Source: Saccharopolyspora sp. NFXS83 (lineage in GTDB: Bacteria > Actinomycetota > Actinomycetes > Mycobacteriales > Pseudonocardiaceae). Taken from it: 64,000 nucleotides of DNA. The notes beneath the pieces are model-generated. The model had not been told where the DNA came from, searched no databases, and was given only the letters and a program-made list of their open reading frames with translations. The translations under genes and the position numbers were made by a program. Position 1 is the first letter of the stretch. Every line of letters starts with the position of its first letter. Positions 1 to 64,000 of the stretch are shown piece by piece. Location: positions 1-64,000 of the forward strand of contig NZ_JAPFGB010000015.1 of the NCBI RefSeq assembly GCF_026241095.1, written 5' to 3'.

Positions 1-64
1 CCTCGGACTCCTCCAACTCGGCTGCGCCCTCATCTGCTACCGCCAACTACCAACCTCATTCTGA
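1..64 (+). CDS. C-terminal end of an unidentified CDS (partial)
   Basis: An open frame enters from the left edge (first full codon at 2) and stops at TGA 62-64. The roughly 20 visible residues are hydrophobic/neutral. Too little is present to assign a function. It lies a few bases upstream of the small membrane ORF, as expected for the compact transfer genes of an integrative element. It could also be an unread frame. Confidence 0.25.
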   Translation, partial: LGLLQLGCALICYRQLPTSF

Positions 65-70
65 AACGAG

Positions 71-229
71 TTGTTAGGCGTCCTCGTCCTGCTGGGCCTG
101 CTCGCGCTCGGAGTGGTGGCGCTGGTGTGGGTGCTGGCCGGTTCGGCATCCGGGCTCCTGGTGCTGCTCGTACTGGCGCTGCTCGTGCAGGGCGTGAAGT
201 CCCTGATCACCACCACAACAGAGGAATAG
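71..229 (+). CDS. Small two-helix membrane protein of the integrative element
   Basis: A 52-residue frame begins at TTG 71 (the upstream in-frame stop is at 62-64, so little else is available) and ends at TAG 227-229. Almost the whole product is Leu/Val/Ala/Gly-rich and fits two short transmembrane segments, followed by a polar tail (KSLITTTTEE). Tiny hydrophobic ORFs of this type sit next to spd (spread) genes in Streptomyces and Saccharopolyspora integrating plasmids and are thought to help intermycelial plasmid spread. It is followed 15 nt later by the next membrane gene, suggesting one transcript. The start codon is uncertain, and no catalytic motif is present. Confidence 0.5.
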   Translation: MLGVLVLLGLLALGVVALVWVLAGSASGLLVLLVLALLVQGVKSLITTTTEE

Positions 230-244
230 GGAAGGGAGGGACGG

Positions 245-1081
245 GTGATGTGGCCGTTCCGCAAAACCACCGATCAGAACTCCGGGAACACCCGGCGGGT
301 GGAGCGGCTGGGCGCACGCATCGCCGAGTCCAAACGACTCCGCCCGTTGTCCCTCGACCCGGATTTGATCGCTGTGGCGATGGAACGCACCCGGCGGCGC
401 ACGGTGGCCGGGCTGTGGTTCTTCCTCGCCCTGGGGCTGTCGTTCACCACCACCGGGGTTCAGGCGTTCCTCGCCGGTGACGCCACGTCCGATGATCCGG
501 TGTGGTGGGCGGCGTGGACGGTGGAACCGATGTTCGCAGGGCTGCTGATCCTGCTGCTGAACTTCGAAGCCGTGATCTTGGCGCACGGTGTCGAGCCTGG
601 TCACCACTGGTGGACACGCATCAAACGGGTCTTGCTGGGCACGACGTTGTTCATGAACGTGATCCCGCAACTCGACCCGGCCCGGTTCCAACTCGGGTCG
701 CTGGCGGTGCACCTGATCATTCCCGTGGTCGTCTACGGGCTGGCCGAGGTGATCCCGGTGATTCAGGCCCGGTCACGGCAAGTCGTGATGCAGGGCTATG
801 CCGATGCCGCAGAGCATGACTCACCTGCGGAAACCAGGGAAGTAGTCGCACAGCCGGCCCCGGCTCCAGCCACGCAGGAAGCACCGATGCCGACAGCGGT
901 TCCGGCAGAGCCGGTGAAACGCGGTCCGCGTCTGCCCGCGCACGTCGTCGACGCGCTCAAGCGTGCCCGCGACCAGGCGGCTGAAGAGGGCCGTGGGTTT
1001 GCTCCGGTGGATGTGCAGCAGGTGGTGAAGGTCCCGGACGCGATGGCTGCTGCCATCCACGCCGATCTCATCACCACCTGA
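245..1081 (+). CDS. SpdB/DUF2637-like membrane protein (plasmid spread)
   Basis: A 278-residue protein with four predicted transmembrane segments at about residues 57-77, 94-116, 128-145 and 155-178, then a long Pro/Ala/Glu-rich cytoplasmic tail ending in a basic helix (about 228-250). This layout is that of DUF2637/SpdB proteins of actinomycete integrating plasmids, which assist spread of the element through recipient mycelium after TraB-mediated transfer (family knowledge). A strong Shine-Dalgarno (GGGAGGG) precedes adjacent GTG (245) and ATG (248) codons; either could start. A 19-bp perfect hairpin follows the stop, separating it from the replication gene. The exact family is inferred from topology and context. 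Confidence 0.6.
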   Translation: MMWPFRKTTDQNSGNTRRVERLGARIAESKRLRPLSLDPDLIAVAMERTRRRTVAGLWFFLALGLSFTTTGVQAFLAGDATSDDPVWWAAWTVEPMFAGLLILLLNFEAVILAHGVEPGHHWWTRIKRVLLGTTLFMNVIPQLDPARFQLGSLAVHLIIPVVVYGLAEVIPVIQARSRQVVMQGYADAAEHDSPAETREVVAQPAPAPATQEAPMPTAVPAEPVKRGPRLPAHVVDALKRARDQAAEEGRGFAPVDVQQVVKVPDAMAAAIHADLITT

Positions 1082-1118
1082 CCGGAAATCGTTGGCACAA
1101 CTGAATAAGCACAACCCC

Positions 1119-1169
1119 ACGAAGGCGGAGCACCACCACCGAACGACCTCGGTGGTGCTCCGCCTTCGT
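1119..1169. terminator. Perfect 19-bp inverted repeat between spd gene and rep
   Basis: Arms 1119-1137 and 1151-1169 are exact reverse complements (19/19) with a 13-nt loop. No T-run follows. It most simply acts as a transcription terminator after the membrane gene. Because it directly precedes a rolling-circle initiator gene, a double-strand-origin or Rep-binding role is an alternative. Confidence 0.6.
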
Positions 1170-1192
1170 CATGTTCGAAAGGATCACCTCTG

Positions 1193-2473
1193 ATGGTGCG
1201 TACTGACCCGGCGGTCGTGGACCGCTACCAACGACGACTCCACAGCCGTGACTACCAGCAATGGCGTGAACAGGTCGAAGCCACCGGCGGATGCACCCAC
1301 CCCGTGCGCATGACCGGCGCCTGGACCGTCACCGACAACACCACCAGCCAGGTTCTCGCGCACAAGGGCGGGCACGTCATGGTGCCGTGCGGGAACCGGC
1401 GCGAGTCGGTCTGTGCCGCGTGCTCCGACCGGTACGCCGCCGACGCCTTCCACCTCCTGCGCGCCGGGCTCTCCGGCGGAACCAAAGGCGTCCCCGAGCA
1501 CGTCACCGAACGCCCCCGGGTGTTCCTCACCCTCACGGCACCCTCGTTCGGCCCGGTCCGCGACGACGGACAACCCCGCTTCCCGACTCGGTACGACTAC
1601 ACCGGGCACGTCCTGTTCAACGCACACGCCGGGCAGCTCTGGCACCGGTTCGTCATCGCGCTTCGCCGCCACCTCGCGAAAGCGGCCGGAATCCGGGTCC
1701 GCGACTTCGCCGACCATGCCCGGCTGTCGTACGCGAAGGTCGCCGAGTACCAGCGTCGTGGAGCGATCCACTTCCATGCCGTGATCCGCCTCGACAGACC
1801 CGGCGGCGCCTCGGACCAGGCCCCGGCGTGGGCGACTCCGGACCTGCTCGCCGACGCCATCCACGCGGCGCATGCACAGGTCAAGATCACCACACCGGAG
1901 ATCGACGGCCAGGCACTCGAACTGGCCTGGGGCCGTCAGATCGACGTCCGCACCATCAAGGCCGCCAACGCCCCGCACTTCGAAGACGGTAATGGCGAGA
2001 TCACCGACGACCGCCTCTCCTCCTACGTGGCCAAGTACGCCACCAAGGGCACCGGCAAGTCTGAGGCTGCGGACCGTCCGATCCGCTCCGATGCCCACAT
2101 CGAACAGTTGCGGATCAACGAGCACTACAAGCAGCTCATGCGCACCGCATGGGCACTCGGCGGCCTAGAGGAGCTGGATCACCTCAACCTGCGGCGCTGG
2201 TGCCACATGCTCGCCTTCCGCGGCCACTTCCTGTCCAAGTCCAAGGCGTTCTCCACGACGTTCAAACAGATCCGTGGCGACCGACAGCGCTACCGCCTCG
2301 AAGCCGCCCTCGACGAACTCGGCGTCACCGAAGACGCCGTGACCGTGGTCAACCACTGGGACCTGACCTCAGTCGGACACCGCACCCCAGAGGAACGCGA
2401 CATCGCCGAAGGCATCGCCCAACGCCGACGCGACACCCGCAAACACCACCACACCACCGAACGAAAGGACTAA
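1193..2473 (+). CDS. Replication initiator of the element (HUH rolling-circle Rep, RepSA-like)
   Basis: A 426-residue protein with the hallmarks of the RepSA/pSAM2-type initiator. There is a Cys-rich N-terminal segment (CGNRR...CAAC, about residues 66-77), an FLTLTAPSFG motif, the HUH metal-binding motif HFH at residues 193-195, and a downstream YVAKYATKG motif with candidate nicking tyrosines Y278/Y282. Such proteins nick the double-strand origin after excision so the circular form can replicate and transfer. ATG 1193 is preceded by GAAAGGA. It is followed 6 nt later by the excisionase gene, giving the rep-xis-int order typical of these elements. Confidence 0.85.
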   Translation: MVRTDPAVVDRYQRRLHSRDYQQWREQVEATGGCTHPVRMTGAWTVTDNTTSQVLAHKGGHVMVPCGNRRESVCAACSDRYAADAFHLLRAGLSGGTKGVPEHVTERPRVFLTLTAPSFGPVRDDGQPRFPTRYDYTGHVLFNAHAGQLWHRFVIALRRHLAKAAGIRVRDFADHARLSYAKVAEYQRRGAIHFHAVIRLDRPGGASDQAPAWATPDLLADAIHAAHAQVKITTPEIDGQALELAWGRQIDVRTIKAANAPHFEDGNGEITDDRLSSYVAKYATKGTGKSEAADRPIRSDAHIEQLRINEHYKQLMRTAWALGGLEELDHLNLRRWCHMLAFRGHFLSKSKAFSTTFKQIRGDRQRYRLEAALDELGVTEDAVTVVNHWDLTSVGHRTPEERDIAEGIAQRRRDTRKHHHTTERKD

Positions 2474-2479
2474 CCCGCC

Positions 2480-2659
2480 ATGCAAAAGCTGTGGGGACCC
2501 AACGACGTGGCCGATTTCTTCGGTGTGCCCGTGGGCACCGTCTACCAGTGGCGCACCCGAGGCACCGGCCCTACGGGAAAGCGCGTCGGCAAGCACGTCC
2601 GCTACCGGCCCGAAAACGTCGAAGCATGGTTCGACGAACAACCTGAAGGGGTGATCTGA
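2480..2659 (+). CDS. xis: Excisionase (MerR/Xis-type small helix-turn-helix protein)
   Basis: A 59-residue ORF from ATG 2480 to TGA 2657-2659. The sequence has the layout of AlpA/Xis-type DNA-binding proteins: a winged-helix start (WGPNDVADFFGVPVGTVYQW), a basic wing (KRVGKHVRYRPENV) and a terminal EAWFDEQ helix. It lies 6 nt after rep and its stop is immediately followed by the integrase GTG at 2661, so xis and int are probably translationally coupled. Excisionases bind near att and bias the integrase towards excision. The assignment rests on size, HTH pattern and position. Confidence 0.8.
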   Translation: MQKLWGPNDVADFFGVPVGTVYQWRTRGTGPTGKRVGKHVRYRPENVEAWFDEQPEGVI

Positions 2660-2660
2660 A

Positions 2661-3809
2661 GTGGGACGGCCACCCCTTCCGCTGGGAACGTACGGCGAGA
2701 TTCGTTGCAATCAGATCGCGTCGAACAAGTGGCGGGCTCGGGCCAAGTACCGCGATTACGACGGCAAGGTTCGGGACGTGGAGCGGATCGGCCGGAGCAA
2801 GACGGGCGCCAAGGAGAACCTGCGCACGGCTCTGCGCGACCGATCCCGTGCCGTTGCTGGGGACGAAGTGATGGCTTCGACGAAGCTTGAGGTCGTCGCG
2901 GAGATGTGGCTTCGGGAGCTCGACGAGTCGGACAAGGCGCTGCGCACGAAGCGGACCTACCGAGAGAGCTGGACCAGGGATGTTCAACCGGCTGTCGGTG
3001 CGTTGCGGGGCAGCGAGATCACGGTTTCGTTGGCGACACGAGTCCTGCGGACCGTTCATGACACGGCGGGTCCTGGAAGCGCGCAACACGCGAAGGTCGT
3101 GCTCGGCGGGATCATGGGCCTCTACGTCCGCCACGACGCGATCGAGAACAACCCGATCAGGGAGGTCGTCCTTCCGAAGTCCGGTGGCAAGAAGGCCAAG
3201 AAGGGACGCATGGTCCTGGAACCCGAAGAGTTGCCGAAGCTGCGTAAGCACTTGCGGGGTCGCAAGAAGGCGGTTCGCCGGGATCTTCCGGGTGTGGTGG
3301 ACGGCTTGGGTGCTCTCGGTTGCCGCATCGGCGAACTGCTGGCTCTGGACTGGAGCAAGGTCGACTTCGCCGCTGGGACCATCGCTATCGAGGGCACGGT
3401 CATCCGGGTTACCGGCGACGGTCTGATGGTCCAGCCGCACACGAAGTCCGGTGCCGGCATGCGCACGATCACGGTGCCCGCGTGGTACGTGGACATCCTC
3501 AATCGCCGCAACGCGGAATCAGAATCGCCGTGGGTGTATCCCACGTCCACAGGAACGCTTCGAGATCCGGACAACACCCGTGCTGATCTGCGGGAGGCTG
3601 TGGACGGGACGGAGTGGGAGGGGCTGCACCCGCATGCCTTCCGCCACCTGGTCGCGACGGTCCTGGACGCGGCCGGTCTCTCCGCGCGGGAGATCGCCGA
3701 CTACCTCGGGCACGAGCGGGTCAGCATGACGCAGGACGTGTACATGCACCGCAAGTCGAAGGGTCGTTCGGCGGCAGATGCGCTGGCGAAGATGCAGCTG
3801 GAGAGCTGA
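2661..3809 (+). CDS. int: Tyrosine site-specific integrase
   Basis: A 382-residue phage-type tyrosine recombinase. An N-terminal SAM-like/Arm-binding region is followed by the catalytic domain with Arg222 (GCRIGELLALDW), the HxxR box His325-Arg328 (HAFRH), the GHER histidine His351 and the nucleophile Tyr361 (VYMH). All catalytic positions are intact. The GTG start at 2661 directly follows the xis stop, with GAAGGGG as ribosome-binding site. The gene ends 73 bp before the 3' end of a tRNA-Arg gene, the usual position for an integrase that uses the tRNA 3' end as attB. It catalyses integration and, with Xis, excision. Confidence 0.93.
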   Translation: MGRPPLPLGTYGEIRCNQIASNKWRARAKYRDYDGKVRDVERIGRSKTGAKENLRTALRDRSRAVAGDEVMASTKLEVVAEMWLRELDESDKALRTKRTYRESWTRDVQPAVGALRGSEITVSLATRVLRTVHDTAGPGSAQHAKVVLGGIMGLYVRHDAIENNPIREVVLPKSGGKKAKKGRMVLEPEELPKLRKHLRGRKKAVRRDLPGVVDGLGALGCRIGELLALDWSKVDFAAGTIAIEGTVIRVTGDGLMVQPHTKSGAGMRTITVPAWYVDILNRRNAESESPWVYPTSTGTLRDPDNTRADLREAVDGTEWEGLHPHAFRHLVATVLDAAGLSAREIADYLGHERVSMTQDVYMHRKSKGRSAADALAKMQLES

Positions 3810-3882
3810 TGCCAATTGCGGGGGTTTAGCGGGGGTCGATCTTGAACCGACCGAATCCCCGCGTCTCTCACCAGCGGTAATG

Positions 3883-3955
3883 CGCCCCCGGCAGGATTCG
3901 AACCTGCGACACCGGCTTTAGGAGAGCCGTGCTCTATCCCCTGAGCTACGGGGGC
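3883..3955 (-). tRNA. tRNA-Arg (anticodon CCT)
   Basis: A 73-nt minus-strand cloverleaf. The 5' acceptor arm GCCCCCG (3949-3955) pairs perfectly with CGGGGGC (3884-3890), with discriminator G at 3883. The anticodon stem CGGCT/AGCCG encloses loop CTCCTAA, giving anticodon CCT, which reads AGG. The T-arm has the standard TTCGAAT. CCA is not encoded. Its 3' end faces the integrase gene, so it is the likely attachment site of the element; integration appears to have preserved a complete tRNA. Confidence 0.95.
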
Positions 3956-4116
3956 GTGCGTCGACGCGTCGACCCCTGGAGGGTACCGGCCGGGGATCGC
4001 CGGGCGACAGCAGGGAGTGGTGAAGCGGCCGTTGGTGATCGAGTGGTCGCGTATGGTGAGGTGATCGTCACTGGACAGCCGAGCCGGCCGTGCCGATGCG
4101 GTCTGGGGGAGTGGGC

Positions 4117-6177
4117 ATGGGCAACGAGAACCGCGGCGACGTCGACAAACTCGTGCAGGCGGGCTCGGTCGGGCAGGTGCACTTCCACGAACACCACCAC
4201 GGCGCAGAGGTGCTGCGCGCCGAGCAGCTCCCGCCGCCGCCCGCGGGGTTCGTCGACCGGGAACCGGAGCGGGCCCGGTTGGACGAGGCGCTCGAGCGGG
4301 GTGGGGAACGCGCGCTGTGCGTGACGATCAGCGGTGGCAGCGGTACCGGCAAGACCGCGCTGGCGCTGCACTGGCTGCACGGGGTGCGGGACCGGTTCCC
4401 CGACGGGCAGGTTTACGTCGACCTGCGGGGGAAATCGGTGTCGACGGGCGGTGTCCTGTCGCATTGCCTGCGCGGGTTGGGGATGCGGGGTGCGGACATC
4501 CCGAGCTCCGAGGACGAGGCGCTCGCCGAGTACCGCAGCCGGACCAGCGGGCGGAAGGTGGCGTTCGTCTTCGACGACGTCGCGCAGCCGCGGGAGCTGC
4601 TCCCGTTGCTGCCCGCTTCGGATGCGGGGCTGATGGTGCTGATCACGCACCGGCAGTCCCGGGACCTGGTGGTGGACGGGGTGTTGCCGCTGGAGTTGCG
4701 GCGGCTCGACGTCGACGCGGGGATCGACCTGCTGCGCGCCGGAGCTGGCGAGCGGGTGGCGGCCGAGGCGGACGCCGCCCGGCGGCTCGTCGAGCTGTGC
4801 GGCGGGTTGCCGATCGCGCTGCGCATCACCGCCGGGCGCCTCGCGAAACGGCCCAGGTGGACGGTGGCGCGAGTGGTCGCGGAACTCGACGACGACCGGC
4901 AGCGGTTGGACCGGTTCACCGAAGGAGGCGTGCCCGTCGTGAGCGAAGCGTTGGACCGGGCCGTCGGCGAACTGCCCGAAGCGCAGGAATCCCTGTACCG
5001 GCTGCTCGGCGTCATCCCCGGACCGGCGTTCGCCGCCGACGCCGTCGCCGCGCTCGCTCAGCTGCCGGTCGCCGACGCCGAGGAGCTGCTGTACGAGCTG
5101 CACGAGGCGAACCTGCTCGAATGCAACGACCAGGACGAATTCCGGTTCCACGACCTGGTCCGGCTGCACGCCACGCGCTTGCGGACGCCGGACGCGGAGG
5201 CGTTGCGGCGCCTCGTCGACTGGTACCGGGTTCGGGGCGCCTACGCGGATCGGGCCGTCCTGGAACCGCAGCGGCTGCGCGTCGGGCAGGACGACGAGCT
5301 GCTCACGGCGGAGAACCCGTTCGACCACGACGCTGCGCTGCGCTGGCTGGAGCAAGAGCGGGTCAACCTGCTCGCGGTCCTCGACGCCGCGCACCGGCAG
5401 GAGTGGAACCGCGCGGTGATCTCGCTGTGCGACGGCCCGCTGTGGGCGCTGCACAACCAGCACAAGCACTACTCCGACACGCTCGCCGCGCTCGGCTCGG
5501 GAGTTGAGGCGGCGCGGCGCGAGCAGGACCGGGTGGCCGAGGCGCGGCTGCGGACCCTGCGAGTGCAGCTGCTGCTCGAACTGCGCGAGTTCACCGACGC
5601 CGACGAAGCCGCCGCTGGTGCGCGTGCCATCGCGGAAGAATCCGGGCACCGCCGGGTGCTCGGGTCCGCGCTGGAATTCCACGGGAAGGTCCACCTCGAA
5701 CAGAGAGCCTGGTCCGAGGCGATCTCCCTCTTCGAGCAGGCGCGCGCGATCAACGTCGAACTGGGCAAACCGCGCGCCGTCGCGCTGCAGGAATACCTCA
5801 TCGGGCGGGCGTTGACCGGGCGTGGCGATGCCGCGGAGGCGGTGCGGTGGCTGACGTCCGCGTCGGAGCGGCTCCGCGAATTCCCGCGAGATCGACGCAC
5901 GCCCGGGCGCATCAACGTCGCGTTGGGGAGGGCGCACCAGCAGCTCGGTGATCACGAAGCGGCGATCGTCGCGCTGCGCACGGCGGTCGACGGCGTCCGC
6001 GCCCGGACGGCGTCGTTCGACCTGGCCGAACCGCTGGAGCTGCTCGCCGAATCGCTGCTGGGGACCGGTGACGCCGACGGCGCCCGGCGATGCCTGCGCG
6101 AAGCGCTGGACGTCCTCGACGACGCGCGGAACACCGGTGCGCAGCGCGTTCGCGACCGGCTCGCTGAGATCGAGTGA
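4117..6177 (+). CDS. NB-ARC (STAND) ATPase with C-terminal TPR repeats
   Basis: A 686-residue STAND protein. A short N-terminal VQAGSVGQVHFH-type leader is followed by the NB-ARC nucleotide-binding domain with P-loop GGSGTGKTA (Lys79), Walker B VAFVFDDV and the CGGLPIALRI (GLPLA-like) motif. The winged-helix segment follows, and the C-terminal half (from about residue 440) is TPR-like helical repeats. It resembles the AfsR/NB-ARC family without the SARP DNA-binding domain. Such proteins are signal-transducing switches, regulatory or abortive-infection type; the trigger is unknown. ATG 4117 is chosen because CTGGGGGA lies just upstream; GTG 4090 would add nine residues. It stands alone beside the att site. 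Confidence 0.75.
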   Translation: MGNENRGDVDKLVQAGSVGQVHFHEHHHGAEVLRAEQLPPPPAGFVDREPERARLDEALERGGERALCVTISGGSGTGKTALALHWLHGVRDRFPDGQVYVDLRGKSVSTGGVLSHCLRGLGMRGADIPSSEDEALAEYRSRTSGRKVAFVFDDVAQPRELLPLLPASDAGLMVLITHRQSRDLVVDGVLPLELRRLDVDAGIDLLRAGAGERVAAEADAARRLVELCGGLPIALRITAGRLAKRPRWTVARVVAELDDDRQRLDRFTEGGVPVVSEALDRAVGELPEAQESLYRLLGVIPGPAFAADAVAALAQLPVADAEELLYELHEANLLECNDQDEFRFHDLVRLHATRLRTPDAEALRRLVDWYRVRGAYADRAVLEPQRLRVGQDDELLTAENPFDHDAALRWLEQERVNLLAVLDAAHRQEWNRAVISLCDGPLWALHNQHKHYSDTLAALGSGVEAARREQDRVAEARLRTLRVQLLLELREFTDADEAAAGARAIAEESGHRRVLGSALEFHGKVHLEQRAWSEAISLFEQARAINVELGKPRAVALQEYLIGRALTGRGDAAEAVRWLTSASERLREFPRDRRTPGRINVALGRAHQQLGDHEAAIVALRTAVDGVRARTASFDLAEPLELLAESLLGTGDADGARRCLREALDVLDDARNTGAQRVRDRLAEIE

Positions 6178-6189
6178 TCCGCCTCCGAG

Positions 6190-7452
6190 CTAGATCGGGG
6201 ACGGGGTGAACGGGGAGACCGGCTCCGGGACCGCCGGGAACGCGGGCGGGCTCAGATCGAGCTGGGCGTAGACGGCCTCCCGCAGCCGCGCGACCGCTTC
6301 AGCCGGGCGAAGGAAGGCTCGCGCGGCGAGGGATTCGTGGTCCGGCACCGGCAGTGCACCGTCCACTTGGGACATGAGGTTCACCGGACGCAGCCGGGGC
6401 ACGTGGGTGCCGAGGTGGGCGATCGGCGTGCCCGGCGCCAGCTCCGGCTCGGCGAACGCGCCCAGGAGCAGCGGCTTTCCCAACGCTGCGGCGTACAGGG
6501 CGAGTGAGCCGTGATCGGCCACGACGGTGTCCGCGGCCACCAGCGCCGCGCGCCAGCCGCGGTGCGGCGGCACCACCACCAGGCCCGAGCGCCGCGCCCG
6601 CCGAGTCCACTGGCCGACCTGCCAGGCGCTGTGCTTGGACCACACGTTCGGATGCAGCACCAGCGCCACCCGGGAGTCCGGCAGCTCGTCCACCAGGCTC
6701 GACGCCAGTTCCGGCCACTCGGCGAACAGCGAACCGCCGCCCCAGGTCGAGCTGACCACCACGAGCCGCCGCCCGTCGAGGCCGAACTCCGCGCGGTACT
6801 GCTCGCGCATCGGCAAGCTCGCGCGCAGCCGGGCGAAGCACGGGTCGCCGACGACCACGGCGCGTTCGGCGGCGTCCGGGCATGAACTCCGCAGCAGCTC
6901 CAGTTGATTCCGGTGCGACAGCGCCAGAACCGAGGGAACCACTCGTCCATCGTGGAGCAATTGCTCGGCTGAGAGCCCGGAGATGTCGTTGGCCACGCCC
7001 GAATCCGTCGGGCGGAGCTTGTGGTAGCCCGCGCCGTGCGGGAGCGTCAGCACCGGGACGTCCAGCTCGTGCAGCGCGCCGTTGCTGCTCGGGGAGATCG
7101 CCAGGTCGACGTGGTCCTTCGTCGCGTCCCGCCACGGCAGCGACCGCATGCGGGCCGCGTCCAGATGGCCTTGCAGGTCCGCCTCGAACTCCGAACCGGC
7201 CGCGACCGCGAAGCGCGTCTCCACGCGGAAATCGTCCGCCAGCACGGCGAAGACGTCGTGCAACCGGTCCAGCGCGGTCAGGGTGCGGACCACTCCGAGC
7301 ACCCGGCGGCGAACCGGGATCGTGGACCAGCGATCGGCCCGCTCACCCACGGCAGCCCCGCTCCGGGACTCCGGGACTCCGGGACTCCGGGACTCCGGGA
7401 CTCCGGGACTCCGGGACTCCGGGACTCCGGGACTCCGGGGCGGATTGTCCAC
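6190..7452 (-). CDS. GT-B/CDP-glycerol glycerophosphotransferase-like protein with repeat-encoded N-terminus
   Basis: A 420-residue ORF. From about residue 45 it has the look of a GT-B fold protein: RRRVLGVVRTLTALDRL, then LTLPHGAGYHKLRP, a VVGDPCFARLRA segment, LVVVSSTWGGGSLF and VVADHGSLALYAAALGKPLLLG, a pattern seen in CDP-glycerol glycerophosphotransferase-like proteins. No exact substrate can be assigned. Residues 7-31 are three copies of an eight-residue repeat (SPGVPESR) encoded by the octanucleotide array at 7361-7440. An in-frame GTG at 7350 lies just after the array and would give a 386-residue protein without the repeats; I consider that start at least as likely. Confidence 0.65.
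   Translation of the reverse strand: MDNPPRSPGVPESRSPGVPESRSPGVPESRSGAAVGERADRWSTIPVRRRVLGVVRTLTALDRLHDVFAVLADDFRVETRFAVAAGSEFEADLQGHLDAARMRSLPWRDATKDHVDLAISPSSNGALHELDVPVLTLPHGAGYHKLRPTDSGVANDISGLSAEQLLHDGRVVPSVLALSHRNQLELLRSSCPDAAERAVVVGDPCFARLRASLPMREQYRAEFGLDGRRLVVVSSTWGGGSLFAEWPELASSLVDELPDSRVALVLHPNVWSKHSAWQVGQWTRRARRSGLVVVPPHRGWRAALVAADTVVADHGSLALYAAALGKPLLLGAFAEPELAPGTPIAHLGTHVPRLRPVNLMSQVDGALPVPDHESLAARAFLRPAEAVARLREAVYAQLDLSPPAFPAVPEPVSPFTPSPI
7361..7440. repeat. Octanucleotide tandem repeat (CTCCGGGA, about 10 copies)
   Basis: Nine perfect copies of CTCCGGGA starting at 7361 are followed by a tenth with one mismatch at its last base. The array lies in the 5' part of the minus-strand ORF 6190-7452. 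The unit length is not a multiple of three, so copy-number change shifts frame. On the minus strand each unit contains GGAG, a Shine-Dalgarno-like core. Confidence 0.95.
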
Positions 7453-7509
7453 GCGCGATCGGGGAATCCGCGTCGGGGGCGGCGTCGTCGGCGGGCATGG
7501 CCGCCGATC

Positions 7510-9021
7510 CTAACCGCCCTGGATCTCCGGCCGGTCCTGCTCCGGATCGCCGCGGTCGATCTCCACCCGGTTCCGCCCCGCCCGTTTCGCCCGGTACAGC
7601 GCGATGTCCGCCGCAGCGAACAGGTGGTCCAGCTTCGCCGGGCCACCGGCCACGCCGATGCTCACCGTCGGCGGCTGCCTGGTGCGGCCCAGCACCAGGC
7701 GCCAGTCGTGCCGGTCCACGGCCGCGCGGATCCGCTCGGCGACGACCGGACCGGCATGGCGGGAGTCCTCCGCGTCGTCCACCAGCAGCACCACGAACTC
7801 GTCCCCGGCCCAGCGGCAGAGCAGGTCGTCGGCGCGGCACTCGCGTCGCAACAAGTGCGCGACCTCCTGCAACGTCGCGTCACCGGCCGCATGGCCTGCA
7901 AGGTCGTTGACATCCTTGAACCAGTCGACGTCGAGCAGCACCAACCACGGGATGCGGCCCTGCGACGCCGTGGTCTCCAGCAGGACCGGTGCCTGGCGCT
8001 GCAAGCCGAGTCGGTTCACCAGGCCCGTCAGCGGATCCCGCACCGCGGCCTCCTGCGCGGCCGTCGCCATCCGCTGCGCCTGCACCGCGACCCGCCGCTG
8101 CTCCAGCGCCTGGCCCAAGCCCTCCTGCAAGGTCTCCACCGCGATGCCGCTCGCGCGCACCGTGCGCCGCAGCGCCGCCGCCTCGCCCACCGCGTCGCCG
8201 AGGTGCACGCAGATCGCGGCCAAGTCCAGCGAATACCGCATCATCTGCATCGTGTCGCCGATGCTCTCGGCGTTGTCCAGGGCGCGGCTGGCGAAGGTCC
8301 GGGCCCCCTGCAGGTCGCCCTCGTCCCGGCGCACCACGGCGAGCACCCAGTTGGCCACCGCCGTGCAGAACCAGTCCTCGGCCTGCTTGCTCAGCTCCAG
8401 GGAACGCCGGGCCAGCCGGTCCGCTTCCGGTAGGCGGCCCAGCCCGGCCAGCGCCCGCGCGCCGCCCGCGAGCGCCACGCGCTGCAGTTGGCCCTTGTCG
8501 ACGACCAGCAGCGCCTCGTCGAACAGGTCGCGGGCCGTGGTGAACAGCCGCTCCGCCGACTCGGTGTCCCGCGCCACCGAGCGGAAGATCAGCGCGCTGG
8601 CCTGGCGGACCAGGCAGTGCGCCAGCGTCTCCGGGTCACCGTCCTTGCGCGCCACCTGCACGGCGAGCGTCATCAGCTCCAGCGCGGAGGCGCGGTGCCC
8701 GATCGTCTCCAGCAAATTGCCGAGGATGCTGATGGTCTGGGCAGCCGACTTGCCCGCGGGCTGGTCCGAATCCAGCTCCGTCCAGCCCTCCGCGGCCAGT
8801 TCGAGCGCCTGCGGGATCCGGTTGAGCCGCCAGGACAACCACGCCCGGTGCACCAGCACCGTCGCCCGGTTCCACTGCTCGTCCACCCGGTTCACCCCGG
8901 TGGCGATGAGCTCGTCGAAGGCCACGTCGGCCTCGTGCAGCCGACCGGAGTCCAGCAGCAGCCGCACACGACGATCCTGCGCGGGGATGTGCCCCGACAT
9001 CAACGAATCATCCTGTCGCAC
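7510..9021 (-). CDS. TPR-GGDEF diguanylate cyclase
   Basis: A 503-residue soluble protein. The first 330 residues are helical TPR-like repeats, followed by a GGDEF domain with RDPLTGLVNR, LLDVDWFKDVND and the active-site loop RWAGDEFVV. The loop reads AGDEF instead of GGDEF, a variant found in active cyclases. The product would make cyclic di-GMP from two GTP, with the TPR region sensing a protein partner; no membrane segment is visible. The GTG start at 9021 has GGAGA about 6 nt upstream; ATG 9000 is an alternative. It is transcribed in the same direction as the GT-B-like gene downstream. Confidence 0.85.
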   Translation of the reverse strand: MRQDDSLMSGHIPAQDRRVRLLLDSGRLHEADVAFDELIATGVNRVDEQWNRATVLVHRAWLSWRLNRIPQALELAAEGWTELDSDQPAGKSAAQTISILGNLLETIGHRASALELMTLAVQVARKDGDPETLAHCLVRQASALIFRSVARDTESAERLFTTARDLFDEALLVVDKGQLQRVALAGGARALAGLGRLPEADRLARRSLELSKQAEDWFCTAVANWVLAVVRRDEGDLQGARTFASRALDNAESIGDTMQMMRYSLDLAAICVHLGDAVGEAAALRRTVRASGIAVETLQEGLGQALEQRRVAVQAQRMATAAQEAAVRDPLTGLVNRLGLQRQAPVLLETTASQGRIPWLVLLDVDWFKDVNDLAGHAAGDATLQEVAHLLRRECRADDLLCRWAGDEFVVLLVDDAEDSRHAGPVVAERIRAAVDRHDWRLVLGRTRQPPTVSIGVAGGPAKLDHLFAAADIALYRAKRAGRNRVEIDRGDPEQDRPEIQGG

Positions 9022-9074
9022 GGCGTCTCCGAGATCGTGTCCCTCGTGCCCCGTTCCCCGCGTCCTGCTACAGG

Positions 9075-9743
9075 CTACCGGGGCTCGCCGCGCCGGTACT
9101 TGTCGTGATGGACCACGTCCTCCAGCGGGGCCCGCCGCCGCCAGCCGTGTCGTTCCAGGTCAGGGGTTTCCGCGAGGGCGTGCACGGGGCCCACGCAGAG
9201 CCACGCGACGGGCCGCACACCGCTGGGAATGTCCAGCAGGCGGCGCAGGAAATCCTCCCGGTAGAAGCTCACCCAGCCCACGCCGAGCCCTTCGGCGGTC
9301 GCGGCCAGCCACAGGTTCTGGATGGCCAGGCACACCGAGTACAGGCCCGCGTCGGCGATCGCGTGCCTGCCCAGCACGGCGGGGGAGCCGCGGTCCGGGT
9401 CGTAGGTGACGGCGATGCCGAGGCCGGATTCGACGATGCCCTCGACTTTGATCTTCGAGAAGGTGTCGGCGCGCTCGCCGCTGAGCTCGGCGGCGAACAC
9501 GCTGCGCTCGGCGAGCACGTGTTCGCGAAAGGCGCGGCGGGTGGACTCGTCGCGGACCAGCACGAAGTCCCACGGCTGGCTCAGGCCCACGCTGGGCGCG
9601 CTGTGGGCGGCGGTCAGCACCCGACGCAGCACGTCGGCGGGAATCTCGCCGCCGGTGAACTCGGAACGGACGTCGCGGCGGCGCGCCAGCACGTCGTAGA
9701 GGTCGGCCGCGGGCATCGGGTCGGTGGATCGAGCGGTGGTCAT
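9075..9743 (-). CDS. bluB: 5,6-dimethylbenzimidazole synthase (BluB)
   Basis: A 222-residue nitroreductase-fold protein with BluB signatures: an RRDVRSEF start of the FMN-binding region, HSAPSVGLSQPWDF, and GVGWVSFYREDFL near the middle. BluB uses reduced FMN and O2 to cleave FMN and form 5,6-dimethylbenzimidazole, the lower ligand of vitamin B12. ATG 9743 has no alternative nearby. It is a single gene here, convergent with nothing, followed by the zinc-independent ribosomal operon on the same strand but separated from it. A generic nitroreductase is the alternative. Confidence 0.8.
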   Translation of the reverse strand: MTTARSTDPMPAADLYDVLARRRDVRSEFTGGEIPADVLRRVLTAAHSAPSVGLSQPWDFVLVRDESTRRAFREHVLAERSVFAAELSGERADTFSKIKVEGIVESGLGIAVTYDPDRGSPAVLGRHAIADAGLYSVCLAIQNLWLAATAEGLGVGWVSFYREDFLRRLLDIPSGVRPVAWLCVGPVHALAETPDLERHGWRRRAPLEDVVHHDKYRRGEPR

Positions 9744-9825
9744 TGGCTCGATCCTGCCGTGCCCCGGGACTCGGGCGTGATGGTGGGGAGCACATCGGGG
9801 CGTGCCGTGACCCGCTGTGCACGAG

Positions 9826-9863
9826 GCGGCACCTGCCGGGAGGCTCCTCCCGGCAGGTGCCGC
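9826..9863 (-). terminator. Terminator of the zinc-independent ribosomal protein operon
   Basis: Arms 9826-9843 and 9846-9863 are an 18-bp perfect inverted repeat located directly after the rpsR stop (9867). It is a very strong GC hairpin with no T-run, as is common in actinobacteria. Confidence 0.8.
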
Positions 9864-9866
9864 GCT

Positions 9867-10115
9867 TCAGCGCTTGGCCGGGCTCGGGTAGGGGAGCAGG
9901 GCCATCTCGCGCGCGTTCTTGATCGCGTTCGCGACTTCGCGCTGCTCCTGCATGGTCAGCCCGGTCACCCGGCGCGATCGGATCTTGCCGCGGTCGGAGA
10001 GGAACTTGCGCAGCAGTGCCGCGTCCTTCCAGTCCACCTCGACGACACCCTCCTTGCGCAGCAGGTTCTGCTTGCGGCGGGGCGGTCTGCGGTCGTTGGT
10101 CGCCACGGTGATCAC
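9867..10115 (-). CDS. rpsR2: 30S ribosomal protein S18, zinc-independent paralogue
   Basis: An 82-residue S18: basic N-terminus ([15 protein letters not shown]), then [50 protein letters not shown]-type core spanning the usual conserved region. It lacks Cys pairs. GTG 10115 overlaps the TGA of the upstream rpsN, giving coupled translation; a second GTG three codons in is possible. It is last in the rpmB-rpmG-rpsN-rpsR order, the arrangement of actinobacterial C-minus paralogue operons derepressed by Zur when zinc is scarce. Confidence 0.92.
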
Positions 10116-10417
10116 CAGCTCGACTTGGTCACGCCGGGCAGCTCGCCGTGGTGCGCGAGCTGGCGCAGGCGCACCCGGGAGAGCCCGAACTTGCGGAAGT
10201 AGCCGCGCGGCCTGCCGTCCACGGCGTCGCGGTTGCGGACGCGGGTCGCGCTGGCGTCGCGCGGCTGGCGGGACAGCTCGGCCACAGCGGCGTCGCGCTG
10301 CTCGGCGGAGCTGCCCGGCGCGGAGATGATCCGCTTGAGCTCCGCGCGCCGTTGGGCGTGCCGGGCCACGATCACCTTGCGCTGCTCGTTGCGGGCGATC
10401 TTGGACTTCTTGGCCAC
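10112..10417 (-). CDS. rpsN2: 30S ribosomal protein S14, zinc-independent (C-minus) form
   Basis: A 101-residue S14, the usual length of the long zinc-free form. It begins [14 protein letters not shown] and ends with the conserved [33 protein letters not shown] core, with no CxxC zinc site. GTG 10417 has a near-ideal GAAGGAGG ribosome-binding site. It overlaps rpsR by 4 nt. In zinc starvation such proteins replace the zinc-binding S14 and free zinc. Confidence 0.93.
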
Positions 10418-10446
10418 CTGGCCTCCTTCGGGGTAGTCGGGCGCGC

Positions 10447-10611
10447 TCAGCGCTCCTCGCGGAACTCCACGTGCCTGCCGAGAACCGGGTCGAACTTGCG
10501 CAGGCGCAGGCGGTCCGGGTTGTTGCGGCGGTTCTTCCTGGTCACGTACGTGAATCCGGTGCCGGCGGTGGAGCGCATCTTGATCACCGGGCGGATGTCG
10601 TTGCTCGCCAT
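10447..10611 (-). CDS. rpmG: 50S ribosomal protein L33, zinc-independent
   Basis: A 54-residue L33 with [34 protein letters not shown], the family core, and no cysteines, so it is a zinc-free paralogue. Its ATG (10611) overlaps the rpmB stop by one base, indicating translational coupling within the operon. Confidence 0.93.
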
Positions 10612-10847
10612 CAGACGCGCTCCCCACGTGCGCGCATCTCGCCGACGACGGACTCGATGCCGCGCTTGTCGATGGTCTTGATGCCCTTCGCCGACACCCG
10701 CAGGCGGATCCAGCGGTTCTCCGACGGCAGCCAGTACCGGCGTTGCTGCACGTTGGGCAGCCAGCGGCGGCTGGTGCGCACGTGCGAGTGCGACACCTGC
10801 TTCCCGTAGCCGGGTTCCCTCCCGGTCACTTGGCAGCGGATGGACAC
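10611..10847 (-). CDS. rpmB: 50S ribosomal protein L28, zinc-independent type
   Basis: A 78-residue L28: [31 protein letters not shown], then [17 protein letters not shown]. Only one Cys is present, so the four-Cys zinc site of the C-plus form is missing. GTG 10847 has AGGAGG upstream. It is the first gene of the four-gene C-minus operon and is divergent from the Mrf-like gene, with Zur-like sites between them. Confidence 0.92.
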
Positions 10848-10861
10848 CTGAGCCTCCTGGT

Positions 10862-10912
10862 AACGACAGTCGTTTTCATTAAGAGTACCGTGTCGGCACA
10901 GCAGATGAAAAC
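10862..10912. promoter_or_regulatory. Candidate Zur-regulated divergent promoter region
   Basis: The 86-bp gap between rpmB and the Mrf-like gene contains a 13-bp palindrome (AACGAC-A-GTCGTT, 10862-10874). It also contains two opposed half-sites GTTTTCAT (10872-10879) and ATGAAAAC (10905-10912), matching one arm of the actinobacterial Zur consensus (TGAAAATGATTTTCA-type). Zur control is known for C-minus operons; the site match here is partial. Confidence 0.55.
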
Positions 10913-10933
10913 CGTTCCCGATTGGGGCTGCAG

Positions 10934-12193
10934 GTGGGCAACAGAACCGAACCGTCCCGGACCGCCCGAGTGCCGCTGATCGTGGTGGCCGGGCTCCACG
11001 AAGAACACGTCGCGGCGACCGCGGAATCCGCCCGCGCCACCGACCCGCAGGGCACCGCCGTCGTCCACCACGACCTGCGCGAAGTCACCGGCGGAGTCGT
11101 CCGCCGCCACCTCCGGCAAGGCGACTCCGAGCAGCTCACCGTGCTCGAACTGGCCCACGGCTGCGTCTCCTGCACGCTGCGCGAGGACTTCCTGCCGCTG
11201 CTGCGCAGGCTCGCCGCCGCCCCCGACGTGCGGCGCATCGTCGTGCGCCTCGACCCGTCCTTGGAACCGGAGGCGATCTGCTGGGCCATCGAGCACGTCG
11301 TCGTCGACTCCGCGCCCGTGGCCGAGGACGTCGAAGTCCAGGCCGTCATCACCGCCGTCGACCTGCCGAGCTGGCTCACCGACGCGGGCGGCGACGAGCC
11401 GCTCTACGAGCGCGGCCTCGCCGGCAGCCCCGATGACGAGCGCACCGTCGCCCAGGTCGGCGTTGGGCAGGCCGAGTTCGCCGACGCCGTCGTGCTCGCG
11501 GGCGACGCCGACCGCTGGCAGGCCGCGCGCACCGAAGCCGTGCTGCACCGGCTCACCCCGGCCGCGCCGTTCGCCGCGCTCGCCGGGCTCGACCTGCCTG
11601 CGCTGCTGCGGCGCCTCCCGGACAATGCCCGGCGCGGCCAGGTCGACGGCGCGCACGGGCCGTTGCTGCGCGGGCAACCCCCGCTCGACGACGAGGCCGG
11701 GGTCTCCGTCGTGGTCTTCGAGCAGCGCCGCCCGTTCCACCCCGAGCGCCTGCACGACTCGCTGGACGTGCTGCTCGACGGAGTCGTGCGCACCCGCGGA
11801 CGCGCCTGGGTCGCCAGCCAGCCGGACATCGCGCTGTGGCTCGAATCCGCGGGCGGCGGTCTGCGGGTCGGGCACGCCGGGCCGTGGCTGGTGACCCAGA
11901 GCCCCGAGCAGTGGGCCGAAGTGGACCCGGAACGCCAGGTCAAGGCCTCGCTGAACTGGGACGACTACTACGGCGACCGGCTGCAGGAGCTCGTGATCAT
12001 CGCGCACGAGGCGAAGCCCGGCGACATCCGCGACGCGCTGCTGGCGGCCCTGCTCACCGACGAGGAGCTGGCGCTCGGCGAGGCCGCATGGCGCGAGTTC
12101 CCGGACCCGTTCGGGGAGTGGCACGAGGACCCGTGCGCCGAAGACGAACCGGAACAGGCACCCGCGTCGCGCGAACGGGGCGGCGACCGGTGA
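10934..12193 (+). CDS. Mrf-like CobW/COG0523-family protein (zinc-starvation ribosome factor)
   Basis: A 419-residue COG0523-like protein. The [10 protein letters not shown] segment near residue 76 corresponds to the family metal motif (GCxxC), and a CobW C-terminal-type region follows ([35 protein letters not shown]). The N-terminal P-loop is not recognisable: the strand-turn reads [15 protein letters not shown], so GTPase activity is doubtful. In mycobacteria the equivalent gene in the C-minus locus (mrf) recruits the hibernation factor Mpy to ribosomes in low zinc. Here it is divergent from the C-minus operon and followed by L31B and L32, supporting the same role. GTG 10934 is preferred; TTG 10922 is possible. 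Confidence 0.7.
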
Positions 12194-12296
12194 GAACCCG
12201 CACGGCGGGCATGAGCAGGCGGTACCGCGGGGTAGCCCCGGCACCCGAGCCCGCTCGGGCGTCGAGCAAGAACGTCCCAGCACGAGGAGGAGACAC

Positions 12297-12548
12297 GTGA
12301 AACCGAACATCCACCCCGAATACGGGCCGGTCGTGTTCCAGGACCGCTCCACCGGAGCCCGGTTCCTGACCCGCTCGACCGCGACGTCGGAGGACACCGT
12401 CACCTGGGAGGACGGTGCGACATACCCGTTGATCGTCGTCGACATCACCGCCGACTCGCACCCGTTCTGGACCGGGAACCAGCGAGTCCTCGACAGCGAA
12501 GGCCGCGTCGAGAAGTTCCGCCGCCGCTACGGCAACCGCACCCGCTGA
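12297..12548 (+). CDS. rpmE2: 50S ribosomal protein L31 type B
   Basis: An 83-residue L31[35 protein letters not shown], then [37 protein letters not shown]. It lacks the CxxC pairs of zinc-binding L31, so it is the zinc-independent form. GTG 12297 is preceded by AGGAGGAG. It lies 104 bp after the Mrf-like gene and just before rpmF, fitting a zinc-starvation unit. Confidence 0.93.
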
Positions 12549-12561
12549 GGAGAGCACCCGC

Positions 12562-12714
12562 ATGGCCGTTCCGAAACGCAAGACGTCCCGCAGCAACACC
12601 CGGCACCGGCGCTCGCAGTGGAAGGCGACCGCGCCCGAACTGGTGCCGATCGTCGTCGACGGCGAGCGCAAGCTCGTCCCGCGCAACCTGATCCGCTACT
12701 TCCAGCAGCGGTGA
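12562..12714 (+). CDS. rpmF: 50S ribosomal protein L32
   Basis: A 50-residue L32 beginning [21 protein letters not shown], the canonical start, and ending LIRYFQQR. No Cys is present, so it is the zinc-free type. ATG 12562 follows the rpmE2 stop by 13 nt with GAGGAGAG upstream. Confidence 0.93.
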
Positions 12715-12745
12715 AGGGCGCTTGCGCAGGGGCGAGGTAGCGGGG

Positions 12746-12788
12746 CCCGGTGGTCTTCTCGCCGCGGGATCGCGAGAAGACCACCGGG
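12746..12788 (+). terminator. Strong hairpin after rpmF (17-bp perfect stem)
   Basis: Arms 12746-12762 and 12772-12788 are exact reverse complements with a 9-nt loop. The position just after the L32 stop suggests a terminator. The arm/loop core (TTCTCGC followed by GCGGGATC) recurs in the repeat at 59331-59478, so it may belong to a dispersed repeat family used as a terminator. Confidence 0.75.
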
Positions 12789-12877
12789 ACGTCGTCGCTG
12801 ACGGCCGGGCGCCGAAAGCGCTGGTGCGGCTGGGAGTCGAGTCACATCCGGCCGGGGCCGGGGCGTGCGAAGGCCCG

Positions 12878-12896
12878 TTCTCAGGTCCTTCTCAGG
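12878..12896 (+). promoter_or_regulatory. MprA box upstream of mprA (autoregulation)
   Basis: A perfect direct repeat of TTCTCAGG with 3-bp spacing (12878-12885 and 12889-12896) lies 21 bp before the mprA start. MprA of mycobacteria recognises two 8-bp direct repeats separated by 2-3 bp, so this fits autoregulation. Confidence 0.75.
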
Positions 12897-12917
12897 GCTT
12901 CGCGCAACACTGTCCGC

Positions 12918-13613
12918 ATGCGCATCCTCGTCGTCGATGACGACCGGGCCGTGCGCGAGTCGCTGCGTCGCTCGTTGCAGTTCAACGGCTACCAGGTGGA
13001 ACTCGCCGCGGACGGTCAACAGGCCCTGGACTGGCTGGCCGACCAGCGGCCGGACGCGATGGTCCTGGACGTGATGATGCCGCGCCTGGACGGCCTGGAG
13101 GTGGCGCGAAGGTTGCGCAGCACCGGCGACGATCTGCCGATCCTGGTGCTCACCGCCCGCGACGCCGTCTCCGACCGGGTCGCCGGACTCGACGCGGGCG
13201 CCGATGATTACCTGCCGAAGCCCTTCGCGCTGGAAGAGCTGCTGGCCCGGCTGCGCGCCCTGCTGCGCCGCGCCTCCCCGGCCGAGGACGACGGCTACGA
13301 CAGCCCGCCCGCGCTGCACTTCGCCGACCTCGACCTCGACCCCGGCACCCGCGAAGTGCGCCGCGGCGACCGCCCCATCAGCCTCACCCGCACCGAGTTC
13401 GCGCTGCTGGAACTGCTGATAGCGCACCCCAAGCAGGTCCTCACCCGCAGCCGGCTGCTGGAGGACGTGTGGGGCTACGACTTCCCGACCTCGGGCAACG
13501 CCCTGGAGGTCTACGTCGGGTACTTGCGCCGCAAGACCGAGGCCGAAGGTGAACCGCGCCTGATCCACACCGTGCGCGGCGTCGGCTACGTGCTCCGCGA
13601 GACCCCGCCGTGA
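12918..13613 (+). CDS. mprA: Two-component response regulator MprA
   Basis: A 231-residue OmpR/PhoB-family regulator. The receiver domain has VVDDD at the N-terminus, phospho-acceptor Asp51 ([12 protein letters not shown]), the LTAR Thr and KPF Lys. It is followed by a C-terminal winged helix ([34 protein letters not shown]). Gene order mprA-mprB-(deoR-galT)-pepD-moaB2 and the linked MprA boxes identify it as the envelope-stress regulator MprA. ATG 12918 is preferred. Its stop overlaps the mprB GTG by 4 nt. Confidence 0.9.
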
Positions 13614-15013
13614 TCGAATCCGCCCCACCGCCGCCCGAAGCGACCGCCGGCCGCGACCGGTTGCAGCGCATCTCGCTGCGCAACCGGGTCACGCTGCTGG
13701 CGGCGATATGCGTGGCCGGAGCCGTGGCGCTGGTGTCGCTCGGCGCGTTCTTCACCGTGCGCGACAGCCTCTACGAGCAGCTCGACGACAGCCTGCTGCG
13801 CCGTGCCGTCGAAGCCGAAGCGGGGCCGCTGATCAGCGCTCCCGCCGGGTTGCAGGGCGTCCCGGTGGCGTTCTACACGGCGGCGAACCTGCAGATCAGC
13901 GTGCTCTACCCGAACGGCGCGGAGCTGGCGCCGGGCAAGCGGCCTCCCTCCGGGGCGCTGGAACTGGCCGTGGCGCAGGGGAAGCTGCCGAAGTCCATCC
14001 GCACCGACGACGCCACCAACAGCCGCATCGTGGCGGTGCCTGCGGACAACGGGGCGCTGGTCATGGCGCAGTCGCTCGCCCCGACGAAGGCCACGCTGGC
14101 ACAGCTGAGCCTGGTGCTGGTCGTGATCGGCGGAGCGGGGATCCTGCTCGCCGCCGCCGCGGGCACCGCCGTGGCCAGCGCCGGGCTGCGCCCCGTGCAG
14201 CGGCTCACCGCGGCCACCGAACGCGTCGCGCTGACCGGGGACCTGCGGCCCATCCCCGTGTCCGGGGACGACGAGCTCGCCAGGCTCACCACCTCGTTCA
14301 ACGACATGCTCGGCGCGCTCGCCGAATCCCAGGAGCGGCAGCGAAGACTCGTCGCCGACGCCGGGCACGAGCTGCGCACGCCGCTGACCTCGTTGCGCAC
14401 CAACCTGGAACTGCTGATGGCCGCCGCGCAACCGGGGGCGCCCGCGCTGTCCGAGCAGGACCGCGAGGAGATGTTCGAGGACGTGCGCGGCCAGATCACC
14501 GAGCTCTCCGCGCTCGTCGGAGACCTGGTCGAACTGGCCAGGGAGGACGCCCCGCAGGCCGTGCACGAACCGGTCGAACTCGTCGACGTGGTCGAACGCG
14601 CGCTGAACCGGGCGCGCAGGCGCGCGGGCCCCGTCGAGTTCGACGTGCGGCTGCAGCCGTGGTCGATGATGGGCGACGCCACGGCGCTGGAACGCGCGGT
14701 GCTGAACCTGCTGGACAACGCGGCGAAGTGGAGTCGCGACGGCGGGACCGTGCGGGTCGGCATGCACGCCGACGGCGCTGGTTCGGTGGTGCTGGAGGTC
14801 GCCGACAGTGGGCCGGGCATCGCCGAGGCGGATCGGCCGCACGTGTTCGAGCGGTTCTACCGGTCGTCGCTGGCGCGCACGCTGCCGGGCTCGGGGCTGG
14901 GGCTCTCGATCGTCAAGCAGGTGGCGGAGCGGCACGGCGGCAGCGTGTGGGCCGGTGCCGCGCCGGAGGGCGGCGCGCTGCTGCGCATGATCCTGCCGGG
15001 GCACCTGGCGTGA
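13610..15013 (+). CDS. mprB: Sensor histidine kinase MprB
   Basis: A 467-residue kinase with an N-terminal membrane helix (about 27-47), an extracytoplasmic loop, a second helix (about 163-185), HAMP, then a HisKA domain with phospho-acceptor His253 ([20 protein letters not shown]). The HATPase_c domain shows [22 protein letters not shown] and [12 protein letters not shown] boxes. It senses envelope stress and phosphorylates MprA. GTG 13610 overlaps the mprA stop. All catalytic boxes are intact. Confidence 0.9.
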
Positions 15014-15284
15014 TCCGCGCCCGCGGCCCCGCCCGGCGGGCGGGGTTCGACCCGGTCGCGGGCGCGGTCTGCTCCGGCTGGCGGTGGGTCACGGTTGATC
15101 GGCCGCGCCGGTGGTGACCTGTTTCGCGGGCGTTGGTGCCTGCGTGTGATCCTCGTACCGTTCGGAAGGGTTCATTCGGAGCAATCTGCCCGAAAATCCA
15201 ACAGCATCGAACACATTTGGTGATCATTGTCGGTGGTTACCCCGATTTTCCCGGTGAGTCGTTGCGGGTAGTGTTGGTTCATGT

Positions 15285-15304
15285 TGACTTGACTCGTCAA
15301 GTCA
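15285..15304. promoter_or_regulatory. Palindromic operator upstream of the deoR-type gene
   Basis: Perfect 8-bp arms TGACTTGA and TCAAGTCA flank a 4-bp spacer (15285-15304), about 85 bp before the regulator start. The remainder of the 376-bp gap (15014-15389) shows no gene I can support. The palindrome probably binds the DeoR-type regulator itself (inference). Confidence 0.6.
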
Positions 15305-15389
15305 GCAGCATCCTCACGAACAGGACGCGCACCGACGCAGTGCCCGCCCGAGGACGAGCGGTCCGGGCCGGCTGGATGGGACGGGTGGA

Positions 15390-16235
15390 GTGCTCGCACG
15401 CCAACGCCAGGAAGTGATCCTCGACGAGGTGCGGCGCACCGGCGCCGTGCAGGTCAGCGAGCTCGTGCTGCGCCTGGGCGTTTCCGACATGACCATCCGG
15501 CGCGACCTCGACGCGCTCGCCCGCCAAGGACTCGTCGAGAAGGTCTACGGCGGCGCCACCACCACCCTCGGCCGCAGCACCGACGAGCCCGGCTTCGAAG
15601 CGAAATCCGTGCGCCAGCTCGCCGAGAAGGAAGCCATCGCCCGCGCCGCGGCGGGCCTCGTGCGGCCCGGCACGGCCATCGGCCTGTCCGCCGGGACCAC
15701 CACCTGGACCCTCGCCCGGCACCTCGACGACATCCCCGACCTGACGGTCGTGACGAACTCGGTCCGCGTCGCCGACGTGCTCCAGCAGCGCGGTCGCACC
15801 GACCGGACCGTGGTGCTCACCGGCGGCGTCCGCACCCCGTCGGACGCCCTGGTCGGCCCGGTCGCCGTGCAATCGCTGCGAGCCCTGCACCTGGACCTGG
15901 TGTTCCTCGGCGTGCACGGCATGGCGCCGCGCGCCGGGTTCACCACGCCGAACCTCAACGAGAGCGAAACGAACCGCGCACTGGCCGAAGCGGCCAGCAG
16001 GCTCGTGGTGGTCGCCGACCACGCGAAGTGGTCCACGGTCGGCATCTCCACCATCGTCGACTTCGCCGAAGTGGACGTCCTGATCAGCGACGACGGCCTG
16101 CCCGCCGACGCCAGGCAGCTGCTCGCCGAGCAGGTGCACGAGCTCGTGATCGCCGAATCGGTGCTCACCGCGGAGTCCGCACCAGACAAGCCCGGCCCGG
16201 AACAGGCCGGCAGCGATCAGGAGGCCGCGCGGTGA
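15390..16235 (+). CDS. DeoR-family transcriptional regulator (sugar-phosphate responsive)
   Basis: A 281-residue DeoR protein. The N-terminal HTH is RQEVILDEVRRTGAVQVSELVLRLGVSDMTIRRDLDALARQG, followed by the DeoRC sugar-phosphate-binding domain with GLSAGTTTWTLARHL and DLVFLGVHGMAPRAGFTTPN, then VVVADHAKWSTVG. GTG 15390 is preceded by GGGTGGA. It overlaps galT by 4 nt, so it presumably controls galactose (Leloir) metabolism, with a hexose phosphate as likely effector. Confidence 0.85.
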   Translation: MLARQRQEVILDEVRRTGAVQVSELVLRLGVSDMTIRRDLDALARQGLVEKVYGGATTTLGRSTDEPGFEAKSVRQLAEKEAIARAAAGLVRPGTAIGLSAGTTTWTLARHLDDIPDLTVVTNSVRVADVLQQRGRTDRTVVLTGGVRTPSDALVGPVAVQSLRALHLDLVFLGVHGMAPRAGFTTPNLNESETNRALAEAASRLVVVADHAKWSTVGISTIVDFAEVDVLISDDGLPADARQLLAEQVHELVIAESVLTAESAPDKPGPEQAGSDQEAAR

Positions 16236-17308
16236 AGCGCACCGTCCGGGAACTGGCAGACGGCAGGCAGATCCTCTACTACGACACCGATCCGGCGCGC
16301 GTGCGCGAAGCCGTGGACGCCCGCGACCTCCCGCCGCGGCCACCGGTCTCCGAGATGCGGCGGGATCCGCTGACCGGGGAGTGGGTCGCGATGGCCGCCC
16401 ACCGCCAGACCCGCACCTACAAGCCCCCGGCCGACCAGTGCCCGCTGTGCCCGAGCACGCCCGGCAGGCTCACCGAGATTCCCGAGGCCGACTACGAAGT
16501 CGCGGTGTTCGAGAACCAGTTCCCGTCCTTCGCCGCCGCCGAACCCGATCCGTCCGCAGTGGACGGGATGCCGATGGTGCCGACCGGGCGGGCGCGCGGG
16601 CGCTGCGAGGTCGTGTGCTTCACCTCCGACCACAACACCTCGTTCGGCCAGCTCACCCCCGCTCAGGTGCGGACCGTCGTGGAGGCGTGGGCCGACCGCA
16701 CCGCCGAGCTCGCCGCTACGCCCGGTGTGGAGCAGGTCTTCTGCTTCGAGAACCGGGGCGAAGAGATCGGCGTGACGCTGCACCACCCGCACGGGCAGAT
16801 CTACGGGTACCCGTTCGTCACGCCCAAGACGGAGCGGATGCTGCGGGCCGCCGAGGACTACCGGGCGCAGCACGGCAGGCCGGTGCTCGGCGACGTGCTC
16901 GCGGCCGAGCGCGCCTCCGGCCGCCGCGTGATCGTGGAATCCGAGCACTGGACCGCGTACGTGCCCGCCGCCGCCCGCTGGCCCGTCGAAGTGCACGTCG
17001 TGCCGCACCGCCAGGTGCCCGACCTCGTCGCGCTCACCGACGCGGAACGCGACGACTTCGCCACCACCTACCTGGAAGTGCTGCGGCGCCTCGACGGCCT
17101 CTACGACCGCCCGCTGCCCTACATCGCGGCGTGGCACCAGGCCCCGGTCCGCACCGGCCGGGACCTGTCCTGGCTGCACCTGGAGCTGTTCTCGGTACTG
17201 CGCTCCGCGGACAAGCTGAAGTACCTCGCCGGGTCGGAATCCGGCATGGGCGTGTGGATCAACGACGTCACGCCGGAGCAGGTGGCTGATCGGCTCCGCG
17301 CGGTGTGA
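16232..17308 (+). CDS. galT: Galactose-1-phosphate uridylyltransferase
   Basis: A 358-residue GalT with the N-terminal RRDPLTGEWVAMAAHRQTR motif, the zinc site CPLCPSTPG, and the catalytic HPH triad in LHHPHGQIYGYPF (residues 185-187, nucleophile His187). It transfers UMP between UDP-glucose and galactose-1-phosphate in the Leloir pathway. GTG 16232 overlaps the deoR stop. No galK or galE is adjacent. Confidence 0.92.
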   Translation: MKRTVRELADGRQILYYDTDPARVREAVDARDLPPRPPVSEMRRDPLTGEWVAMAAHRQTRTYKPPADQCPLCPSTPGRLTEIPEADYEVAVFENQFPSFAAAEPDPSAVDGMPMVPTGRARGRCEVVCFTSDHNTSFGQLTPAQVRTVVEAWADRTAELAATPGVEQVFCFENRGEEIGVTLHHPHGQIYGYPFVTPKTERMLRAAEDYRAQHGRPVLGDVLAAERASGRRVIVESEHWTAYVPAAARWPVEVHVVPHRQVPDLVALTDAERDDFATTYLEVLRRLDGLYDRPLPYIAAWHQAPVRTGRDLSWLHLELFSVLRSADKLKYLAGSESGMGVWINDVTPEQVADRLRAV

Positions 17309-17429
17309 ACCGGCCGGGCCCCCGGGAGCGCGCGCTACGCGTAGTGAACGACGGCTGAGGCCGAGCTCTCGTCCGGGGGATGTTCCGCGGGGGCGCTGTC
17401 GATATTTCGTCGGCCACTCCACAGGCGGG

Positions 17430-17448
17430 TCTCAGGCGGTTCTCAGCT
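17430..17448 (+). promoter_or_regulatory. MprA box upstream of pepD
   Basis: Octamers TCTCAGGC (17430-17437) and TCTCAGCT (17441-17448) are separated by 3 bp and lie 22 bp before the protease start. The geometry equals that upstream of mprA, consistent with MprA control of this HtrA protease as in mycobacteria. Confidence 0.7.
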
Positions 17449-17469
17449 GAATGCCCCAAAGTGGGGAAC

Positions 17470-18906
17470 ATGAACGACGAGCCCCAGCGCGGCTCGGGCG
17501 AATCGTCCGAGGACCCGCGGCAGCAGGCAGACAACAGCGGAACGGCGCACCTTCCGCAGGCGACCGGCGACACGCCGCCTGCCGGGGCGTTCGACGGATC
17601 CGCCACCACCCAGCAGGCCCACCCGTACGCCGACCCGGCGTACGGGCAACCGGCCCAGCAGCCCGGTGGCCACGCCGCGACGCAGCAGCAACCCGGCCCC
17701 TACGGGTACGAGCAGCAAGGAATCGGCGGCACCCCCGGCGGGCAGTACCCGCACATGGGCGCCCCGCACCAGCACGGCTGGTACCAGCAGCCGATGGGCG
17801 CGGTGCCGGTGCAGGAGAACCGCGCGGGCAAGCGCAACGGCCTCGTCGCCACCGCCCTGGTCGGGGCGCTGGCGGTCGGCCTCATCGGCGGTGGCGTCGG
17901 CGGATTCGTCGGCTACCGGCTCGGTTCCTCCGGCTCCGAATCGCAGGCCACGAGCCTCGAGCAGCAGCCGCCCGCGCGCAGCGCCAGCGTCGCCCCGGAA
18001 GGGTCGGTGCAGGGCGTGGCGCAGAAGGTGCTGCCGAGCGTGGTGCAGCTGCAGATGCAGAGCGCGCAGGGATCCGGCGAGGGCTCCGGCATCGTGCTCA
18101 GCCAGGACGGCTACATCCTCACCAACGCCCACGTCGCCGAAGGCGCCGGTCAGGGCAAGCTCACCGCGATGTTCAACGACAACCGGTCCGCCTCGGTCCG
18201 GGTCATCGGCTCCGACCCCAGGTCCGACCTCGCCGTGGTCAAGGCCGACATCACCGGCTTGACGCCCGCGGAACTGGGGCGTTCGGACGATCTGCCGGTC
18301 GGCTCGCCGGTCGTGGCGATCGGGTCGCCGTTCGGCCTCTCCGGCACGGTCACCAGCGGCATCGTCAGCGCGAAGGACCGGCCGGTGCGAGCGGGCGGCC
18401 AGAGCGGTGACCAGGAGAGCGTGCTCAACGCGTTGCAGACCGACGCCGCGATCAACCCCGGCAACTCGGGCGGCCCGCTGGTCGACATGGACGGGCGGGT
18501 CGTGGGCATCAACTCGGCCATCTACAGCCCCGGTTCCGGGCAGGAGCAGGGCGGTTCGGTCGGCCTCGGCTTCGCCATCCCGATCGACCAGGCGCAGCGC
18601 ACCGCGAAGGAGCTCAAGGACACCGGCTCCGCCACCCAGACCACGCTGGGCGTGCGCATCAGGAGCGCTGAAGGGGGCGGCGCGGTCGTGGCCGACGTCG
18701 TGCCGAACGGTCCGGCGCAGCAGGCCGGCATGCAGAACGGCGAGCGGATCACCAAGTTCGACGGCCGGTTCATCGAGGACGCCGACGCGCTCGTGGCGAC
18801 CGTGCGTTCGCACCAGCCGGGGCAGAAGGTCCAGGTGACCTTGACCGGCGCGAACGGTGGCCCGGAGCGGACGATCGACGTCGTGCTAGCCGGCCAGAAG
18901 GGCTGA
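17470..18906 (+). CDS. pepD: HtrA-family serine protease PepD
   Basis: A 478-residue membrane-anchored protease. A long disordered Pro/Gln-rich cytoplasmic N-terminus precedes one membrane helix (about residues 122-147, GLVATALVGALAVGLIGGGV). The trypsin-like domain has catalytic His221 (LTNAHVAEG), Asp253 (DLAVVK) and Ser333 (NPGNSGGPLVD), and a C-terminal PDZ domain starts near 395. It degrades or refolds damaged envelope proteins. ATG 17470 is chosen because an MprA box lies just upstream. It corresponds to Rv0983 in position and architecture. Confidence 0.9.
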   Translation: MNDEPQRGSGESSEDPRQQADNSGTAHLPQATGDTPPAGAFDGSATTQQAHPYADPAYGQPAQQPGGHAATQQQPGPYGYEQQGIGGTPGGQYPHMGAPHQHGWYQQPMGAVPVQENRAGKRNGLVATALVGALAVGLIGGGVGGFVGYRLGSSGSESQATSLEQQPPARSASVAPEGSVQGVAQKVLPSVVQLQMQSAQGSGEGSGIVLSQDGYILTNAHVAEGAGQGKLTAMFNDNRSASVRVIGSDPRSDLAVVKADITGLTPAELGRSDDLPVGSPVVAIGSPFGLSGTVTSGIVSAKDRPVRAGGQSGDQESVLNALQTDAAINPGNSGGPLVDMDGRVVGINSAIYSPGSGQEQGGSVGLGFAIPIDQAQRTAKELKDTGSATQTTLGVRIRSAEGGGAVVADVVPNGPAQQAGMQNGERITKFDGRFIEDADALVATVRSHQPGQKVQVTLTGANGGPERTIDVVLAGQKG

Positions 18907-18977
18907 TCGACCACCCGGCTGCTCCGGCGGCCATCCGAACGGCCCGTCGGGCCGCGGTGACAAGGAGAACGCGACAG

Positions 18978-19598
18978 ATGTCCGAACGCAACGGTCATGT
19001 CATTCCGCACCGGCCCCACCAGGACCGAGCTCGGCTGGTCGAGCCCGGCGGGTCACTGGATCTCCCCCCGGAGCTGCTTGCCACTACGGTGAACGGCATG
19101 GAACGCAGCGCGCAGCGGCTGGGACGCGCCCTGGTGGTCGTGGTGGACGACCGGGCCGCGCAGGGCGAGCAGGAGGACAGCATCGGTCCGCTGGTGACCG
19201 AACTGCTGGAGGAAGCCGGATTCATCGTGGACGGAACCGTCGCGGTGGCCGGGGAGACGGTGGACATCCGCAACGCGCTGAACACCGCGGTGATCGGCGG
19301 CGTGGACGTGGTCATCACGGTCGGCGGCACGGGCGTCTCGCCTCGGGACGTCACGCCGGACGCCACATCCGGTGTGCTGGACATGCCGGTGCCCGGCATC
19401 GCCGAGGCGTTGCGGGCGTCCGGGCTGGCCGCGGGCGCGGTCGACGCTGGCGTCTCGCGCGGGCTCGCCGGGGTGTCCGGCAGCACGCTGGTGGTCAACC
19501 TGGCCGGTTCGCGGGCCGCGGTCCGCGATGGGATGGCGACGTTGTCGCCGCTGGTCACGCACGTGATCGAGCAGTTGTCGGGGCTCGAACAGGCCTGA
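18978..19598 (+). CDS. moaB2: Molybdopterin adenylyltransferase-like protein MoaB2
   Basis: A 206-residue MoCF_biosynth-domain protein: LGRALVVVVDDRAAQG, ITVGGTGVSPRDVTPDAT (the GGTG binding loop) and VVNLAGSRAAVRDGM near the C-terminus. MoaB/MogA proteins adenylylate molybdopterin; actinobacterial MoaB2 is less well defined. It is longer than classical MoaB by a 45-residue N-terminal extension. ATG 18978 has AAGGAGA upstream. It follows pepD as in M. tuberculosis (Rv0984). Confidence 0.8.
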   Translation: MSERNGHVIPHRPHQDRARLVEPGGSLDLPPELLATTVNGMERSAQRLGRALVVVVDDRAAQGEQEDSIGPLVTELLEEAGFIVDGTVAVAGETVDIRNALNTAVIGGVDVVITVGGTGVSPRDVTPDATSGVLDMPVPGIAEALRASGLAAGAVDAGVSRGLAGVSGSTLVVNLAGSRAAVRDGMATLSPLVTHVIEQLSGLEQA

Positions 19599-19613
19599 TC
19601 CCCACATCGACAG

Positions 19614-19648
19614 GACGGTGGCGGTGCCCTGCGGGTGCCGCCACCGTC
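19614..19648. terminator. Bidirectional terminator between convergent genes
   Basis: 11-bp perfect arms (19614-19624 and 19638-19648) with a 13-nt loop lie between the moaB2 stop and the stop of the minus-strand antitoxin gene, so the hairpin can serve both. Confidence 0.7.
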
Positions 19649-19661
19649 GTCGTTTCCCGGG

Positions 19662-20087
19662 TCAGGCCGAGGGCGGCGTGCCGGGGCCGTCGGTGTCCGG
19701 CTTGCGCGGCGTCTCACCGGGCTGCGCCGTGCCGGAGGAGCCGGGGTCCGCGGAGCCGGTGCCGGGCGAACCAGTGCCGGGCGAACCAGTGCTGGGTGAA
19801 CCCGTGCTGGGCGAACCCGTGCCGGAGGAGCCGGTGCCCGGCTGCGCGGTGCCGCCGGAGCCGTCCGCGGTGTCGCCGGAGGCGCCCTGGTCGCGCTTGA
19901 GCACGCCTTCGACCTTGCTGCTCACGTTCTCGATCTGGTCGTGGTACTTGCCGCCGGTGGCCTTGTCCAGCTTCGACTTGGCGGCGTCCAGCCCCTTCGT
20001 GGCGTTCGGACCCGCTTTCTCGGCGAGTTCGCCCGCCTTGTCCTTGGCCTGGTTGGCCAGGTCCTTCGCCTTGTCCATGAAGCTCAT
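19662..20087 (-). CDS. MT0933-type antitoxin/stress protein with Gly-Ser-Pro repeat tail
   Basis: A 141-residue protein. The first 60 residues (MSFMDKAKDLANQAKDKAGELAEKAG, then DKATGGKYHDQIENVSSKVEGVL) match the short helical MT0933/Rv0909-type antitoxin family. The C-terminal half is low-complexity Thr-Gly-Ser-Pro repeats encoded by near-perfect 15-nt tandem repeats (about 19758-19846). ATG 20087 has GGAGGCAG upstream. No toxin gene is adjacent on the same strand, so a toxin-antitoxin role is doubtful. Confidence 0.7.
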   Translation of the reverse strand: MSFMDKAKDLANQAKDKAGELAEKAGPNATKGLDAAKSKLDKATGGKYHDQIENVSSKVEGVLKRDQGASGDTADGSGGTAQPGTGSSGTGSPSTGSPSTGSPGTGSPGTGSADPGSSGTAQPGETPRKPDTDGPGTPPSA

Positions 20088-20293
20088 CCGCTGCCTCCAG
20101 GTGGCTTTGCCGCTGTCGGCGGCCGGGACGCCGCGGTGCCGAACGCGGCCCGAAGCCGTGGGCGTCAGCGCGTCCCGGCCGCCACCGGGAAATCCCCGGG
20201 TGCGGAATCCATGGTGGCACCACGATCTTGACGGAGGAAGCGAGCCATGGCGTCCGTCGTCCGCTCTTCCCCGAGATGGGGGACGATGGTGGG

Positions 20294-20464
20294 GTGACGG
20301 AAACCGAACGGCAGCGCAGGCGCCGCCTCGCAGAGATCTTCGGCGAGGTGCTCCCGCAGACCACGTCCGACGAACGATCCGAGGGGCCGGACCGGCGAGA
20401 GGGTGATCAGCGGGAGACCGACCGCTGGTACCGGGAGAACCGGCCACCGCACCACGGCGGCTGA
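20294..20464 (+). CDS. Small conserved hydrophilic protein
   Basis: A 56-residue ORF from GTG 20294 to TGA 20464: MTETERQRRRRLAEIFGEVLP, then a charged ERSEGPDRREGDQRETDRWYRENRPPHH tail. This is the pattern of small actinobacterial proteins ending in DRWYRENRPPHH that I recognise only as hypothetical. It stands divergent to the antitoxin gene and convergent with mscL. Function unknown. Confidence 0.65.
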   Translation: MTETERQRRRRLAEIFGEVLPQTTSDERSEGPDRREGDQRETDRWYRENRPPHHGG

Positions 20465-20481
20465 CTCCCCTGGACGGTGGC

Positions 20482-20967
20482 TCAGTTCTTGCTGGCGTCG
20501 CCGTTCGCGGACTTCGCGGCCACCGAGGCGGTGGCCGTGGTGTCGTCCACCTCGGACAGGCCCTTCACCATGGGCAGGCCCTGCTCGCGGCGCAGCAGGT
20601 CGCGGATCTCCAGCAGCAGCTCCACGTCGGTCGGTTCCGACTGGCCTTCTTCCTTGCCCTTCTTGCGGCGCTCCTGGATCTTCTGCATCGGCATGACGAA
20701 CAGGAAGTACACCACCGCGGCGGTGATCAGGAACGTGATGATCGCGTTGATCACCACGGCGAAGTCGATGATCGAAGCGTCGTTGCCTGCGCGGATCTGG
20801 AACGACAGCCCGGTCACGTTCGAACCGCCGGTCGCGGCGATCACGGGCTTGATGACGCTGGTCGTGACCGCGGTGACCAGGGCGGTGAACGCGCTGCCGA
20901 CGACGACCGCGACCGCGAGGTCGATCACGTTGCCTCGCATCAAGAAGTCCTTGAAGCCCTTGAGCAC
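20482..20967 (-). CDS. mscL: Large-conductance mechanosensitive channel MscL
   Basis: A 161-residue MscL. It opens with VLKGFKDFLMRGNVIDLAVAVVVGSAFTALVTAVTTSVIKPVI (TM1 with the hallmark RGNVIDLAVAVVVG), followed by an extracellular loop, TM2 (FAVVINAIITFLITAAVVYFLFV), the RKKGKEE cluster and a C-terminal helix (DVELLLEIRDLLR). GTG 20967 is chosen because AAGGAG lies 6 nt upstream; the in-frame ATG 20982 would place that site inside the gene. It releases solutes in hypo-osmotic shock. Position matches Rv0985c. Confidence 0.93.
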   Translation of the reverse strand: MLKGFKDFLMRGNVIDLAVAVVVGSAFTALVTAVTTSVIKPVIAATGGSNVTGLSFQIRAGNDASIIDFAVVINAIITFLITAAVVYFLFVMPMQKIQERRKKGKEEGQSEPTDVELLLEIRDLLRREQGLPMVKGLSEVDDTTATASVAAKSANGDASKN

Positions 20968-21057
20968 GGAATACTCCTTCATTCGTCTGAAAAGTGCCCG
21001 AGACCGTCCCGAGCGGTGAAACCGTGGAAGCCGATCCGGAGGCATCCCTGCGGCTGC

Positions 21058-21780
21058 TCAGCGGAGGGTAACGGTCACCGAATGGATCAATGACGCTCCG
21101 GCCACTGCTGGCGCCCGCTGCTCCGGAATGCCGACCAGGACGAGTCGTCCCTGGTCCGAACCGCTGCCAGTGGTGCGCACGGCGAGCACCGGCACTCGCT
21201 CGGCCAACACCGATCCGTCGGCGGAACGCTCTGGATTTGTGACCAGGTCCACTCGAACGCCGGGATGCAGCAGGTCCGCCACGCCCGAGTCGGCGAGCCG
21301 GACGGGCACCGCGACCTGGCCGGGATCCGGCGCCACGCCCGCAGGGGCCGTCCCGGCGGGCTCGGTCGTGCCCGGTTCGGCTCCGGCGAGCCGGACGTCG
21401 GCCCGCGGCTCACCTGATCGGCCGGCGGGCAGCACGGCGAGCGCGCCGGCCAGCACGAACAGCGCGGTCGCCGCGATGCGGCGCGCGAGCAGCGCGCGGG
21501 TCCCCCGCGGTCGCGGTGGTCCGGGCAGCAGCGCGCCGATCCGCTCCCGCAGGTTCGGCGCGAGCGAGCGGTCCTTCTCGCGCCCGGCTCGGATGCGGGC
21601 TCGTGGCGCTTGGATTCGCTGCGCGGAATCGGGGGATCCCGGTGGTCTCTCGCGCCACGCGAATTCGGCGCGTTCCGCGCGGTGCGAATCGGTGGAACCG
21701 AATGAATCGGTCGTTCGCGTGGTTTCTTCCGGAAGTCCGCTCTCGAATCCGCAGCGCCTGGTTTCGTGCCGCCCGCCCAT
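21058..21780 (-). CDS. SAF-domain (CpaB/RcpC-like) membrane protein
   Basis: A 240-residue protein: a charged N-terminus, one membrane helix (about 91-112, ALLARRIAATALFVLAGALAVL), then an extracytoplasmic region with a SAF-like core (VAVPVRLADSGVADLLHPGVRVDLVT and VLAVRTT...RLVLVGIPEQ). SAF/CpaB proteins assemble Flp pili in clusters. No pilus genes are adjacent here, so the role is open. ATG 21780 has GGGGAGGAA upstream. Confidence 0.65.
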   Translation of the reverse strand: MGGRHETRRCGFESGLPEETTRTTDSFGSTDSHRAERAEFAWRERPPGSPDSAQRIQAPRARIRAGREKDRSLAPNLRERIGALLPGPPRPRGTRALLARRIAATALFVLAGALAVLPAGRSGEPRADVRLAGAEPGTTEPAGTAPAGVAPDPGQVAVPVRLADSGVADLLHPGVRVDLVTNPERSADGSVLAERVPVLAVRTTGSGSDQGRLVLVGIPEQRAPAVAGASLIHSVTVTLR

Positions 21781-21979
21781 GGTTCCTCCCCGTCGTCGAC
21801 CAGCTGTGATCGACGTTAGGGGAGGTCGCGGGACGTGGACAGGGTCAAGTTCGGAATCTGTGGATGGATCGGCCGCCTGTGGACAACTTCGAATCGGAAT
21901 CCTGAAATTTGCCACTAGTGCAGAAAAAAATCGCCGACCGCGAGTGCGGTCGGCGATCTCGTGGATCAGGTGGAACGGC

Positions 21980-22312
21980 TCAGGAAGCCGCCGCGGTGGT
22001 CGAGGAGGAACTCGACGACGAACCGGAAGAGGAACTCGACGAGGACGAGGAGGACGAGTCGGAGGACGAGCCGGAGCTCTTCGACTCACCGGACGAGGAG
22101 GACCCCGACGACGAGCCCGAACCCGAATTCGAGTTCGACCGGTTGTCGGTGCGGTAGAAGCCGCTGCCCTTGAACACGATGCCCACCGCGTTGAACAGCT
22201 TCCGGAGCCGACCGGTGCACTGCGGGCACTCGGTCAACGAGTCCTCACTGAAGGACTGCACCGTCTCGAAACGGTGATCGCATTCAGTGCAGGCGTACTG
22301 GTAGGTGGGCAC
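21980..22312 (-). CDS. ruc: FmdB-type zinc-ribbon, serine-rich redox chaperone (Ruc homologue)
   Basis: A 110-residue protein starting PTYQYACTECDHRFETVQ with zinc ligands C-x2-C...C-x2-C (CTEC, CPQC), a conserved GIVFKGSGFYRTDNRS segment, and an extended Ser-rich disordered tail of about 50 residues. This equals the layout of M. tuberculosis Rv0991c (Ruc), a redox-regulated chaperone whose cysteines bind zinc and which activates on oxidation. GTG 22312 is chosen with GGAGG upstream. Gene order (ruc next to 5-formyl-THF cyclo-ligase and galU) is conserved. A CIRCE operator lies upstream. Confidence 0.8.
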   Translation of the reverse strand: MPTYQYACTECDHRFETVQSFSEDSLTECPQCTGRLRKLFNAVGIVFKGSGFYRTDNRSNSNSGSGSSSGSSSSGESKSSGSSSDSSSSSSSSSSSGSSSSSSSTTAAAS

Positions 22313-22339
22313 GGCCGTCAACCTCCGGGCGTCATCGTG

Positions 22340-22366
22340 TTGGCACTCGAATGAACAGAGTGCCAG
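22340..22366 (-). promoter_or_regulatory. CIRCE (HrcA) operator upstream of ruc
   Basis: TTGGCACTC-N9-GAGTGCCAG (22340-22348 and 22358-22366) has the exact 9-9-9 spacing of CIRCE (TTAGCACTC-N9-GAGTGCTAA) and the conserved GCACTC/GAGTGC core. It lies 27 bp upstream of the ruc start, implying heat-shock control by HrcA. Confidence 0.85.
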
Positions 22367-22411
22367 CACGATGATGCGTCAAATGAGGTGCCCAGCGCAA
22401 ACACTCTTAGG

Positions 22412-23029
22412 TCACACCGCGTGCCCGGCGTCCCCGGTGTCGATCGGCACGACGCCGTGACCAGGCGTCATCACCGCGTGCATCCGCACGTCGTGCTCCT
22501 CACCGGGCAACGCCGCCACGAACTCCGCATCGCGCACCACCCCGATCAGCCGAGCCGCCGGATCCGCCAGCGGCAACGACCGGTCGTAGTGCCCGGCTCC
22601 CCGGCCCAGCCGGACACCGCGGCGATCCACCGCCAGCGCCGGCACCAGGATCGAATCGGCGGCCCCGATCTCGGCCGGCCCCAGCCGCGGCCCGTTCGGC
22701 TCCAGCAGGCCGTACCGGGCCGGGTCCAACGAGTCCGCGCCGGTGTACTCGGCCCAGTCCAGCGGCGCGGCACCGACCACGATCGGCAGCAGCACCCGGC
22801 ACCCGCTCCCGCGCAGCGCGTCGAGCATCGCCGCGGACCCCGGTTCGCCCCGCACCGGCACGTACGCGGCCACCACCCGAGGCGTGCGCCGCTCGGCCCA
22901 GCGCAGCACCACCGAACGAAGCGAATCCGCTTCCGCTGATCGTGTGGTTTCGCTGATGCTCCGTCTGCGTTCGGCCAGGGTGCGCCGCCAATCGGACTTG
23001 GTTTCCCGTAGTTCTCCCAGCGAGGTCAC
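22412..23029 (-). CDS. 5-formyltetrahydrofolate cyclo-ligase
   Basis: A 205-residue protein with the 5-FTHF cyclo-ligase pattern: KSDWRRTLAERRRSIS near the start, VVAAYVPVRGEPGSAAML, and the C-terminal LVPALAVDRRGVRLGRGAGHYDRSL binding loop. It converts 5-formyl-THF to 5,10-methenyl-THF using ATP. GTG 23029 has GGTGGAG upstream. It is divergent from galU, as in Rv0992c/Rv0993. Confidence 0.88.
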   Translation of the reverse strand: MTSLGELRETKSDWRRTLAERRRSISETTRSAEADSLRSVVLRWAERRTPRVVAAYVPVRGEPGSAAMLDALRGSGCRVLLPIVVGAAPLDWAEYTGADSLDPARYGLLEPNGPRLGPAEIGAADSILVPALAVDRRGVRLGRGAGHYDRSLPLADPAARLIGVVRDAEFVAALPGEEHDVRMHAVMTPGHGVVPIDTGDAGHAV

Positions 23030-23066
23030 AGCTCCACCATAGGTGCGCCCGATAGGCTCCCGAGCC

Positions 23067-23975
23067 ATGAACACCGCTGCCAGCAACCCCGCGAACGCTG
23101 CGTTCCGCACTGCCATCGTGCCCGCAGCGGGCCTGGGCACCCGGTTCCTGCCGACCACCAAGGCCGTGCCCAAGGAATTGCTGCCCGTCGTCGACACTCC
23201 GGGGATCCAACTGGTGGCGACCGAAGCCGCCGAAGCGGGCGCCGAGCGCCTCGTGATCGTGACCTCCCCGGACAAGAAGGCCGTCACCGACTACTTCCAG
23301 CCCGCCCCCGAACTGGAGCGGACGCTGCGCGAACGCGGCAAGGACGCCCTGCTCGACAAGGTCCGCCGCGCCCCCGAACTGATCAAGGCGGAGACGGCCT
23401 TGCAGCACGAGGCCCTCGGCCTCGGCCACGCCGTCAGCTGCGCGGAGGACAACCTGGACGCCGCCGACGACGCCGTCGCGGTGCTGCTGCCCGACGACCT
23501 CGTGCTGCCCAACGGAGTGCTGTCCAAGATGGCCGAGACCCGCGCCCGCTACGGCGGCAGCGTGCTCTGCGCCTTCGACGTGCCCCGCGAGCAGGTCTCC
23601 TCGTACGGCGTCTTCGACGTCGCCGAGACCGACGAGGACGACGTCAAGCAGGTCCGCGGCATGGTGGAGAAACCCGCTCCGGAGGACGCGCCGTCCAGCT
23701 TCGCCGCCGCCGGGCGCTACCTGCTCGATCGGGCGGTGTTCGACGCGCTCAAGCGCATCGAACCCGGTGCCGGAGGTGAGCTACAACTCACCGATGCCGT
23801 AGCGTTGCTGATCTCGGAGGGGCATCCGGTGCACGTCGTGGTGCACCGAGGGGCGCGACACGACTTGGGAAATCCTGGCGGTTTCCTCAAAGCTGCGGTG
23901 GACTTCGCGCTGGACGATCCCGAGTACGGGCCGGATCTGCGGAACTGGCTCGGTGCAAGGCTGAACAGGAGCTGA
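23067..23975 (+). CDS. galU: UTP-glucose-1-phosphate uridylyltransferase
   Basis: A 302-residue GalU with the nucleotide-binding motif VPAAGLGTRFLPTTKAVPKELLPVVDTP, the FDVPREQVSSYGVFDV segment and MVEKPAPEDAPSSFAAAGRYLL. It makes UDP-glucose for cell-wall and sugar-nucleotide pathways. ATG 23067 follows the short divergent promoter. moeA follows 42 bp later, likely in the same transcript. Confidence 0.92.
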   Translation: MNTAASNPANAAFRTAIVPAAGLGTRFLPTTKAVPKELLPVVDTPGIQLVATEAAEAGAERLVIVTSPDKKAVTDYFQPAPELERTLRERGKDALLDKVRRAPELIKAETALQHEALGLGHAVSCAEDNLDAADDAVAVLLPDDLVLPNGVLSKMAETRARYGGSVLCAFDVPREQVSSYGVFDVAETDEDDVKQVRGMVEKPAPEDAPSSFAAAGRYLLDRAVFDALKRIEPGAGGELQLTDAVALLISEGHPVHVVVHRGARHDLGNPGGFLKAAVDFALDDPEYGPDLRNWLGARLNRS

Positions 23976-24017
23976 CGCCCAGGCGGCCTCGGCTCCACCC
24001 GGAAGAGGTCGAGTGCC

Positions 24018-25241
24018 ATGAGGTCAGTGGACGAGCAGCTCGCGCGTGTTCTCACCGCCGCGGTGCGGCCCGCGCCGGTACGGGTGGCGATCTCCGAAGC
24101 GCAGGGATTGCTGTGCGCCGAGGAGATCGTGGCGGGGCAGGCACTTCCCGGTTTCGACCAGGCGGCGGTGGACGGCTACGCGGTGCGCAGCGTCGACGTG
24201 CGCAACGACGCGGGCGAGGGCTCGGTGCTGCCGGTGGTCGGCGAGATCACCTCCGGCTCCCGGCAGGCCCGGCGGCTGCAACCCGGCCAGGCCGTGCGGG
24301 TGACGGCCGGGGCGCCGTTGCCGACGCTGGCCGACGCGGTGGTGCCGCTGGACCACACCGACGAGCACCCCGCGAAGGTCACCGTCCGGCAAGGCGTGCC
24401 CTCCGCCGCGTTCGTGCGCAGGGCCGGGGAGGACGTGCAGACCGGTGACCTCGCGGTCCGCCGCGGCTCGGCGATCGGCTCCGCCCAGGTCGGGCTGCTC
24501 GCGGCCGTCGGCAGGGACAAGGTGCTGGTGCATCCGCGACCGCGCGTCTCGGTGCTCTCGCTGGGCGACGAGCTGGTCGACGTGGACCGGACTCCCGGCC
24601 AGGGGCAGGTCTACGACGTCAACTCCTACGCGCTGGCCGCCGCGGCTCGCGACGCGGGCGCCGAGGTCACCCGCGTCGGCATCGTCAGCACCGACCCGAA
24701 GCGGCTGCGCGAAGTCGTCGAGGGCCGGTTGCTGCTCTCCGAGATCGTGGTGATCGCCGGTGGTGTCGGCGGCGCGCTCGGCAGCGAGGTCAGCGCGGCG
24801 CTGGGCGACCTCGGGGAGCTCGACGACACGCGGGTCGCGATGCAGCCCGGTTCCATGCAGGCATTCGGCAGGCTCGGCCCGGACGAGGTGCCGACGTTCC
24901 TGCTGCCCGGCAACGCCGTGAGCTCGCTGGTCGTCTTCGAAGTCCTGGTGCGGCCGTTGATCCGCTCCGCGCTGGGCCGCGGCAATCCGCACCGCCGCAC
25001 CGTCTCGGCGAACCTGCTGTCCCCGGTGACCTCGGCTCCCGGGCGCCGCGGATTCCTCCGCGGGCAGCTGCTGCGCGACCCGGAGACCGACGCCTACATG
25101 GTGCAGCCGCTGGGCACTTCCGGATCGCACCTGCTCGCGTCGCTGGCGGAGGCGAACTGCCTGATCTTGGTCGACGAGGACGTCACCGAAGTCGGAACCG
25201 GAGAGGACGTCCGGGTCCGGTTCCTGTCCCAGCGCGCGTGA
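24018..25241 (+). CDS. moeA: Molybdopterin molybdenumtransferase MoeA
   Basis: A 407-residue MoeA/Glp protein. N-terminal PGFDQAAVDGYAV (conserved DGYA) is followed by EITSGSRQARRLQPGQAVRVTAGAPLPTLADAVVPLDHTD, the MoCF domain with VSVLSLGDELVDVDRTPGQGQVYDVNSYAL, and FLLPGNAVSSLVVFE. The GG(V)G loop reads IAGGVGGALGSEV rather than GGxSxG, a mild departure. It inserts molybdate into adenylylated molybdopterin. The stop overlaps the next gene by 4 nt. Confidence 0.88.
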   Translation: MRSVDEQLARVLTAAVRPAPVRVAISEAQGLLCAEEIVAGQALPGFDQAAVDGYAVRSVDVRNDAGEGSVLPVVGEITSGSRQARRLQPGQAVRVTAGAPLPTLADAVVPLDHTDEHPAKVTVRQGVPSAAFVRRAGEDVQTGDLAVRRGSAIGSAQVGLLAAVGRDKVLVHPRPRVSVLSLGDELVDVDRTPGQGQVYDVNSYALAAAARDAGAEVTRVGIVSTDPKRLREVVEGRLLLSEIVVIAGGVGGALGSEVSAALGDLGELDDTRVAMQPGSMQAFGRLGPDEVPTFLLPGNAVSSLVVFEVLVRPLIRSALGRGNPHRRTVSANLLSPVTSAPGRRGFLRGQLLRDPETDAYMVQPLGTSGSHLLASLAEANCLILVDEDVTEVGTGEDVRVRFLSQRA

Positions 25242-25912
25242 CCCGAGCCATGTCCGAGGACGCCGAAGCGCTGTTCCCCTCCCGCCACCCGGGCTGGCCC
25301 GCGCGTCCGGGGCCGCTGCTGGTGCCCGCGGGTGCCGTCGAGCTGCGACCGCCCCGGCTGCTGGACGCGTCGGCGTGGAGCGGGCTGCGCCTGCGCGACC
25401 GGGCCTACCTGCAGCGCTGGGAACCGACGACGATCGGGGACTGGCGGGACCGCAACGCGCTGCTGGCCTGGCCCGCGCAGTGGAGCGCGCTGCGGGGCCT
25501 GGCGCGCCGCGGCCAGGCGCTGCCGTTCGCGATCACGGTCGACGGCCGGTTCGCGGGGCAGCTCACCGTCGGCAACGTCGTGCGCGGAGCGCTGCGCTCG
25601 GCCTGGGTCGGCTACTGGGTCTCCGAGGGGCACTCCCGCGGCGGGGTCGCCACGGCCGCCGTGGCCCTGGCCGTGGACCACTGCTTCGGCCCCGCCGGTC
25701 TGCACCGGCTGGAAGCCACGGTGCGGCCGGAGAACGCGCCGAGCCTGCGCGTGCTGGAGAAGGCCGGGTTCCGCCGCGAGGGGCTCTTCGAGCGCTACCT
25801 CGACGTCGAGGGTGCTTGGCGCGACCACTACGTCTTCGGACTCACCGCCGAGGACAACCCGTCGGGCGCGGCGGCGGCGCTGGTGCGCAGCGGACGGGCT
25901 CGGTACGCCTGA
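25238..25912 (+). CDS. rimJ: RimJ/RimL-type GNAT N-acetyltransferase
   Basis: A 224-residue GNAT protein: acceptor region LRPPRLLDASAWSGLRLRDRAYLQRWEP, a GYWVSEGHSRGGVATAAVALAVDHCF acetyl-CoA loop, and the LHRLEATVRPENAPSLRVLEKAGFRREG motif of the RimJ/RimL family. It probably N-acetylates a ribosomal or other protein. GTG 25238 overlaps the moeA stop; ATG 25250 is an alternative. Order galU-moeA-rimJ-glpR equals Rv0993-Rv0996. Confidence 0.85.
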   Translation: MTRAMSEDAEALFPSRHPGWPARPGPLLVPAGAVELRPPRLLDASAWSGLRLRDRAYLQRWEPTTIGDWRDRNALLAWPAQWSALRGLARRGQALPFAITVDGRFAGQLTVGNVVRGALRSAWVGYWVSEGHSRGGVATAAVALAVDHCFGPAGLHRLEATVRPENAPSLRVLEKAGFRREGLFERYLDVEGAWRDHYVFGLTAEDNPSGAAAALVRSGRARYA

Positions 25913-26175
25913 GTTCCGGCCTCCGGGCCACCGAGACCTTCATCACCGAGCCGAGGCGCCCCGTCGCTCGACCGAGTGCATTTTCCCTGCTCCCAGGCGT
26001 GCGGATGCCGACACGCCGGGGCTTCGCTTCCCGTCCTGCGTTTCGCGCGTGCGGTTTTCTGCCTCCGGGACGAAACGAAATCCGGTCGGCGTGGCTCAGA
26101 GACAGATGTGACAGGAGTGGCTAGCGTGGCGGTCGCAGCAGTGTGCGGCAGGCAGCCAGGGGGAGGTGGCGAGGC

Positions 26176-26949
26176 GTGCCCAGTTCTTTGATCTTCGCGG
26201 CGCTTGCGGCGGCATGGTTGGTCGTGCTTGTTCCGATGTTCGCCCGTCGCCGGCAGGAAGTGTCCAAAACGACGGATTCGGCACTGGCGGCGCGAGTGGT
26301 GCGCAGGGGCAGTGATCGGTCCGCGACCGGCGTGGGAACGGATAGGGCGCAGGAGGCGCACGGCATGGCCGACACCGACCGGCACGAGGACGTCGACCCC
26401 GACGAGCTCGAGGACTTCGACGAGGCCGACGAAGCGGACGACGGTCAGGCGCGCCGGGTCCACAGCGACGACGTCCGCGCCGGACGCCGGTACCGGCCCG
26501 GTCGTGGCGGGTTCGACCCCGAGGCCGCGGCGCTCGCCGCTCGGACCAAGTACGCGCGCAGGCAGCGGATCACGATCGCGATGGTGGTCACCGCGATCAC
26601 CACCGCGCTGATCGCGGCGCTCGCCTGGACCCCGATGTGGACGCTGCACGTCCTCGTCGACCTCGCCATCATCGGCTACCTGACCTACCTGCGCCGCCAG
26701 GTCCGCATCGAGCAGGAGATCCGGGAGCGGCGGCTCGCGCGGATGTCCGCGGCTCGCGAGGACGAGGACGACGACGACCTGGAATACGGCGAACCCGCGC
26801 TCGACGAGTACGACGAGCGGGACGAGCCGCGCGGTCCGGCGCCGCGCAACACCGGCGCCGTCGTCGTCGAGATCGACGACGAGGACCCGATGTTCGACGA
26901 ACTCGACGAGCGGACCTGGCAGCCTTACCGCCGTGCGGTGGGCGAATAG
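26176..26949 (+). CDS. sepX: Divisome-associated membrane protein SepX/GlpR
   Basis: A 257-residue protein: an N-terminal membrane helix (PSSLIFAALAAAWLVVLVPMF) followed by ARRRQEVSKTTDSALAARVV, an acidic linker, two central membrane helices (about 137-175, ITIAMVVTAITTALIAALAW and MWTLHVLVDLAIIGYLTYL), then a charged acidic C-terminus. The layout and position after rimJ match actinobacterial GlpR/SepX, a Wag31/FtsZ-linked septation protein. GTG 26176 follows GGGGAGG. Confidence 0.8.
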   Translation: MPSSLIFAALAAAWLVVLVPMFARRRQEVSKTTDSALAARVVRRGSDRSATGVGTDRAQEAHGMADTDRHEDVDPDELEDFDEADEADDGQARRVHSDDVRAGRRYRPGRGGFDPEAAALAARTKYARRQRITIAMVVTAITTALIAALAWTPMWTLHVLVDLAIIGYLTYLRRQVRIEQEIRERRLARMSAAREDEDDDDLEYGEPALDEYDERDEPRGPAPRNTGAVVVEIDDEDPMFDELDERTWQPYRRAVGE

Positions 26950-27024
26950 GTCCCACGCTCCCCAGCGGAGGGGGTGTGCGAAGTGCTGTTGGGGCCCTGC
27001 TAAGCTACAACAGCACTAAGGCAA

Positions 27025-27097
27025 GGGGCTGTAGCGCAGTTGGTAGCGCGTCTCGTTCGCATCGAGAAGGTCAGGGGTTCGATTCCCCTCAGCTCCA
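27025..27097 (+). tRNA. tRNA-Ala (anticodon CGC)
   Basis: A 73-nt cloverleaf: acceptor arms GGGGCTG (27025-27031) and CAGCTCC (27090-27096) with one G-T pair, anticodon stem TCTCG/CGAGA around loop TTCGCAT (anticodon CGC), and T-loop TTCGATT. Discriminator A, CCA not encoded. Confidence 0.95.
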
Positions 27098-27102
27098 CTC
27101 GG

Positions 27103-27147
27103 AGGAGTCTGGTCGACGCTTTGCGTCTTCCCGGCTCCTTTTTGCTT
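27103..27147 (+). terminator. Candidate terminator after tRNA-Ala
   Basis: An outer GGAG/CTCC pairing and an inner GACGC-TTT-GCGTC hairpin are followed by a run of five Ts at about 27137-27141. This fits a terminator for the tRNA transcript. Confidence 0.45.
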
Positions 27148-27282
27148 GTGCGGGGGCCGAACCCCCGTAGGCCCCCGCGGTGCGGTGGCCGGGGTGCGTC
27201 GGCTTCTTTCGTCGGGGAGCGTTCCCGGTCTGCTCACTGACCACCGGTTCGGGGGTCGGTGAGCCCTCCGCTCTCGTGGAAG

Positions 27283-27316
27283 GGGCCGATGCTCTCCGGA
27301 ACATCGGCCCTTTCTT
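27283..27316. terminator. Intrinsic terminator in the 579-bp gap before the gene cluster
   Basis: GGGCCGATG (27283-27291) pairs perfectly with CATCGGCCC (27302-27310), followed by TTTCTT. The gap 27098-27676 between tRNA-Ala and the first SARP gene otherwise shows no supported gene; open frames there lack family-like sequence. It marks the boundary between conserved chromosome and the biosynthetic cluster. Confidence 0.65.
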
Positions 27317-27676
27317 CGTTCGACGGTCCGTTCCGTCCAGTGGGCGGTCGCGGGGGTGGTTCGGAGGGGCCGGAACGTCCGCTTCGTGGCCGTCGTTCGC
27401 CGAATGTTCGCAACGTCGCCTGATCCGGCCCTTTCCGGTATCCGGACCGGATGTCAAGAAGTCGCCAACGCGTGGCGGTCGCACGGGCGGCTACCTGCGG
27501 ATATATCTCCGCCGGGCGGCGGTGCGGGGGATGAGGTATTTCCAGGTATTCCGGCGGATCCGGCAGTATCCGGCTCAGCTATCTGTACTGTGAACTGTTG
27601 TCTGCACGGGGTTCCCGGTCGCTTGAAATCTGGGGAGTACCGGTGAATTCACGTGCATGCGCTGGGGGATAGGTGC

Positions 27677-28438
27677 ATGGAGATCCGTTTGCTCGGTTCG
27701 GTGGCATTGAGTTCGGGAAGTGACGACTCGCTCGTCGGCGTTCCGTCGGGGAAAGTTCGCACAGTGTTGGCCGTGCTGGCGTTGTCGCCGGCGAAGTCAA
27801 TTGCATCCGAACAATTCGTGGATGAACTCTGGTTGGACAAACCGATCGGCAACGCGCGCAACGCGTTGCAGGCCAACATCGTGCGGTTGCGCAAGTTCTT
27901 GGAGCGACGCACCGGCCGGGCGGGTGACGAGTTGGTGCGCACGGTCCAGGGCGGCTACCGGCTGGACGTGGACCCGCAGACGGTGGACGCCGAGCGGTTC
28001 GTGGCGCTGGCCGAGCGGGGCGGCGAGCTCGTCGACTCGCATCCGGAGCAGGCCGTCGTGCTGCTGGAGCGCGCGCTGCGGCTGTGGCGCGGGCCTGCGC
28101 TGCTGGACACCGACACGCTGCGCTGCCGGTTGGAGGCGGTGCGGCTCGACGAGCGCAGGCTCACCGCCCAGGAAGACCTGATCACCGCCAAGCTGGCCAT
28201 CGGCCAGGAGCGCGCCGTGGTCTCCGAGCTGCGCAGGCTTACCGCCGAGTACCCGGAGCGGGAGCGGTTCAGCGGGCAGCTGATGGTCGCGCTCTACCGC
28301 AACGGCAGGCAGACCGAGGCGGTCAACGTCTTCCACCGGACCAGGCAGCGACTGGTGCGCGACTTGGGGCTGGAACCCGGCCGTGAACTGCGCAAGCTCT
28401 ATGAATCGATCTTGATTCAAGATCAGGTGCTCGGCTGA
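27677..28438 (+). CDS. SARP-family pathway activator 1
   Basis: A 253-residue SARP: OmpR-type winged helix at the N-terminus (MEIRLLGSVAL, VLAVLALSPAKSIASEQFVDELW, ALQANIVRLRKFLE, GGYRLDVDPQTVDAERF) followed by the bacterial transcriptional activator domain (BTAD; ALRLWRGPALLDTDTLR, FSGQLMVALYRNGRQTEAVNVFHRTRQRLVRDLGLEPGRELR). It lacks NB-ARC/TPR extensions, so it is a small cluster-specific SARP. ATG 27677 is chosen (GTG 27653 possible). It is the first gene of the cluster and may bind the heptamer triplets at 37648, 44419 and 60886. Confidence 0.9.
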   Translation: MEIRLLGSVALSSGSDDSLVGVPSGKVRTVLAVLALSPAKSIASEQFVDELWLDKPIGNARNALQANIVRLRKFLERRTGRAGDELVRTVQGGYRLDVDPQTVDAERFVALAERGGELVDSHPEQAVVLLERALRLWRGPALLDTDTLRCRLEAVRLDERRLTAQEDLITAKLAIGQERAVVSELRRLTAEYPERERFSGQLMVALYRNGRQTEAVNVFHRTRQRLVRDLGLEPGRELRKLYESILIQDQVLG

Positions 28439-28506
28439 GGCGCCAGGTCCCGGGGAGGACCGGGCGCGCACGCCGGCATCAAGACGATTCGTGAATGGGG
28501 TGACAC

Positions 28507-29307
28507 GTGGAGTACCGGATTCTGGGCCCGGTGGAGGTGCTGCGGGACGATGGCGAGCGGGTCGTGCTGGACGGGACGAAGCAGCGGACGGTGCTGGCCG
28601 CCCTGCTGATCTCCGGGCCGAACCTGCTCTCGGACGCGCGGCTCAGCGAGTTCCTGTGGGGCAGGCGCCCGCCCGCGACCAGCACTGCGCAGATCTACAC
28701 CTACGTCTCCCGGTTGCGGAAGCTGCTGGGCCACGAGGTGGCCATCGGGCGCCGCTCGCCCGGATACGTGCTGGACATCGGGGACGGCAGGCTCGACCTC
28801 GCGGAGTTCGAGCAGTGCGTGCGGCTGGGGCAGGACGCGTTGGCGGCGGCCCGCTGCGAGGAGGCGGTGCGGCACTTGCGGCGCGCGCTGGGCCTGTGGC
28901 GCGGCCCGGCGCTGGTCGACGTCGCGGAGTCGCTGGCCGCCGAGGAGGACGCTCGGTTGCAGGAGTTGCGGCTGGTCGCGCTCGAAGGCCTGGTGGAGGG
29001 CGAACTGGTGCTGGGCGGGCATGCGCGGCTCACCGCGGAGCTGTTCGGGCTGGTGCGCCTGCACCCGCTGCGAGAGCGGTTCCGCGCGCAGCTGATGATC
29101 GCGCTGCACCGCTGTGACCGGCAGGCCGAGGCGCTGGCCCTCTACGACGAGGGGCGGCGGTTGCTGGCCGCGGAGTTGGGCGTGGACCCGGGGGTGCGGT
29201 TGCGCCGGGCGCACCACGCGGTGCTGACGGCCGACGCGGCCGATCCGATCTCGCTGGAACCGCCGCGGGAATCGGTCCGGGCCGGTGCCGCCACGCTGCG
29301 AATATAG
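28507..29307 (+). CDS. SARP-family pathway activator 2
   Basis: A 266-residue SARP with the same two-domain layout (MEYRILGPVEVL, TVLAALLISGPNLLSDARLSEFLW, YVSRLRKLLG; BTAD with ALGLWRGPALVDVAE and LMIALHRCDRQAEALALYDEGRRLLAAELGVDPG). It follows SARP 1 by 68 bp. Tandem SARPs often act in series or on different promoters. GTG 28507 is the start. The two differ enough to be distinct rather than a recent duplication. Confidence 0.88.
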   Translation: MEYRILGPVEVLRDDGERVVLDGTKQRTVLAALLISGPNLLSDARLSEFLWGRRPPATSTAQIYTYVSRLRKLLGHEVAIGRRSPGYVLDIGDGRLDLAEFEQCVRLGQDALAAARCEEAVRHLRRALGLWRGPALVDVAESLAAEEDARLQELRLVALEGLVEGELVLGGHARLTAELFGLVRLHPLRERFRAQLMIALHRCDRQAEALALYDEGRRLLAAELGVDPGVRLRRAHHAVLTADAADPISLEPPRESVRAGAATLRI

Positions 29308-29320
29308 AAATCCCATATCC

Positions 29321-29343
29321 CCGAGTCGCAGTGTTGGACTCGG
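29321..29343 (+). terminator. Short hairpin after SARP 2
   Basis: CCGAGTC (29321-29327) and GACTCGG (29337-29343) form a 7-bp stem with a 9-nt loop, 14 bp after the SARP 2 stop. It may attenuate or terminate transcription ahead of the PKS operon; no T-run follows. Confidence 0.4.
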
Positions 29344-29449
29344 TAGAACGGTCCGGGTGCGCTGGGGGCGCCCCTCGTCGCTGGCGCGATTTCGCGTCCC
29401 CCGAGTTCTCCGGTTTGCATTTCGCTATTCCACGAGAATGGGAGCTGAC

Positions 29450-29713
29450 ATGACCACCACGAATGCTCGGGTCGACGAGGCCGGTCGCGGGAAGATCAAG
29501 GAAATCGTCTGCGACATTCTTGAGATCGAACCCGCGGACATGACCGACACCAGCCTGTTCAAAGACGATCACGGTGCCGATTCGATGGGTGCCATCGAGA
29601 TCCTCTCCGCGTTGGAGAGCACCTTCGACGTCACGATCGAGCAGTCCGAGCTCACCCGCATGGTCAACCTGGACAACGTGGTGGCGGTCGTCAACGACGC
29701 GCCGGCCAACTGA
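29450..29713 (+). CDS. Acyl carrier protein of the type II PKS
   Basis: An 87-residue ACP. The phosphopantetheine serine is Ser45 in GADSMGAIEIL, inside the usual four-helix pattern (IKEIVCDILEIEP ... ESTFDVTIEQSEL). ATG 29450 is preceded by GGGAGCT. It stands first in the PKS operon, 27 bp before the KS. It would carry the growing polyketide chain of the KS/CLF pair. Confidence 0.9.
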   Translation: MTTTNARVDEAGRGKIKEIVCDILEIEPADMTDTSLFKDDHGADSMGAIEILSALESTFDVTIEQSELTRMVNLDNVVAVVNDAPAN

Positions 29714-29740
29714 GCCGTCCACCGGGGAACGGGGCGAGCA

Positions 29741-30991
29741 GTGAGCGAGCAGCAGCAGACCCACCGCCGGGTCGTGATCACCGGTCTGGGCGTGGTGACC
29801 TGCCTGGGGGTCGGCGTCGAGGAGTTCCGCGATGGGCTGCGGTCCGGGCGCAGCGGGGTGACGCCGCTCGTCAGTTTCGACACGACCGGCTTCGCGCACG
29901 CGAACAGTTGTGAGATCACCGAGTTCGCTCCGGCGGAGTACATGCACCGGGTCGACCCGGAGGAGCTGGGGCGGGCCAGCCAGTTCTCGGTGGCCGCCGC
30001 GCGGATGGCCGCTGAGGACGCGGGGATGCCGCTGGACCTGCTGCGGCGGCAGCGGGCGCTGGTCTCGGTCGGCACCACCGACGCCGAGTCCCGCGACCTC
30101 GACGGCCTGGTGGCCGACCAGCTCGCGGACGGGCCGGAGCAGTGGGACCCGGTGCGGGCGCGGCGGGCGACGGCCGGGCGGTTGTCCACCAGCATCGTCC
30201 GCGAGCTGGAGTTGACCGACGTCGAAGCCGTCACCATCCCCACCGCTTGCGCGGCGGGGAACTACGCGATCGGCTACGGCTTCGACGCGATCCGCGAGGG
30301 CGACGTGGAGGTCGCGCTGTGCGGCGGGGCGGACGCGGTCTGCCGCAAGACGTTCACCGGTTTCTACCGGCTGGGCACCATCGCGCCCGAGGTGTGCCAG
30401 CCGTTCGACCTGGACCGCAAGGGGATCCTCACCGGTGAGGGCGCCGGGATCCTGCTGATGGAAAGCCTGGAATCGGCGCAGGCGCGCGGCGCGCGGATCT
30501 ACGCCGAGGTGCTGGGCTACGGCCTCAACTGCGATGCGCACCATCCGGTCGCCCCGGACCAGGGCAGCATCGCGCGGTGCGTGGAGCTGGCACACCGCAA
30601 CGCCGGTGTGACGCCGGAAGAGGTGGACTTCATCTCCGCGCACGGCACCGGGACGAGGGCCAACGATGTCACCGAGGCCGGAGCGATCCGCCAGGTGTTC
30701 GGCACGCCGCCGCCCACGGTGTCCATCAAGTCGATGATCGGGCACACCATGGGCGCGGCGAGCGCGCTGGCGTCGGCGGCGTGCGCGCTGGCGCTCACCG
30801 AAGGTTTCATCCCGCCGACGATCAACCACCGGGAGACCGACCCGGACTGCGGCGTGGACTGCGTGCCGAACGAGGCGCGGCCCGCGCGGCTGTCGGTGGT
30901 GCAGAACAACGCGCTGGCCTTCGCGGGCAACAACGCGGTGCTGCTGCTGGGCAGGCACGACCGGAAGGTCACCGCCGATGCCTCCGCGTGA
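29741..30991 (+). CDS. Type II PKS ketosynthase (KS-alpha, FabF-like)
   Basis: A 416-residue KAS II-type ketosynthase with an intact triad: Cys170 (TACAAGNYAI), His301 (SAHGTGTRANDVTE) and His335 (MIGHTMGAASALA). It condenses malonyl-ACP with the growing chain. Paired with the Cys-less CLF at 32755, it forms the KS-CLF heterodimer of a type II PKS. The associated KR, two dehydratase-like subunits and isomerase indicate a reducing, polyene-forming system rather than an aromatic one (family knowledge from ishigamide, skyllamycin and cinnamoyl-lipid pathways). It overlaps the hydrolase gene by 14 bp. Confidence 0.92.
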   Translation: MSEQQQTHRRVVITGLGVVTCLGVGVEEFRDGLRSGRSGVTPLVSFDTTGFAHANSCEITEFAPAEYMHRVDPEELGRASQFSVAAARMAAEDAGMPLDLLRRQRALVSVGTTDAESRDLDGLVADQLADGPEQWDPVRARRATAGRLSTSIVRELELTDVEAVTIPTACAAGNYAIGYGFDAIREGDVEVALCGGADAVCRKTFTGFYRLGTIAPEVCQPFDLDRKGILTGEGAGILLMESLESAQARGARIYAEVLGYGLNCDAHHPVAPDQGSIARCVELAHRNAGVTPEEVDFISAHGTGTRANDVTEAGAIRQVFGTPPPTVSIKSMIGHTMGAASALASAACALALTEGFIPPTINHRETDPDCGVDCVPNEARPARLSVVQNNALAFAGNNAVLLLGRHDRKVTADASA

Positions 30992-31784
30992 CGGGGGTGC
31001 GCTGCGGCTGCGCCGTCCCGCCGAGGAGCCGGGCGCGCCGCGGGCGATCCTGCTGCACGGGTTGGCGGGCCGGGCGGACGTGTGGCGACCGTTCCTGGAC
31101 CGCGCCCCCGAGGACTGGGAGTGGTGGGACGTCGAGCTGCCCTGGGCGGGCATGGCCGACCCCACTTGGGCGCACCGGGGCGATCCGGTGGAGCTGCTCG
31201 CGGCGGCCCTGGACGGGCAGCACTTCGACCTGGTCGTCGCGCACTCCTTCGCGGCGAACCTGGTCACCGAGGCCGGTTCCCGCGGTTGGTTCCGGGAGCT
31301 GCCCGCGGTGCTGGTCAGCCCGTTCTACCGGCCCCGCGCCGACGAGTTCGACTGGTCCTCGATCAGCTACTACCTCAACGAGTTCCACCGCACGTTCCTG
31401 GAAGCGATGACCCTCGGTGAGACCGCGCGGTTCCCGGCGAACTACCGGACCTGGATGGCGCACCGGTTGCGCGACTGGGTCGGGCCTTACGGCTGGATGC
31501 GCTTCTTCGACACCTACCTGCGAAGTCCGCTGGTGGACCTGTCCACGACCACCGCCGCGCGGCTGGTCGTGGTGGGCGAGCAGGACATCGCCGCGCGTCC
31601 GGAGGACGGGCGGGCGCTCGCCGAGGCACTCCCGGACGGGCGGCTCGCGCGGCTTCCCGGGTGCGGGCACTTCCCGATGGCGCAGGACGCCGACGGGTTC
31701 TCCCGTGCCGTCGTGGACTTCCTGACCACGCTGCCGAGCGAACGCCGGCGGCACGAACCCGAACCGAGCATGGAGTTGATGTGA
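30978..31784 (+). CDS. Alpha/beta-hydrolase (thioesterase-like)
   Basis: A 268-residue alpha/beta-hydrolase: oxyanion segment LLHGLAGRADVW, nucleophile elbow VVAHSFAANL with candidate Ser, acid VVGEQD and His in GCGHFPMAQD. The elbow reads A-H-S-F-A instead of G-x-S-x-G, which occurs in the BioH/MenH group. It may act as a type II editing thioesterase or as a chain-release enzyme for the reducing PKS. It is translationally coupled to neighbours (ATG 30978 lies inside the KS gene; the stop overlaps the next GTG). Confidence 0.75.
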   Translation: MPPRDGGALRLRRPAEEPGAPRAILLHGLAGRADVWRPFLDRAPEDWEWWDVELPWAGMADPTWAHRGDPVELLAAALDGQHFDLVVAHSFAANLVTEAGSRGWFRELPAVLVSPFYRPRADEFDWSSISYYLNEFHRTFLEAMTLGETARFPANYRTWMAHRLRDWVGPYGWMRFFDTYLRSPLVDLSTTTAARLVVVGEQDIAARPEDGRALAEALPDGRLARLPGCGHFPMAQDADGFSRAVVDFLTTLPSERRRHEPEPSMELM

Positions 31785-32758
31785 ACGCCAACAGCAATGC
31801 CGTCGTGACCATCGAGCGCGGCACCGCACCGGACACCACCCGGACCGAGCTGCGCCCCCGCTACGAGGGCTCGAACATCTGCACCTGGATCGGTTTCAAG
31901 CACGTCAACTTCATGGTCGAGGAGGCCGTGCTGGACCACCTGCGCCGGCGCGGGTTCCCGGCGGGCGCGCTCTACGAGCGGTACGGGCTGTGCACCGACA
32001 TCTCCGCGATCGACACCAAGATCCTCACCGCTTTCCACATCGACGACCTGGCCGTCGCCGAGGTCCGCCCGGTCGCCGGGGCCGGTTCGGGGATGTCCTT
32101 CGAGGTGGAGCTGACGGTGCAGCGGGCGGAGCAGGTCAAGGCGGTGACCGCGAAGGTGACCGTCTCCTTCCGCGCCGACGACCGCGGCCTGCCGGTGGAG
32201 CCGGTCCCAGCGGAGCTCGCCGAGCACGTCGTCGCCGAGCTGGGGCGCCCCGCCGAGGCCGTCGAGGTCGGCGACCGGGATCCGATCGAGCTGCTCACCG
32301 AGGGCGCCAACGCCTTCGGTTGGGCGTGGCGGATGCCGTACTTCTACTGCCACTTCACCGAGCGGGTGCAGATGTCCGGCTACCTGCGCCAGATGGAGGA
32401 GGTCGTGGACCTCTTCCTCGCGGACCGCGGGGTGTCCATCAAGAAGTTGCTGGACGAGCAGGACTGGATCCCGGTCGTGCCGCACTCCCGGATCGAGCTG
32501 CTCGGGGAAGCGCGGATGGAGGAGGAGCTCTACACGATCTTCACCGTGGAGCGGGTGTTCAAACGCCTCACCTACACGGCGCGGATGGACTGCTACGTGC
32601 TGCGGGACGGCGTGCTGGTGCCGACCGCGACCGGGCGGATCACGCACGGCTACGCGGTGATCGACAACCGCCGGGACTGGTCGCTGGTGGACTTCGACGA
32701 CCAGATGCTCGCGGCCCTGGGCGGCGGGAGCGGTGCGGCGGAGGGGCGCGGGCGATGA
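31781..32758 (+). CDS. Double hot-dog thioesterase/dehydratase-like protein
   Basis: A 325-residue soluble protein that appears to consist of two hot-dog domains: the first around WIGFKHVNFMVEEAVLDHLR (residues 36-56), the second around YFYCHFTERVQMSGYLRQMEEVVDLFL (about 187-213), similar to 4-hydroxybenzoyl-CoA-thioesterase/FAT-like folds. The exact activity (acyl-ACP thioesterase, dehydratase or non-catalytic) cannot be told. Its place between the hydrolase and CLF, with 4-nt overlaps on both sides, ties it to the reducing type II PKS. Confidence 0.6.
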   Translation: MNANSNAVVTIERGTAPDTTRTELRPRYEGSNICTWIGFKHVNFMVEEAVLDHLRRRGFPAGALYERYGLCTDISAIDTKILTAFHIDDLAVAEVRPVAGAGSGMSFEVELTVQRAEQVKAVTAKVTVSFRADDRGLPVEPVPAELAEHVVAELGRPAEAVEVGDRDPIELLTEGANAFGWAWRMPYFYCHFTERVQMSGYLRQMEEVVDLFLADRGVSIKKLLDEQDWIPVVPHSRIELLGEARMEEELYTIFTVERVFKRLTYTARMDCYVLRDGVLVPTATGRITHGYAVIDNRRDWSLVDFDDQMLAALGGGSGAAEGRGR

Positions 32759-33879
32759 CGGCGATCGCCGCGGACGACCACCGCGTCGGAGGCGGTGAGC
32801 TGGTGCTCTCGGCCTGGTCGGCGGTGTCCCCGTTCGGCGTCGGGCGTGCGGCGTTCGAGGCGGGCATCGCCGGTGGCCGCGGCTGCGTGGCGGAGCTGGA
32901 CGAGTCGGCCGGGCCGTTCCGCCGGGGCGGGGTGATCCCGGACTTCGCCGCCGCAGAACAGCTGGGCCGCAAGGGAACCCGTTCGATGGACCGGGTCACC
33001 GCGATCTCGGTGAAGACCGTCGGGGTACTGCTGGAGGAGTGCGGTCCGGAGCTCACCGCGGAGTCCGACCGGCTGGCGCTGACCTGGGGGACCGGATCGG
33101 GCAGCGCGCAGAGCATCATGGACTTCACCCGGGACTCGCTGACCGGGGCGAAACCGTTCCACGTGGACCCGGCGAAGTTCCCGAACACCGTGATGAACCG
33201 GGCCGCCGGGCAGAGCGCGATCTGGCACTCCATCAAGGGCCCGAACACCACGATCGCGGGCGGCGCGCTGACCGGGTCGCTGGCGCTGCGCAACGGTGTG
33301 CGGCTGGTGCGCGGCGGGCACTGCGACCGGGTGGTGTTCGGCGCCTCCGAGGAGCACACCCCGCAGCGCTCCTGGCTGGAGTGGCGGGCCGTGGACGGCC
33401 GGGCCGAGGACGGCTGGGCGCTGGGGGAAGGCGGTGCGGCCTTCCTGCTGGAGCCCGCCGCGGACGCCGCCGAGGCGGGCCGAACACCGTTGGCGAGGGT
33501 GCTCGGCAGCCGGTTCCGGGCGTTCGGTGAGCCGGGCCGGGCGGACCGGGCGCTGGCCGGGTGCGTGCTGGCGAACCTCACCGAGACCGGTGCGCGGGCC
33601 GGTTCGGTGCGGGTGGTGGCTCCGCTGGACGACACGGGCGAGTGGGGCGAGCGGGAGCGCGCGGTGCTCGACGAGCTGGTGCCGGACGCCGAGCGGGTGC
33701 GACCGCGAACGCTCATCGGGGACACCTCGGCCGCGGCCGGGGCGATGCAGCTGGCCGCCGTGCTGGCCTGGGCGCAGGCACGCGGAACCGAGCCGGGCGA
33801 CCTGGCGTTGATCACCGGGATCGAGCGGGACGGCACCGTCGGGTCCGTGCTGCTGGCGCTCGGCGGAGGCGGCTCGTGA
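32755..33879 (+). CDS. Chain-length factor (KS-beta) of the type II PKS
   Basis: A 374-residue KS-fold protein whose active-site position has Ala171 instead of Cys (TIAGGALTGSLALRNG), so it cannot form the acyl thioester. This is the diagnostic of CLFs. GSGSAQSIMDF and the C-terminal TSAAAGAMQLAAVLAWA follow the KS fold. It controls chain length as partner of the KS at 29741, from which it is separated by two genes, an unusual arrangement because KS and CLF are normally adjacent. ATG 32755 overlaps the previous stop. Confidence 0.85.
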   Translation: MTAIAADDHRVGGGELVLSAWSAVSPFGVGRAAFEAGIAGGRGCVAELDESAGPFRRGGVIPDFAAAEQLGRKGTRSMDRVTAISVKTVGVLLEECGPELTAESDRLALTWGTGSGSAQSIMDFTRDSLTGAKPFHVDPAKFPNTVMNRAAGQSAIWHSIKGPNTTIAGGALTGSLALRNGVRLVRGGHCDRVVFGASEEHTPQRSWLEWRAVDGRAEDGWALGEGGAAFLLEPAADAAEAGRTPLARVLGSRFRAFGEPGRADRALAGCVLANLTETGARAGSVRVVAPLDDTGEWGERERAVLDELVPDAERVRPRTLIGDTSAAAGAMQLAAVLAWAQARGTEPGDLALITGIERDGTVGSVLLALGGGGS

Positions 33880-34232
33880 TCCGCGTCGAGGTGCGGGCGG
33901 CGACGCGTTCCGAACACGCCGTGTCCGGGACGGTGCGGGTGGATCCGGCGGAACCGGTGTTCGCCGGGCACTACCCGGGCTTCCCGTTGCTTCCCGGCCT
34001 GGCCTTGCTGGACGTGGTGCAGGCCGTCGTGCGCAGCTGCCCCGGCCGGGAGTTCGCGCGACTGGACGGCGTGGAGCGGGTGCGCTTCTTCCACGAGGTC
34101 CGGCCGGGCGACGAGCTCGCGGTCGAAGTGGAGTTCGGCGCGGACGGCGGCTGCGCGGTCGCGATCGGTGGCGAGCAGGGGCGGGTCGCGCAGCTCCGCT
34201 GCGGGCTGCGGGTGCCGGCGGTGGCCGCGTGA
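33876..34232 (+). CDS. FabZ-like dehydratase subunit 1 (HxxGxPxxPG type)
   Basis: A 118-residue single hot-dog protein with HYPGFPLLPGLALLD (catalytic-type His32 in the FabA/FabZ H-x-x-G-x-P-x-x-P-G motif). It lacks the Glu/Asp helix signature of full FabZ. That motif is present in the next protein, suggesting a split or heteromeric dehydratase. GTG 33876 overlaps the CLF stop by 4 nt. It likely dehydrates beta-hydroxyacyl-ACP intermediates. Confidence 0.75.
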   Translation: MIRVEVRAATRSEHAVSGTVRVDPAEPVFAGHYPGFPLLPGLALLDVVQAVVRSCPGREFARLDGVERVRFFHEVRPGDELAVEVEFGADGGCAVAIGGEQGRVAQLRCGLRVPAVAA

Positions 34233-34717
34233 CCGGGCAGGCGGGGATCCGCGCGACGATCCCGCACCGGCACCCGATCCTCCTGGTGGACCGGGTCGTG
34301 TCCGTCGATCCCGGGGCGCGGATCCGCACCCGGAAAGCGATCAGCGGGACCGAGCACTGCTACGCGGGCCTGCCGGAGGACGCGCCGGAGGCGGAGTACG
34401 CCTACCCGCTGAGCCGGTTGCTGGAGTCCTGGGCCCAGTCCGCGGTGCTGCTGGCGAGCTGGCAGCGGCCGAACGCGGACGTGCTCACCGGGCAGGTGGA
34501 ACTGCTGACCGGGCTGCGCGGCGTCGAACTGCTGGAACCGGTGTTTCCGGGTGACGTGGTGGAGCACGAGGTGATCGCGGTGCGGGAACTGCCCGACGCG
34601 GCGATCTTCCGCGGCGAGTGCGCGGTGGACGGCCGGATCGCCGTCCGGGTCGGGCAGCTGACCGTGGCGCGGCGCGGGGCCGAGGTGTTGCGCCCCGGCG
34701 GAGCGGACGCTCGATGA
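34229..34717 (+). CDS. FabZ-like dehydratase subunit 2 (LLESWAQS type)
   Basis: A 162-residue hot-dog protein starting IRATIPHRHPILLVDRV (the FabZ N-terminal motif) and carrying LSRLLESWAQSAVLL with the catalytic-type Glu66. The usual H-x-x-x-F-P-x-x-P-G box is degenerate (YAGLPEDAPEAEYAYP), complementing the preceding subunit, which has that box but not the Glu helix. A heterodimeric dehydratase is the simplest reading. Overlaps both neighbours' frames by 4 nt at the start. Confidence 0.75.
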   Translation: MTGQAGIRATIPHRHPILLVDRVVSVDPGARIRTRKAISGTEHCYAGLPEDAPEAEYAYPLSRLLESWAQSAVLLASWQRPNADVLTGQVELLTGLRGVELLEPVFPGDVVEHEVIAVRELPDAAIFRGECAVDGRIAVRVGQLTVARRGAEVLRPGGADAR

Positions 34718-34782
34718 GCGGTTCCGAAGAGCCTGCCCGTGAACCCGGCGTTCCAGGCGAGCCGGTTCTTGGCCGGTTTCTT

Positions 34783-34845
34783 GCCAGCGGCGAAGCCGCT
34801 GAGCAGTGACCACCATGCCCACCGGCACCGCCGCTGAGGTTCCGC
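34783..34845. repeat. Dispersed palindromic repeat, short copy
   Basis: 24 bp at 34783-34806 (palindrome core AGCGGC-GAA-GCCGCT) is the exact reverse complement of 59455-59478. 14 bp at 34832-34845 is the reverse complement of 59331-59344. The copy occupies the 179-bp gap before the KR gene. It is an internally shortened, inverted copy of the 148-bp element at 59331. Confidence 0.75.
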
Positions 34846-34896
34846 TGAACGACCCGCTACGCAGACCGAGAGCGATGAACGATGAAAGAGGTGGGG

Positions 34897-35643
34897 ATGT
34901 CCGCGAGTACGCGACCCGTGGCGCTGGTGACCGGCGGCTCGCGGGGGATCGGGCGGCACGTCGTGACCCGGCTCGCCGCCGCCGGGCACGACGTGGCGCT
35001 GTGCTACCAGTCCGACGTGGACGCTGCCGCCGAGGTGGCGGAGCTGGCCGCCGAGTCCGGTGCCGCGGTGCTGGTCCGGCAGGTCGACGTGGCGGAGCGC
35101 GCCGAAGTCGACCGGTTCGTCAAGGACGCCGAGAAGGAGCTCGGCCCCGTGGAGTCCGCGGTGGCCTGCGCCGGGATCGTCAAGGACAACCCGATGGCGC
35201 TGCTCAAGGACGAGGACTGGTCCCGGGTGCTGCGGGTGAACCTGGACGGCACCTACAACCTGTGCAAGTCGGTGCTCTTCCCGATGATCAAGCGGAAGCG
35301 CGGTTCCGTGGTGACGTTGTCCTCGGTCGCCGGGGTGCACGGCAACGCGACGCAGGCGAACTACTCGGCGTCCAAGGCCGGGATCATCGGGCTCACCAAG
35401 GCGCTGGCCAAGGAGGTCGGCCGCTACGGGATCCGGGTGAACGCGGTGGCGCCCGGGTTCATCGAGACCGACATGCTCGCCGGACTCTCCGAGCAGGCGC
35501 TCGCGGCGTCGACCGCGGCGGTTCCGCTGGGGAGGCTGGGGCGCCCGGAGGAGGTCGCGGACCTGGTGGAGTTCCTGGTCTCGGACCGCGCCTCGTACCT
35601 GACCTGCCAGGTGCTGCAGCTCGACGGAGGGCTGGTCCTGTGA
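34897..35643 (+). CDS. Ketoreductase (FabG-type SDR) of the PKS
   Basis: A 248-residue SDR: VALVTGGSRGIGRHV cofactor loop, NADPH-type, catalytic Ser in TLSSVAG, Tyr156 and Lys160 in YSASKAG, plus the NAVAPGFIETDM segment. It reduces beta-ketoacyl-ACP to beta-hydroxyacyl-ACP. ATG 34897 is chosen because AAAGAGGTGGGG directly precedes it; ATG 34882 is in frame upstream. It overlaps the isomerase by 4 nt. Its presence makes the type II PKS reducing. Confidence 0.9.
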   Translation: MSASTRPVALVTGGSRGIGRHVVTRLAAAGHDVALCYQSDVDAAAEVAELAAESGAAVLVRQVDVAERAEVDRFVKDAEKELGPVESAVACAGIVKDNPMALLKDEDWSRVLRVNLDGTYNLCKSVLFPMIKRKRGSVVTLSSVAGVHGNATQANYSASKAGIIGLTKALAKEVGRYGIRVNAVAPGFIETDMLAGLSEQALAASTAAVPLGRLGRPEEVADLVEFLVSDRASYLTCQVLQLDGGLVL

Positions 35644-36338
35644 GCACCGGACGCGCGCCCCGGTTCTACTTCTCGCTTCGCAGCCCGTACTCCTGGCTGG
35701 CCTACCGGGAGATCCGCGAGCGGCACCCGGGGCTGGTGGACCGGCTGGACTGGATCCCGTTCTGGGAGCCCGACGAGCGTTCCACCGCGCTGCTGGCAGA
35801 GCGGGGCGGCCGGTTCCCGTACGCGGCGATGTCGAGGGCCAAGCACCTCTACGTGCTGCAGGACGTGGCGCGGCTGGCGAAAGCGCGGGGGCTGGTGGTG
35901 GCCTGGCCGGTGGACCGGGATCCGGTGTGGGAGGTGGCGCACCTGCCGTACTTCCTGGCGCTGCGGGCCGGGCGCGGGCACGACTACATCTCGCTGGTGT
36001 ACCGGGCGCGCTGGGAGGAGGGGCGCGACGTCGGCGATCCGGCGGTGATCGCCGAGATCGGGGCGGAGCTCGGCCTGGACCCCGCGCGGGTCGCCGGGGC
36101 GGTGGACGACGAGGAGCTGCGCGCGGAGGGCATCGGCAGCTTGCTGCGGGTCTGCCGGGAAGGCGCGTTCGGGGTGCCGTTCTTCATCGCCGGGCGGGAG
36201 AAGTTCTGGGGCTTGGACCGGCTGGAGCTGTTCCTCGCGGCACTGCCCGGTGGTGCCGAGCCCGCCGCGGTTCCCTTCGTGGGGCCGGAATCCGGCTGGG
36301 GCACGGTCGAAGGCGGACATGCGGGGGGCTGCGGCTGA
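35640..36338 (+). CDS. DsbA-like/2-hydroxychromene-2-carboxylate isomerase-type enoyl isomerase
   Basis: A 232-residue thioredoxin-fold/GST-kappa-like protein. It starts RFYFSLRSPYSWLAYREI with Ser15 at the position of the HCCA-isomerase nucleophile (no CxxC), and has a late FGVPFFIAGREKFWGLDRLELF motif. In cinnamoyl-lipid and related reducing type II PKS pathways such isomerases make a cis double bond in the polyene, allowing electrocyclisation to a benzene ring. The same role is likely here, though glutathione-dependent chemistry cannot be excluded. GTG 35640 overlaps the KR stop; it ends the operon. Confidence 0.78.
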   Translation: MSTGRAPRFYFSLRSPYSWLAYREIRERHPGLVDRLDWIPFWEPDERSTALLAERGGRFPYAAMSRAKHLYVLQDVARLAKARGLVVAWPVDRDPVWEVAHLPYFLALRAGRGHDYISLVYRARWEEGRDVGDPAVIAEIGAELGLDPARVAGAVDDEELRAEGIGSLLRVCREGAFGVPFFIAGREKFWGLDRLELFLAALPGGAEPAAVPFVGPESGWGTVEGGHAGGCG

Positions 36339-36579
36339 CGAGGACGTTTGTTGAGCTTTTCCGGGTCTGATGGGAATACTTCGGAGCTGGATCGGCCGTT
36401 CCGCGAGGTATGATCTTCCCCGAGCAACATGTTCTGGGGGTTCATGGTGTTCCTGCGGAGCGCGCCGACCTTCCTGCGGGCGTTCCGAACGTCCCTGCGC
36501 TCGTGACCGGACAGGTCCCGGGCGTCGTCGGCGGGCACACCATCGGAACTCGCAGACCTCCGCCGTTGAGGCCCGGAAG

Positions 36580-37578
36580 ATGCGAGGTCGTCCGAAGATG
36601 CAGATCGAGGTACGCCATGCACGTGTGGTCGCGGCACTAGCGAACGAGGGCAGCATCTCGCGGGCCGCGCAACGTCTCACGCTCCCGCAGCCGAGCCTGA
36701 CCATGCAGCTCCGGCGCATCGAATCGGCGCTGGGCGGGCCGTTGTTCGTGCGCTCCAACTCGGGCATCAGCCCCACGGTGCTGGGGGAGCGGATCATCCC
36801 GCTCATGGTGGAGCTGGCCGAACGGGCCGACGAGATCGCCTCCGAGTCCAGTTCGGTGTCCTCCGGCGTGATCCGCGTGGTCACCGCGGAGTGGACTCCG
36901 GTCGGACTGCGCTCCGAACTGGCCGAGCGGCTGCCGGACGTCGAGCTCCAGACCGTCACCCTGGACGCGGCGCTGTGCGTCCAGGCGGTCAGCGACGACG
37001 CGCACACGGCGTGCGTGGTGCCCTGCGCGGAGACCGAGGACCCGGTGCGCGGCGCCACCGCCGACCTGGTCTCCGAAGTGATCTTCCGGGAGCCGATGTG
37101 GCTGGCGGTGCCCGCCGGGCATCCGCTGGCCGCGGCCGAGCTGGCGGACCGGGCGGGGCTCGACTCGCTGACCTGGGTGCGCCATCGGCGCGGACATTGG
37201 TTCCACGTCCTGGAGCAGAAGTTCTTCGGCAGGCTGGAGCTGGTGGAACCCGAGGTGGTGCACCATGCGGCCGGCCAGGCGGAAGTGATGGCCTGGGTGA
37301 CCGGAGCCGGTGCTGCCGCGCTGGCGAGTCCCACCGGTCCGCTGACGCCCGGGGTCGCGCTGGTGCCTCCGCAGGACGCCGTCTGGCGCAAGGTGCTGCT
37401 GGTCTCCCGGCGCGGGGCGGTGTCCCCGGACCGGTTGCGCGGGATCGCCGACGCGGTGCGGGAGAACTACTGCGTCCTCGCTCGCCGCGTCCCCGCCTAC
37501 TGGACCTGGCTGCGCTGCCACCGCACCGAAGTCCGCGAGCTCGAAGACCACCTGGACGCCGTCGCCTCGACCGGCTGA
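36580..37578 (+). CDS. LysR-family transcriptional regulator
   Basis: A 332-residue LTTR: N-terminal wHTH (VVAALANEGSISRAAQRLTLPQPSLTMQLRRIESALGGPLFVR) and a periplasmic-binding-like effector domain (VIRVVTAEWTPVGLRSELAERLPDVELQ ...). ATG 36580 has GAGG 8 nt upstream; ATG 36598 is an alternative. It sits between the PKS operon and the aminoacyl-ACP operon and is probably a third cluster regulator. The 241-bp gap before it contains no gene I can support and presumably its promoter. Confidence 0.8.
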   Translation: MRGRPKMQIEVRHARVVAALANEGSISRAAQRLTLPQPSLTMQLRRIESALGGPLFVRSNSGISPTVLGERIIPLMVELAERADEIASESSSVSSGVIRVVTAEWTPVGLRSELAERLPDVELQTVTLDAALCVQAVSDDAHTACVVPCAETEDPVRGATADLVSEVIFREPMWLAVPAGHPLAAAELADRAGLDSLTWVRHRRGHWFHVLEQKFFGRLELVEPEVVHHAAGQAEVMAWVTGAGAAALASPTGPLTPGVALVPPQDAVWRKVLLVSRRGAVSPDRLRGIADAVRENYCVLARRVPAYWTWLRCHRTEVRELEDHLDAVASTG

Positions 37579-37647
37579 GCGCTTCTCCCTCTCCGCCCGA
37601 GCGAACGTTCCCCTCCAGCGGGCCCGCCCGGTTCGCGCGGACACCTC

Positions 37648-37676
37648 CGTCAGCGTCGCGTCAGCTTTCCGTCAGC
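37648..37676 (+). promoter_or_regulatory. SARP operator 1: three CGTCAGC heptamers at 11-bp spacing
   Basis: CGTCAGC occurs at 37648-37654, 37659-37665 and 37670-37676, exactly 11 bp apart. This is the geometry of SARP-binding direct repeats, one helical turn each. ACGCT lies 11 bp beyond the last base, comparable to AGCAT at the two sister sites and possibly the -10. It precedes the KAS III/ATP-grasp operon. Confidence 0.8.
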
Positions 37677-37745
37677 GGCGGCTTGGACGCTGGGCGTCGA
37701 TCCGTTCGCTCGTGTTCGCGCGGCGCTCGACGAGGGAGGAACCCC

Positions 37746-37787
37746 ATGAACTCCAGCAAGTGCGTTCCGGCGGCGGTGCGGCGATGA
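37746..37787 (+). CDS. 13-residue leader ORF coupled to the KAS III gene
   Basis: ATG 37746 with a strong GAGGGAGGA ribosome-binding site begins MNSSKCVPAAVRR, whose TGA (37785-37787) overlaps the KAS III ATG (37784). The KAS III start has no good site of its own, so this mini-ORF probably loads ribosomes by translational coupling. Whether the peptide matters is unknown. An upstream GTG (37712) for KAS III is the alternative explanation. Confidence 0.45.
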   Translation: MNSSKCVPAAVRR

Positions 37788-38713
37788 CGTCGCTGGTCGA
37801 GGTGGCCCGGCACCTGCCGTCGACCGAACCGGTCGCGGCGTTGCAGGAACCCTTGGGGCTCAACGATCTCCAGCTGCGCCGGTTCACCCGGCTCTACGGG
37901 CTGGACCAGATCTGCAAGGCACCCGAGGATTCCGAGACTGAGCTGCTGCTCGCCGCCGCCCGCGGGCTTGACTCGTTGCGCGGCAACGAGCACCGGGTCC
38001 GCTACGTGGTGCGCGGCAAGGGGTTGCGCACGACCGCGCCCTACCCGCACAGCCCGCTGCAGCGGGTGCGCGACGAACTGGGGCTGGGCCACGCCCGCGG
38101 CTTCGGGGTGGCCGACCACGGCTGCGCCACCGGGCTGCTCGCCATCGACGTCTGCGACACGCTGTTGTCCGCGGACGGAGACCCCGAGGCGATGGCGCTC
38201 ATCCTCACCGGGGAGAAGACCTTCACCCCGTTCACCCAGTGGGTCACCGACGTCTCGATCATGGGCGAGGGCACGGCCGCGGTGCTGGTCCGCGCGGGTG
38301 GGGAGCGGGATCGGATGCTCGGCTACGCCAGCCGGATCTACGGCCGTGCCGACGGCGTCATCGACATGAACGCCGAGGTCGCCGCGGACGCCCGCAAGAT
38401 CTACCAGGACGTGCTCGCCGAAGTCGTGCTCGCGGCCGTCACCGAGGCGGGCCTGGAGCTCGACGACATCGACCTGCTGCTGCCGCACAACGTGAACCGG
38501 GTGTCCTGGACGGTGGCGGCGGACAACCTCGGCATCCCGAAGCGGAAGTTGTTCATGGACAACCTGCCGCGCACCGGGCACTGCTTCTGCGCCGACCCCT
38601 TCATCAACTACCGGTCCGTGGTGGACGGCGGCGTGCTGCGTCCCGGCGACCGCTACCTGATGACCTCGGTCGGCCTCGGGCAGACGTTCGCGGCGATGGT
38701 CTTCCAGCACTGA
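37784..38713 (+). CDS. KAS III-like ketosynthase/acyltransferase
   Basis: A 309-residue KAS III-fold protein. Candidate nucleophile Cys114 (VADHGCATGLLAID) and His in LLPHNVNRVSW are present. The third triad position reads GHCFCADPF, with His in place of the Asn of FabH, as in KAS III-like acyltransferases that move acyl groups rather than elongate. It may prime the type II PKS with the amino-acyl unit made by the three following genes. First structural gene of a SARP-controlled operon; 18 bp gap to the ATP-grasp gene. Confidence 0.8.
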   Translation: MTSLVEVARHLPSTEPVAALQEPLGLNDLQLRRFTRLYGLDQICKAPEDSETELLLAAARGLDSLRGNEHRVRYVVRGKGLRTTAPYPHSPLQRVRDELGLGHARGFGVADHGCATGLLAIDVCDTLLSADGDPEAMALILTGEKTFTPFTQWVTDVSIMGEGTAAVLVRAGGERDRMLGYASRIYGRADGVIDMNAEVAADARKIYQDVLAEVVLAAVTEAGLELDDIDLLLPHNVNRVSWTVAADNLGIPKRKLFMDNLPRTGHCFCADPFINYRSVVDGGVLRPGDRYLMTSVGLGQTFAAMVFQH

Positions 38714-38731
38714 GGCGTCCAGGAGGGCGAG

Positions 38732-40087
38732 ATGGAACAGGACTTCAACCGGCGGCTCAAGACGGCCCTGACCGGGGATCCGGGGACGCCGCTGGTGTTC
38801 CTGGGCAACTTCGAGGTCGAGCAGCGGTGGGCGCGCGGCGAGCTCGGGTTGCCCCGGCTCTCGGCGCCCGGCGGGACCGCGGTGGTCAACCGCATGGACC
38901 AGTTCGCGTTGCTGCCGGCCAGCGCCTCGGACCACGTGCTGGTCAAGGCGCCGCCGGATCCGGACCACCTGGATCACCTGCGCGAGCTCGGGTTGCCGGT
39001 GCCGACCGTGCACGCGGTCGCGCGGCAGGACGCGCAGCGGATCGTGACGGAGGACGTGCTCGACGATCCGGCGCTGCTGGACGTGCTGCGCGAGCTCGCG
39101 GGGGCGGGCGCGCGGCTGGCCCCGCACGGAGTCTCCGAACTGGAGGAGCGGCTCTCCGACGCGGCCGGGCTGCCGCTGGCGGCCCCGGGGGCCGCGCTGT
39201 GCAAAGCGGTGAACAGCAAGGTCTACAGCCGCAGAGCCGCCGACGAGCTCGGCCTGCGCCAGCCGCTCGGCTGGACCTGCGAGACCGTCGCCGAACTGGA
39301 CGCGGCCGTCGCGGCGGCCCGCGAACTGGTCGAGGCGGGCACGAAGGTCGTGGTGAAGGAGGCCTTCGGCGTCTCCGGCAAGGGGATCGCGGTGGTCGAC
39401 TCGGTCCGCCGCCTGGACCGGCTGCACCGGATGCTCGCCGAGAAGGCCGGGAACGCCGGGGGCCGGTTGGCCTTCGTGGTCGAGCAGTGGGTGGCCAAGC
39501 GCGCCGACCTGAACTACCAGTTCACCGTGCACCGCGACGGATCGGTGCGGTTCGACTTCGTCAAGGAGGCGCTCACCGAGGGCGGAGTCCACAAAGGACA
39601 TCGGTTCCCGGCCTCGTTGGACGCCGACCAGCTCGCGGTCGTGGAGAAGTCCGCCGCGCTGATCGGCTCCCGGCTCGCCGCCGACGGCTACTACGGGGTG
39701 GTCGGAGTGGACGCGCTGGTCGAGCCGGACGGCGAGCTGTTCCCGCTGCTGGAGATCAACGCCCGGAACAACATGTCCACCTACCAGCTGCCGCTGCAGG
39801 AGCGGTTCACCGGCGCTGGCCAGGTCGCGCTCGCCCGGCACCACGCGCTGCGGCTCACCGGACCGCTGCCGTTCGCCGAGGTCCGGGCCGCGCTCGACGA
39901 CCTGCTCTGGAAGGACGGCACCGGGCTGGTGGTGGACAACTTCGCCACCGTGAACGCCGCCGCGGGATCCGGCGCGCCCTTCGACGGGAGGCTCTACGGC
40001 TTCCTGGTGGCGGACTCGACGGACCGGCTCGGCGCGCTCGACGCCGAGATCAGCGCCCGCCTGGCGAGGATGGGGACAACCGCATGA
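38732..40087 (+). CDS. ATP-grasp amino acid:ACP ligase (BtrJ-like)
   Basis: A 451-residue ATP-grasp protein. The ATP-binding core shows TKVVVKEAFGVSGKGIAVVDS, RLAFVVEQWV and LFPLLEINARNNMSTYQ, the last with the Mg-binding Glu and Asn. In butirosin biosynthesis BtrJ, an ATP-grasp ligase, attaches L-glutamate to the ACP BtrI, and BtrK decarboxylates it. The gene order ATP-grasp, PLP decarboxylase, ACP here is the same trio, so amino acid loading on the ACP at 41403 is proposed. The amino acid itself cannot be read. The stop overlaps the next ATG by 4 nt. Confidence 0.7.
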   Translation: MEQDFNRRLKTALTGDPGTPLVFLGNFEVEQRWARGELGLPRLSAPGGTAVVNRMDQFALLPASASDHVLVKAPPDPDHLDHLRELGLPVPTVHAVARQDAQRIVTEDVLDDPALLDVLRELAGAGARLAPHGVSELEERLSDAAGLPLAAPGAALCKAVNSKVYSRRAADELGLRQPLGWTCETVAELDAAVAAARELVEAGTKVVVKEAFGVSGKGIAVVDSVRRLDRLHRMLAEKAGNAGGRLAFVVEQWVAKRADLNYQFTVHRDGSVRFDFVKEALTEGGVHKGHRFPASLDADQLAVVEKSAALIGSRLAADGYYGVVGVDALVEPDGELFPLLEINARNNMSTYQLPLQERFTGAGQVALARHHALRLTGPLPFAEVRAALDDLLWKDGTGLVVDNFATVNAAAGSGAPFDGRLYGFLVADSTDRLGALDAEISARLARMGTTA

Positions 40088-41370
40088 GCGCGGAGTTCAC
40101 CGTGCAGGGAAACGGGATCGCCGAACTGGCAGCTGAATTCGGCACCCCGATGTACCTCTACGACGGCGACGAGTTGGCGGGCGGGCTGACCGCGCTGCGC
40201 GAGCGGCTGCACCCGGCGCTGGAGGTGTTCTTCTCGCTCAAGGCGAACCCGAACATCGCGATCTGCCGGCTGCTGCACGAGAACGGGGCGCGCGCCGAGG
40301 TCTCCTCGATGGCGGAGCTGATCACCGCCCGCCGCGCTGGGGTCGAGCCCCGCGACATCCTGTTCCTCGGGCCGGGCAAGAGCCGCGCGGAGATCGAAGC
40401 CTGCCTGGACGAGGACATCTGCGCGATCATCTGCGAGTCCTTCCCGGAACTCGCGGTGATCGACGAGCTCGCGGCGCGTCGCGGCCGGACCGCGCGGGTC
40501 GTGCTGCGGGTGAACCCGAACTTCTCGGTGAAGGGATCCGGCCTGACGATGGGCGGCAAGCCCCGCCAGTTCGGCTTCGACGAGGACCAGCTGCTCGCCG
40601 ATCCGGAACTGGCCGCCTGCCACCCGCACGTGCGGCTGATGGGGGTCCAGGTCTACATGGGCACCCGGATCCTGTCCGAGGACAGCGTCGCGGAGAACAC
40701 CCGGCAGATCCTGGAGCTGGCCGACCGGCTCTCCGCGCACCTGGGCTTCACGCCCGAGCTGGTGGACGTCGGCGGAGGACTCGGCGTGGCCTACTTCGAC
40801 GGCGAGTCCGACCTGGACGTGGACGTGCTCACCGGGCTGGTGAACCCGCTGATCGACGACTTCGCCGCGCGGCACCCCGGGACCAGGCTGGTGATGGAGC
40901 TGGGCCGGTTCCTCACCGCGAAGGCCGGTACCTACGTCACCCGCGTGCAGTACGTGAAGACCTCGCACGGGGAGCGGTTCGCCGTCGCCGACGGCGGCAC
41001 CAACCACCACATGGCCGCGGTGGGCATCGGGTCCTTCGTGAAGCGGAACTTCCCGATCCGGGTGCTGGACCGCTGGGACGAGCCCGCGAGCGAGACCTGG
41101 AACATCACCGGGCCGCTGTGCACCCCGAACGACGTGATCGGCAAGAAGGTCGAGCTGCCGCCGCTGCGGGCGGGCGACCTGATCGGGGTGCTGCGCTCCG
41201 GTGCCTACGGGCCCAGCGCCTCCCCGGTGCTGTTCCTCAGCCACGGCCACCCGGCCGAGGTGCTGGTCCGCGACGGTCGCGCGCGGCTGGTGCGCCGCCG
41301 CGACGAGCCCGCGGACCTGCTGCGGGCGCAGGAACCGGAGGACGCGCCCGCCGAGCCGGTGCGCTCCTGA
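40084..41370 (+). CDS. PLP-dependent fold-type III decarboxylase (BtrK-like aminoacyl-ACP decarboxylase)
   Basis: A 428-residue alanine-racemase-fold decarboxylase: PLP lysine Lys53 in VFFSLKANPN, HGAR-like AEVSSMAEL, ELVDVGGGLGVAYF (Gly-rich PLP phosphate loop), VMELGRFLTAKAGTYVT, and the GPLCTPNDVIG cysteine segment of the DapDC/ODC family. In the BtrK branch the substrate is an ACP-bound amino acid (Glu to gamma-aminobutyryl). ATG 40084 overlaps the ATP-grasp stop. It is followed 32 bp later by an ACP, supporting a carrier-bound substrate rather than free lysine/diaminopimelate. Confidence 0.75.
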   Translation: MSAEFTVQGNGIAELAAEFGTPMYLYDGDELAGGLTALRERLHPALEVFFSLKANPNIAICRLLHENGARAEVSSMAELITARRAGVEPRDILFLGPGKSRAEIEACLDEDICAIICESFPELAVIDELAARRGRTARVVLRVNPNFSVKGSGLTMGGKPRQFGFDEDQLLADPELAACHPHVRLMGVQVYMGTRILSEDSVAENTRQILELADRLSAHLGFTPELVDVGGGLGVAYFDGESDLDVDVLTGLVNPLIDDFAARHPGTRLVMELGRFLTAKAGTYVTRVQYVKTSHGERFAVADGGTNHHMAAVGIGSFVKRNFPIRVLDRWDEPASETWNITGPLCTPNDVIGKKVELPPLRAGDLIGVLRSGAYGPSASPVLFLSHGHPAEVLVRDGRARLVRRRDEPADLLRAQEPEDAPAEPVRS

Positions 41371-41402
41371 CCGACGACAACCCACCTGGAGAGGGCGATC
41401 CC

Positions 41403-41678
41403 ATGCCGCAGAACCCCACCACCACTCCCGATCGCGCGACCACCGTGACGAGCGTGATCAACGAGCTCAAGGCGGTGCTGGACTACGAACTGCCCGAGCT
41501 CACCGAGCAGTCGAAGATCTTCGAGGAGCTGGGGCTGGACTCCACCGGCGTCTTCGAGCTGATGATGCGGCTGGAGGAGGCGCTGGAAATCGAGTTCGAC
41601 ACCGACAGCCTGGAGATGGGCCACTTCGAGACGGTGGGCACGCTGACCGATTTCGTCCTGGGCGAGTCGGGGAGCTGA
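41403..41678 (+). CDS. Acyl carrier protein for the amino acid unit (BtrI-like)
   Basis: A 91-residue ACP with phosphopantetheine Ser47 in LGLDSTGVFELMMRLEEALEIEFD. It is distinct from the PKS ACP (29450; GADSMG motif), indicating a dedicated carrier. It lies directly after the decarboxylase and likely carries the amino acid and its decarboxylated product. ATG 41403 has GGAGAGG upstream. Confidence 0.88.
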   Translation: MPQNPTTTPDRATTVTSVINELKAVLDYELPELTEQSKIFEELGLDSTGVFELMMRLEEALEIEFDTDSLEMGHFETVGTLTDFVLGESGS

Positions 41679-41680
41679 GC

Positions 41681-42523
41681 GTGTACCGGACTTCGGCGGC
41701 CCCCGCGCCGCGCGGGATCAGCTCCCCGGTGCTGGGGCTGCGCAGCATCGTGCACCGCCGCTTCCCGAAGGGGGAGCACCGGATCGACGACGAGTTCTCG
41801 CTGCGCCACTTCCAGGACCTCACCGCCGCCTACGGGGTGGCGCACCGGCCGGACCTGGCCGAACGCGGCAACCCGTTCGCGGCGATGGCCGCCGCGCTGA
41901 TCACCGAGCACGACCTGGTGGCGGAGCCGGTGCAGCTGGGTGTCGTCGCGCACGCGACGCCGGACCTGGACTGCAGGCTCGCGGCGCCGACCTACCTGTC
42001 CGAGGTGCTGGTGCCGGACGGGCTGACGTTCACGCTCACCGACAACGGGGTGTGCGCCCCGTTCGCCGCGCTGCGGCTGGCGTCCTGCTACGCCCAGCGG
42101 CACGGCTACGAGCGGGCGCTGGTGGTGCTGGCCGACCAGGCCGCGCTGCCCTACGAGCCGGAGTGCTCCCCGGCGGCGGCCGTCCGCGGCGACGCCGCGG
42201 TGGTGCTGCTGCTCGAACGCGACCTGGGACGGCCGCCGGTCGCGGTGCGCGAGCAGCCGGGGGTGGTGCGCGCGGACGTGCCCGCCGCCATCGAGGCCGC
42301 GCTCACCGAGCTGTGCGGCCCGCAGCGGCCGGTGGTCGTGGCCGGTCCCGCGCTGGACCCGGAGCGCGACCTGCCCGGACGCGACGTGCGCCCGGTGGCA
42401 CCGGGCCTGCCGTGCACCGGGGTGTGGGCGGAACTGGCCGGGCGCGGTGGCCCGCTGGCGCTGGTGGACTACGACGAGGCCACCCGCGACCTGGGGGTCT
42501 GCGTGGTTGCGGGGCCGGAGTGA
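41681..42523 (+). CDS. Degenerate, short KAS III-like protein
   Basis: A 280-residue protein about 50 residues shorter than FabH. A KAS III-like N-terminal half is visible (TDNGVCAPFAALRLA at the nucleophile position, VRGDAAVVLLLERD closing the first half). The C-terminal half is shrunken, and the His- and Asn-bearing loops of FabH are not recognisable. It is probably non-elongating: a partner of the KAS III at 37784 or an acyl-transfer protein. GTG 41681 starts 2 nt after the ACP stop; it overlaps the next gene by 4 nt. Confidence 0.6.
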   Translation: MYRTSAAPAPRGISSPVLGLRSIVHRRFPKGEHRIDDEFSLRHFQDLTAAYGVAHRPDLAERGNPFAAMAAALITEHDLVAEPVQLGVVAHATPDLDCRLAAPTYLSEVLVPDGLTFTLTDNGVCAPFAALRLASCYAQRHGYERALVVLADQAALPYEPECSPAAAVRGDAAVVLLLERDLGRPPVAVREQPGVVRADVPAAIEAALTELCGPQRPVVVAGPALDPERDLPGRDVRPVAPGLPCTGVWAELAGRGGPLALVDYDEATRDLGVCVVAGPE

Positions 42524-43113
42524 CGGGCACGATCCGGGAACTGGGCCCGCTGCTGCGCGGGTGCGCGCGGCAGGAGGGCCTGGCCCCGGCGCTGACCGGG
42601 CTCCACGCGGAGCTGAGTCCGCGAGCACCGCACCACGGGCCCACCGGGTTCGCGGTGGCACCCGCGGAACTCGCCGGCGGCGGCGCGGAACGCACCGAGC
42701 GGTTGCCCGGCGGCGAGGTCGTGGTGCTGCGCGGGGAACCCGGCGCCGAACCGGCGAGCTGGGGCGAGGCGGTGCTGTGGCTGCGGCTCGGGTCGTCCGA
42801 GGCGCTGCGGGAGGCCGCCGTCGGCTACCTCGGCGAGCGCACGTCCGGGGACTCCGCGCTGCTGCACCGGCAACTGGTGCGCGCGCAGCTCGCCGAGGCG
42901 CTCACCGGGCAGCTGGAGGTGCGGGCCGTGCTGGACCGGTCCGAGCCGCGCACCGCCGCCGACCTGGCTCACGCCCACGACCGGCTCAGTGCCGCCGACC
43001 GCGGCTTGGCGCGGCTACTCGGCGCGAGCGGTTACCTGCTCGGCGGGCCCGGGCACGTCGCGGACGTCTCCGCGCTGCTCGCCGCCGCCTACGCGCACCC
43101 GGAGGAGCCATGA
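42520..43113 (+). CDS. Unrecognised 197-residue protein (possible acyl-CoA-dehydrogenase-like helical fragment)
   Basis: I do not recognise this protein. The second half (about 95-190) is helical and vaguely resembles the C-terminal helical domain of acyl-CoA dehydrogenases (LLHRQLVRAQLAEALTGQLEVRAVL, LLGASGYLLGGPG). The first half is Gly/Ala/Glu-rich without motifs. It overlaps both neighbours by 4 nt (GTG 42520; ATG 43110 of the dehydrogenase), so it likely forms a complex with the acyl-CoA dehydrogenase or the KAS III-like protein. Confidence 0.55.
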   Translation: MTGTIRELGPLLRGCARQEGLAPALTGLHAELSPRAPHHGPTGFAVAPAELAGGGAERTERLPGGEVVVLRGEPGAEPASWGEAVLWLRLGSSEALREAAVGYLGERTSGDSALLHRQLVRAQLAEALTGQLEVRAVLDRSEPRTAADLAHAHDRLSAADRGLARLLGASGYLLGGPGHVADVSALLAAAYAHPEEP

Positions 43114-44273
43114 CCGACCGCTGGTACCGGGAGCTGCGGCAGCGGTTCCGGGATCTGGGCGCGGACCTGCGCCCGCACGCTCTGGAGCTGGACCGCGATC
43201 CGGAGGCGATCCGGGAGCACTTCGACCTGCCTGCCGTGCGCTACCTGGCCGCGATGGGCGTTCCGCCGGAGTACGGCCACGATCCGGAGCCGATCGCGGG
43301 CAGGCCCTGCCACGGCGCGCTGGCCCGGGAACGCGTCGTGATCATGGAAGAGCTGGCCGCGGCCGACGCGGGGATGCTCGTGGCCGCGCCGGGCCCGCTG
43401 CTGGCCGGGGTGCTGGTCGGCCTGGTCGCCGACGAGCGGCAGCGCGAGCTGTTCTACGGCCGGATGCTGGGTAGTCCGTTGTGGACGTTCTTCGCGCTGA
43501 CCGAACCGGACCGCGGCTCCGACGCCGCCGGGCTCACCACCGCGCTGCGGCCCGCCGAAGACGGCGGATATCTGCTCACCGGGGCGAAGCGCTACGTCGG
43601 CAACGCGTGCCGCGCGCAGCTCGGCGTGGTCTTCGCCCGCACCGGACCCGGCCCGCTGGGCATCGTGCCGGTGCTGCTGGAGACCCCGGCCGAAGGCTTC
43701 ACCGCCGAACCGCTGCCCAGCATCGGGTTGCGCGGGGCGCGGATCAGCTCCATCGAGCTGGACGGGGTGCGGGTGCCCGAGGAGAACGTGCTCGGGCGGA
43801 ACCTGTCGCCGACCCGGCGCGGCATGTGGGCGTTCGTGCAGACCTTCAACCTGCTGCGCCCCGGCGTCGCGGCGATCGGCGTGGGCATGGCGCGCGCCGC
43901 CCACGAGTACGTGCTCGCGCACCGCCGCGCGCCGTCCAAGGACGAGCGGCACCGGATCGACGCGCTGGGCAGGCGCATCGACGGCGCCCGCGCGCTGACC
44001 GAACAGGCGGCCGACGCGGTGGACGCGCGCACCGCGGACGGGCACCTCGCCTCGGCCGCGAAGCTGCGCGCCGGGAACCTCGCCGAGGAGGCCGCGCTGC
44101 TGGCCTGCGAGTTCTTCGGCCCCGCAGCCCGGCTGGAGCATCCGCTGCTGGACAAGCTGGTGCGGGATTCGAAGTCCCTGGAGTTCATCGAGGGCACCAC
44201 CCACATGCAGCAGCTCAACCTCGCGCAAGGCCTCATCTCGGGGAAGGTCGACGGGGCCCGGCGCTCCGCGTAG
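43110..44273 (+). CDS. Acyl-CoA (acyl-ACP) dehydrogenase
   Basis: A 387-residue FAD-dependent acyl-CoA dehydrogenase: FALTEPDRGSDAAGLTTALRP (FAD/substrate loop), LLTGAKRYVGNACRAQLGVV, GARISSIELDGVRVPEENVLG, and a C-terminal EFIEGTTHMQQLNLAQGL with the family's catalytic-region Glu. Next to a carrier-bound amino acid pathway it probably oxidises an aminoacyl-ACP to its alpha,beta-unsaturated form. It is the last gene of the SARP-controlled operon from 37784, all coupled by overlaps. Confidence 0.82.
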   Translation: MTDRWYRELRQRFRDLGADLRPHALELDRDPEAIREHFDLPAVRYLAAMGVPPEYGHDPEPIAGRPCHGALARERVVIMEELAAADAGMLVAAPGPLLAGVLVGLVADERQRELFYGRMLGSPLWTFFALTEPDRGSDAAGLTTALRPAEDGGYLLTGAKRYVGNACRAQLGVVFARTGPGPLGIVPVLLETPAEGFTAEPLPSIGLRGARISSIELDGVRVPEENVLGRNLSPTRRGMWAFVQTFNLLRPGVAAIGVGMARAAHEYVLAHRRAPSKDERHRIDALGRRIDGARALTEQAADAVDARTADGHLASAAKLRAGNLAEEAALLACEFFGPAARLEHPLLDKLVRDSKSLEFIEGTTHMQQLNLAQGLISGKVDGARRSA

Positions 44274-44418
44274 CGGGCGGGTGCCTGCGCTGCCGCTTCC
44301 CCGGTGTTCGCGTGCGGCCGACCTGGAACCGCCATCCCTCGCGAGGAAACCGCCGCGGCCCCGCGGCGGTGCCGATTGCGTGCCCGGGGCTGCTTCGCGG
44401 ACGACGACCGACCGGGCT

Positions 44419-44447
44419 CGTCAGCTTGAAGTCAGCTTGGTGTCAGC
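44419..44447 (+). promoter_or_regulatory. SARP operator 2: three NGTCAGC heptamers at 11-bp spacing
   Basis: CGTCAGC (44419-44425), AGTCAGC (44430-44436) and TGTCAGC (44441-44447) are exactly 11 bp apart, with AGCAT starting 11 bp past the last base, as at operator 3. It drives the Dap/NRPS operon. The remainder of the 332-bp gap 44274-44605 holds no gene I can support. Confidence 0.8.
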
Positions 44448-44605
44448 GGGCAGGAGCAGCATCGGGAGAGCCGGTGCGGGAAGGCGGTCGCGAGACCGGA
44501 ATTCCGCGTCGCAGCGGGAGATCCCCGGCACCGGCTGAGCGCGCCGCGAGGCCGCCCGCAGCCACGCCGGCCCAGCCGGGCCGCCCGAGCAGCAACGGAG
44601 ACCCC

Positions 44606-45637
44606 ATGCCCGAGAGACCGACGTTCGCGGTGGTGCCCGGCGCGCAGGTGCACGAGGTGCTCAGCGGCCGGGAGCGCGAGCTGGTGGACCTGGTCGCCGA
44701 CACCTACCGGCTGCACGGCGCCGGGGACACGGTGAACCCGCCGTCCTACTTCCTGCGCTTCCCGGACCGGCCGGAGTCGCGGATCATCGCGCTGCCGGCC
44801 TCGGTCGGCGGAGCCGTCGCGGTGGACGGCGTCAAGTGGATCTCCAGCTTCCCGCGCAACATCGACTCCGGACTGCCGCGCGCCTCGGCGGTGCTGGTGC
44901 TCAACGACCCGGCCACCGGTTATCCGCTGGCGTGCCTGGAGAGCTCCATCATCAGCGCCGTGCGCACCGCGGCCTCGGCGGCGCTGGCCGCCGACCGGCT
45001 CAGCGCGGAGGGCCGCAGGCCGCGCCGGGTCGGGTTCGTGGGCACCGGCCTGATCGCCCGCTACATCCACACCTACCTGCTCGGCTCGGGCTGGGACTTC
45101 GACGAGGTCGGGGTGCACGACCTCGACGCCGAGCACGCCGAGGGGTTCCGGTCCTACCTGGAGACCACCGGTTCCGCGGGCCGGGTCAAGGTGCACGGCG
45201 GCTGCGAGGAACTGGTGCGCGCCAGCGACCTCGTCGTGTTCGCCACCGTCGCCGGGACCCCGCACGTGTCCGAGCCCGCCTGGTTCGGGCACGCGCCGCT
45301 GGTGCTGCACGTGTCGCTGCGCGACCTGTCGCCGGAGGTGGTGCTGGCCGCGCAGAACGTGGTGGACGACGTGGAGCACTGCCTCAAGGCGAACACCTCG
45401 GTGCACCTGGCCGAGCAGCGCACCGGGCGACGGGACTTCCTCGACGGCACCCTCGCCGAGGTGATGGACGGCCGCGTCCGGCTGAACGCGGAGCGGCCGG
45501 TGGTGTTCTCGCCGTTCGGTCTCGGCGTGCTGGACCTCGCGGTGGGCAAGTACGTCCACGACGAGCTGGCCCGCGGCGGCGGGTTGCGGGTGGTCGAGGA
45601 CTTCTTCTACGAGCTGGATCGCTACGGGAAGCGCTGA
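44606..45637 (+). CDS. SbnB-like N-(2-amino-2-carboxyethyl)-L-glutamate dehydrogenase (Dap biosynthesis)
   Basis: A 343-residue ornithine cyclodeaminase/mu-crystallin-family protein: GVKWISSFPRNIDSGLPRASAVLVLNDPATGYPLACLES, Rossmann loop GFVGTGLIARYIHTYLL, and VDDVEHCLKANTSVHLAEQ near the C-terminus. Next to an SbnA-like enzyme this family oxidatively hydrolyses N-(2-amino-2-carboxyethyl)-L-glutamate to L-2,3-diaminopropionate, 2-oxoglutarate and NADH (staphyloferrin B pathway). It heads the NRPS operon, so Dap is likely an NRPS substrate. ATG 44606 has CGGAGACC upstream. Confidence 0.82.
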   Translation: MPERPTFAVVPGAQVHEVLSGRERELVDLVADTYRLHGAGDTVNPPSYFLRFPDRPESRIIALPASVGGAVAVDGVKWISSFPRNIDSGLPRASAVLVLNDPATGYPLACLESSIISAVRTAASAALAADRLSAEGRRPRRVGFVGTGLIARYIHTYLLGSGWDFDEVGVHDLDAEHAEGFRSYLETTGSAGRVKVHGGCEELVRASDLVVFATVAGTPHVSEPAWFGHAPLVLHVSLRDLSPEVVLAAQNVVDDVEHCLKANTSVHLAEQRTGRRDFLDGTLAEVMDGRVRLNAERPVVFSPFGLGVLDLAVGKYVHDELARGGGLRVVEDFFYELDRYGKR

Positions 45638-45668
45638 GCCTCGGCTCGGCGTGGGCGGGAGACATCGC

Positions 45669-46658
45669 GTGCCTGTCATCACGAGACCGCACGAGTTCAA
45701 CGTGGACGACCTCTACGTGGACCTGCTGCGGGTGACCGGCCACCGGTTGTTCCTCAAGTGCGAGGGGTTCAACTTCGCCGGTTCCATCAAGCTGAAGGCT
45801 GCCGCCGAGATGATCGCCGCGGCCGAACGAGCGGGGCAGCTCGCCCCCGGCACGATGCTGGTCGAGAGCTCATCCGGGAACCTCGGCGTGGCGCTGAGCA
45901 TGGTCGCCGCCAGCCGCGGCTACCGGTTCGTCTGCGTCACCGACGCGCGCTGCAACCTGGGCGCGCGGCAGCTGATGCAGTCGCTGGGCGCCGAGGTGCA
46001 GGTGATCGGCGAACCGGACGCCGAGGGCGGGCTGCTCGGCGCGCGGCTGCGCCGGGTGAAGCGGATCTGCGCGGAGAACGAGGGCAGCATCTGGCTCAAC
46101 CAGTACGCGAATCCGGCGAACTGGCTCGCGCACTACCGCGCGACCGGGCCGGAAGTGCTGCGCGACTTCCCGGACCTGGACGTGCTGTTCGTCGGCGCAG
46201 GCACCACCGGGACGTTGATGGGCTGCGCGCGCTACCTGCGCGAGGTGCGGCCCGCGGTGCGGGTGGTGGCGATCGACTCGGAGGGCTCGGTCACCTTCGG
46301 CACCCCGCCCGCCCCGCGCATGATCCCCGGGCTGGGCACCGGGGTCCGCCCGCAGCTGCTCGACGAGTCCTTCGTGGACGACGTGGTGCACGTGGCGGAG
46401 GTGGACACGGTGCGCACGGCGCGGCGGCTGGTGGCCGACGGATTCGTGTTCGGCGGCTCCACCGGGACCGTGGTGTGCGGCGCGGCCCGGTGGCTGGAGC
46501 GCAACGGCGCCGGACCGGAGACGACCGCCGTGGCGCTCGCCCCGGATCTGGGGGAGCGGTACCTGGACACGGTGCACAACGAGCAGTGGGTCAGCGACAT
46601 CTACGGCGCGGACGCGATCGCCTCGGCCGATCTCGGCGGAGGGGTGACCGGGGCGTGA
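45669..46658 (+). CDS. SbnA-like N-(2-amino-2-carboxyethyl)-L-glutamate synthase (Dap biosynthesis)
   Basis: A 329-residue cysteine-synthase-fold PLP enzyme: PLP lysine in [32 protein letters not shown] substrate loop, [16 protein letters not shown] phosphate-binding loop and [15 protein letters not shown]. SbnA joins O-phospho-L-serine and L-glutamate. Pairing with the SbnB-like gene 31 bp upstream supports Dap over cysteine synthesis. GTG 45669 is chosen with GGGAGA upstream; GTG 45651 would add six residues. NRPS follows 19 bp later. Confidence 0.82.
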
Positions 46659-46677
46659 AGTCTTCGAGGAGAGTGCG

Positions 46678-49600
46678 ATGACGGCAGTCGAGACGCCGAG
46701 CCTGCCGCTTTCGGCGGGACAGCGGGACATCTGGTTCGACGAGGTGGCGGCGGCGAGCGGCGGCTCCGGCGGGAGCGCCGCGTGCAAATCCGGCGGGAGC
46801 GCCGCATACAACACCGCCGGGTACCTGGACATCTCCGGGCCGTTGGACGTGGAGCTGTTCACCCGCGCGGTCGCCGGGCTGGTGGCCGAAGCCGAGTGCA
46901 TGCGCTGCCGCTTCACCGAGGTCGACGGCGAACCCCGGCAGTGCGTGGAACCGCTGCCCGAGCCGCCGCTGCAGCTGCGCGACTTCAGCGGCGAGGCCGA
47001 TCCGGCCGCCGCCGCGCGGGACTGGATCGCCGCGGAGCTGGACCGCCCGTTCTCGCTCACCGAGTTCCCGCTGTTCCGGCTGGCCCTGGTGCGGGTCGGG
47101 CCGGACCGGGTGTTCTTCTCGATGTGCATCCACCACCTGCTGTGCGACGGGTTCAGCCAGGTGGTCTTCTGGCGCAGGCTGGGCGAGCTCTACGACGCGC
47201 TGCTCGCCGGTGAGTCCGCTGTGGACGGTGCACTGCCCCCGCTGCGGGAGCTGATCGACGCCGAGGCCTCCTACGCGGTGTCCGGGCAGGCCGACCGGGA
47301 CCGCGAGTTCTGGGCGAAGCGCTTCCCGCGGACTCCCGAGCTGGTCACGCTCTCGCGCGTGGACGCCGCGCCCGCGCAGCGCTTCCACCGCGCCACCGAG
47401 GTGGTGGGCCGGCGGGTGCTGGAGCGGGTGCAGGCCGCCGCGCGCGAGGCGAAGGTGACCGTGCCGACCGTGCTGCTGGCCGCCTTCGGCGTCTACACCC
47501 AGCGGATGGTGGGCGGGCCGGACGTGCTGCTGTCGATGCCGGTGACCGCGCGGGTCAACCGCCGGATGCGCGCGATCCCGGGCATGGTGAACAACTACGT
47601 GCCGCTGCGGCTGCGGGTGCACCCCGAGATGTCCCGGGCGGAACTGCTCAAGCAGCTCTCCGGCGAGCTCGCCGGAGCGATCAAGCACCAGCGGCACCGG
47701 GTCAGCCGGATCCGGCAGGGCATGGGACTGGCCAGCGACGACAACCGGCCGTTCGGTCCGTTCGTGAACGTGCTGCCGCAGGAGACCCGCCCCAGCCTGG
47801 GCGACTGCGAGGTCGTGGTGCACAACCTGTCCACCGGGCTCGTCGACGACCTGGAGGTCACCGTCGTCGACGCCCCCGACGGCGGGGTGGAGGTGCACCT
47901 GAGCGCGAACCGCGCCCGGTACTCCGAGCGGGAGACCCGGGAGCACTCGGCCCGGTTCTGCGCGTTCCTGCGCCGGTTCGCCGAGCTGGACCCGGGTGGC
48001 AGGCTCGCGCAGCTGGAGCTGGTCGGCGAACGGGAGCGGGAGCGGCTGCTGCGCGTCGGCACCGGACCGGACGGGCCGGTGGAACCGGTGGACGTCGTCG
48101 CGCGGGTGCGCGAGCGCGCCGCGCGCACCCCGGACGCGGTCGCGGTCGCCGACGACGCGGGCGAATTGGGCTACGCGGAGCTGGTGGCTCGGGCGAGCGC
48201 CGTCTCGCGGCGGGTGTCGCCGGGTGTGGCCGGGGTGCTGGCCGCGCCGGGGACCGGGTTCGTCACGGCGGTGCTGGGCGTGCTCGGTTCGGGCGCGGCG
48301 TTCCTGCCGCTGGACGTGAACGCGCCCGCGGGGCGCACCGCGGGGCTGATCGCGGACGCGGGGTGCGCCTGCCTGATCACCGATGCCGCGCACCGCGAGC
48401 TCGCCGCCGAGGTGGCCGGCTCGGCGGAGGTGCTGGAGCTGGACGGCGCCGCCGACGCGGAGCTCGCCCCGGCTCTGGGCTCCGACCTGGACCTCGGGTA
48501 CGTGATCTTCACGTCGGGCTCCACCGGCCGCCCGAAGGGCGCGATGGTCCACCGGCGCGGCATGACAAACCACCTGCTCGCCAAGGTGGAGGACCTGGCC
48601 CTGGTCGCGGACGACGTGCTGGTGCACAACGCCCCGGTCACCTTCGACATCGCCGTCTGGCAGATGCTCGCGGGCCTGCTCACCGGCTCCCGGGTCCGGG
48701 TGGTGCGGCGGGACGTTGCCGCCGACCCGGACTCGCTGTTCCCGCTGGCAGCGGCGGAGTCCGTGACGGTGCTGGAGGTGGTGCCCTCGCTGCTGCGGGC
48801 CGCGCTGGACGGCTGGGACGCCGGGCTCGCGGTGCCCGCGCTGTCCGCGCTGCGCCTGCTGGTCGTCACCGGCGAGCCGCTGCCGCCGGACCTGTGCACC
48901 CGGTGGTTCGCCCGGTTCCCGGGCATCCCGCTGGTGAACGCCTACGGGCCGACCGAGTGCTCCGACGACGTCACGCACGGCGCGTTCTCCGCAGGGGAGC
49001 AGGAGTTCGGCGTGCGGGTGCCGATCGGGCGCCCGGTGCGCCGCACGAGCCTCTACGTGCTCGGCGACCAGCTGCGTCCGGTGCCGCAGGGCGTGCCGGG
49101 GGAGCTCTACGTCGGTGGCACCGGCGTCGGTCGCGGTTACCTCGGCGACCCGGCCAAGACGGCGCTCGCGTTCCTGCCGGACCCGTTCGCCGCCGACGGC
49201 TCCCGGATGTACCGCACCGGAGACCGCGTCGTGCTGCGCGCCGACGGGCAGCTGGAGTTCCTGGAGCGCCGCGACTTCCAGGTGAAGATCCGCGGCCACC
49301 GCATCGAACTCGGCGAGATCGAGGTCGCGCTGCGCGAGGTCGCGGGCGTGGCCGACGCCGCCGTCGCGGTGGTGCCGGACCCGGCCGGGCACAAGCGGCT
49401 CGTCGCCTACCTGGTGCCGACCGAGCCCGGAACGCCGCTGGACACCGCGCGGGTGCGCGCGGACCTCGGCGCCGCGCTGCCGTCGTACATGGTCCCGGCG
49501 GTGGCGTTGACCTTGGACCGGTTGCCGTTGACGGGGAATGGAAAAGTGGATCGCACAGCGCTGCCCAAGCCGGAACTCACCGCCGCCTCGGCCACCCGCT

Positions 49601-52600
49601 CGCGGACGCCGCAGGAGGAGGTGCTGTGCACCGTGCTCGCCGAGGTGCTGGGTCTGCCTTCGGTGGACGTCGACGACAACTTCTTCGCCATCGGCGGCGA
49701 CAGCATCAGCTCCATCCAGGTGGTCAGCCGCGCCCGCGGGGCCGGACTGGCGCTCACCCCGCGCGAGATCTTCCGCTGCAAGACGGTCGCCGAGCTGGCG
49801 AAGGTCGTGCAGCCGATCGGCGCCCGGGCGCTGCCGACCGCGGCGGACGGTGTCGGCCCGGTCGAGCTGACCCCGATCGCCGAGCAGCTGCGCGAGGACG
49901 CGGGCACCCGCACCGAGCAGGTCCGCGAGTTCAGCCAGCACGTCGTGCTCGCGCTTCCGGACGAGGTGACCGCCGACTCGCTGGTCCCCGCGCTGCAGGC
50001 CGTGCTCGACCACCACGACGCGCTGCGCCTGGTGCTGCACGTGCCCGCGGAGGGCTTCTGGGCGCTGGAGACGGCGCCCGCCGGCTCGGTCGACGCGGCC
50101 GAGCTGCTGCGCACCGCCGACGCCGTCGGGGACGTGGACGCCGAGTGCGCTCGGCTGGTCTGCGAGGCCCGCGCCGAGCTCGCCCCGCAGGACGGGACGG
50201 TGCTGCGCGCGGTCCTGGTGCGCACCGGTGCGGGCCGCCGCGACCGGCTGGTGCTGGTGGTGCACCACCTCGCCGTGGACGGGGTGTCCTGGCGGGTCCT
50301 CGTCCCCGACCTGGCCGCCGCCTGGCGGGCCGTCCACGCGGGTGCCCCGGTCGAGCTGGGTCCGGTGGGCACCTCGCTGCGCCGCTGGGCGCAGGCCCTC
50401 GGGGAGCAGGCTCGTTCCACCGCGCGGATGCGGGAGCTGCCGGTGTGGACCGAGCAGCTGCGCGACGGCGGTCCGCTGGCGGACCGCCCGCTGGACCCGG
50501 CCCGCGACGTGCGCGGCACCGCCCGCTCGCTGCGGGTGGAGCTGTCCGCGGAGGTCACCGGCGCGCTGCTCACCGAGGTGCCCGCCGTGTTCCACGCCGA
50601 GATCAACCCGGTGCTGCTGACCGGGCTCGCGATCGCGCTGGCCGACCGGCGCCACCGGCGCGGGCTCGCGGGCACCGCCTCCCGGATCGAGCTGGAGGGC
50701 CACGGCCGCACCGGCCTGTCCGAGGATCTGGACCCGAGCCGGACGGTGGGCTGGTTCGCCTCCGCGTTCCCGGTGCGGCTGGACCCCGGCGCGCTCGACG
50801 TGGCGGAGGCCTTGGCGGGCGGACCCGCGATCGCCGAGGCGTTCAAGCCGGTCAAGGAGCAGTTGCGCGCGCTGCCGGACGACGGGCTGGGGTACGGCCT
50901 GCTGCGCTACGTCAACCCGCAGACCCGCGGCGCGCTCGCCGCCGCCGGGCGGCCCGAGATCGGCTTCAACTACCTCGGCCGCTTCGGCGTGGACGAGGAG
51001 GCGGAGTGGTCGTTCACCGGTGGCGGTGAGGCCGTCGGCGTCGGCGAGCACCCGGACATGCCGCTGCGCTACGCGGTGGAGTTCGCCTCGCTCACCGAGG
51101 ATCGCGCCGACGGGCCGCACCTGGTGGTGGACTGCACCTGGGCGGGGGAGCTGCTGTCCGAACAAGACGCCCGAGAGCTCACCGAGGGCTGGCTGCGGGC
51201 CCTGGAGGTGCTGGCCCGTTACGCCGCCACGCCTGGCGCCGGAGGCCGCACGCCTTCGGACTTCCCGCTGATCTCCCTGCCGCAGCAGGAGATCACCGGT
51301 CTGGAACGGGAACTCGGCCCGATCGAGGACCTGCTGCCGCCGACCCCGCTGCAGAAGGGCCTGCTGCTGCAGGCCGAGCGGGACCAGGAGGGTTTGGACG
51401 TCTACACGCTCCAGGTGACGGTGGACCTCGAAGGCCCGCTGGACACCGCAGCCGTCCGCGCCGCCGGGCAGGCCCTGCTGCGCAGGCATCCCGCGCTGCG
51501 CTCCGGCTTCCGCCGCCTGGGTTCCGGCGAGCCGGTGCAGGTGGTGCTGCCGGAGGTCGAGCTGCCCTGGCAGGAGACCGACCTGTCGCACCTGCCTGCC
51601 GACGAGCGTGCCGCTGAACTGGAGCGGCTCACCGAGCAGGAGTGGGCCCGCCGCTTCGACCTCGCGCGGCCTCCGTTGGTGCGCCTCGGCGTGGTGCGCA
51701 CCGGACCCGGCCACTTCCGTCTCATGTGGACGGTGCACCACGTGGTGCTGGACGGCTGGTCCAACCCGATCTTCGGCCGGGAGCTGTTCGAGCTCACCGC
51801 GAACGGCGCGGACGTGGGCGCGCTGCCCGAGGTGGCGCGCTACTCCGGCTACCTGGAATGGCTGGCCCGCCAGGACGGCGAAGCCGCCCGGGAGGCCTGG
51901 CGCGCGGCGCTGGGCACCGCGGACGAGCCGACGCTGCTGGCGCCCGGCGCGGCCGGGCACGCCGCGGAGCTGCCCGAGGCGCTGGTGGTGGACCTGCCGG
52001 ACGGGCTCACCGGGCGGCTGGACGAGTTCGCCCGCGCCCGCGAACTCACACCGAACACCGTGGTCCAGGGCGTGTGGGCGATCCTGCTGGGGCAGCTCAC
52101 CGGCCGGCGGGACGTCGTGTTCGGCGCGGTGCACTCCGGCCGCCCGGCGGAGTTGCCCGGTGTGGAGGCGGTGCTGGGCTCGTTCCTGACCACGCTGCCC
52201 GTCCGGGTCGACGCCGCGCCGGGCCGCCCGGTCGCCGCGCTGCTCGCCGAGCTCCAGGAGCAGCAGTTCGCGCTGGACCCGCATCGGCACCTGGGCTTGC
52301 CCGAGGTGCAGCGGGTTGCGGGGACCAGCGCAGCCCTGTTCGACACCGTGCTGAGCTTCCACAACTACCCGATGTCCGACGCCCGCGAGCTCAGCGGCAT
52401 CGTCCCCGGCGTGCGGGCCCTCGGCGGCCTGGCCAGGGTCGTCGCCGAATACCCGCTCGCGCTGGGCGTCTACCCCGGTGAACCGATGCGGCTGGAAGCG
52501 CAGTTCCAGACCGCGCTGCTGGACGCCGCCACCGCCGCCGGGATCGTGGACCGCTTCGTGCAGCTGCTGCGCGCGGTGCTCGCCGAGCCGGACGCGCGGG

Positions 52601-55600
52601 TGGGTGCGCTGGAGTCGCTCACCCCGGAGCAGCGCCTGGAGGTCGTGCGCTTCGGCGGGACCATCACCGAGTTCTCGCGCGCGGTCGCCCCGGACCTGCT
52701 GGCCGAGCAGGCCCGCGAACGCCCGGAGCACGAGGCCGTGGTCTTCGGCGCGGATTCCCGCAGCTACGGCGAGCTCGCCGGGCGCGCGAACCGGCTGGCC
52801 CGCTGGCTCATCGCGCGCGGTGCCGAGCCGGAAGGCCTGGTCGCGCTGGTGCTGCCGCGCTCGCACCTGATGGTGGAGGCGGTGGCCGGGGTGCTGGCCA
52901 GCGGCGCGGCCTACCTGCCGGTGGACCCGAAGCTGCCCGCCGAGCGGATCGAGCACATGCTCGCCGACGCCCGCCCCGCGCTCGTGCTGGGCACCGGCGA
53001 CACCCTCGCCGCACTGTCCGATGCGGACGTTCCGGCGGTGGCGCTGGACGGCGTCCAGGACGAGCTCGCCGCGTTCGACGACGGTCCGGTGACCGACGCG
53101 GAGCGGACCCGCCCGCTGCTGCCCGAGCACCCGGCCTACGTCATCTACACCTCCGGCTCCACCGGCCGCCCCAAGGGCGTGCTGGTCCCGCACGGCTCGC
53201 TGTGCGCGATGATCGCCGGCCACGGCGAGCGGTTCGGCGTGGACCGCGACAGCCGGATGCTGCTGTTCGCCTCGTTCAGCTTCGACGCCTCGGTGTGGGA
53301 GATCGGACTCGCGCTGCTGCGCGGCGGCACCCTGGTGCTCACCGACGACGAGACCCGGATGCCGGGCGAGCCGCTGGTGGACCTGATCTCCGCCGCGGGC
53401 ATCACGCACATCGGCATCCCGCCGGTGGTCGCCTCCTCGCTGCCCCCGGGCAGCGAACTGCCCGCCGGGCTCACCGTGGTGGTCGCGGGCGAGGCCTGCT
53501 CCGCCGAAGTGGTCGCCCGCTGGGCGGACCGGGTGCGGCTGTTCAACGGCTACGGGCCCACCGAGGCCGTGGTCGGCGCGACGATCAGCGGCCCGCTGTC
53601 GGGCGATCAGCGCCCGCCGATCGGCGAACCCACCACCGCGCACCGGGTGTACGTGCTCGACGCGGCGCTGCGCCCCGTTCCGGTCGGCGCCGTCGGCGAG
53701 ATCTACCTCAGCGGCGGGCTCGCCCGCGGCTACCTGGACCGGCCCGGCCTCACCGCCGAGCGGTTCGTGGCCGACCCGTTCCGGGACGGCGGCGAGCGGA
53801 TGTACCGCACCGGCGACCTCGGCCGGTGGCGCCCGGACGGGCAGTTGGACTACGCGGGCCGCTCCGACGACCAGGTGCAGCTGCGCGGGTTCCGCATCGA
53901 GCTCGGCGAAGTCGAGTCGGTGCTCGGCTCCCACCCCGAGGTGGAGCAGGCCGTGGTCGTGGTCCGCGAGGACGAGTCGGGCGACAAGCGGCTCGTCGGC
54001 TACGCGGTCACCGCCGGCGGCGAGGGCGTGCTGCCGCGCGGCCTGCGCGAGCACCTCGCCGACTCGCTGCCGGACTACATGGTCCCGGCCGCGCTGGTGG
54101 CGCTCGGCTCCTTCCCGCTGACCTCGCAGGGCAAGGTGGACCGGGCCGCGCTGCCGGAACCCGAGTCCGCGCCGCGGGCGGGCCGCGCGCCGCGCACCCC
54201 GGTGGAGGAGATCCTCTGCCACGTCTTCGCCGACGTGCTCGGGGTCCCGCAGGTGAGCATCGACGACGACTTCTTCGCCGCCGGTGGGCATTCGCTGCTG
54301 GCGACCCGCGTGGTGGGCCGGGCGCGTTCGGCGCTGAACGTGGAGCTGCCGATCAAGGACCTGTTCGAGGCGCGCACGGTCGCCGGGCTCGCCGAGCGGG
54401 TCGGCGGGGCCGAGCGCGCGCGGCGACCGCTGCGACCGGCCGACCGCACTGGTCGGCTCCCGCTGTCCTACGCGCAGCGCAGGCTCTGGTTCCTCAACCG
54501 GCTGGAATCGGCGAGCACCGGCACCTACAACGTGCCGCTCGCGCTGCGGCTGACCGGGGAGCTCGACGTGGCGGCGATGCGCGCGGCGCTCGGCGACGTC
54601 GTCGCCCGGCATGAGAGCCTGCGCACCGTCATCCCGGACGACGACGGATTGCCGCACCAGCAGGTGCTGCCCGCGGCCACCGCGCGACCGGACCTGCCGG
54701 TGCTCGACCTCGGCGAGGCCGAGCTGGGCGAGCGGCTGACCGCCGAGGCCGACCGCGGCTTCGACCTGAGCGCCGAAGCGCCGCTGCGCGCTCAGGTGTT
54801 CCGGCTCGAACCCGGCGAGCACGTGCTGCTGCTGGTGCTGCACCACACCGCGTTCGACGGATGGTCCATCGCGCCGCTGACCCGCGACCTCACGTCGGCC
54901 TATCGGGCGCGCTGCGCGGGGAAGGCGCCGCACTGGACGCCGCTACCGGTGCAGTACACCGACTACGCGGTCTGGCAGCGGGAGGTGCTGGGCGCCCCGG
55001 ACGACCCGGACAGCGCGCTCGCGCGGCAACTGGAGCACTGGACGCGGGCGCTCGCCGGACTGCCCGAGGAACTGGCGCTGCCGACGGACTTCCCGCGTCC
55101 CGCCGTCGGCGGCAACCACGGCGACGAGGTCGAGTTCGTCGTGGAACCCGAGCTGTACCAGGGACTTCTGGCGGTCGCGCGGGAATCCGGGGTCACCGCG
55201 TTCATGGTCTTCCAGGCCGCGCTGGCCGTGCTGCTGACCAGGCTCGGCGCCGGGACGGACATCCCGGTGGGCAGCCCGATCGCGGGCCGCACCGACGAGG
55301 CCACCGACGACCTGGTGGGCTTCTTCGTCAACACCATCGTGCTGCGCACCGACACCTCCGGGGACCCGGAGTTCGGCGAGCTGCTGCACCGGGTGCGCGA
55401 GGCCGGCCTCGGCGCCTACGCCCACCAGGAGGTGCCCTTCGAGCAGGTCGTGGAGGCGTTGAACCCGCGCCGCTCGCTGTCCCGGCACCCGCTGTTCCAG
55501 GTGATGCTGGTGCTGCAGAACGACCAGGACGAGCAGGCCGCGCTGCCGGGCCTGGACGCGCGGGTGCAGCCGGTGGTCTCGCCGCGCGCCAAGTTCGACC

Positions 55601-58479
55601 TCACGGTGCAGCTCGACGAGCTGCACGCGGGCGGCGCGCCGGACCGCGTGCGGGGCGCGCTGGAGTACAGCACCGACCTGTTCCGCCGGGAGACGGTGGC
55701 CGCGCTGGCGCAGCGGTTCCTGCGGGTGCTCGCCGCGGTCGCCGCGGACCCGTACCGGCGGCTCAGCGAGCTGGACGTGCTGCTGCCCGGCGAGGAAGCG
55801 GAACTGCGGAGCACCGGCACCGGAGCGGTCGTCGCCGACGCCGCGGACGGCGTGGTGGAACGGGTGCGCGAGCGCGCCGCCCGCACCCCGGACGCGATCG
55901 CCGTCGCCGACGACACCGGCGAGGTGAGCTACGCGGCGCTGGTCGCGCGGGCGAGCGCGCTGTCCCGGCGGCTGCCGGGCGCGGGCCCGGTCGGCGTGCT
56001 GGCCGCACCCGGGGCGGGCTTCGTCACCAGCGTGCTGGGCGTGCTCGGCGCCGGTGGCGCGTTCGTCCCGCTGGACGTGCACGCACCGCGTCCGCGACTC
56101 GCCGCGCTGCTCACCGACAGCGGCGCCCGGCACGTGGTGGCGGACGCGGCGCACGCGGAGCTCGCCGGGGAGGTCGTCGCGGACTCGGGCGCCGCGGTCG
56201 AGGTGGTGGTGCTCGACGGCGTGGAGGACGCGGAGCTCGCACCGGCGCTGGGCTCCGGCCTGGACCTGGGCTACGTGATCTTCACGTCGGGCTCGACGGG
56301 CCGCCCGAAGGGGGCGATGGTGCACCGGCGCGGCATGGTCAACCACCTGCTCGCCAAGGTGGAGGACCTGGCGCTGGTGGAGGGCGACGTGCTGGTGCAC
56401 AACGCCCCGGTCACCTTCGACATCGCGGTGTGGCAGATGCTCGCGGGCCTGCTCACCGGCTCCCGGGTCCGGGTCGTTCCCCGAGAGGTGGCCGCGAACC
56501 CGGACGCGCTGTTCGCGCTGATCGGCTCGGACGGCGTGAGTGTGCTGGAGGTGGTGCCCACGCTGCTGCGGGCCGCCCTCGACTCCTGGGACACCGGGAC
56601 GGCACCGGACCTGACGGGGCTGCGCCGGCTGGTGGTCACCGGCGAGGCGCTGCCGCCGGACCTGTGCGCCCGCTGGTTCGCCCGGTTCCCGGAGATCCCG
56701 CTGCTCAACGCCTACGGGCCCACCGAGTGCTCCGACGACGTCACGCACGCGGTGCTCACCGCCTCCGACGTGATCGGAGGCAGCCGCGCCCCGATCGGGC
56801 GTCCGGTGCGCAACACCCGGCTCTACCTGCTCGACGACCACCTGCGGCTGGTCCCGGCCGGGGTGGTGGGGGAGCTCTACGTCGGCGGAACCGGTGTCGG
56901 CCGCGGCTACCTGGACGACCCGGCCAAGACCGCGCAGACCTTCCTGCCCGACCCGTTCGCGGCCGACGGATCGCGGATGTACCGCACGGGCGACCGGGTG
57001 CTGCAGCGGCCGGACGGGCAGCTGGAGTTCCTGGAACGGCGGGACTTCCAGGTGAAGATCCGCGGCCACCGCATCGAGCTCGGCGAGATCGAGGTAGCGC
57101 TGCGCGGCCTGGACCGGGTCGGTGACGCCGTGGTGGACGTGGTCGTCGACTCCGACGGGCACAAGCGGCTCGTCGGCCACCTGGTCGCCGCCGACGCGGA
57201 CGGCGTCGAGGTCGATCAGGTTCGCGACCGGCTCGCCCAAGTGCTCCCGGAGTACATGGTGCCGTCGGCTTGGGCGGTGCTGGCGGCGATGCCGACCACC
57301 GCGCACGGCAAGGTCGACCGCGCCGCGCTGCCCGCCCCCGACCTCACCGGCGAAGCCCGCGGCCGGGAACCGCGCGGCCCGGTGGAGCAAGCGCTGTGCG
57401 GCATCCTCGCCGACGTGCTCGGGCTGTCCGGGGTCGGCGCGGAGGAGAACTTCTTCGCCGTCGGCGGTGACAGCATCACCTCGATCCAGGTGGTCAGCCG
57501 CGCCCGCACGGCCGGGATCCCGCTGGTGGTGGCCGACTTGTTCGTGCACCAGAACGTCGCCGCGCTCGCCCTCATCGCGCGGCAGCGCGAGCAGGAAGCG
57601 GGCGAGGACGCGGTCGAGGCGATGGAGCGGGTCTTCGACGAGGTCCGCGACACCGAGGGCACCGATCCGTTCGGCACCGTCCTCGCGATGCGCCCGGACC
57701 GCCCGCTGGCGCCGGTGTTCTGCCTGCACAGCGGGGTCGGTTTCAGCCTCCCGTACGTGGGGCTGACCGCGCACCTGGGCGACCGCCCGATCTACGGCCT
57801 GCAAGCGCCGGGGATCACCGAGCTCGCCGAGATCCCGGAGACGCTGCCCGAACTGGCCGCCGACTACGCCCGCCGGATCCGGGACATCCGCCCGGAAGGC
57901 CCGTACCACCTGCTCGGCTGGTCCTTCGGCGGCGTCCTCGCGCACGAGATCGCGGTGCGGCTGCAGTCCGAGGGCGCCGAGGTCGGCGTGGTCGCCGACC
58001 TCGACGCCTACCCGCCGGAACCGGACGAGGGCGATGACGACGAGCAGGCGATGCTCGGCTGGGTCTGGGAGCTGATCGGCCACGAGCGGGCCGAGCTCAC
58101 CGGCGACCGGCTCACCGACGACCGCATCGCCGACACCCTGGAGCAGGACGGCAACCCGCTCGCCGGGATGGGCCGCGACCGGGTGCTGGCGATGCTGCGG
58201 GTGATGCGCGCGCACTCGCGGATGTCGGTGCGCCACCGGCCCGGGGTGCTGCGCGGCTCGATGCTGCTGTTCACCGCCACCGACGGGCTCTCCGAGCAGG
58301 AGGTCGAGGCGAAAGCCCTGCGGTGGGCGCCGCACGTGGACGGTGCCGTGCACGCGCACCGGATCGAGTGCGGGCACGACGACATGATGGACGCGGAACC
58401 GCTGGCCCGGATCGGTGCCGCGGTGGCCGCCGAGCTCGACCGGGTGGACCGGTCGCAGTCGGGAGGGGAACGATCGTGA
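46678..58479 (+). CDS. Trimodular NRPS: C-A-T-E / C-A-T / C-A-T-TE
   Basis: A 3933-residue NRPS. C1 (HHLLCDG, His152); A1 (about 460-960; IFTSGSTG near 607; Asp657); T1 Ser1009; E (about 1030-1480; HHLAVDG His1196, EGHGR, VGWFAS, GYGLLRY, FNYLGRF); C2 (HHVVLDG, His1687); A2 (about 2010-2500; Asp2203); T2 Ser2539; C3 (HHTAFDG, His2722); A3 (about 3060-3560; Asp3248); T3 Ser3599; TE (GWSFGG, Ser3749). By GrsA alignment A1 and A3 share the pocket D-I-W-E-V-T-A-D-D, whose three extra acids suit a cationic side chain, plausibly Dap. A2 reads D-A-W-G-V-A-G-V-G (unassigned). C1 likely takes an acyl starter. ATG 46678; the stop overlaps the ABC permease. Confidence 0.93.
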
Positions 58480-59300
58480 GCGCAACAGCCGGCATCGCGG
58501 TGCCGGGCGGACCCGGTGCCGTGCTCACCGAGGTGGCCGCGGTGGCCGGGCGGAGGCTGCGCCACCTGCGCCGAGCCCCCGGCCGGTTCATCGGGATCAC
58601 GTTGAACCCGCTGGTGTCGATCCTGGTGCTGGGCTACCTGTTCCAGAGCTCGATCACCATCCCGGGCGGAGGCGACTACCAGGAGTACCTGTTCGCGGGG
58701 GCCGCGCTGCAGGTGGGGTTGGCAGGGGTGGGGCCGACCGCGATCGCGGTCGCCTCGGACCGGCAGGGCGGGCTGATCGACCGGTTCCGCTCGCTGCCGA
58801 TCTCCCGCGCGTCCGTCCTGTTCGGACACACCTGCGCGGACTTCCTGGTGGGGCTGGTCGGCCTGGTGGTGGTCACCGCGGTGGGCCTGCTGCTGGGCTG
58901 GCGCCCGCACACCGGGCCGCTGCAGGTGCTCGCGGGATTCGGGCTGCTGGCGGTGTTCCTCTACGTGATGCTCTGGGTCGGCGTGCTGCTGGGCATGGTG
59001 CTGCACAGCCTGGAATCCATCGACTCGCTCGCGCCGCTCATCGCGGTGGTGTTCCCGTTCCTGTCCAACGCTTTCCTGTCCGAGCAGAACCTGCCGGGCT
59101 GGCTGGTGCCGGTGGCCGCGTGGAACCCGATCAGCGCCGTCGCCACCGCCTGTCGGCAGCTGTGGGGCAACCCGGTCACGACCGGCACCGGATTTCCCTC
59201 CGAGCACCCGGGAATCGTGGTGCTGGTGACGCTGGCCGTGCTGTTCGCGGTGACCACCTGGATCAGCCTGCGCCGCTACCGCGACACCGCCGCTGGATGA
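58476..59300 (+). CDS. ABC-2 type permease (DrrB-like exporter subunit)
   Basis: A 274-residue membrane protein with six hydrophobic segments and the ABC-2 pattern: [19 protein letters not shown], the [31 protein letters not shown] loop and [15 protein letters not shown] near the C-terminus, typical of DrrB-type antibiotic exporters. GTG 58476 overlaps the NRPS stop by 4 nt. Its ATPase partner is probably the gene at 61256, in the other SARP-controlled operon. Likely exports the product and gives self-protection. Confidence 0.85.
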
Positions 59301-59330
59301 GCCGTATTGGCTTGCTCTGGTGGTCGGGTG

Positions 59331-59478
59331 GCGGAACCTCAGCGTTCTTCTCGCTGCGGGATCTTTCTCCCGAGTGGCTCCGCCACGAGGGAAAAGCCGT
59401 CCTCGCGAGAAGAACGCTGAGAACCCGCGGGTGGTTCGGCTGCGTGCTGGGTCGCTGCTCAGCGGCTTCGCCGCTGGC
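59331..59478. repeat. Dispersed palindromic repeat, full copy with 17-bp hairpin
   Basis: Arms 59338-59354 and 59405-59421 are a perfect 17-bp inverted repeat enclosing a smaller stem-loop. The ends 59331-59344 and 59455-59478 match the copy at 34783-34845 in reverse orientation. The element fills the gap between the permease and P450 genes (59301-59597) and could serve as terminator after the permease. Confidence 0.8.
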
Positions 59479-59597
59479 AGGACGAGGACGACCGGACTCG
59501 GGGAGGAGCCGGGTTGTTCAGGTCAAGTGCGGCATCCGCCGCCGACCGGACGAGGAATAGCGAACATGACTCGAGTTGAAGGACGGGCAGTGCACCG

Positions 59598-60809
59598 ATG
59601 AAGCCGATTCCCGCGGACCTGACCGAGATCGACCTGACCGACCCGCAGACCTTCCTGGACCTGGACCCGATCGACATGTGGCGGCGGTTCCGCGCCGAGC
59701 GTCCGGTGCACCGGCACCGCGCGATCGGCGGGGCGCCCGGGTTCTGGGCGGTCACCCGGCACGCCGACCTGATGGCCGTCTACCGGGACAACAAGCGGTT
59801 CACCTCCGAACGCGGCAACGTGCTCGCCACGCTGCTGCAGGGCCACGATTCCGCCGCGGGCAAGATGATGGCGGTCACCGACGGGCCGCGGCACAAGGCG
59901 ATCCGCAAGCTGGTGCTGGAGTCCTTCTCGCCCCGGGTGCTCAAGCACGTCGTCGGCGGCATCCACGAACGCACCCGCGCGCTGCTGGACCAGGCGCTGG
60001 AGCTGGGCCGCTTCGACTTCGCCACCGACGTCGCCGACCACGTGCCGATCGGCACCATCGGCGATCTGATGGACATCCCGCAGGCCGACCGGCCGCCGCT
60101 GGTGCGGTGGAACACCCTCACCTTGAGCAGGCACAGCTCGGACGAGGCGGCCGAGGACGAGCTGATGGCCCGCAACGAGATCCTGATGTACTTCTCCGAC
60201 CTGGCGCGCCGCAGGCGCCGCAAGCCGGGCGAGGACGTGATCAGCGCGCTGGCCACCGGTCTCGTGGACGGGGAGCCGCTGACCGAGGACGAGATCGTCT
60301 TCAACTGCTACAGCCTCATCCTCGGCGGCGACGAGTCCAGCCGGATGTCCTCGATCGGCGCGGTGAAGGCGTTCTCGGAGTTCCCCGAGCAATGGGGCGC
60401 GCTCAAGTCGGGGGAGGCCGACGTGGAGAGCGCGACCGAGGAGGTGCTGCGCTGGACCACCCCGGCGATGCACTTCGGCCGCCGCGCGCTGCAGGACGTG
60501 CCGGTCGGCGACCAGGTGGTCGAGGCCGGGGACGTCGTGACGCTGTGGAACTCCTCGGCGAACTTCGACGAGGCCGTCTACGCCGAGCCGGAGCGCTTCG
60601 ACCTGGCGCGGCAGCCCAACAAGCACCTCGCCTTCGGCTTCGGCCCGCACTTCTGCATCGGCGCGTTCCTGGGCCGCGCGCACGTCGGCGCGATGCTGGA
60701 GGGCCTCCGCGACCGCGTCGCCGACGTCCAGGTGACCGGCGAGCCGAAGCGCCTCTACTCCAACTTCGTCCACGGCTTCAGCAGCCTCCCGGTCGAGTTC
60801 ACCCCCTGA
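59598..60809 (+). CDS. Cytochrome P450
   Basis: A 403-residue soluble P450. The I-helix has LILGGDESSRMSS (the A/G-G-x-E/D-S/T oxygen-binding pattern), K-helix EEVLRW (ExxR), and the heme loop FGFGPHFCIGAFLGR with ligand Cys353. It is intact and of usual length. It probably hydroxylates the polyketide chain or a T-domain-bound amino acid. No heptamer triplet is visible upstream, and no ferredoxin gene is adjacent. ATG 59598 follows a GAAGGACGGG stretch. Confidence 0.92.
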   Translation: MKPIPADLTEIDLTDPQTFLDLDPIDMWRRFRAERPVHRHRAIGGAPGFWAVTRHADLMAVYRDNKRFTSERGNVLATLLQGHDSAAGKMMAVTDGPRHKAIRKLVLESFSPRVLKHVVGGIHERTRALLDQALELGRFDFATDVADHVPIGTIGDLMDIPQADRPPLVRWNTLTLSRHSSDEAAEDELMARNEILMYFSDLARRRRRKPGEDVISALATGLVDGEPLTEDEIVFNCYSLILGGDESSRMSSIGAVKAFSEFPEQWGALKSGEADVESATEEVLRWTTPAMHFGRRALQDVPVGDQVVEAGDVVTLWNSSANFDEAVYAEPERFDLARQPNKHLAFGFGPHFCIGAFLGRAHVGAMLEGLRDRVADVQVTGEPKRLYSNFVHGFSSLPVEFTP

Positions 60810-60885
60810 CCCGGGGAGCCAGGTCAACGGCCCCCCGCCCGACGGGATCGGGCCGGTGGGCCGCTCACCTCGATCGGGCGGAAGG

Positions 60886-60914
60886 CGTCAGGGGTTCGTC
60901 AGCGGGTCGTCAGC
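60886..60914 (+). promoter_or_regulatory. SARP operator 3: three CGTCAG(G/C) heptamers at 11-bp spacing
   Basis: CGTCAGG (60886-60892), CGTCAGC (60897-60903) and CGTCAGC (60908-60914) at exact 11-bp spacing, with AGCAT beginning 11 bp past the last base. It lies 75 bp before the mbtH gene. Confidence 0.8.
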
Positions 60915-60988
60915 CCGGGTGGTGAGCATGGCAGGGCGGCCCCTGCGCGGAGGCCGACGCCGGCGAGCGAACCAGAGGAGCGTTCGAG

Positions 60989-61207
60989 ATGACGAACCCT
61001 TTCGACGACCAGGACGGCACGTTCGCGGTGCTGGTCAACGACGAGGAGCAGCACAGCCTGTGGCCGTCCTTCGCCGCGGTGCCCGCCGGCTGGCGGGTCG
61101 CGCTGGACGGGGCGAGCAGGCGGGCCGCGCTGGACTACGTCGCGGAGCACTGGACCGACCTGCGGCCCAAGAGCCTCCGCGAGCAGGCGGGTACCTCCGC
61201 CCGGTGA
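60989..61207 (+). CDS. MbtH-like protein
   Basis: A 72-residue MbtH-family protein: [31 protein letters not shown] and [11 protein letters not shown], with the conserved Trp pattern. MbtH proteins bind and activate NRPS adenylation domains; this one presumably serves the NRPS at 46678. ATG 60989. It heads a small operon with the ABC ATPase. Confidence 0.95.
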
Positions 61208-61273
61208 CCCCGGGCGGTCCTTCGAACAGCGGAGCCGCGGCGGCGCGGCGACCGCGTGGGAGTGCGCGTGGAC

Positions 61274-62209
61274 ATGGGGATCGAGGCCGAAGGCCTCCGC
61301 AAGCGCTATCGGGGACATGAGGCGCTGCGCGGCGTCGACCTCGCGGTGCCGCCGGGGTCGGTGCTGGGGTTGCTCGGGCCGAACGGCGCTGGCAAGACCA
61401 CGGCGGTGCGGACGCTGGCGACGCTGCTGGAACCCGACGAGGGCCGGGCGCGCGTCGCGGGCCACGACATCGCCCGGGAGCCGAACGAGGTGCGCAGGCG
61501 GATCGGGCTCGCCGGGCAGCACGCGGCGGTGGACGAGTTGCTGACCGGCCGGGAGAACCTGGTCCTGATCGGCCGGCTGCTGCACCTGGGGCGTCGTCGC
61601 GCCCGCGCGCGGGCCGCTGAGCTGCTGGAGCGGTTCGAGCTGATCGAGGCCGCCGATCGACCGCTGGGCACCTACTCCGGGGGGATGCGCCGCCGCTTGG
61701 ACTTGGCGAGCTGCCTGGTCGGAGATCCGGCGGTGCTGTTCCTGGACGAGCCGACGACCGGCCTCGACCCGGCCAGCCGGGCGACGTTGTGGGAGATGGT
61801 GCGGGAGCTGGTGCGCGACGGGGTCGCGGTGCTGCTGACCACCCAGTACCTGGAGGAGGCGGATCAGCTCGCGGACCGGATCGCGGTGATCGCCGCCGGG
61901 GAGATCGTCGCCGACGGCACCCCCGACGAGCTCAAGCGCAAGGTCGGCGGCGAGTGGCTGGAAGTCGTGGTGGCGTCGCCGGAGCGGGCGGGCGCCGCGC
62001 TGGCCGTGCTGCGGCCGGTGGCGGCGGAGCGTCCCGTGCTGGACGACTCGGATGGCCGGATCCGGCTGCGGCTGCGCGACGGTGTCGCCGGCTTGGAGCG
62101 GGCGGCGGGCGCGTTGCGGACCGCGGGGGTGGAGGTCAGCGATTTCGCGCTGCGCCGGCCGACGCTGGACGACGTGTTCTTCGACCTGGTGGGGCGCTCG
62201 GCGAAGTGA
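61274..62209 (+). CDS. ABC transporter ATPase (DrrA-like)
   Basis: A 311-residue ATPase in DrrA style: Walker A GPNGAGKTTAVRTL, signature YSGGMRRRLDLA, Walker B AVLFLDEPTTGLD, and a C-terminal extension ending ALRRPTLDDVFFDLVG, as in DrrA-type drug exporters. It probably pairs with the permease at 58476. Start is uncertain: GTG 61256 would add six residues; ATG 61274 is preferred here. It shares the SARP-controlled transcript with mbtH. Confidence 0.9.
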   Translation: MGIEAEGLRKRYRGHEALRGVDLAVPPGSVLGLLGPNGAGKTTAVRTLATLLEPDEGRARVAGHDIAREPNEVRRRIGLAGQHAAVDELLTGRENLVLIGRLLHLGRRRARARAAELLERFELIEAADRPLGTYSGGMRRRLDLASCLVGDPAVLFLDEPTTGLDPASRATLWEMVRELVRDGVAVLLTTQYLEEADQLADRIAVIAAGEIVADGTPDELKRKVGGEWLEVVVASPERAGAALAVLRPVAAERPVLDDSDGRIRLRLRDGVAGLERAAGALRTAGVEVSDFALRRPTLDDVFFDLVGRSAK

Positions 62210-62221
62210 TCCCGGTGCCCG

Positions 62222-62256
62222 ACGGCGCCCTGGCGGTGTATCCGCCAGGGCGCCGT
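62222..62256 (+). terminator. Strong terminator after the ABC ATPase
   Basis: 15-bp perfect arms (62222-62236 and 62242-62256) with a 5-nt loop and a following TTTC lie just after the ATPase stop. It probably marks the end of the biosynthetic cluster's last operon. Confidence 0.8.
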
Positions 62257-62322
62257 TTCACGTTGTGCGGCAAGGAAAAGGCCTGATCAGGGGCGGCGCG
62301 GGGGAACCGGGTGGACCCGCCG

Positions 62323-62356
62323 TTGACACCTCCTAGGTCACGTGTCAGTCTATTCT
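62323..62356 (+). promoter_or_regulatory. Promoter/operator with TGACAC-N12-GTGTCA inverted repeat
   Basis: TGACAC (62324-62329) and GTGTCA (62342-62347) form an inverted repeat overlapping a TTGACA (-35-like) at 62323-62328; TATTCT (62351-62356) could be a -10, though spacing is long. A TetR/GntR-type repressor site is plausible. The rest of the gap 62257-62551 shows no gene I can support. Confidence 0.4.
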
Positions 62357-62551
62357 TACAGATGAAGCACTGGGGATGATCGAAACTTCCCGGGACGAGC
62401 GCGACCGGCACGGAGTGCGGGAGCGCTCCTCGTCCCGGTGAGCACCGCCGCGCCCCGCCCGGTGCGGCGCCCGTCGAAGGCCGGCGCCGAGCACGTGAAC
62501 GACCGGGTGGAACGCAGCGGAAAGAGCCCCGGACAAGGAAGGGATCCCGGT

Positions 62552-62773
62552 ATGGTCGGCGCCTTGATCGTGCTGGTGGTCGTGGGGGGAATCTCGGTGA
62601 GCCTGGTGTCGTACTTCCGGTTGCAGGCGCACCGGGTCGACGCCGTGGCGAACGCCCACTACCGCACCTTCGTCGAACGATCCGTGGCGGAGCAGGCCGG
62701 GCTGCGGTTCCGGTTGGGTGAGCTCTCCGCCCGGGTGGAATCCGTGGAGCAGTTGTTGAGGAGCTACGAATGA
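62552..62773 (+). CDS. Small membrane protein with coiled-coil tail
   Basis: A 73-residue protein: one N-terminal membrane helix (MVGALIVLVVVGGISVSLVSYF) followed by a helical/coiled-coil segment (RSVAEQAGLRFRLGELSARVESVEQLLRSYE). ATG 62552 is chosen because AAGGAAGGGA lies upstream; a GTG at 62438 would extend the frame by 38 polar residues. It overlaps the sensor-domain gene (ATG 62770) by 4 nt. The pair resembles PspB-like or two-component accessory proteins; function unknown. Confidence 0.65.
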   Translation: MVGALIVLVVVGGISVSLVSYFRLQAHRVDAVANAHYRTFVERSVAEQAGLRFRLGELSARVESVEQLLRSYE

Positions 62774-63534
62774 CCGCCGCAGGCAGCGCGCACCGAACGC
62801 ACGGCAACCCCCTCCGGATGTTCTTCTCACCCGCCCCCTGGGCGGCGACCGGATACCTCGCCACCTACATCGTCACCGGCACCCTGCTGTTCTCCGTCGC
62901 GTTGACCGTGGTGCTCACCGCGGGCGTGCTGAGCATCGTCTGGATCGGGCTCCCGCTGCTGGTGGCGGCTGCGGTCGTGGTGCGCGGCAGCGCCAACGTG
63001 GAGCGCTTCCGCGCGGCCCTGGTCACCGAGCCGATCCCGGCCGCCTACCGGGAGGTCGTCGGTAGCGGGCTGTTCGCCCAGCTCAAGACCCGCTGGGCGG
63101 ACCCGGCCACGCTGCGGGACCTGGTCTACCTGGTGCTGCTCTACGTCCCGCTGCTGGTGCTGGACACCGTGGTGCTCGCGGTGTGGCTCGCCTTCGCGGG
63201 CATGATCACGGTTCCGCTGTGGTTCTGGTCCATCCCGCAGGACTTCGACGGCGGCATCACCACCCACGGCGTGATGATCGGCTACCTGGAGCAGCCGCGG
63301 AATTCCTTCGGTGGCGGCGAGTTCGGCGTCTGGGTCGGTGATCTGCAGACCGCGCTCGGCGTCGCCGCGGTGTTCTTCGTGCTCAGCCTCGCGCTGTCCT
63401 ACGTGGTCACCGGTGCGGCGCGGCTGCACGCCGGGATCGCCCGCGCGCTGCTCGCCCCGTACACCGACCCGCTGGCCTCGGCCAAGCGGACGCTCGACGA
63501 GGCCGGACCGCTTTCCCGCTCGGCCGTCGACTGA
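62770..63534 (+). CDS. Sensor-domain multi-helix membrane protein
   Basis: A 254-residue protein with a membrane-helix pair near the N-terminus (about 25-72, TGYLATYIVTGTLLFSVALTVVL), another pair around 120-155, and one near 200-225, the layout of the 'putative sensor' domain found fused to actinobacterial histidine kinases; no kinase domain is present here. It may be a lone sensor coupled with the small membrane protein. No clear link to the biosynthetic cluster. Confidence 0.7.
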   Translation: MTAAGSAHRTHGNPLRMFFSPAPWAATGYLATYIVTGTLLFSVALTVVLTAGVLSIVWIGLPLLVAAAVVVRGSANVERFRAALVTEPIPAAYREVVGSGLFAQLKTRWADPATLRDLVYLVLLYVPLLVLDTVVLAVWLAFAGMITVPLWFWSIPQDFDGGITTHGVMIGYLEQPRNSFGGGEFGVWVGDLQTALGVAAVFFVLSLALSYVVTGAARLHAGIARALLAPYTDPLASAKRTLDEAGPLSRSAVD

Positions 63535-63706
63535 TGCGGCGCCGGGGCTGAGCCCCGGCGCACCTTCCCCCTCCGAGAACCGAACCGAGATCCGCCCCGC
63601 ATGCGCCGAACCGCGGCGCACGCGCGGGGAGACGTGTCCGCGCAACATCCCGACCGGAGTGATGACGCGACCGCTCCGGCAGCTCGCCGGATAGGAGTTG
63701 AGCAAC

Positions 63707-64000
63707 GTGCAGAAGCGATCCGTGACCGTGCGGATGGCCCGATGGAGCGCCACGCATCCGTGGAAGGCGATCATCGGCTGGGTGGTCTTCGTGGCCGTCT
63801 GCGTCGTCGGCAGCGGCATAGCGGGAACGGTCGACGCCACCAGCGCCGACTACCGCATCGGCGAGGCCGGCCGTGCCGAGGCGCTGCTGGCCGAGGGCGG
63901 CATGACCGATCCCGTCGTGGAGAAAGTGCTGATCACCTCGCCGTCCGGCGGGCTCCCGCCCGAGGCCGACGCGGCGGCGCGCGAGGTCTCCGAGCGGATG
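63707..64000 (+). CDS. MMPL/RND-family transporter (5' part, cut by window)
   Basis: The first 98 codons of a larger protein: GTG 63707 (GGAG upstream), basic N-terminus, first membrane helix (AIIGWVVFVAVCVVGSGIAG) and an extracytoplasmic start with DYRIGEAGRAEALLAEGG. The helix plus ATSADYRIGEAGRAE pattern is typical of actinobacterial MMPL transporters. The frame is open at the window edge. It may export lipids or the cluster product. Confidence 0.8.
   Translation, partial: MQKRSVTVRMARWSATHPWKAIIGWVVFVAVCVVGSGIAGTVDATSADYRIGEAGRAEALLAEGGMTDPVVEKVLITSPSGGLPPEADAAAREVSERM

Follow-up and report, generated by a model that had tools for sequence, protein, structure and literature searches.

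When a reducing type II PKS lies next to an NRPS and to a BtrK-like system for aminoacyl-ACP, which metabolite is encoded, and is it one metabolite at all? This question is raised by the 64,000-nucleotide stretch of Saccharopolyspora sp. NFXS83 DNA analysed here (the window). Gene calls and Pfam/NCBIfam matches recovered every component named in the initial annotation, at about 27.7–62.2 kb (Table 1), and support its view of one hybrid cluster in which these systems are joined to an NRPS with two Dap modules. The region is probably a single biosynthetic gene cluster with a lipopeptide product. A common product of PKS, cassette and NRPS is likely, because operators are shared and further actinomycete genera have the same union; like this recurrence, the gene content, domain order, operators and active-site residues were observed directly. 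By analogy, the best reading of the product is a polyenoyl (or cyclised aryl) chain followed by dehydro-beta-alanine (from aspartate), D-Dap, a residue X and L-Dap. Dehydro-beta-alanine, a rare type of linker, would most likely connect the chain to the short Dap peptide.

Table 1. Genes and operators of the cluster, in window positions; functions are predicted.
Feature	Position	Strand	Remark
SARP-family regulator (Trans_reg_C + BTAD)	27653..28438	+	start codon uncertain: ORF 27653, caller 27764
Second SARP-family regulator	28507..29307	+	
ACP of type II PKS	29450..29713	+	domain match, synteny
KS (KS-alpha)	29741..30991	+	best solved relative Iga11 (ishigamide PKS), 61.5% identical
Alpha/beta hydrolase	30978..31784	+	kept in isomerase-type relatives
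Hot-dog (4HBT_2) protein	31781..32758	+	candidate dehydratase or thioesterase
CLF (KS-beta)	32755..33879	+	best solved relative Iga12 (6KXD_B), E 1.6e-59
FabZ/ApeI-like dehydratase subunit 1	33876..34232	+	
FabZ/FabA-like dehydratase subunit 2	34229..34717	+	
Ketoreductase (FabG-like SDR)	34918..35643	+	true start probably slightly upstream
DsbA-fold polyene isomerase (2-hydroxychromene-2-carboxylate isomerase-like)	35640..36338	+	
LysR-type regulator	36625..37578	+	
SARP-type operator	37649..37676	+	three GTCAG boxes, 11-bp spacing; upstream of cassette operon
KAS III-like enzyme, Cys114-His235-His266	37784..38713	+	proposed N-acyltransferase onto beta-alanyl-ACP
ATP-grasp amino acid:ACP ligase (PreAtp-grasp)	38732..40087	+	
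BtrK-like PLP decarboxylase	40084..41370	+	predicted substrate aminoacyl-ACP
Free-standing cassette ACP	41403..41678	+	domain match, synteny
KAS III/thiolase-fold protein	41729..42523	+	proposed KAS III partner; unannotated gene
Truncated acyl-CoA-dehydrogenase-fold protein	42520..43113	+	proposed non-catalytic partner of next gene; unannotated gene
Acyl-CoA-dehydrogenase-like flavoenzyme	43110..44273	+	proposed N-acyl-beta-alanyl-ACP desaturase (BolQ role)
SARP-type operator	44420..44447	+	upstream of SbnB-SbnA-NRPS-ABC2
SbnB (L-Dap synthesis)	44606..45637	+	TIGR03944 421.8 vs cut-off 326.9 bits
SbnA (L-Dap synthesis)	45669..46658	+	TIGR03945 386.5 vs cut-off 349.95 bits
NRPS C-A(Dap)-T-E-C-A(X)-T-C-A(Dap)-T-TE	46678..58479	+	3933 aa
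ABC-2 permease, DrrB-like	58521..59300	+	below curated cut-off
Cytochrome P450	59598..60809	+	
SARP-type operator	60887..60914	+	upstream of MbtH-ABC ATPase
MbtH-like protein	60989..61207	+	
ABC ATPase, DrrA-like	61268..62209	+	TIGR01188 above cut-off
MMPL/RND transporter, 5' part	63707..64000	+	63707-65890 on contig, past window end

The PKS operon (29450–36338) encodes KS, CLF, ACP, KR, two FabA/FabZ-like proteins and a DsbA/2-hydroxychromene-carboxylate-isomerase-like protein. KS and CLF are closest, among solved structures, to Iga11 and Iga12 (the next match of the CLF is at 9.5e-18), and with ACP, KR and dehydratase present the PKS is, judged by sequence, of the highly reducing (iga) type. 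KS-CLF, ACP, KR and dehydratase would convert malonyl units into a conjugated polyene. The isomerase could then introduce a Z double bond, and cyclisation of the chain to an aryl (cinnamoyl-like) form would be possible.

KAS III, ATP-grasp enzyme, PLP decarboxylase and ACP follow at 37784–41678. The decarboxylase has BtrK, named L-glutamyl-[BtrI ACP] decarboxylase, as its best solved relative (E 2.9e-96); the ATP-grasp enzyme has no close solved relative, and its substrate residues are not readable. The triad of FabH is Cys-His-Asn. In the KAS III alignment Cys114 and His266 are conserved in 88/88 sequences and His235 in 87/88, His266 replacing the FabH asparagine throughout; assignment as a canonical initiating ketosynthase was rejected on this ground. 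In the KAS III/thiolase-fold family the catalytic cysteine is not conserved, and a Cys occupies the aligned position in the window copy. The flavoenzyme carries Glu361 within an EGT motif. The three genes behind the ACP (41729–44273), as well as the MMPL transporter starting at 63707, were missing from the initial list. All seven genes, from KAS III to the flavoenzyme, stand in the same order at 42 of 80 loci when genes without a window homologue are ignored.

An ACP, a BtrK-like decarboxylase, a KAS III-like enzyme and an acyl-CoA dehydrogenase, which make up the Dba-starter set, are thus all together here. The VinN-like adenylating enzyme known from bolagladin is absent from the cassette, an ATP-grasp enzyme standing in its place. 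By analogy with the partly available descriptions of the bolagladin/enamidonin route, the core enzymes appear to match the synthesis of an N-acyl-(dehydro-)beta-alanine starter.

We infer the following substrates, sequence of reactions and product. The ATP-grasp enzyme would load an amino acid, most likely aspartate via its beta-carboxyl, onto the free ACP; aspartate is named by analogy, because this enzyme differs from BolO (VinN-like). Aspartyl-ACP would be decarboxylated to beta-alanyl-ACP by the BtrK-like enzyme, and the polyketide chain could be transferred to its amine by the Cys-His-His KAS III, giving an amide and not a C-C bond. The acyl-CoA-dehydrogenase-like enzyme would desaturate the linker to dehydro-beta-alanyl, either ahead of N-acylation or following it. 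With N-acyl-dehydro-beta-alanyl-ACP as its starter, the NRPS would add D-Dap, X and L-Dap, using Dap supplied by SbnA/SbnB. The TE would release the product, perhaps as a macrolactam through a Dap amine, and P450 tailoring and ABC/MMPL export could follow, under SARP control.

The NRPS domain order is the one originally described. A1 and A3 share one specificity code (DIWEVTADDK), in keeping with the two Dap residues already proposed; the code is presumably that of Dap, an assignment backed here by SbnA and SbnB, whose adjacent genes both score above the NCBI curated cut-offs. Residue X is perhaps a bulky aromatic such as Trp, which is a guess. The MMPL transporter is 48% identical to its counterpart in an iga-orthologous cluster and probably belongs to the cluster.

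The pattern GTCAG-N6-GTCAG-N6-GTCAG has exactly three matches in the 6.9-Mb assembly, which is 97% complete, all inside the cluster and on the + strand; the reversed control pattern has none in the same 6.9 Mb. With up to two mismatches allowed, three operator matches were observed in the window against 0.04 expected. One precedes each of three operons, so the shared operators said to tie the cassette, Dap/NRPS and export genes together are real. Upstream of the PKS operon no such operator occurs within the window at up to two mismatches. In related sets, at the same tolerance, an operator lies upstream of KAS III in 8 of the 9 with that gene, upstream of SbnA/SbnB in 10/11 and upstream of the PKS ACP in 7 of the 10 that show the ACP gene.

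The missing SARP box of the PKS operon would suit two adjoining clusters, a PKS for a polyene or aryl acid and an enamidonin-like Dba-Dap lipopeptide system fed by ordinary fatty acids. The modules are indeed portable, and either half occurs alone elsewhere. PKS and NRPS lie without the cassette beside them in two genomes, and in a third the cassette is located elsewhere; the combination of cassette and Dap NRPS without this KS also exists. Within the taxonomic order of the source organism, cassette and PKS are found together in only 2 of the 12 other matching stretches read. Separate clusters are nevertheless most improbable, considering the operator upstream of the PKS operon in those 7 of 10 sets and the union with a Dap NRPS: at least one gene for Dap synthesis and an NRPS bearing a code of the Dap type occur in all seven extended isomerase-type relatives, chosen since PKS and cassette were seen together, and in Dactylosporangium the modules form one compact collinear run.

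The initial annotation had the glutamate-derived aminoacyl-ACP prime the polyketide: glutamate would give GABA-ACP, which KAS III would feed to the type II PKS as its starter, and the omega-amino polyenoyl chain would perhaps be macrolactamised via that amine. The BtrK match and the KAS III-like gene at the head of the operon speak for this reading, and the BtrK-like system is present as described. Priming is unsupported because KAS III lacks the FabH asparagine and the cassette is found without the KS: a KS of this type (E <= 1e-100) is absent from 5 of 18 cassette-bearing genomes, hand-picked, these five since no PKS was seen beside the cassette, and from 18 of 80 picked loci. The cassette also has an acyl-CoA dehydrogenase, as does bolagladin, and ishigamide carries its amino acid (beta-alanine) at the carboxyl end with a hydroxyl near the far end, as far as the accessible sources describe them. 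The glutamate-to-omega-amine part of the claim is likewise unsupported, precedents from bolagladin, enamidonin and ishigamide pointing to aspartate and to (dehydro-)beta-alanine placed between the acyl chain and the peptide, and a GABA starter is very unlikely. The proposed topology with a different linker, either a glutamate-derived one (N-acyl-GABA or N-acyl-4-aminocrotonyl) or saturated N-acyl-beta-alanine, is somewhat less improbable. BtrJ and BtrK of butirosin use glutamate, the ATP-grasp substrate is not legible, and the beta-alanine of ishigamide is saturated, so that for PKS-containing members desaturation of the linker is a prediction; in the available accounts, the pathways nearest by gene content yield (dehydro-)beta-alanine, which makes other linkers unlikely.

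The reading preferred here, a dehydro-beta-alanine linker joined by an amide, can be extended to an amide relay between two carrier proteins by paired homologues, with ishigamide as a hydrolysed shunt and a new class of aryl/polyenoyl-dehydro-beta-Ala-D-Dap-Trp-L-Dap macrolactams; as a whole, this extension is possible and rather doubtful. The pairs would be the Cys-His-His KAS III with the degenerate KAS III, and the acyl-CoA dehydrogenase with its truncated homologue. A polyene or o-alkyl-aryl chain from the type II PKS would be moved onto beta-alanyl-ACP, and the linker then desaturated.

The cluster belongs to a recurring, chemically unexplored family related to the ishigamide cluster, and a product hypothesis is offered for this orphan family, found in several actinomycete genera. 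It also explains the probable source of the beta-alanine of ishigamide and the presence of an NRPS in such clusters. By analogy, the unusual Cys-His-His KAS III, accompanied by its degenerate homologue, is likely to be an amide-forming enzyme, passing a polyketide between carrier proteins onto an amine.

The logic of ACP, ATP-grasp ligase and PLP decarboxylase is common to BtrI/BtrJ/BtrK of butirosin, a system which makes an aminoglycoside side chain without KAS III or acyl-CoA-dehydrogenase partners. As in the clusters of the cinnamoyl-containing nonribosomal peptides skyllamycin and kitacinnamycin, KS, CLF, KR, dehydratases and isomerase adjoin an NRPS, so a polyene type II PKS with isomerase is clustered with an NRPS here too; in cinnamoyl peptides the isomerase is thought to prepare 6-pi electrocyclisation. 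The window differs in its additional aminoacyl-ACP cassette and Dap synthesis, and no aromatising desaturase was recognised in the cluster.

In the bolagladin cluster (bol, Burkholderia gladioli), according to the available part of the report (PMC7756342), a free ACP, a BtrK-like decarboxylase, KAS III homologues and an acyl-CoA dehydrogenase lead to an N-acyl-Dba NRPS starter. Deletion of bolN (BtrK-like) abolished production, and deletion of bolQ gave beta-Ala in place of Dba. In the KAS III homologues, proposed as N-acylating enzymes, the catalytic Cys is exchanged for Ser or Thr, so their chemistry may differ from that of the window enzyme. The likeness considered here is one of gene content. 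The activating enzyme is VinN-like (BolO) instead of ATP-grasp, the fatty acid is citrate-primed and the depsipeptide is without Dap.

Enamidonin, autucedine and olenamidonin, in the sections of PMC11204786 at hand, contain N-acyl-dehydro-beta-alanine, D-Dpr and L-Dpr, as predicted here, a likeness of products whose genes were not compared directly. The acyl groups of olenamidonin/autucedine are proposed to be attached to dehydro-beta-alanyl-ACP by a 3-oxoacyl-ACP synthase (PMC11204786). The acyl chains of olenamidonin are short, branched and saturated, and those sections mention no cluster-borne type II PKS for it. As expected for this group, the window NRPS has a C-A(Dap)-T-E module, which would introduce D-Dap, and one further module for Dap; it has three modules (Dap-X-Dap) rather than the four with adjacent Dap-Dap, an order derived from the peptide structure in the available account. 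The predicted lipopeptides would be structural neighbours of the enamidonins, reported there as active against Gram-positive bacteria (PMC11204786).

Ishigamide, whose cluster (iga, MIBiG BGC0001623) shares the Iga11/Iga12 family of KS/CLF, is N-(13-hydroxytetradecatetraenoyl)-beta-alanine with saturated beta-alanine, according to the accessible part of PMC11022428; in MIBiG it is classed as 'NRP + Polyketide'. At an iga-orthologous locus, whose KS is 92% identical to Iga11, SbnA, SbnB, MbtH and a Dap-type NRPS are encoded as well, with the aminoacyl-ACP cassette at a distance of about 33 kb on that contig. The earlier statement that no described product uses all these modules is not supported in view of this locus, and its carrying all three on one contig suggests that ishigamide branches off as a shunt from the route to a longer lipopeptide. 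Compared with iga-orthologous loci, the window adds isomerase, hydrolase, hot-dog protein and FabZ pair, has a CLF only about 36% identical to theirs and, unlike the iga system, no recognised phytoene-dehydrogenase-like gene. It has three NRPS modules on one protein (D-Dap-X-Dap) against four on two (D-Dap-Dap-X-Y). The union of PKS, cassette and Dap NRPS is not new, being already present at the iga-orthologous locus.

All genes called from ~27.65 kb to the window end lie on the + strand; gene starts are the output of a simple purpose-made codon-usage caller, and the window represents bases 1–64000 of contig 7 of a 6.9 Mb assembly (70 contigs). The cluster opens with two SARP regulators. The PKS genes follow in the order ACP, KS, alpha/beta hydrolase, hot-dog protein, CLF, two FabA/FabZ-like subunits, KR and DsbA-fold isomerase, then a LysR gene. 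The subsequent cassette includes KAS III, ATP-grasp, PLP decarboxylase, ACP, two proteins unmatched in Pfam and NCBIfam, and acyl-CoA dehydrogenase (ACAD); downstream of it are SbnB, SbnA, an NRPS (3933 aa), an ABC-2 permease, P450, MbtH and an ABC ATPase. Gene calls and Pfam/NCBIfam searches recover every component listed in the initial annotation. Both SbnA and SbnB exceed the NCBI curated cut-offs, the domain search of the NRPS gives C-A-T-E-C-A-T-C-A-T-TE as claimed, and the decarboxylase, described as BtrK-like, has BtrK as its best solved relative.

The second FabZ-like subunit is also similar to AmcE, the cispentacin cyclising decarboxylase (E 5e-14, under the curated cut-off). A palindromic 23-mer with two copies in the cluster has 90 copies in the genome (<=2 mismatches; reversed control 0) and is MITE/REP-like. 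At the other side of the window, a pSAM2-type replication initiator (RepSA) and a phage-type integrase directly adjoin tRNA-Arg(cct) and probably mark the end of an integrative element. S. lycii and K. xanthocidica carry, close to the cluster, homologues of the small coiled-coil and PF13796 'Sensor' genes that lie behind the exporter.

Location of the features discussed (L numbers, relative loci from the decarboxylase search; G290, a relative's genome)
Feature	Sequence	Position	Strand	Context
RepSA and integrase	window	1304-3955		adjoin tRNA-Arg(cct)
Second FabZ-like subunit	window	34229-34717	+	PKS
Palindromic 23-mer	window	34782-34804	-	gap before KR
Palindromic 23-mer	window	59457-59479	+	between ABC-2 permease and P450
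Degenerate KAS III-like protein	window	41729-42523	+	cassette
Truncated ACAD-like protein	window	42520-43113	+	cassette
Coiled-coil protein and PF13796 'Sensor' membrane protein	window	62552-63534	+	between exporter and MMPL gene
Operator	window	37649	+	before KAS III
Operator	window	44420	+	before SbnB
Operator	window	60887	+	before MbtH
Tryptophan-halogenase-motif gene	L084	14357-15949		near SbnB
Tryptophan-halogenase-motif gene	L062	18157-19749		near SbnB
Tryptophan-halogenase-motif gene	L047	10413-12005		near SbnB
Tryptophan-halogenase-motif gene	Saccharothrix NRRL B-16348			near SbnB
Tryptophan-halogenase-motif gene	G290			near SbnB

The A1 and A3 domains have one code, DIWEVTADDK, which makes the two Dap positions proposed in the initial annotation reasonable, given the Stachelhaus positions and the Dap code. 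The A2 code, DAWGVAGVGK, was read by hand (position 278 is G by hand versus I by script), and its pocket is presumably Trp/kynurenine-like. The comparison with relatives covers those specificity codes that could be read; some, including that of Dactylosporangium A1, were left out. The middle residue X may be Trp, since genes with a tryptophan-halogenase motif lie near SbnB in five relatives; S. lycii has a further, more distant one, and Pfam Trp_halogenase is confirmed for the Dactylosporangium gene only. These genes may mean halogenated Trp in the products of those five relatives. No such gene is present in the window cluster, and chlorination of its product is not proposed, as the search of its own genome gave just one weak match of 62 residues, on a different contig.

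Shared operators over the cassette, the Dap/NRPS genes and the MbtH/export genes, another claim of the initial annotation, are supported by assembly-wide counts. GTCAG-N6-GTCAG-N6-GTCAG (27 bp) has three matches in the entire assembly, all within the cluster, versus 0 for the reversed control; expectation in the window by shuffling is 0.04 (<=2 mismatches). SARP binding sites are typically direct repeats with 11-bp spacing. Upstream of the PKS operon of the window, the pattern search (<=2 mismatches) revealed no SARP box. The comparison comprised 12 sets of related sequences, drawn from 11 genomes (<=2 mismatches), with five shuffles per set, which kept base composition only and gave a mean of 0 to 0.6 hits. 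The operator precedes KAS III in 8/9 sets having that gene, SbnA or SbnB in 10/11, and the PKS ACP gene in 7/10, so most of those relatives have the operator on the PKS half as well.

The decarboxylase query retrieved 267 relatives in named bacterial genomes. Among the best 80 of 267, the cassette order (KAS III, ATP-grasp, decarboxylase, ACP, degenerate KAS III-like protein, truncated ACAD-like protein, ACAD) is kept in 42 loci, the count skipping genes without a window homologue and several loci being short or rearranged. The fetched flanks contain an isomerase gene of the window's PKS type in 8 of these 80 loci, and no ATP-grasp homologue was detected within the fetched DNA in 10. In the Amycolatopsis loci L041, L043-L046 and L052-L055, the cassette is split by a gene of 544-561 aa, which in L053 looks phytoene-dehydrogenase-like by eye, and an ATP-grasp homologue was not detected in the fetched DNA.

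Seven relatives were extended: Dactylosporangium vinaceum, Streptomyces CB02056, S. lycii, Kitasatospora xanthocidica, Saccharothrix NRRL B-16348, Streptomyces CB02261 and G290. They were picked for PKS and cassette seen together (CB02261 for a nearby KS), and the isomerase-bearing loci L085, L088 and L103 were left out. All seven have at least one of SbnA and SbnB, together with a Dap-type code in an NRPS; P450 is seen in four. In Dactylosporangium, the genes for PKS, cassette, Dap and NRPS are packed collinearly in a single run, the FabZ-like pair lying slightly downstream; Sciscionella and genome G118 have a shorter PKS without the isomerase. Chance neighbourhood of the three modules is rejected on this recurrence and the common operators. 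Two separate products, one from each of the neighbouring PKS and lipopeptide halves, are an unlikely reading. In genomes G162 and G168 the PKS operon comes with an NRPS and has no cassette beside it, in G282 the cassette is ~2.8 Mb away on the chromosome from the PKS and Dap NRPS, and both count against one product, as does the lack of a SARP box upstream of the window's PKS operon. So does the survey of 298 genomes of the order (12 with ATP-grasp, counting the window's own; 32 with a KS at E <= 1e-110), where, among the stretches read, only G290, G118 and the window's own genome have cassette and PKS side by side. The modules are portable. Two products are kept as a rival, against which stands the common operator before the PKS operon in 7/10 related sets.

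With one product, the most likely structure would be polyenoyl or cyclised aryl -NH-CH=CH-CO-(D-Dap)-X-(L-Dap), and the TE would release or cyclise the acyl-peptide. In cinnamoyl-peptide clusters the isomerase is thought to enable 6-pi electrocyclisation, according to PMC6510318. An aromatising desaturase was not recognised in the window cluster, so the chain may be either polyene or aryl.

The initial annotation had a glutamate-derived aminoacyl-ACP prime the PKS, giving an omega-amino polyene. This chemistry is probably wrong. KS of this type is absent at E <= 1e-100 in 5/18 hand-picked cassette-bearing genomes, including Streptomyces rimosus NRRL WC-3904, and the KAS III has His in place of the catalytic Asn of the FabH triad; the role of polyketide primer is rejected on these grounds. 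In the alignment of 88 KAS III sequences (window included; relatives passed a bit-score and length filter), Cys114 is kept in 88/88, His235 in 87/88, and the Asn position is His266 in 88/88. These residues are compatible with KAS III as an amide-forming enzyme, and such a KAS III relay would be unusual. At the EGT-motif Glu of ACAD, 71 of the 80 ungapped rows have E, 8 have D and 1 has A; 7 further rows are gapped.

The best solved relatives of KS and CLF are Iga11 and Iga12 of the PKS for ishigamide, 3-(13-hydroxytetradeca-2,4,6,8-tetraenamido)propanoic acid (PMC11022428), which makes it a polyenoyl amide of beta-alanine; PMC11085741 gives its MIBiG entry as BGC0001623, 'NRP + Polyketide'. 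In 70 genomes grouped by genus with G301 (source of locus L059), K. xanthocidica included, KS at E <= 1e-120 versus Iga11 occurs in 20, five of them 90-92% identical, of which G351, G360 and G371 were read. In G351, KS/CLF/KR lie beside SbnB, SbnA, MbtH and NRPSs C-A-T-E-C-A-T and C-A-T-C-A-T-TE, and the cassette is ~33 kb from KS on one contig, 4.4 kb between the stretches lying outside the DNA read. G360 and G371 contain PKS, Dap gene(s) and NRPS, the cassette not being within the stretches read. An S. rimosus NRPS region (strain ATCC 10970 in PMC9045324) has 61% of ishigamide-cluster genes in common, as stated in PMC9045324 and PMC13098539. Most simply these would be the cassette, SbnA/B and NRPS genes, since L069, from another S. 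rimosus strain, has these and lacks KS of this type. The iga-orthologous locus of G351, with cassette, Dap genes and NRPS, suggests that ishigamide may arise by hydrolysis of an N-acyl-beta-alanyl intermediate on the way to a longer lipopeptide.

The two unannotated cassette proteins have confidently predicted structures. The truncated ACAD-like protein (197 aa, mean pLDDT 94.3) has the acyl-CoA dehydrogenase fold in a predicted-structure search, with ~175 columns aligned to ~370-residue proteins (best E 2.6e-4, TM 0.49 by query length, rmsd 6.9). The other one (mean pLDDT 93.0) falls among KAS III/thiolase-fold proteins, with a best E of 1.2e-10, a TM of 0.53 by query length and an rmsd of 11.0, and its matches include PqsBC, a precedent for a KAS III heterodimer. 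By analogy with KS/CLF, both could be partner proteins. Cys is found at the aligned site in 9/68 sequences of the degenerate KAS III family, the window copy included, which makes the call of inactivity weaker for this copy than for the family. The joint reading of a paired-homologue amide relay onto beta-alanyl-ACP, ishigamide as a hydrolysed shunt, and aryl/polyenoyl-dehydro-beta-Ala-D-Dap-Trp-L-Dap macrolactams is rather unlikely as a whole, the Cys of the window copy lowering its probability.

Among the matches listed, the literature search returned no paper on the three-module combination, and none naming ishigamide together with enamidonin, autucedine, bolagladin or kutzneridine. In the butirosin pathway, BtrJ and BtrK act on glutamate. 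The closest described pathway to the cassette is bolagladin, where free ACP, BtrK-like BolN, KAS III homologues and ACAD BolQ are proposed to supply an N-acyl-dehydro-beta-alanine NRPS starter; BolN is required for production, and bolQ deletion replaces dehydro-beta-alanine with beta-alanine (PMC7756342). The activating enzyme is ATP-grasp in the window versus VinN-like in bolagladin, in whose KAS III homologues Ser or Thr takes the place of the window's Cys, and with these differences aspartate as the loaded amino acid is what we infer by analogy. In olenamidonins and their enamidonin/autucedine relatives, dehydro-beta-alanine adjoins D-Dpr and L-Dpr, and a 3-oxoacyl-ACP synthase is proposed as the acyl-group ligase (PMC11204786). 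Desaturation precedes N-acylation in this proposal (PMC11204786) and follows it in that for bolagladin (PMC7756342). The observation itself is correct and of use. The claim that no described system combines all modules is not supported; together they form a variant of a family that is already on record.
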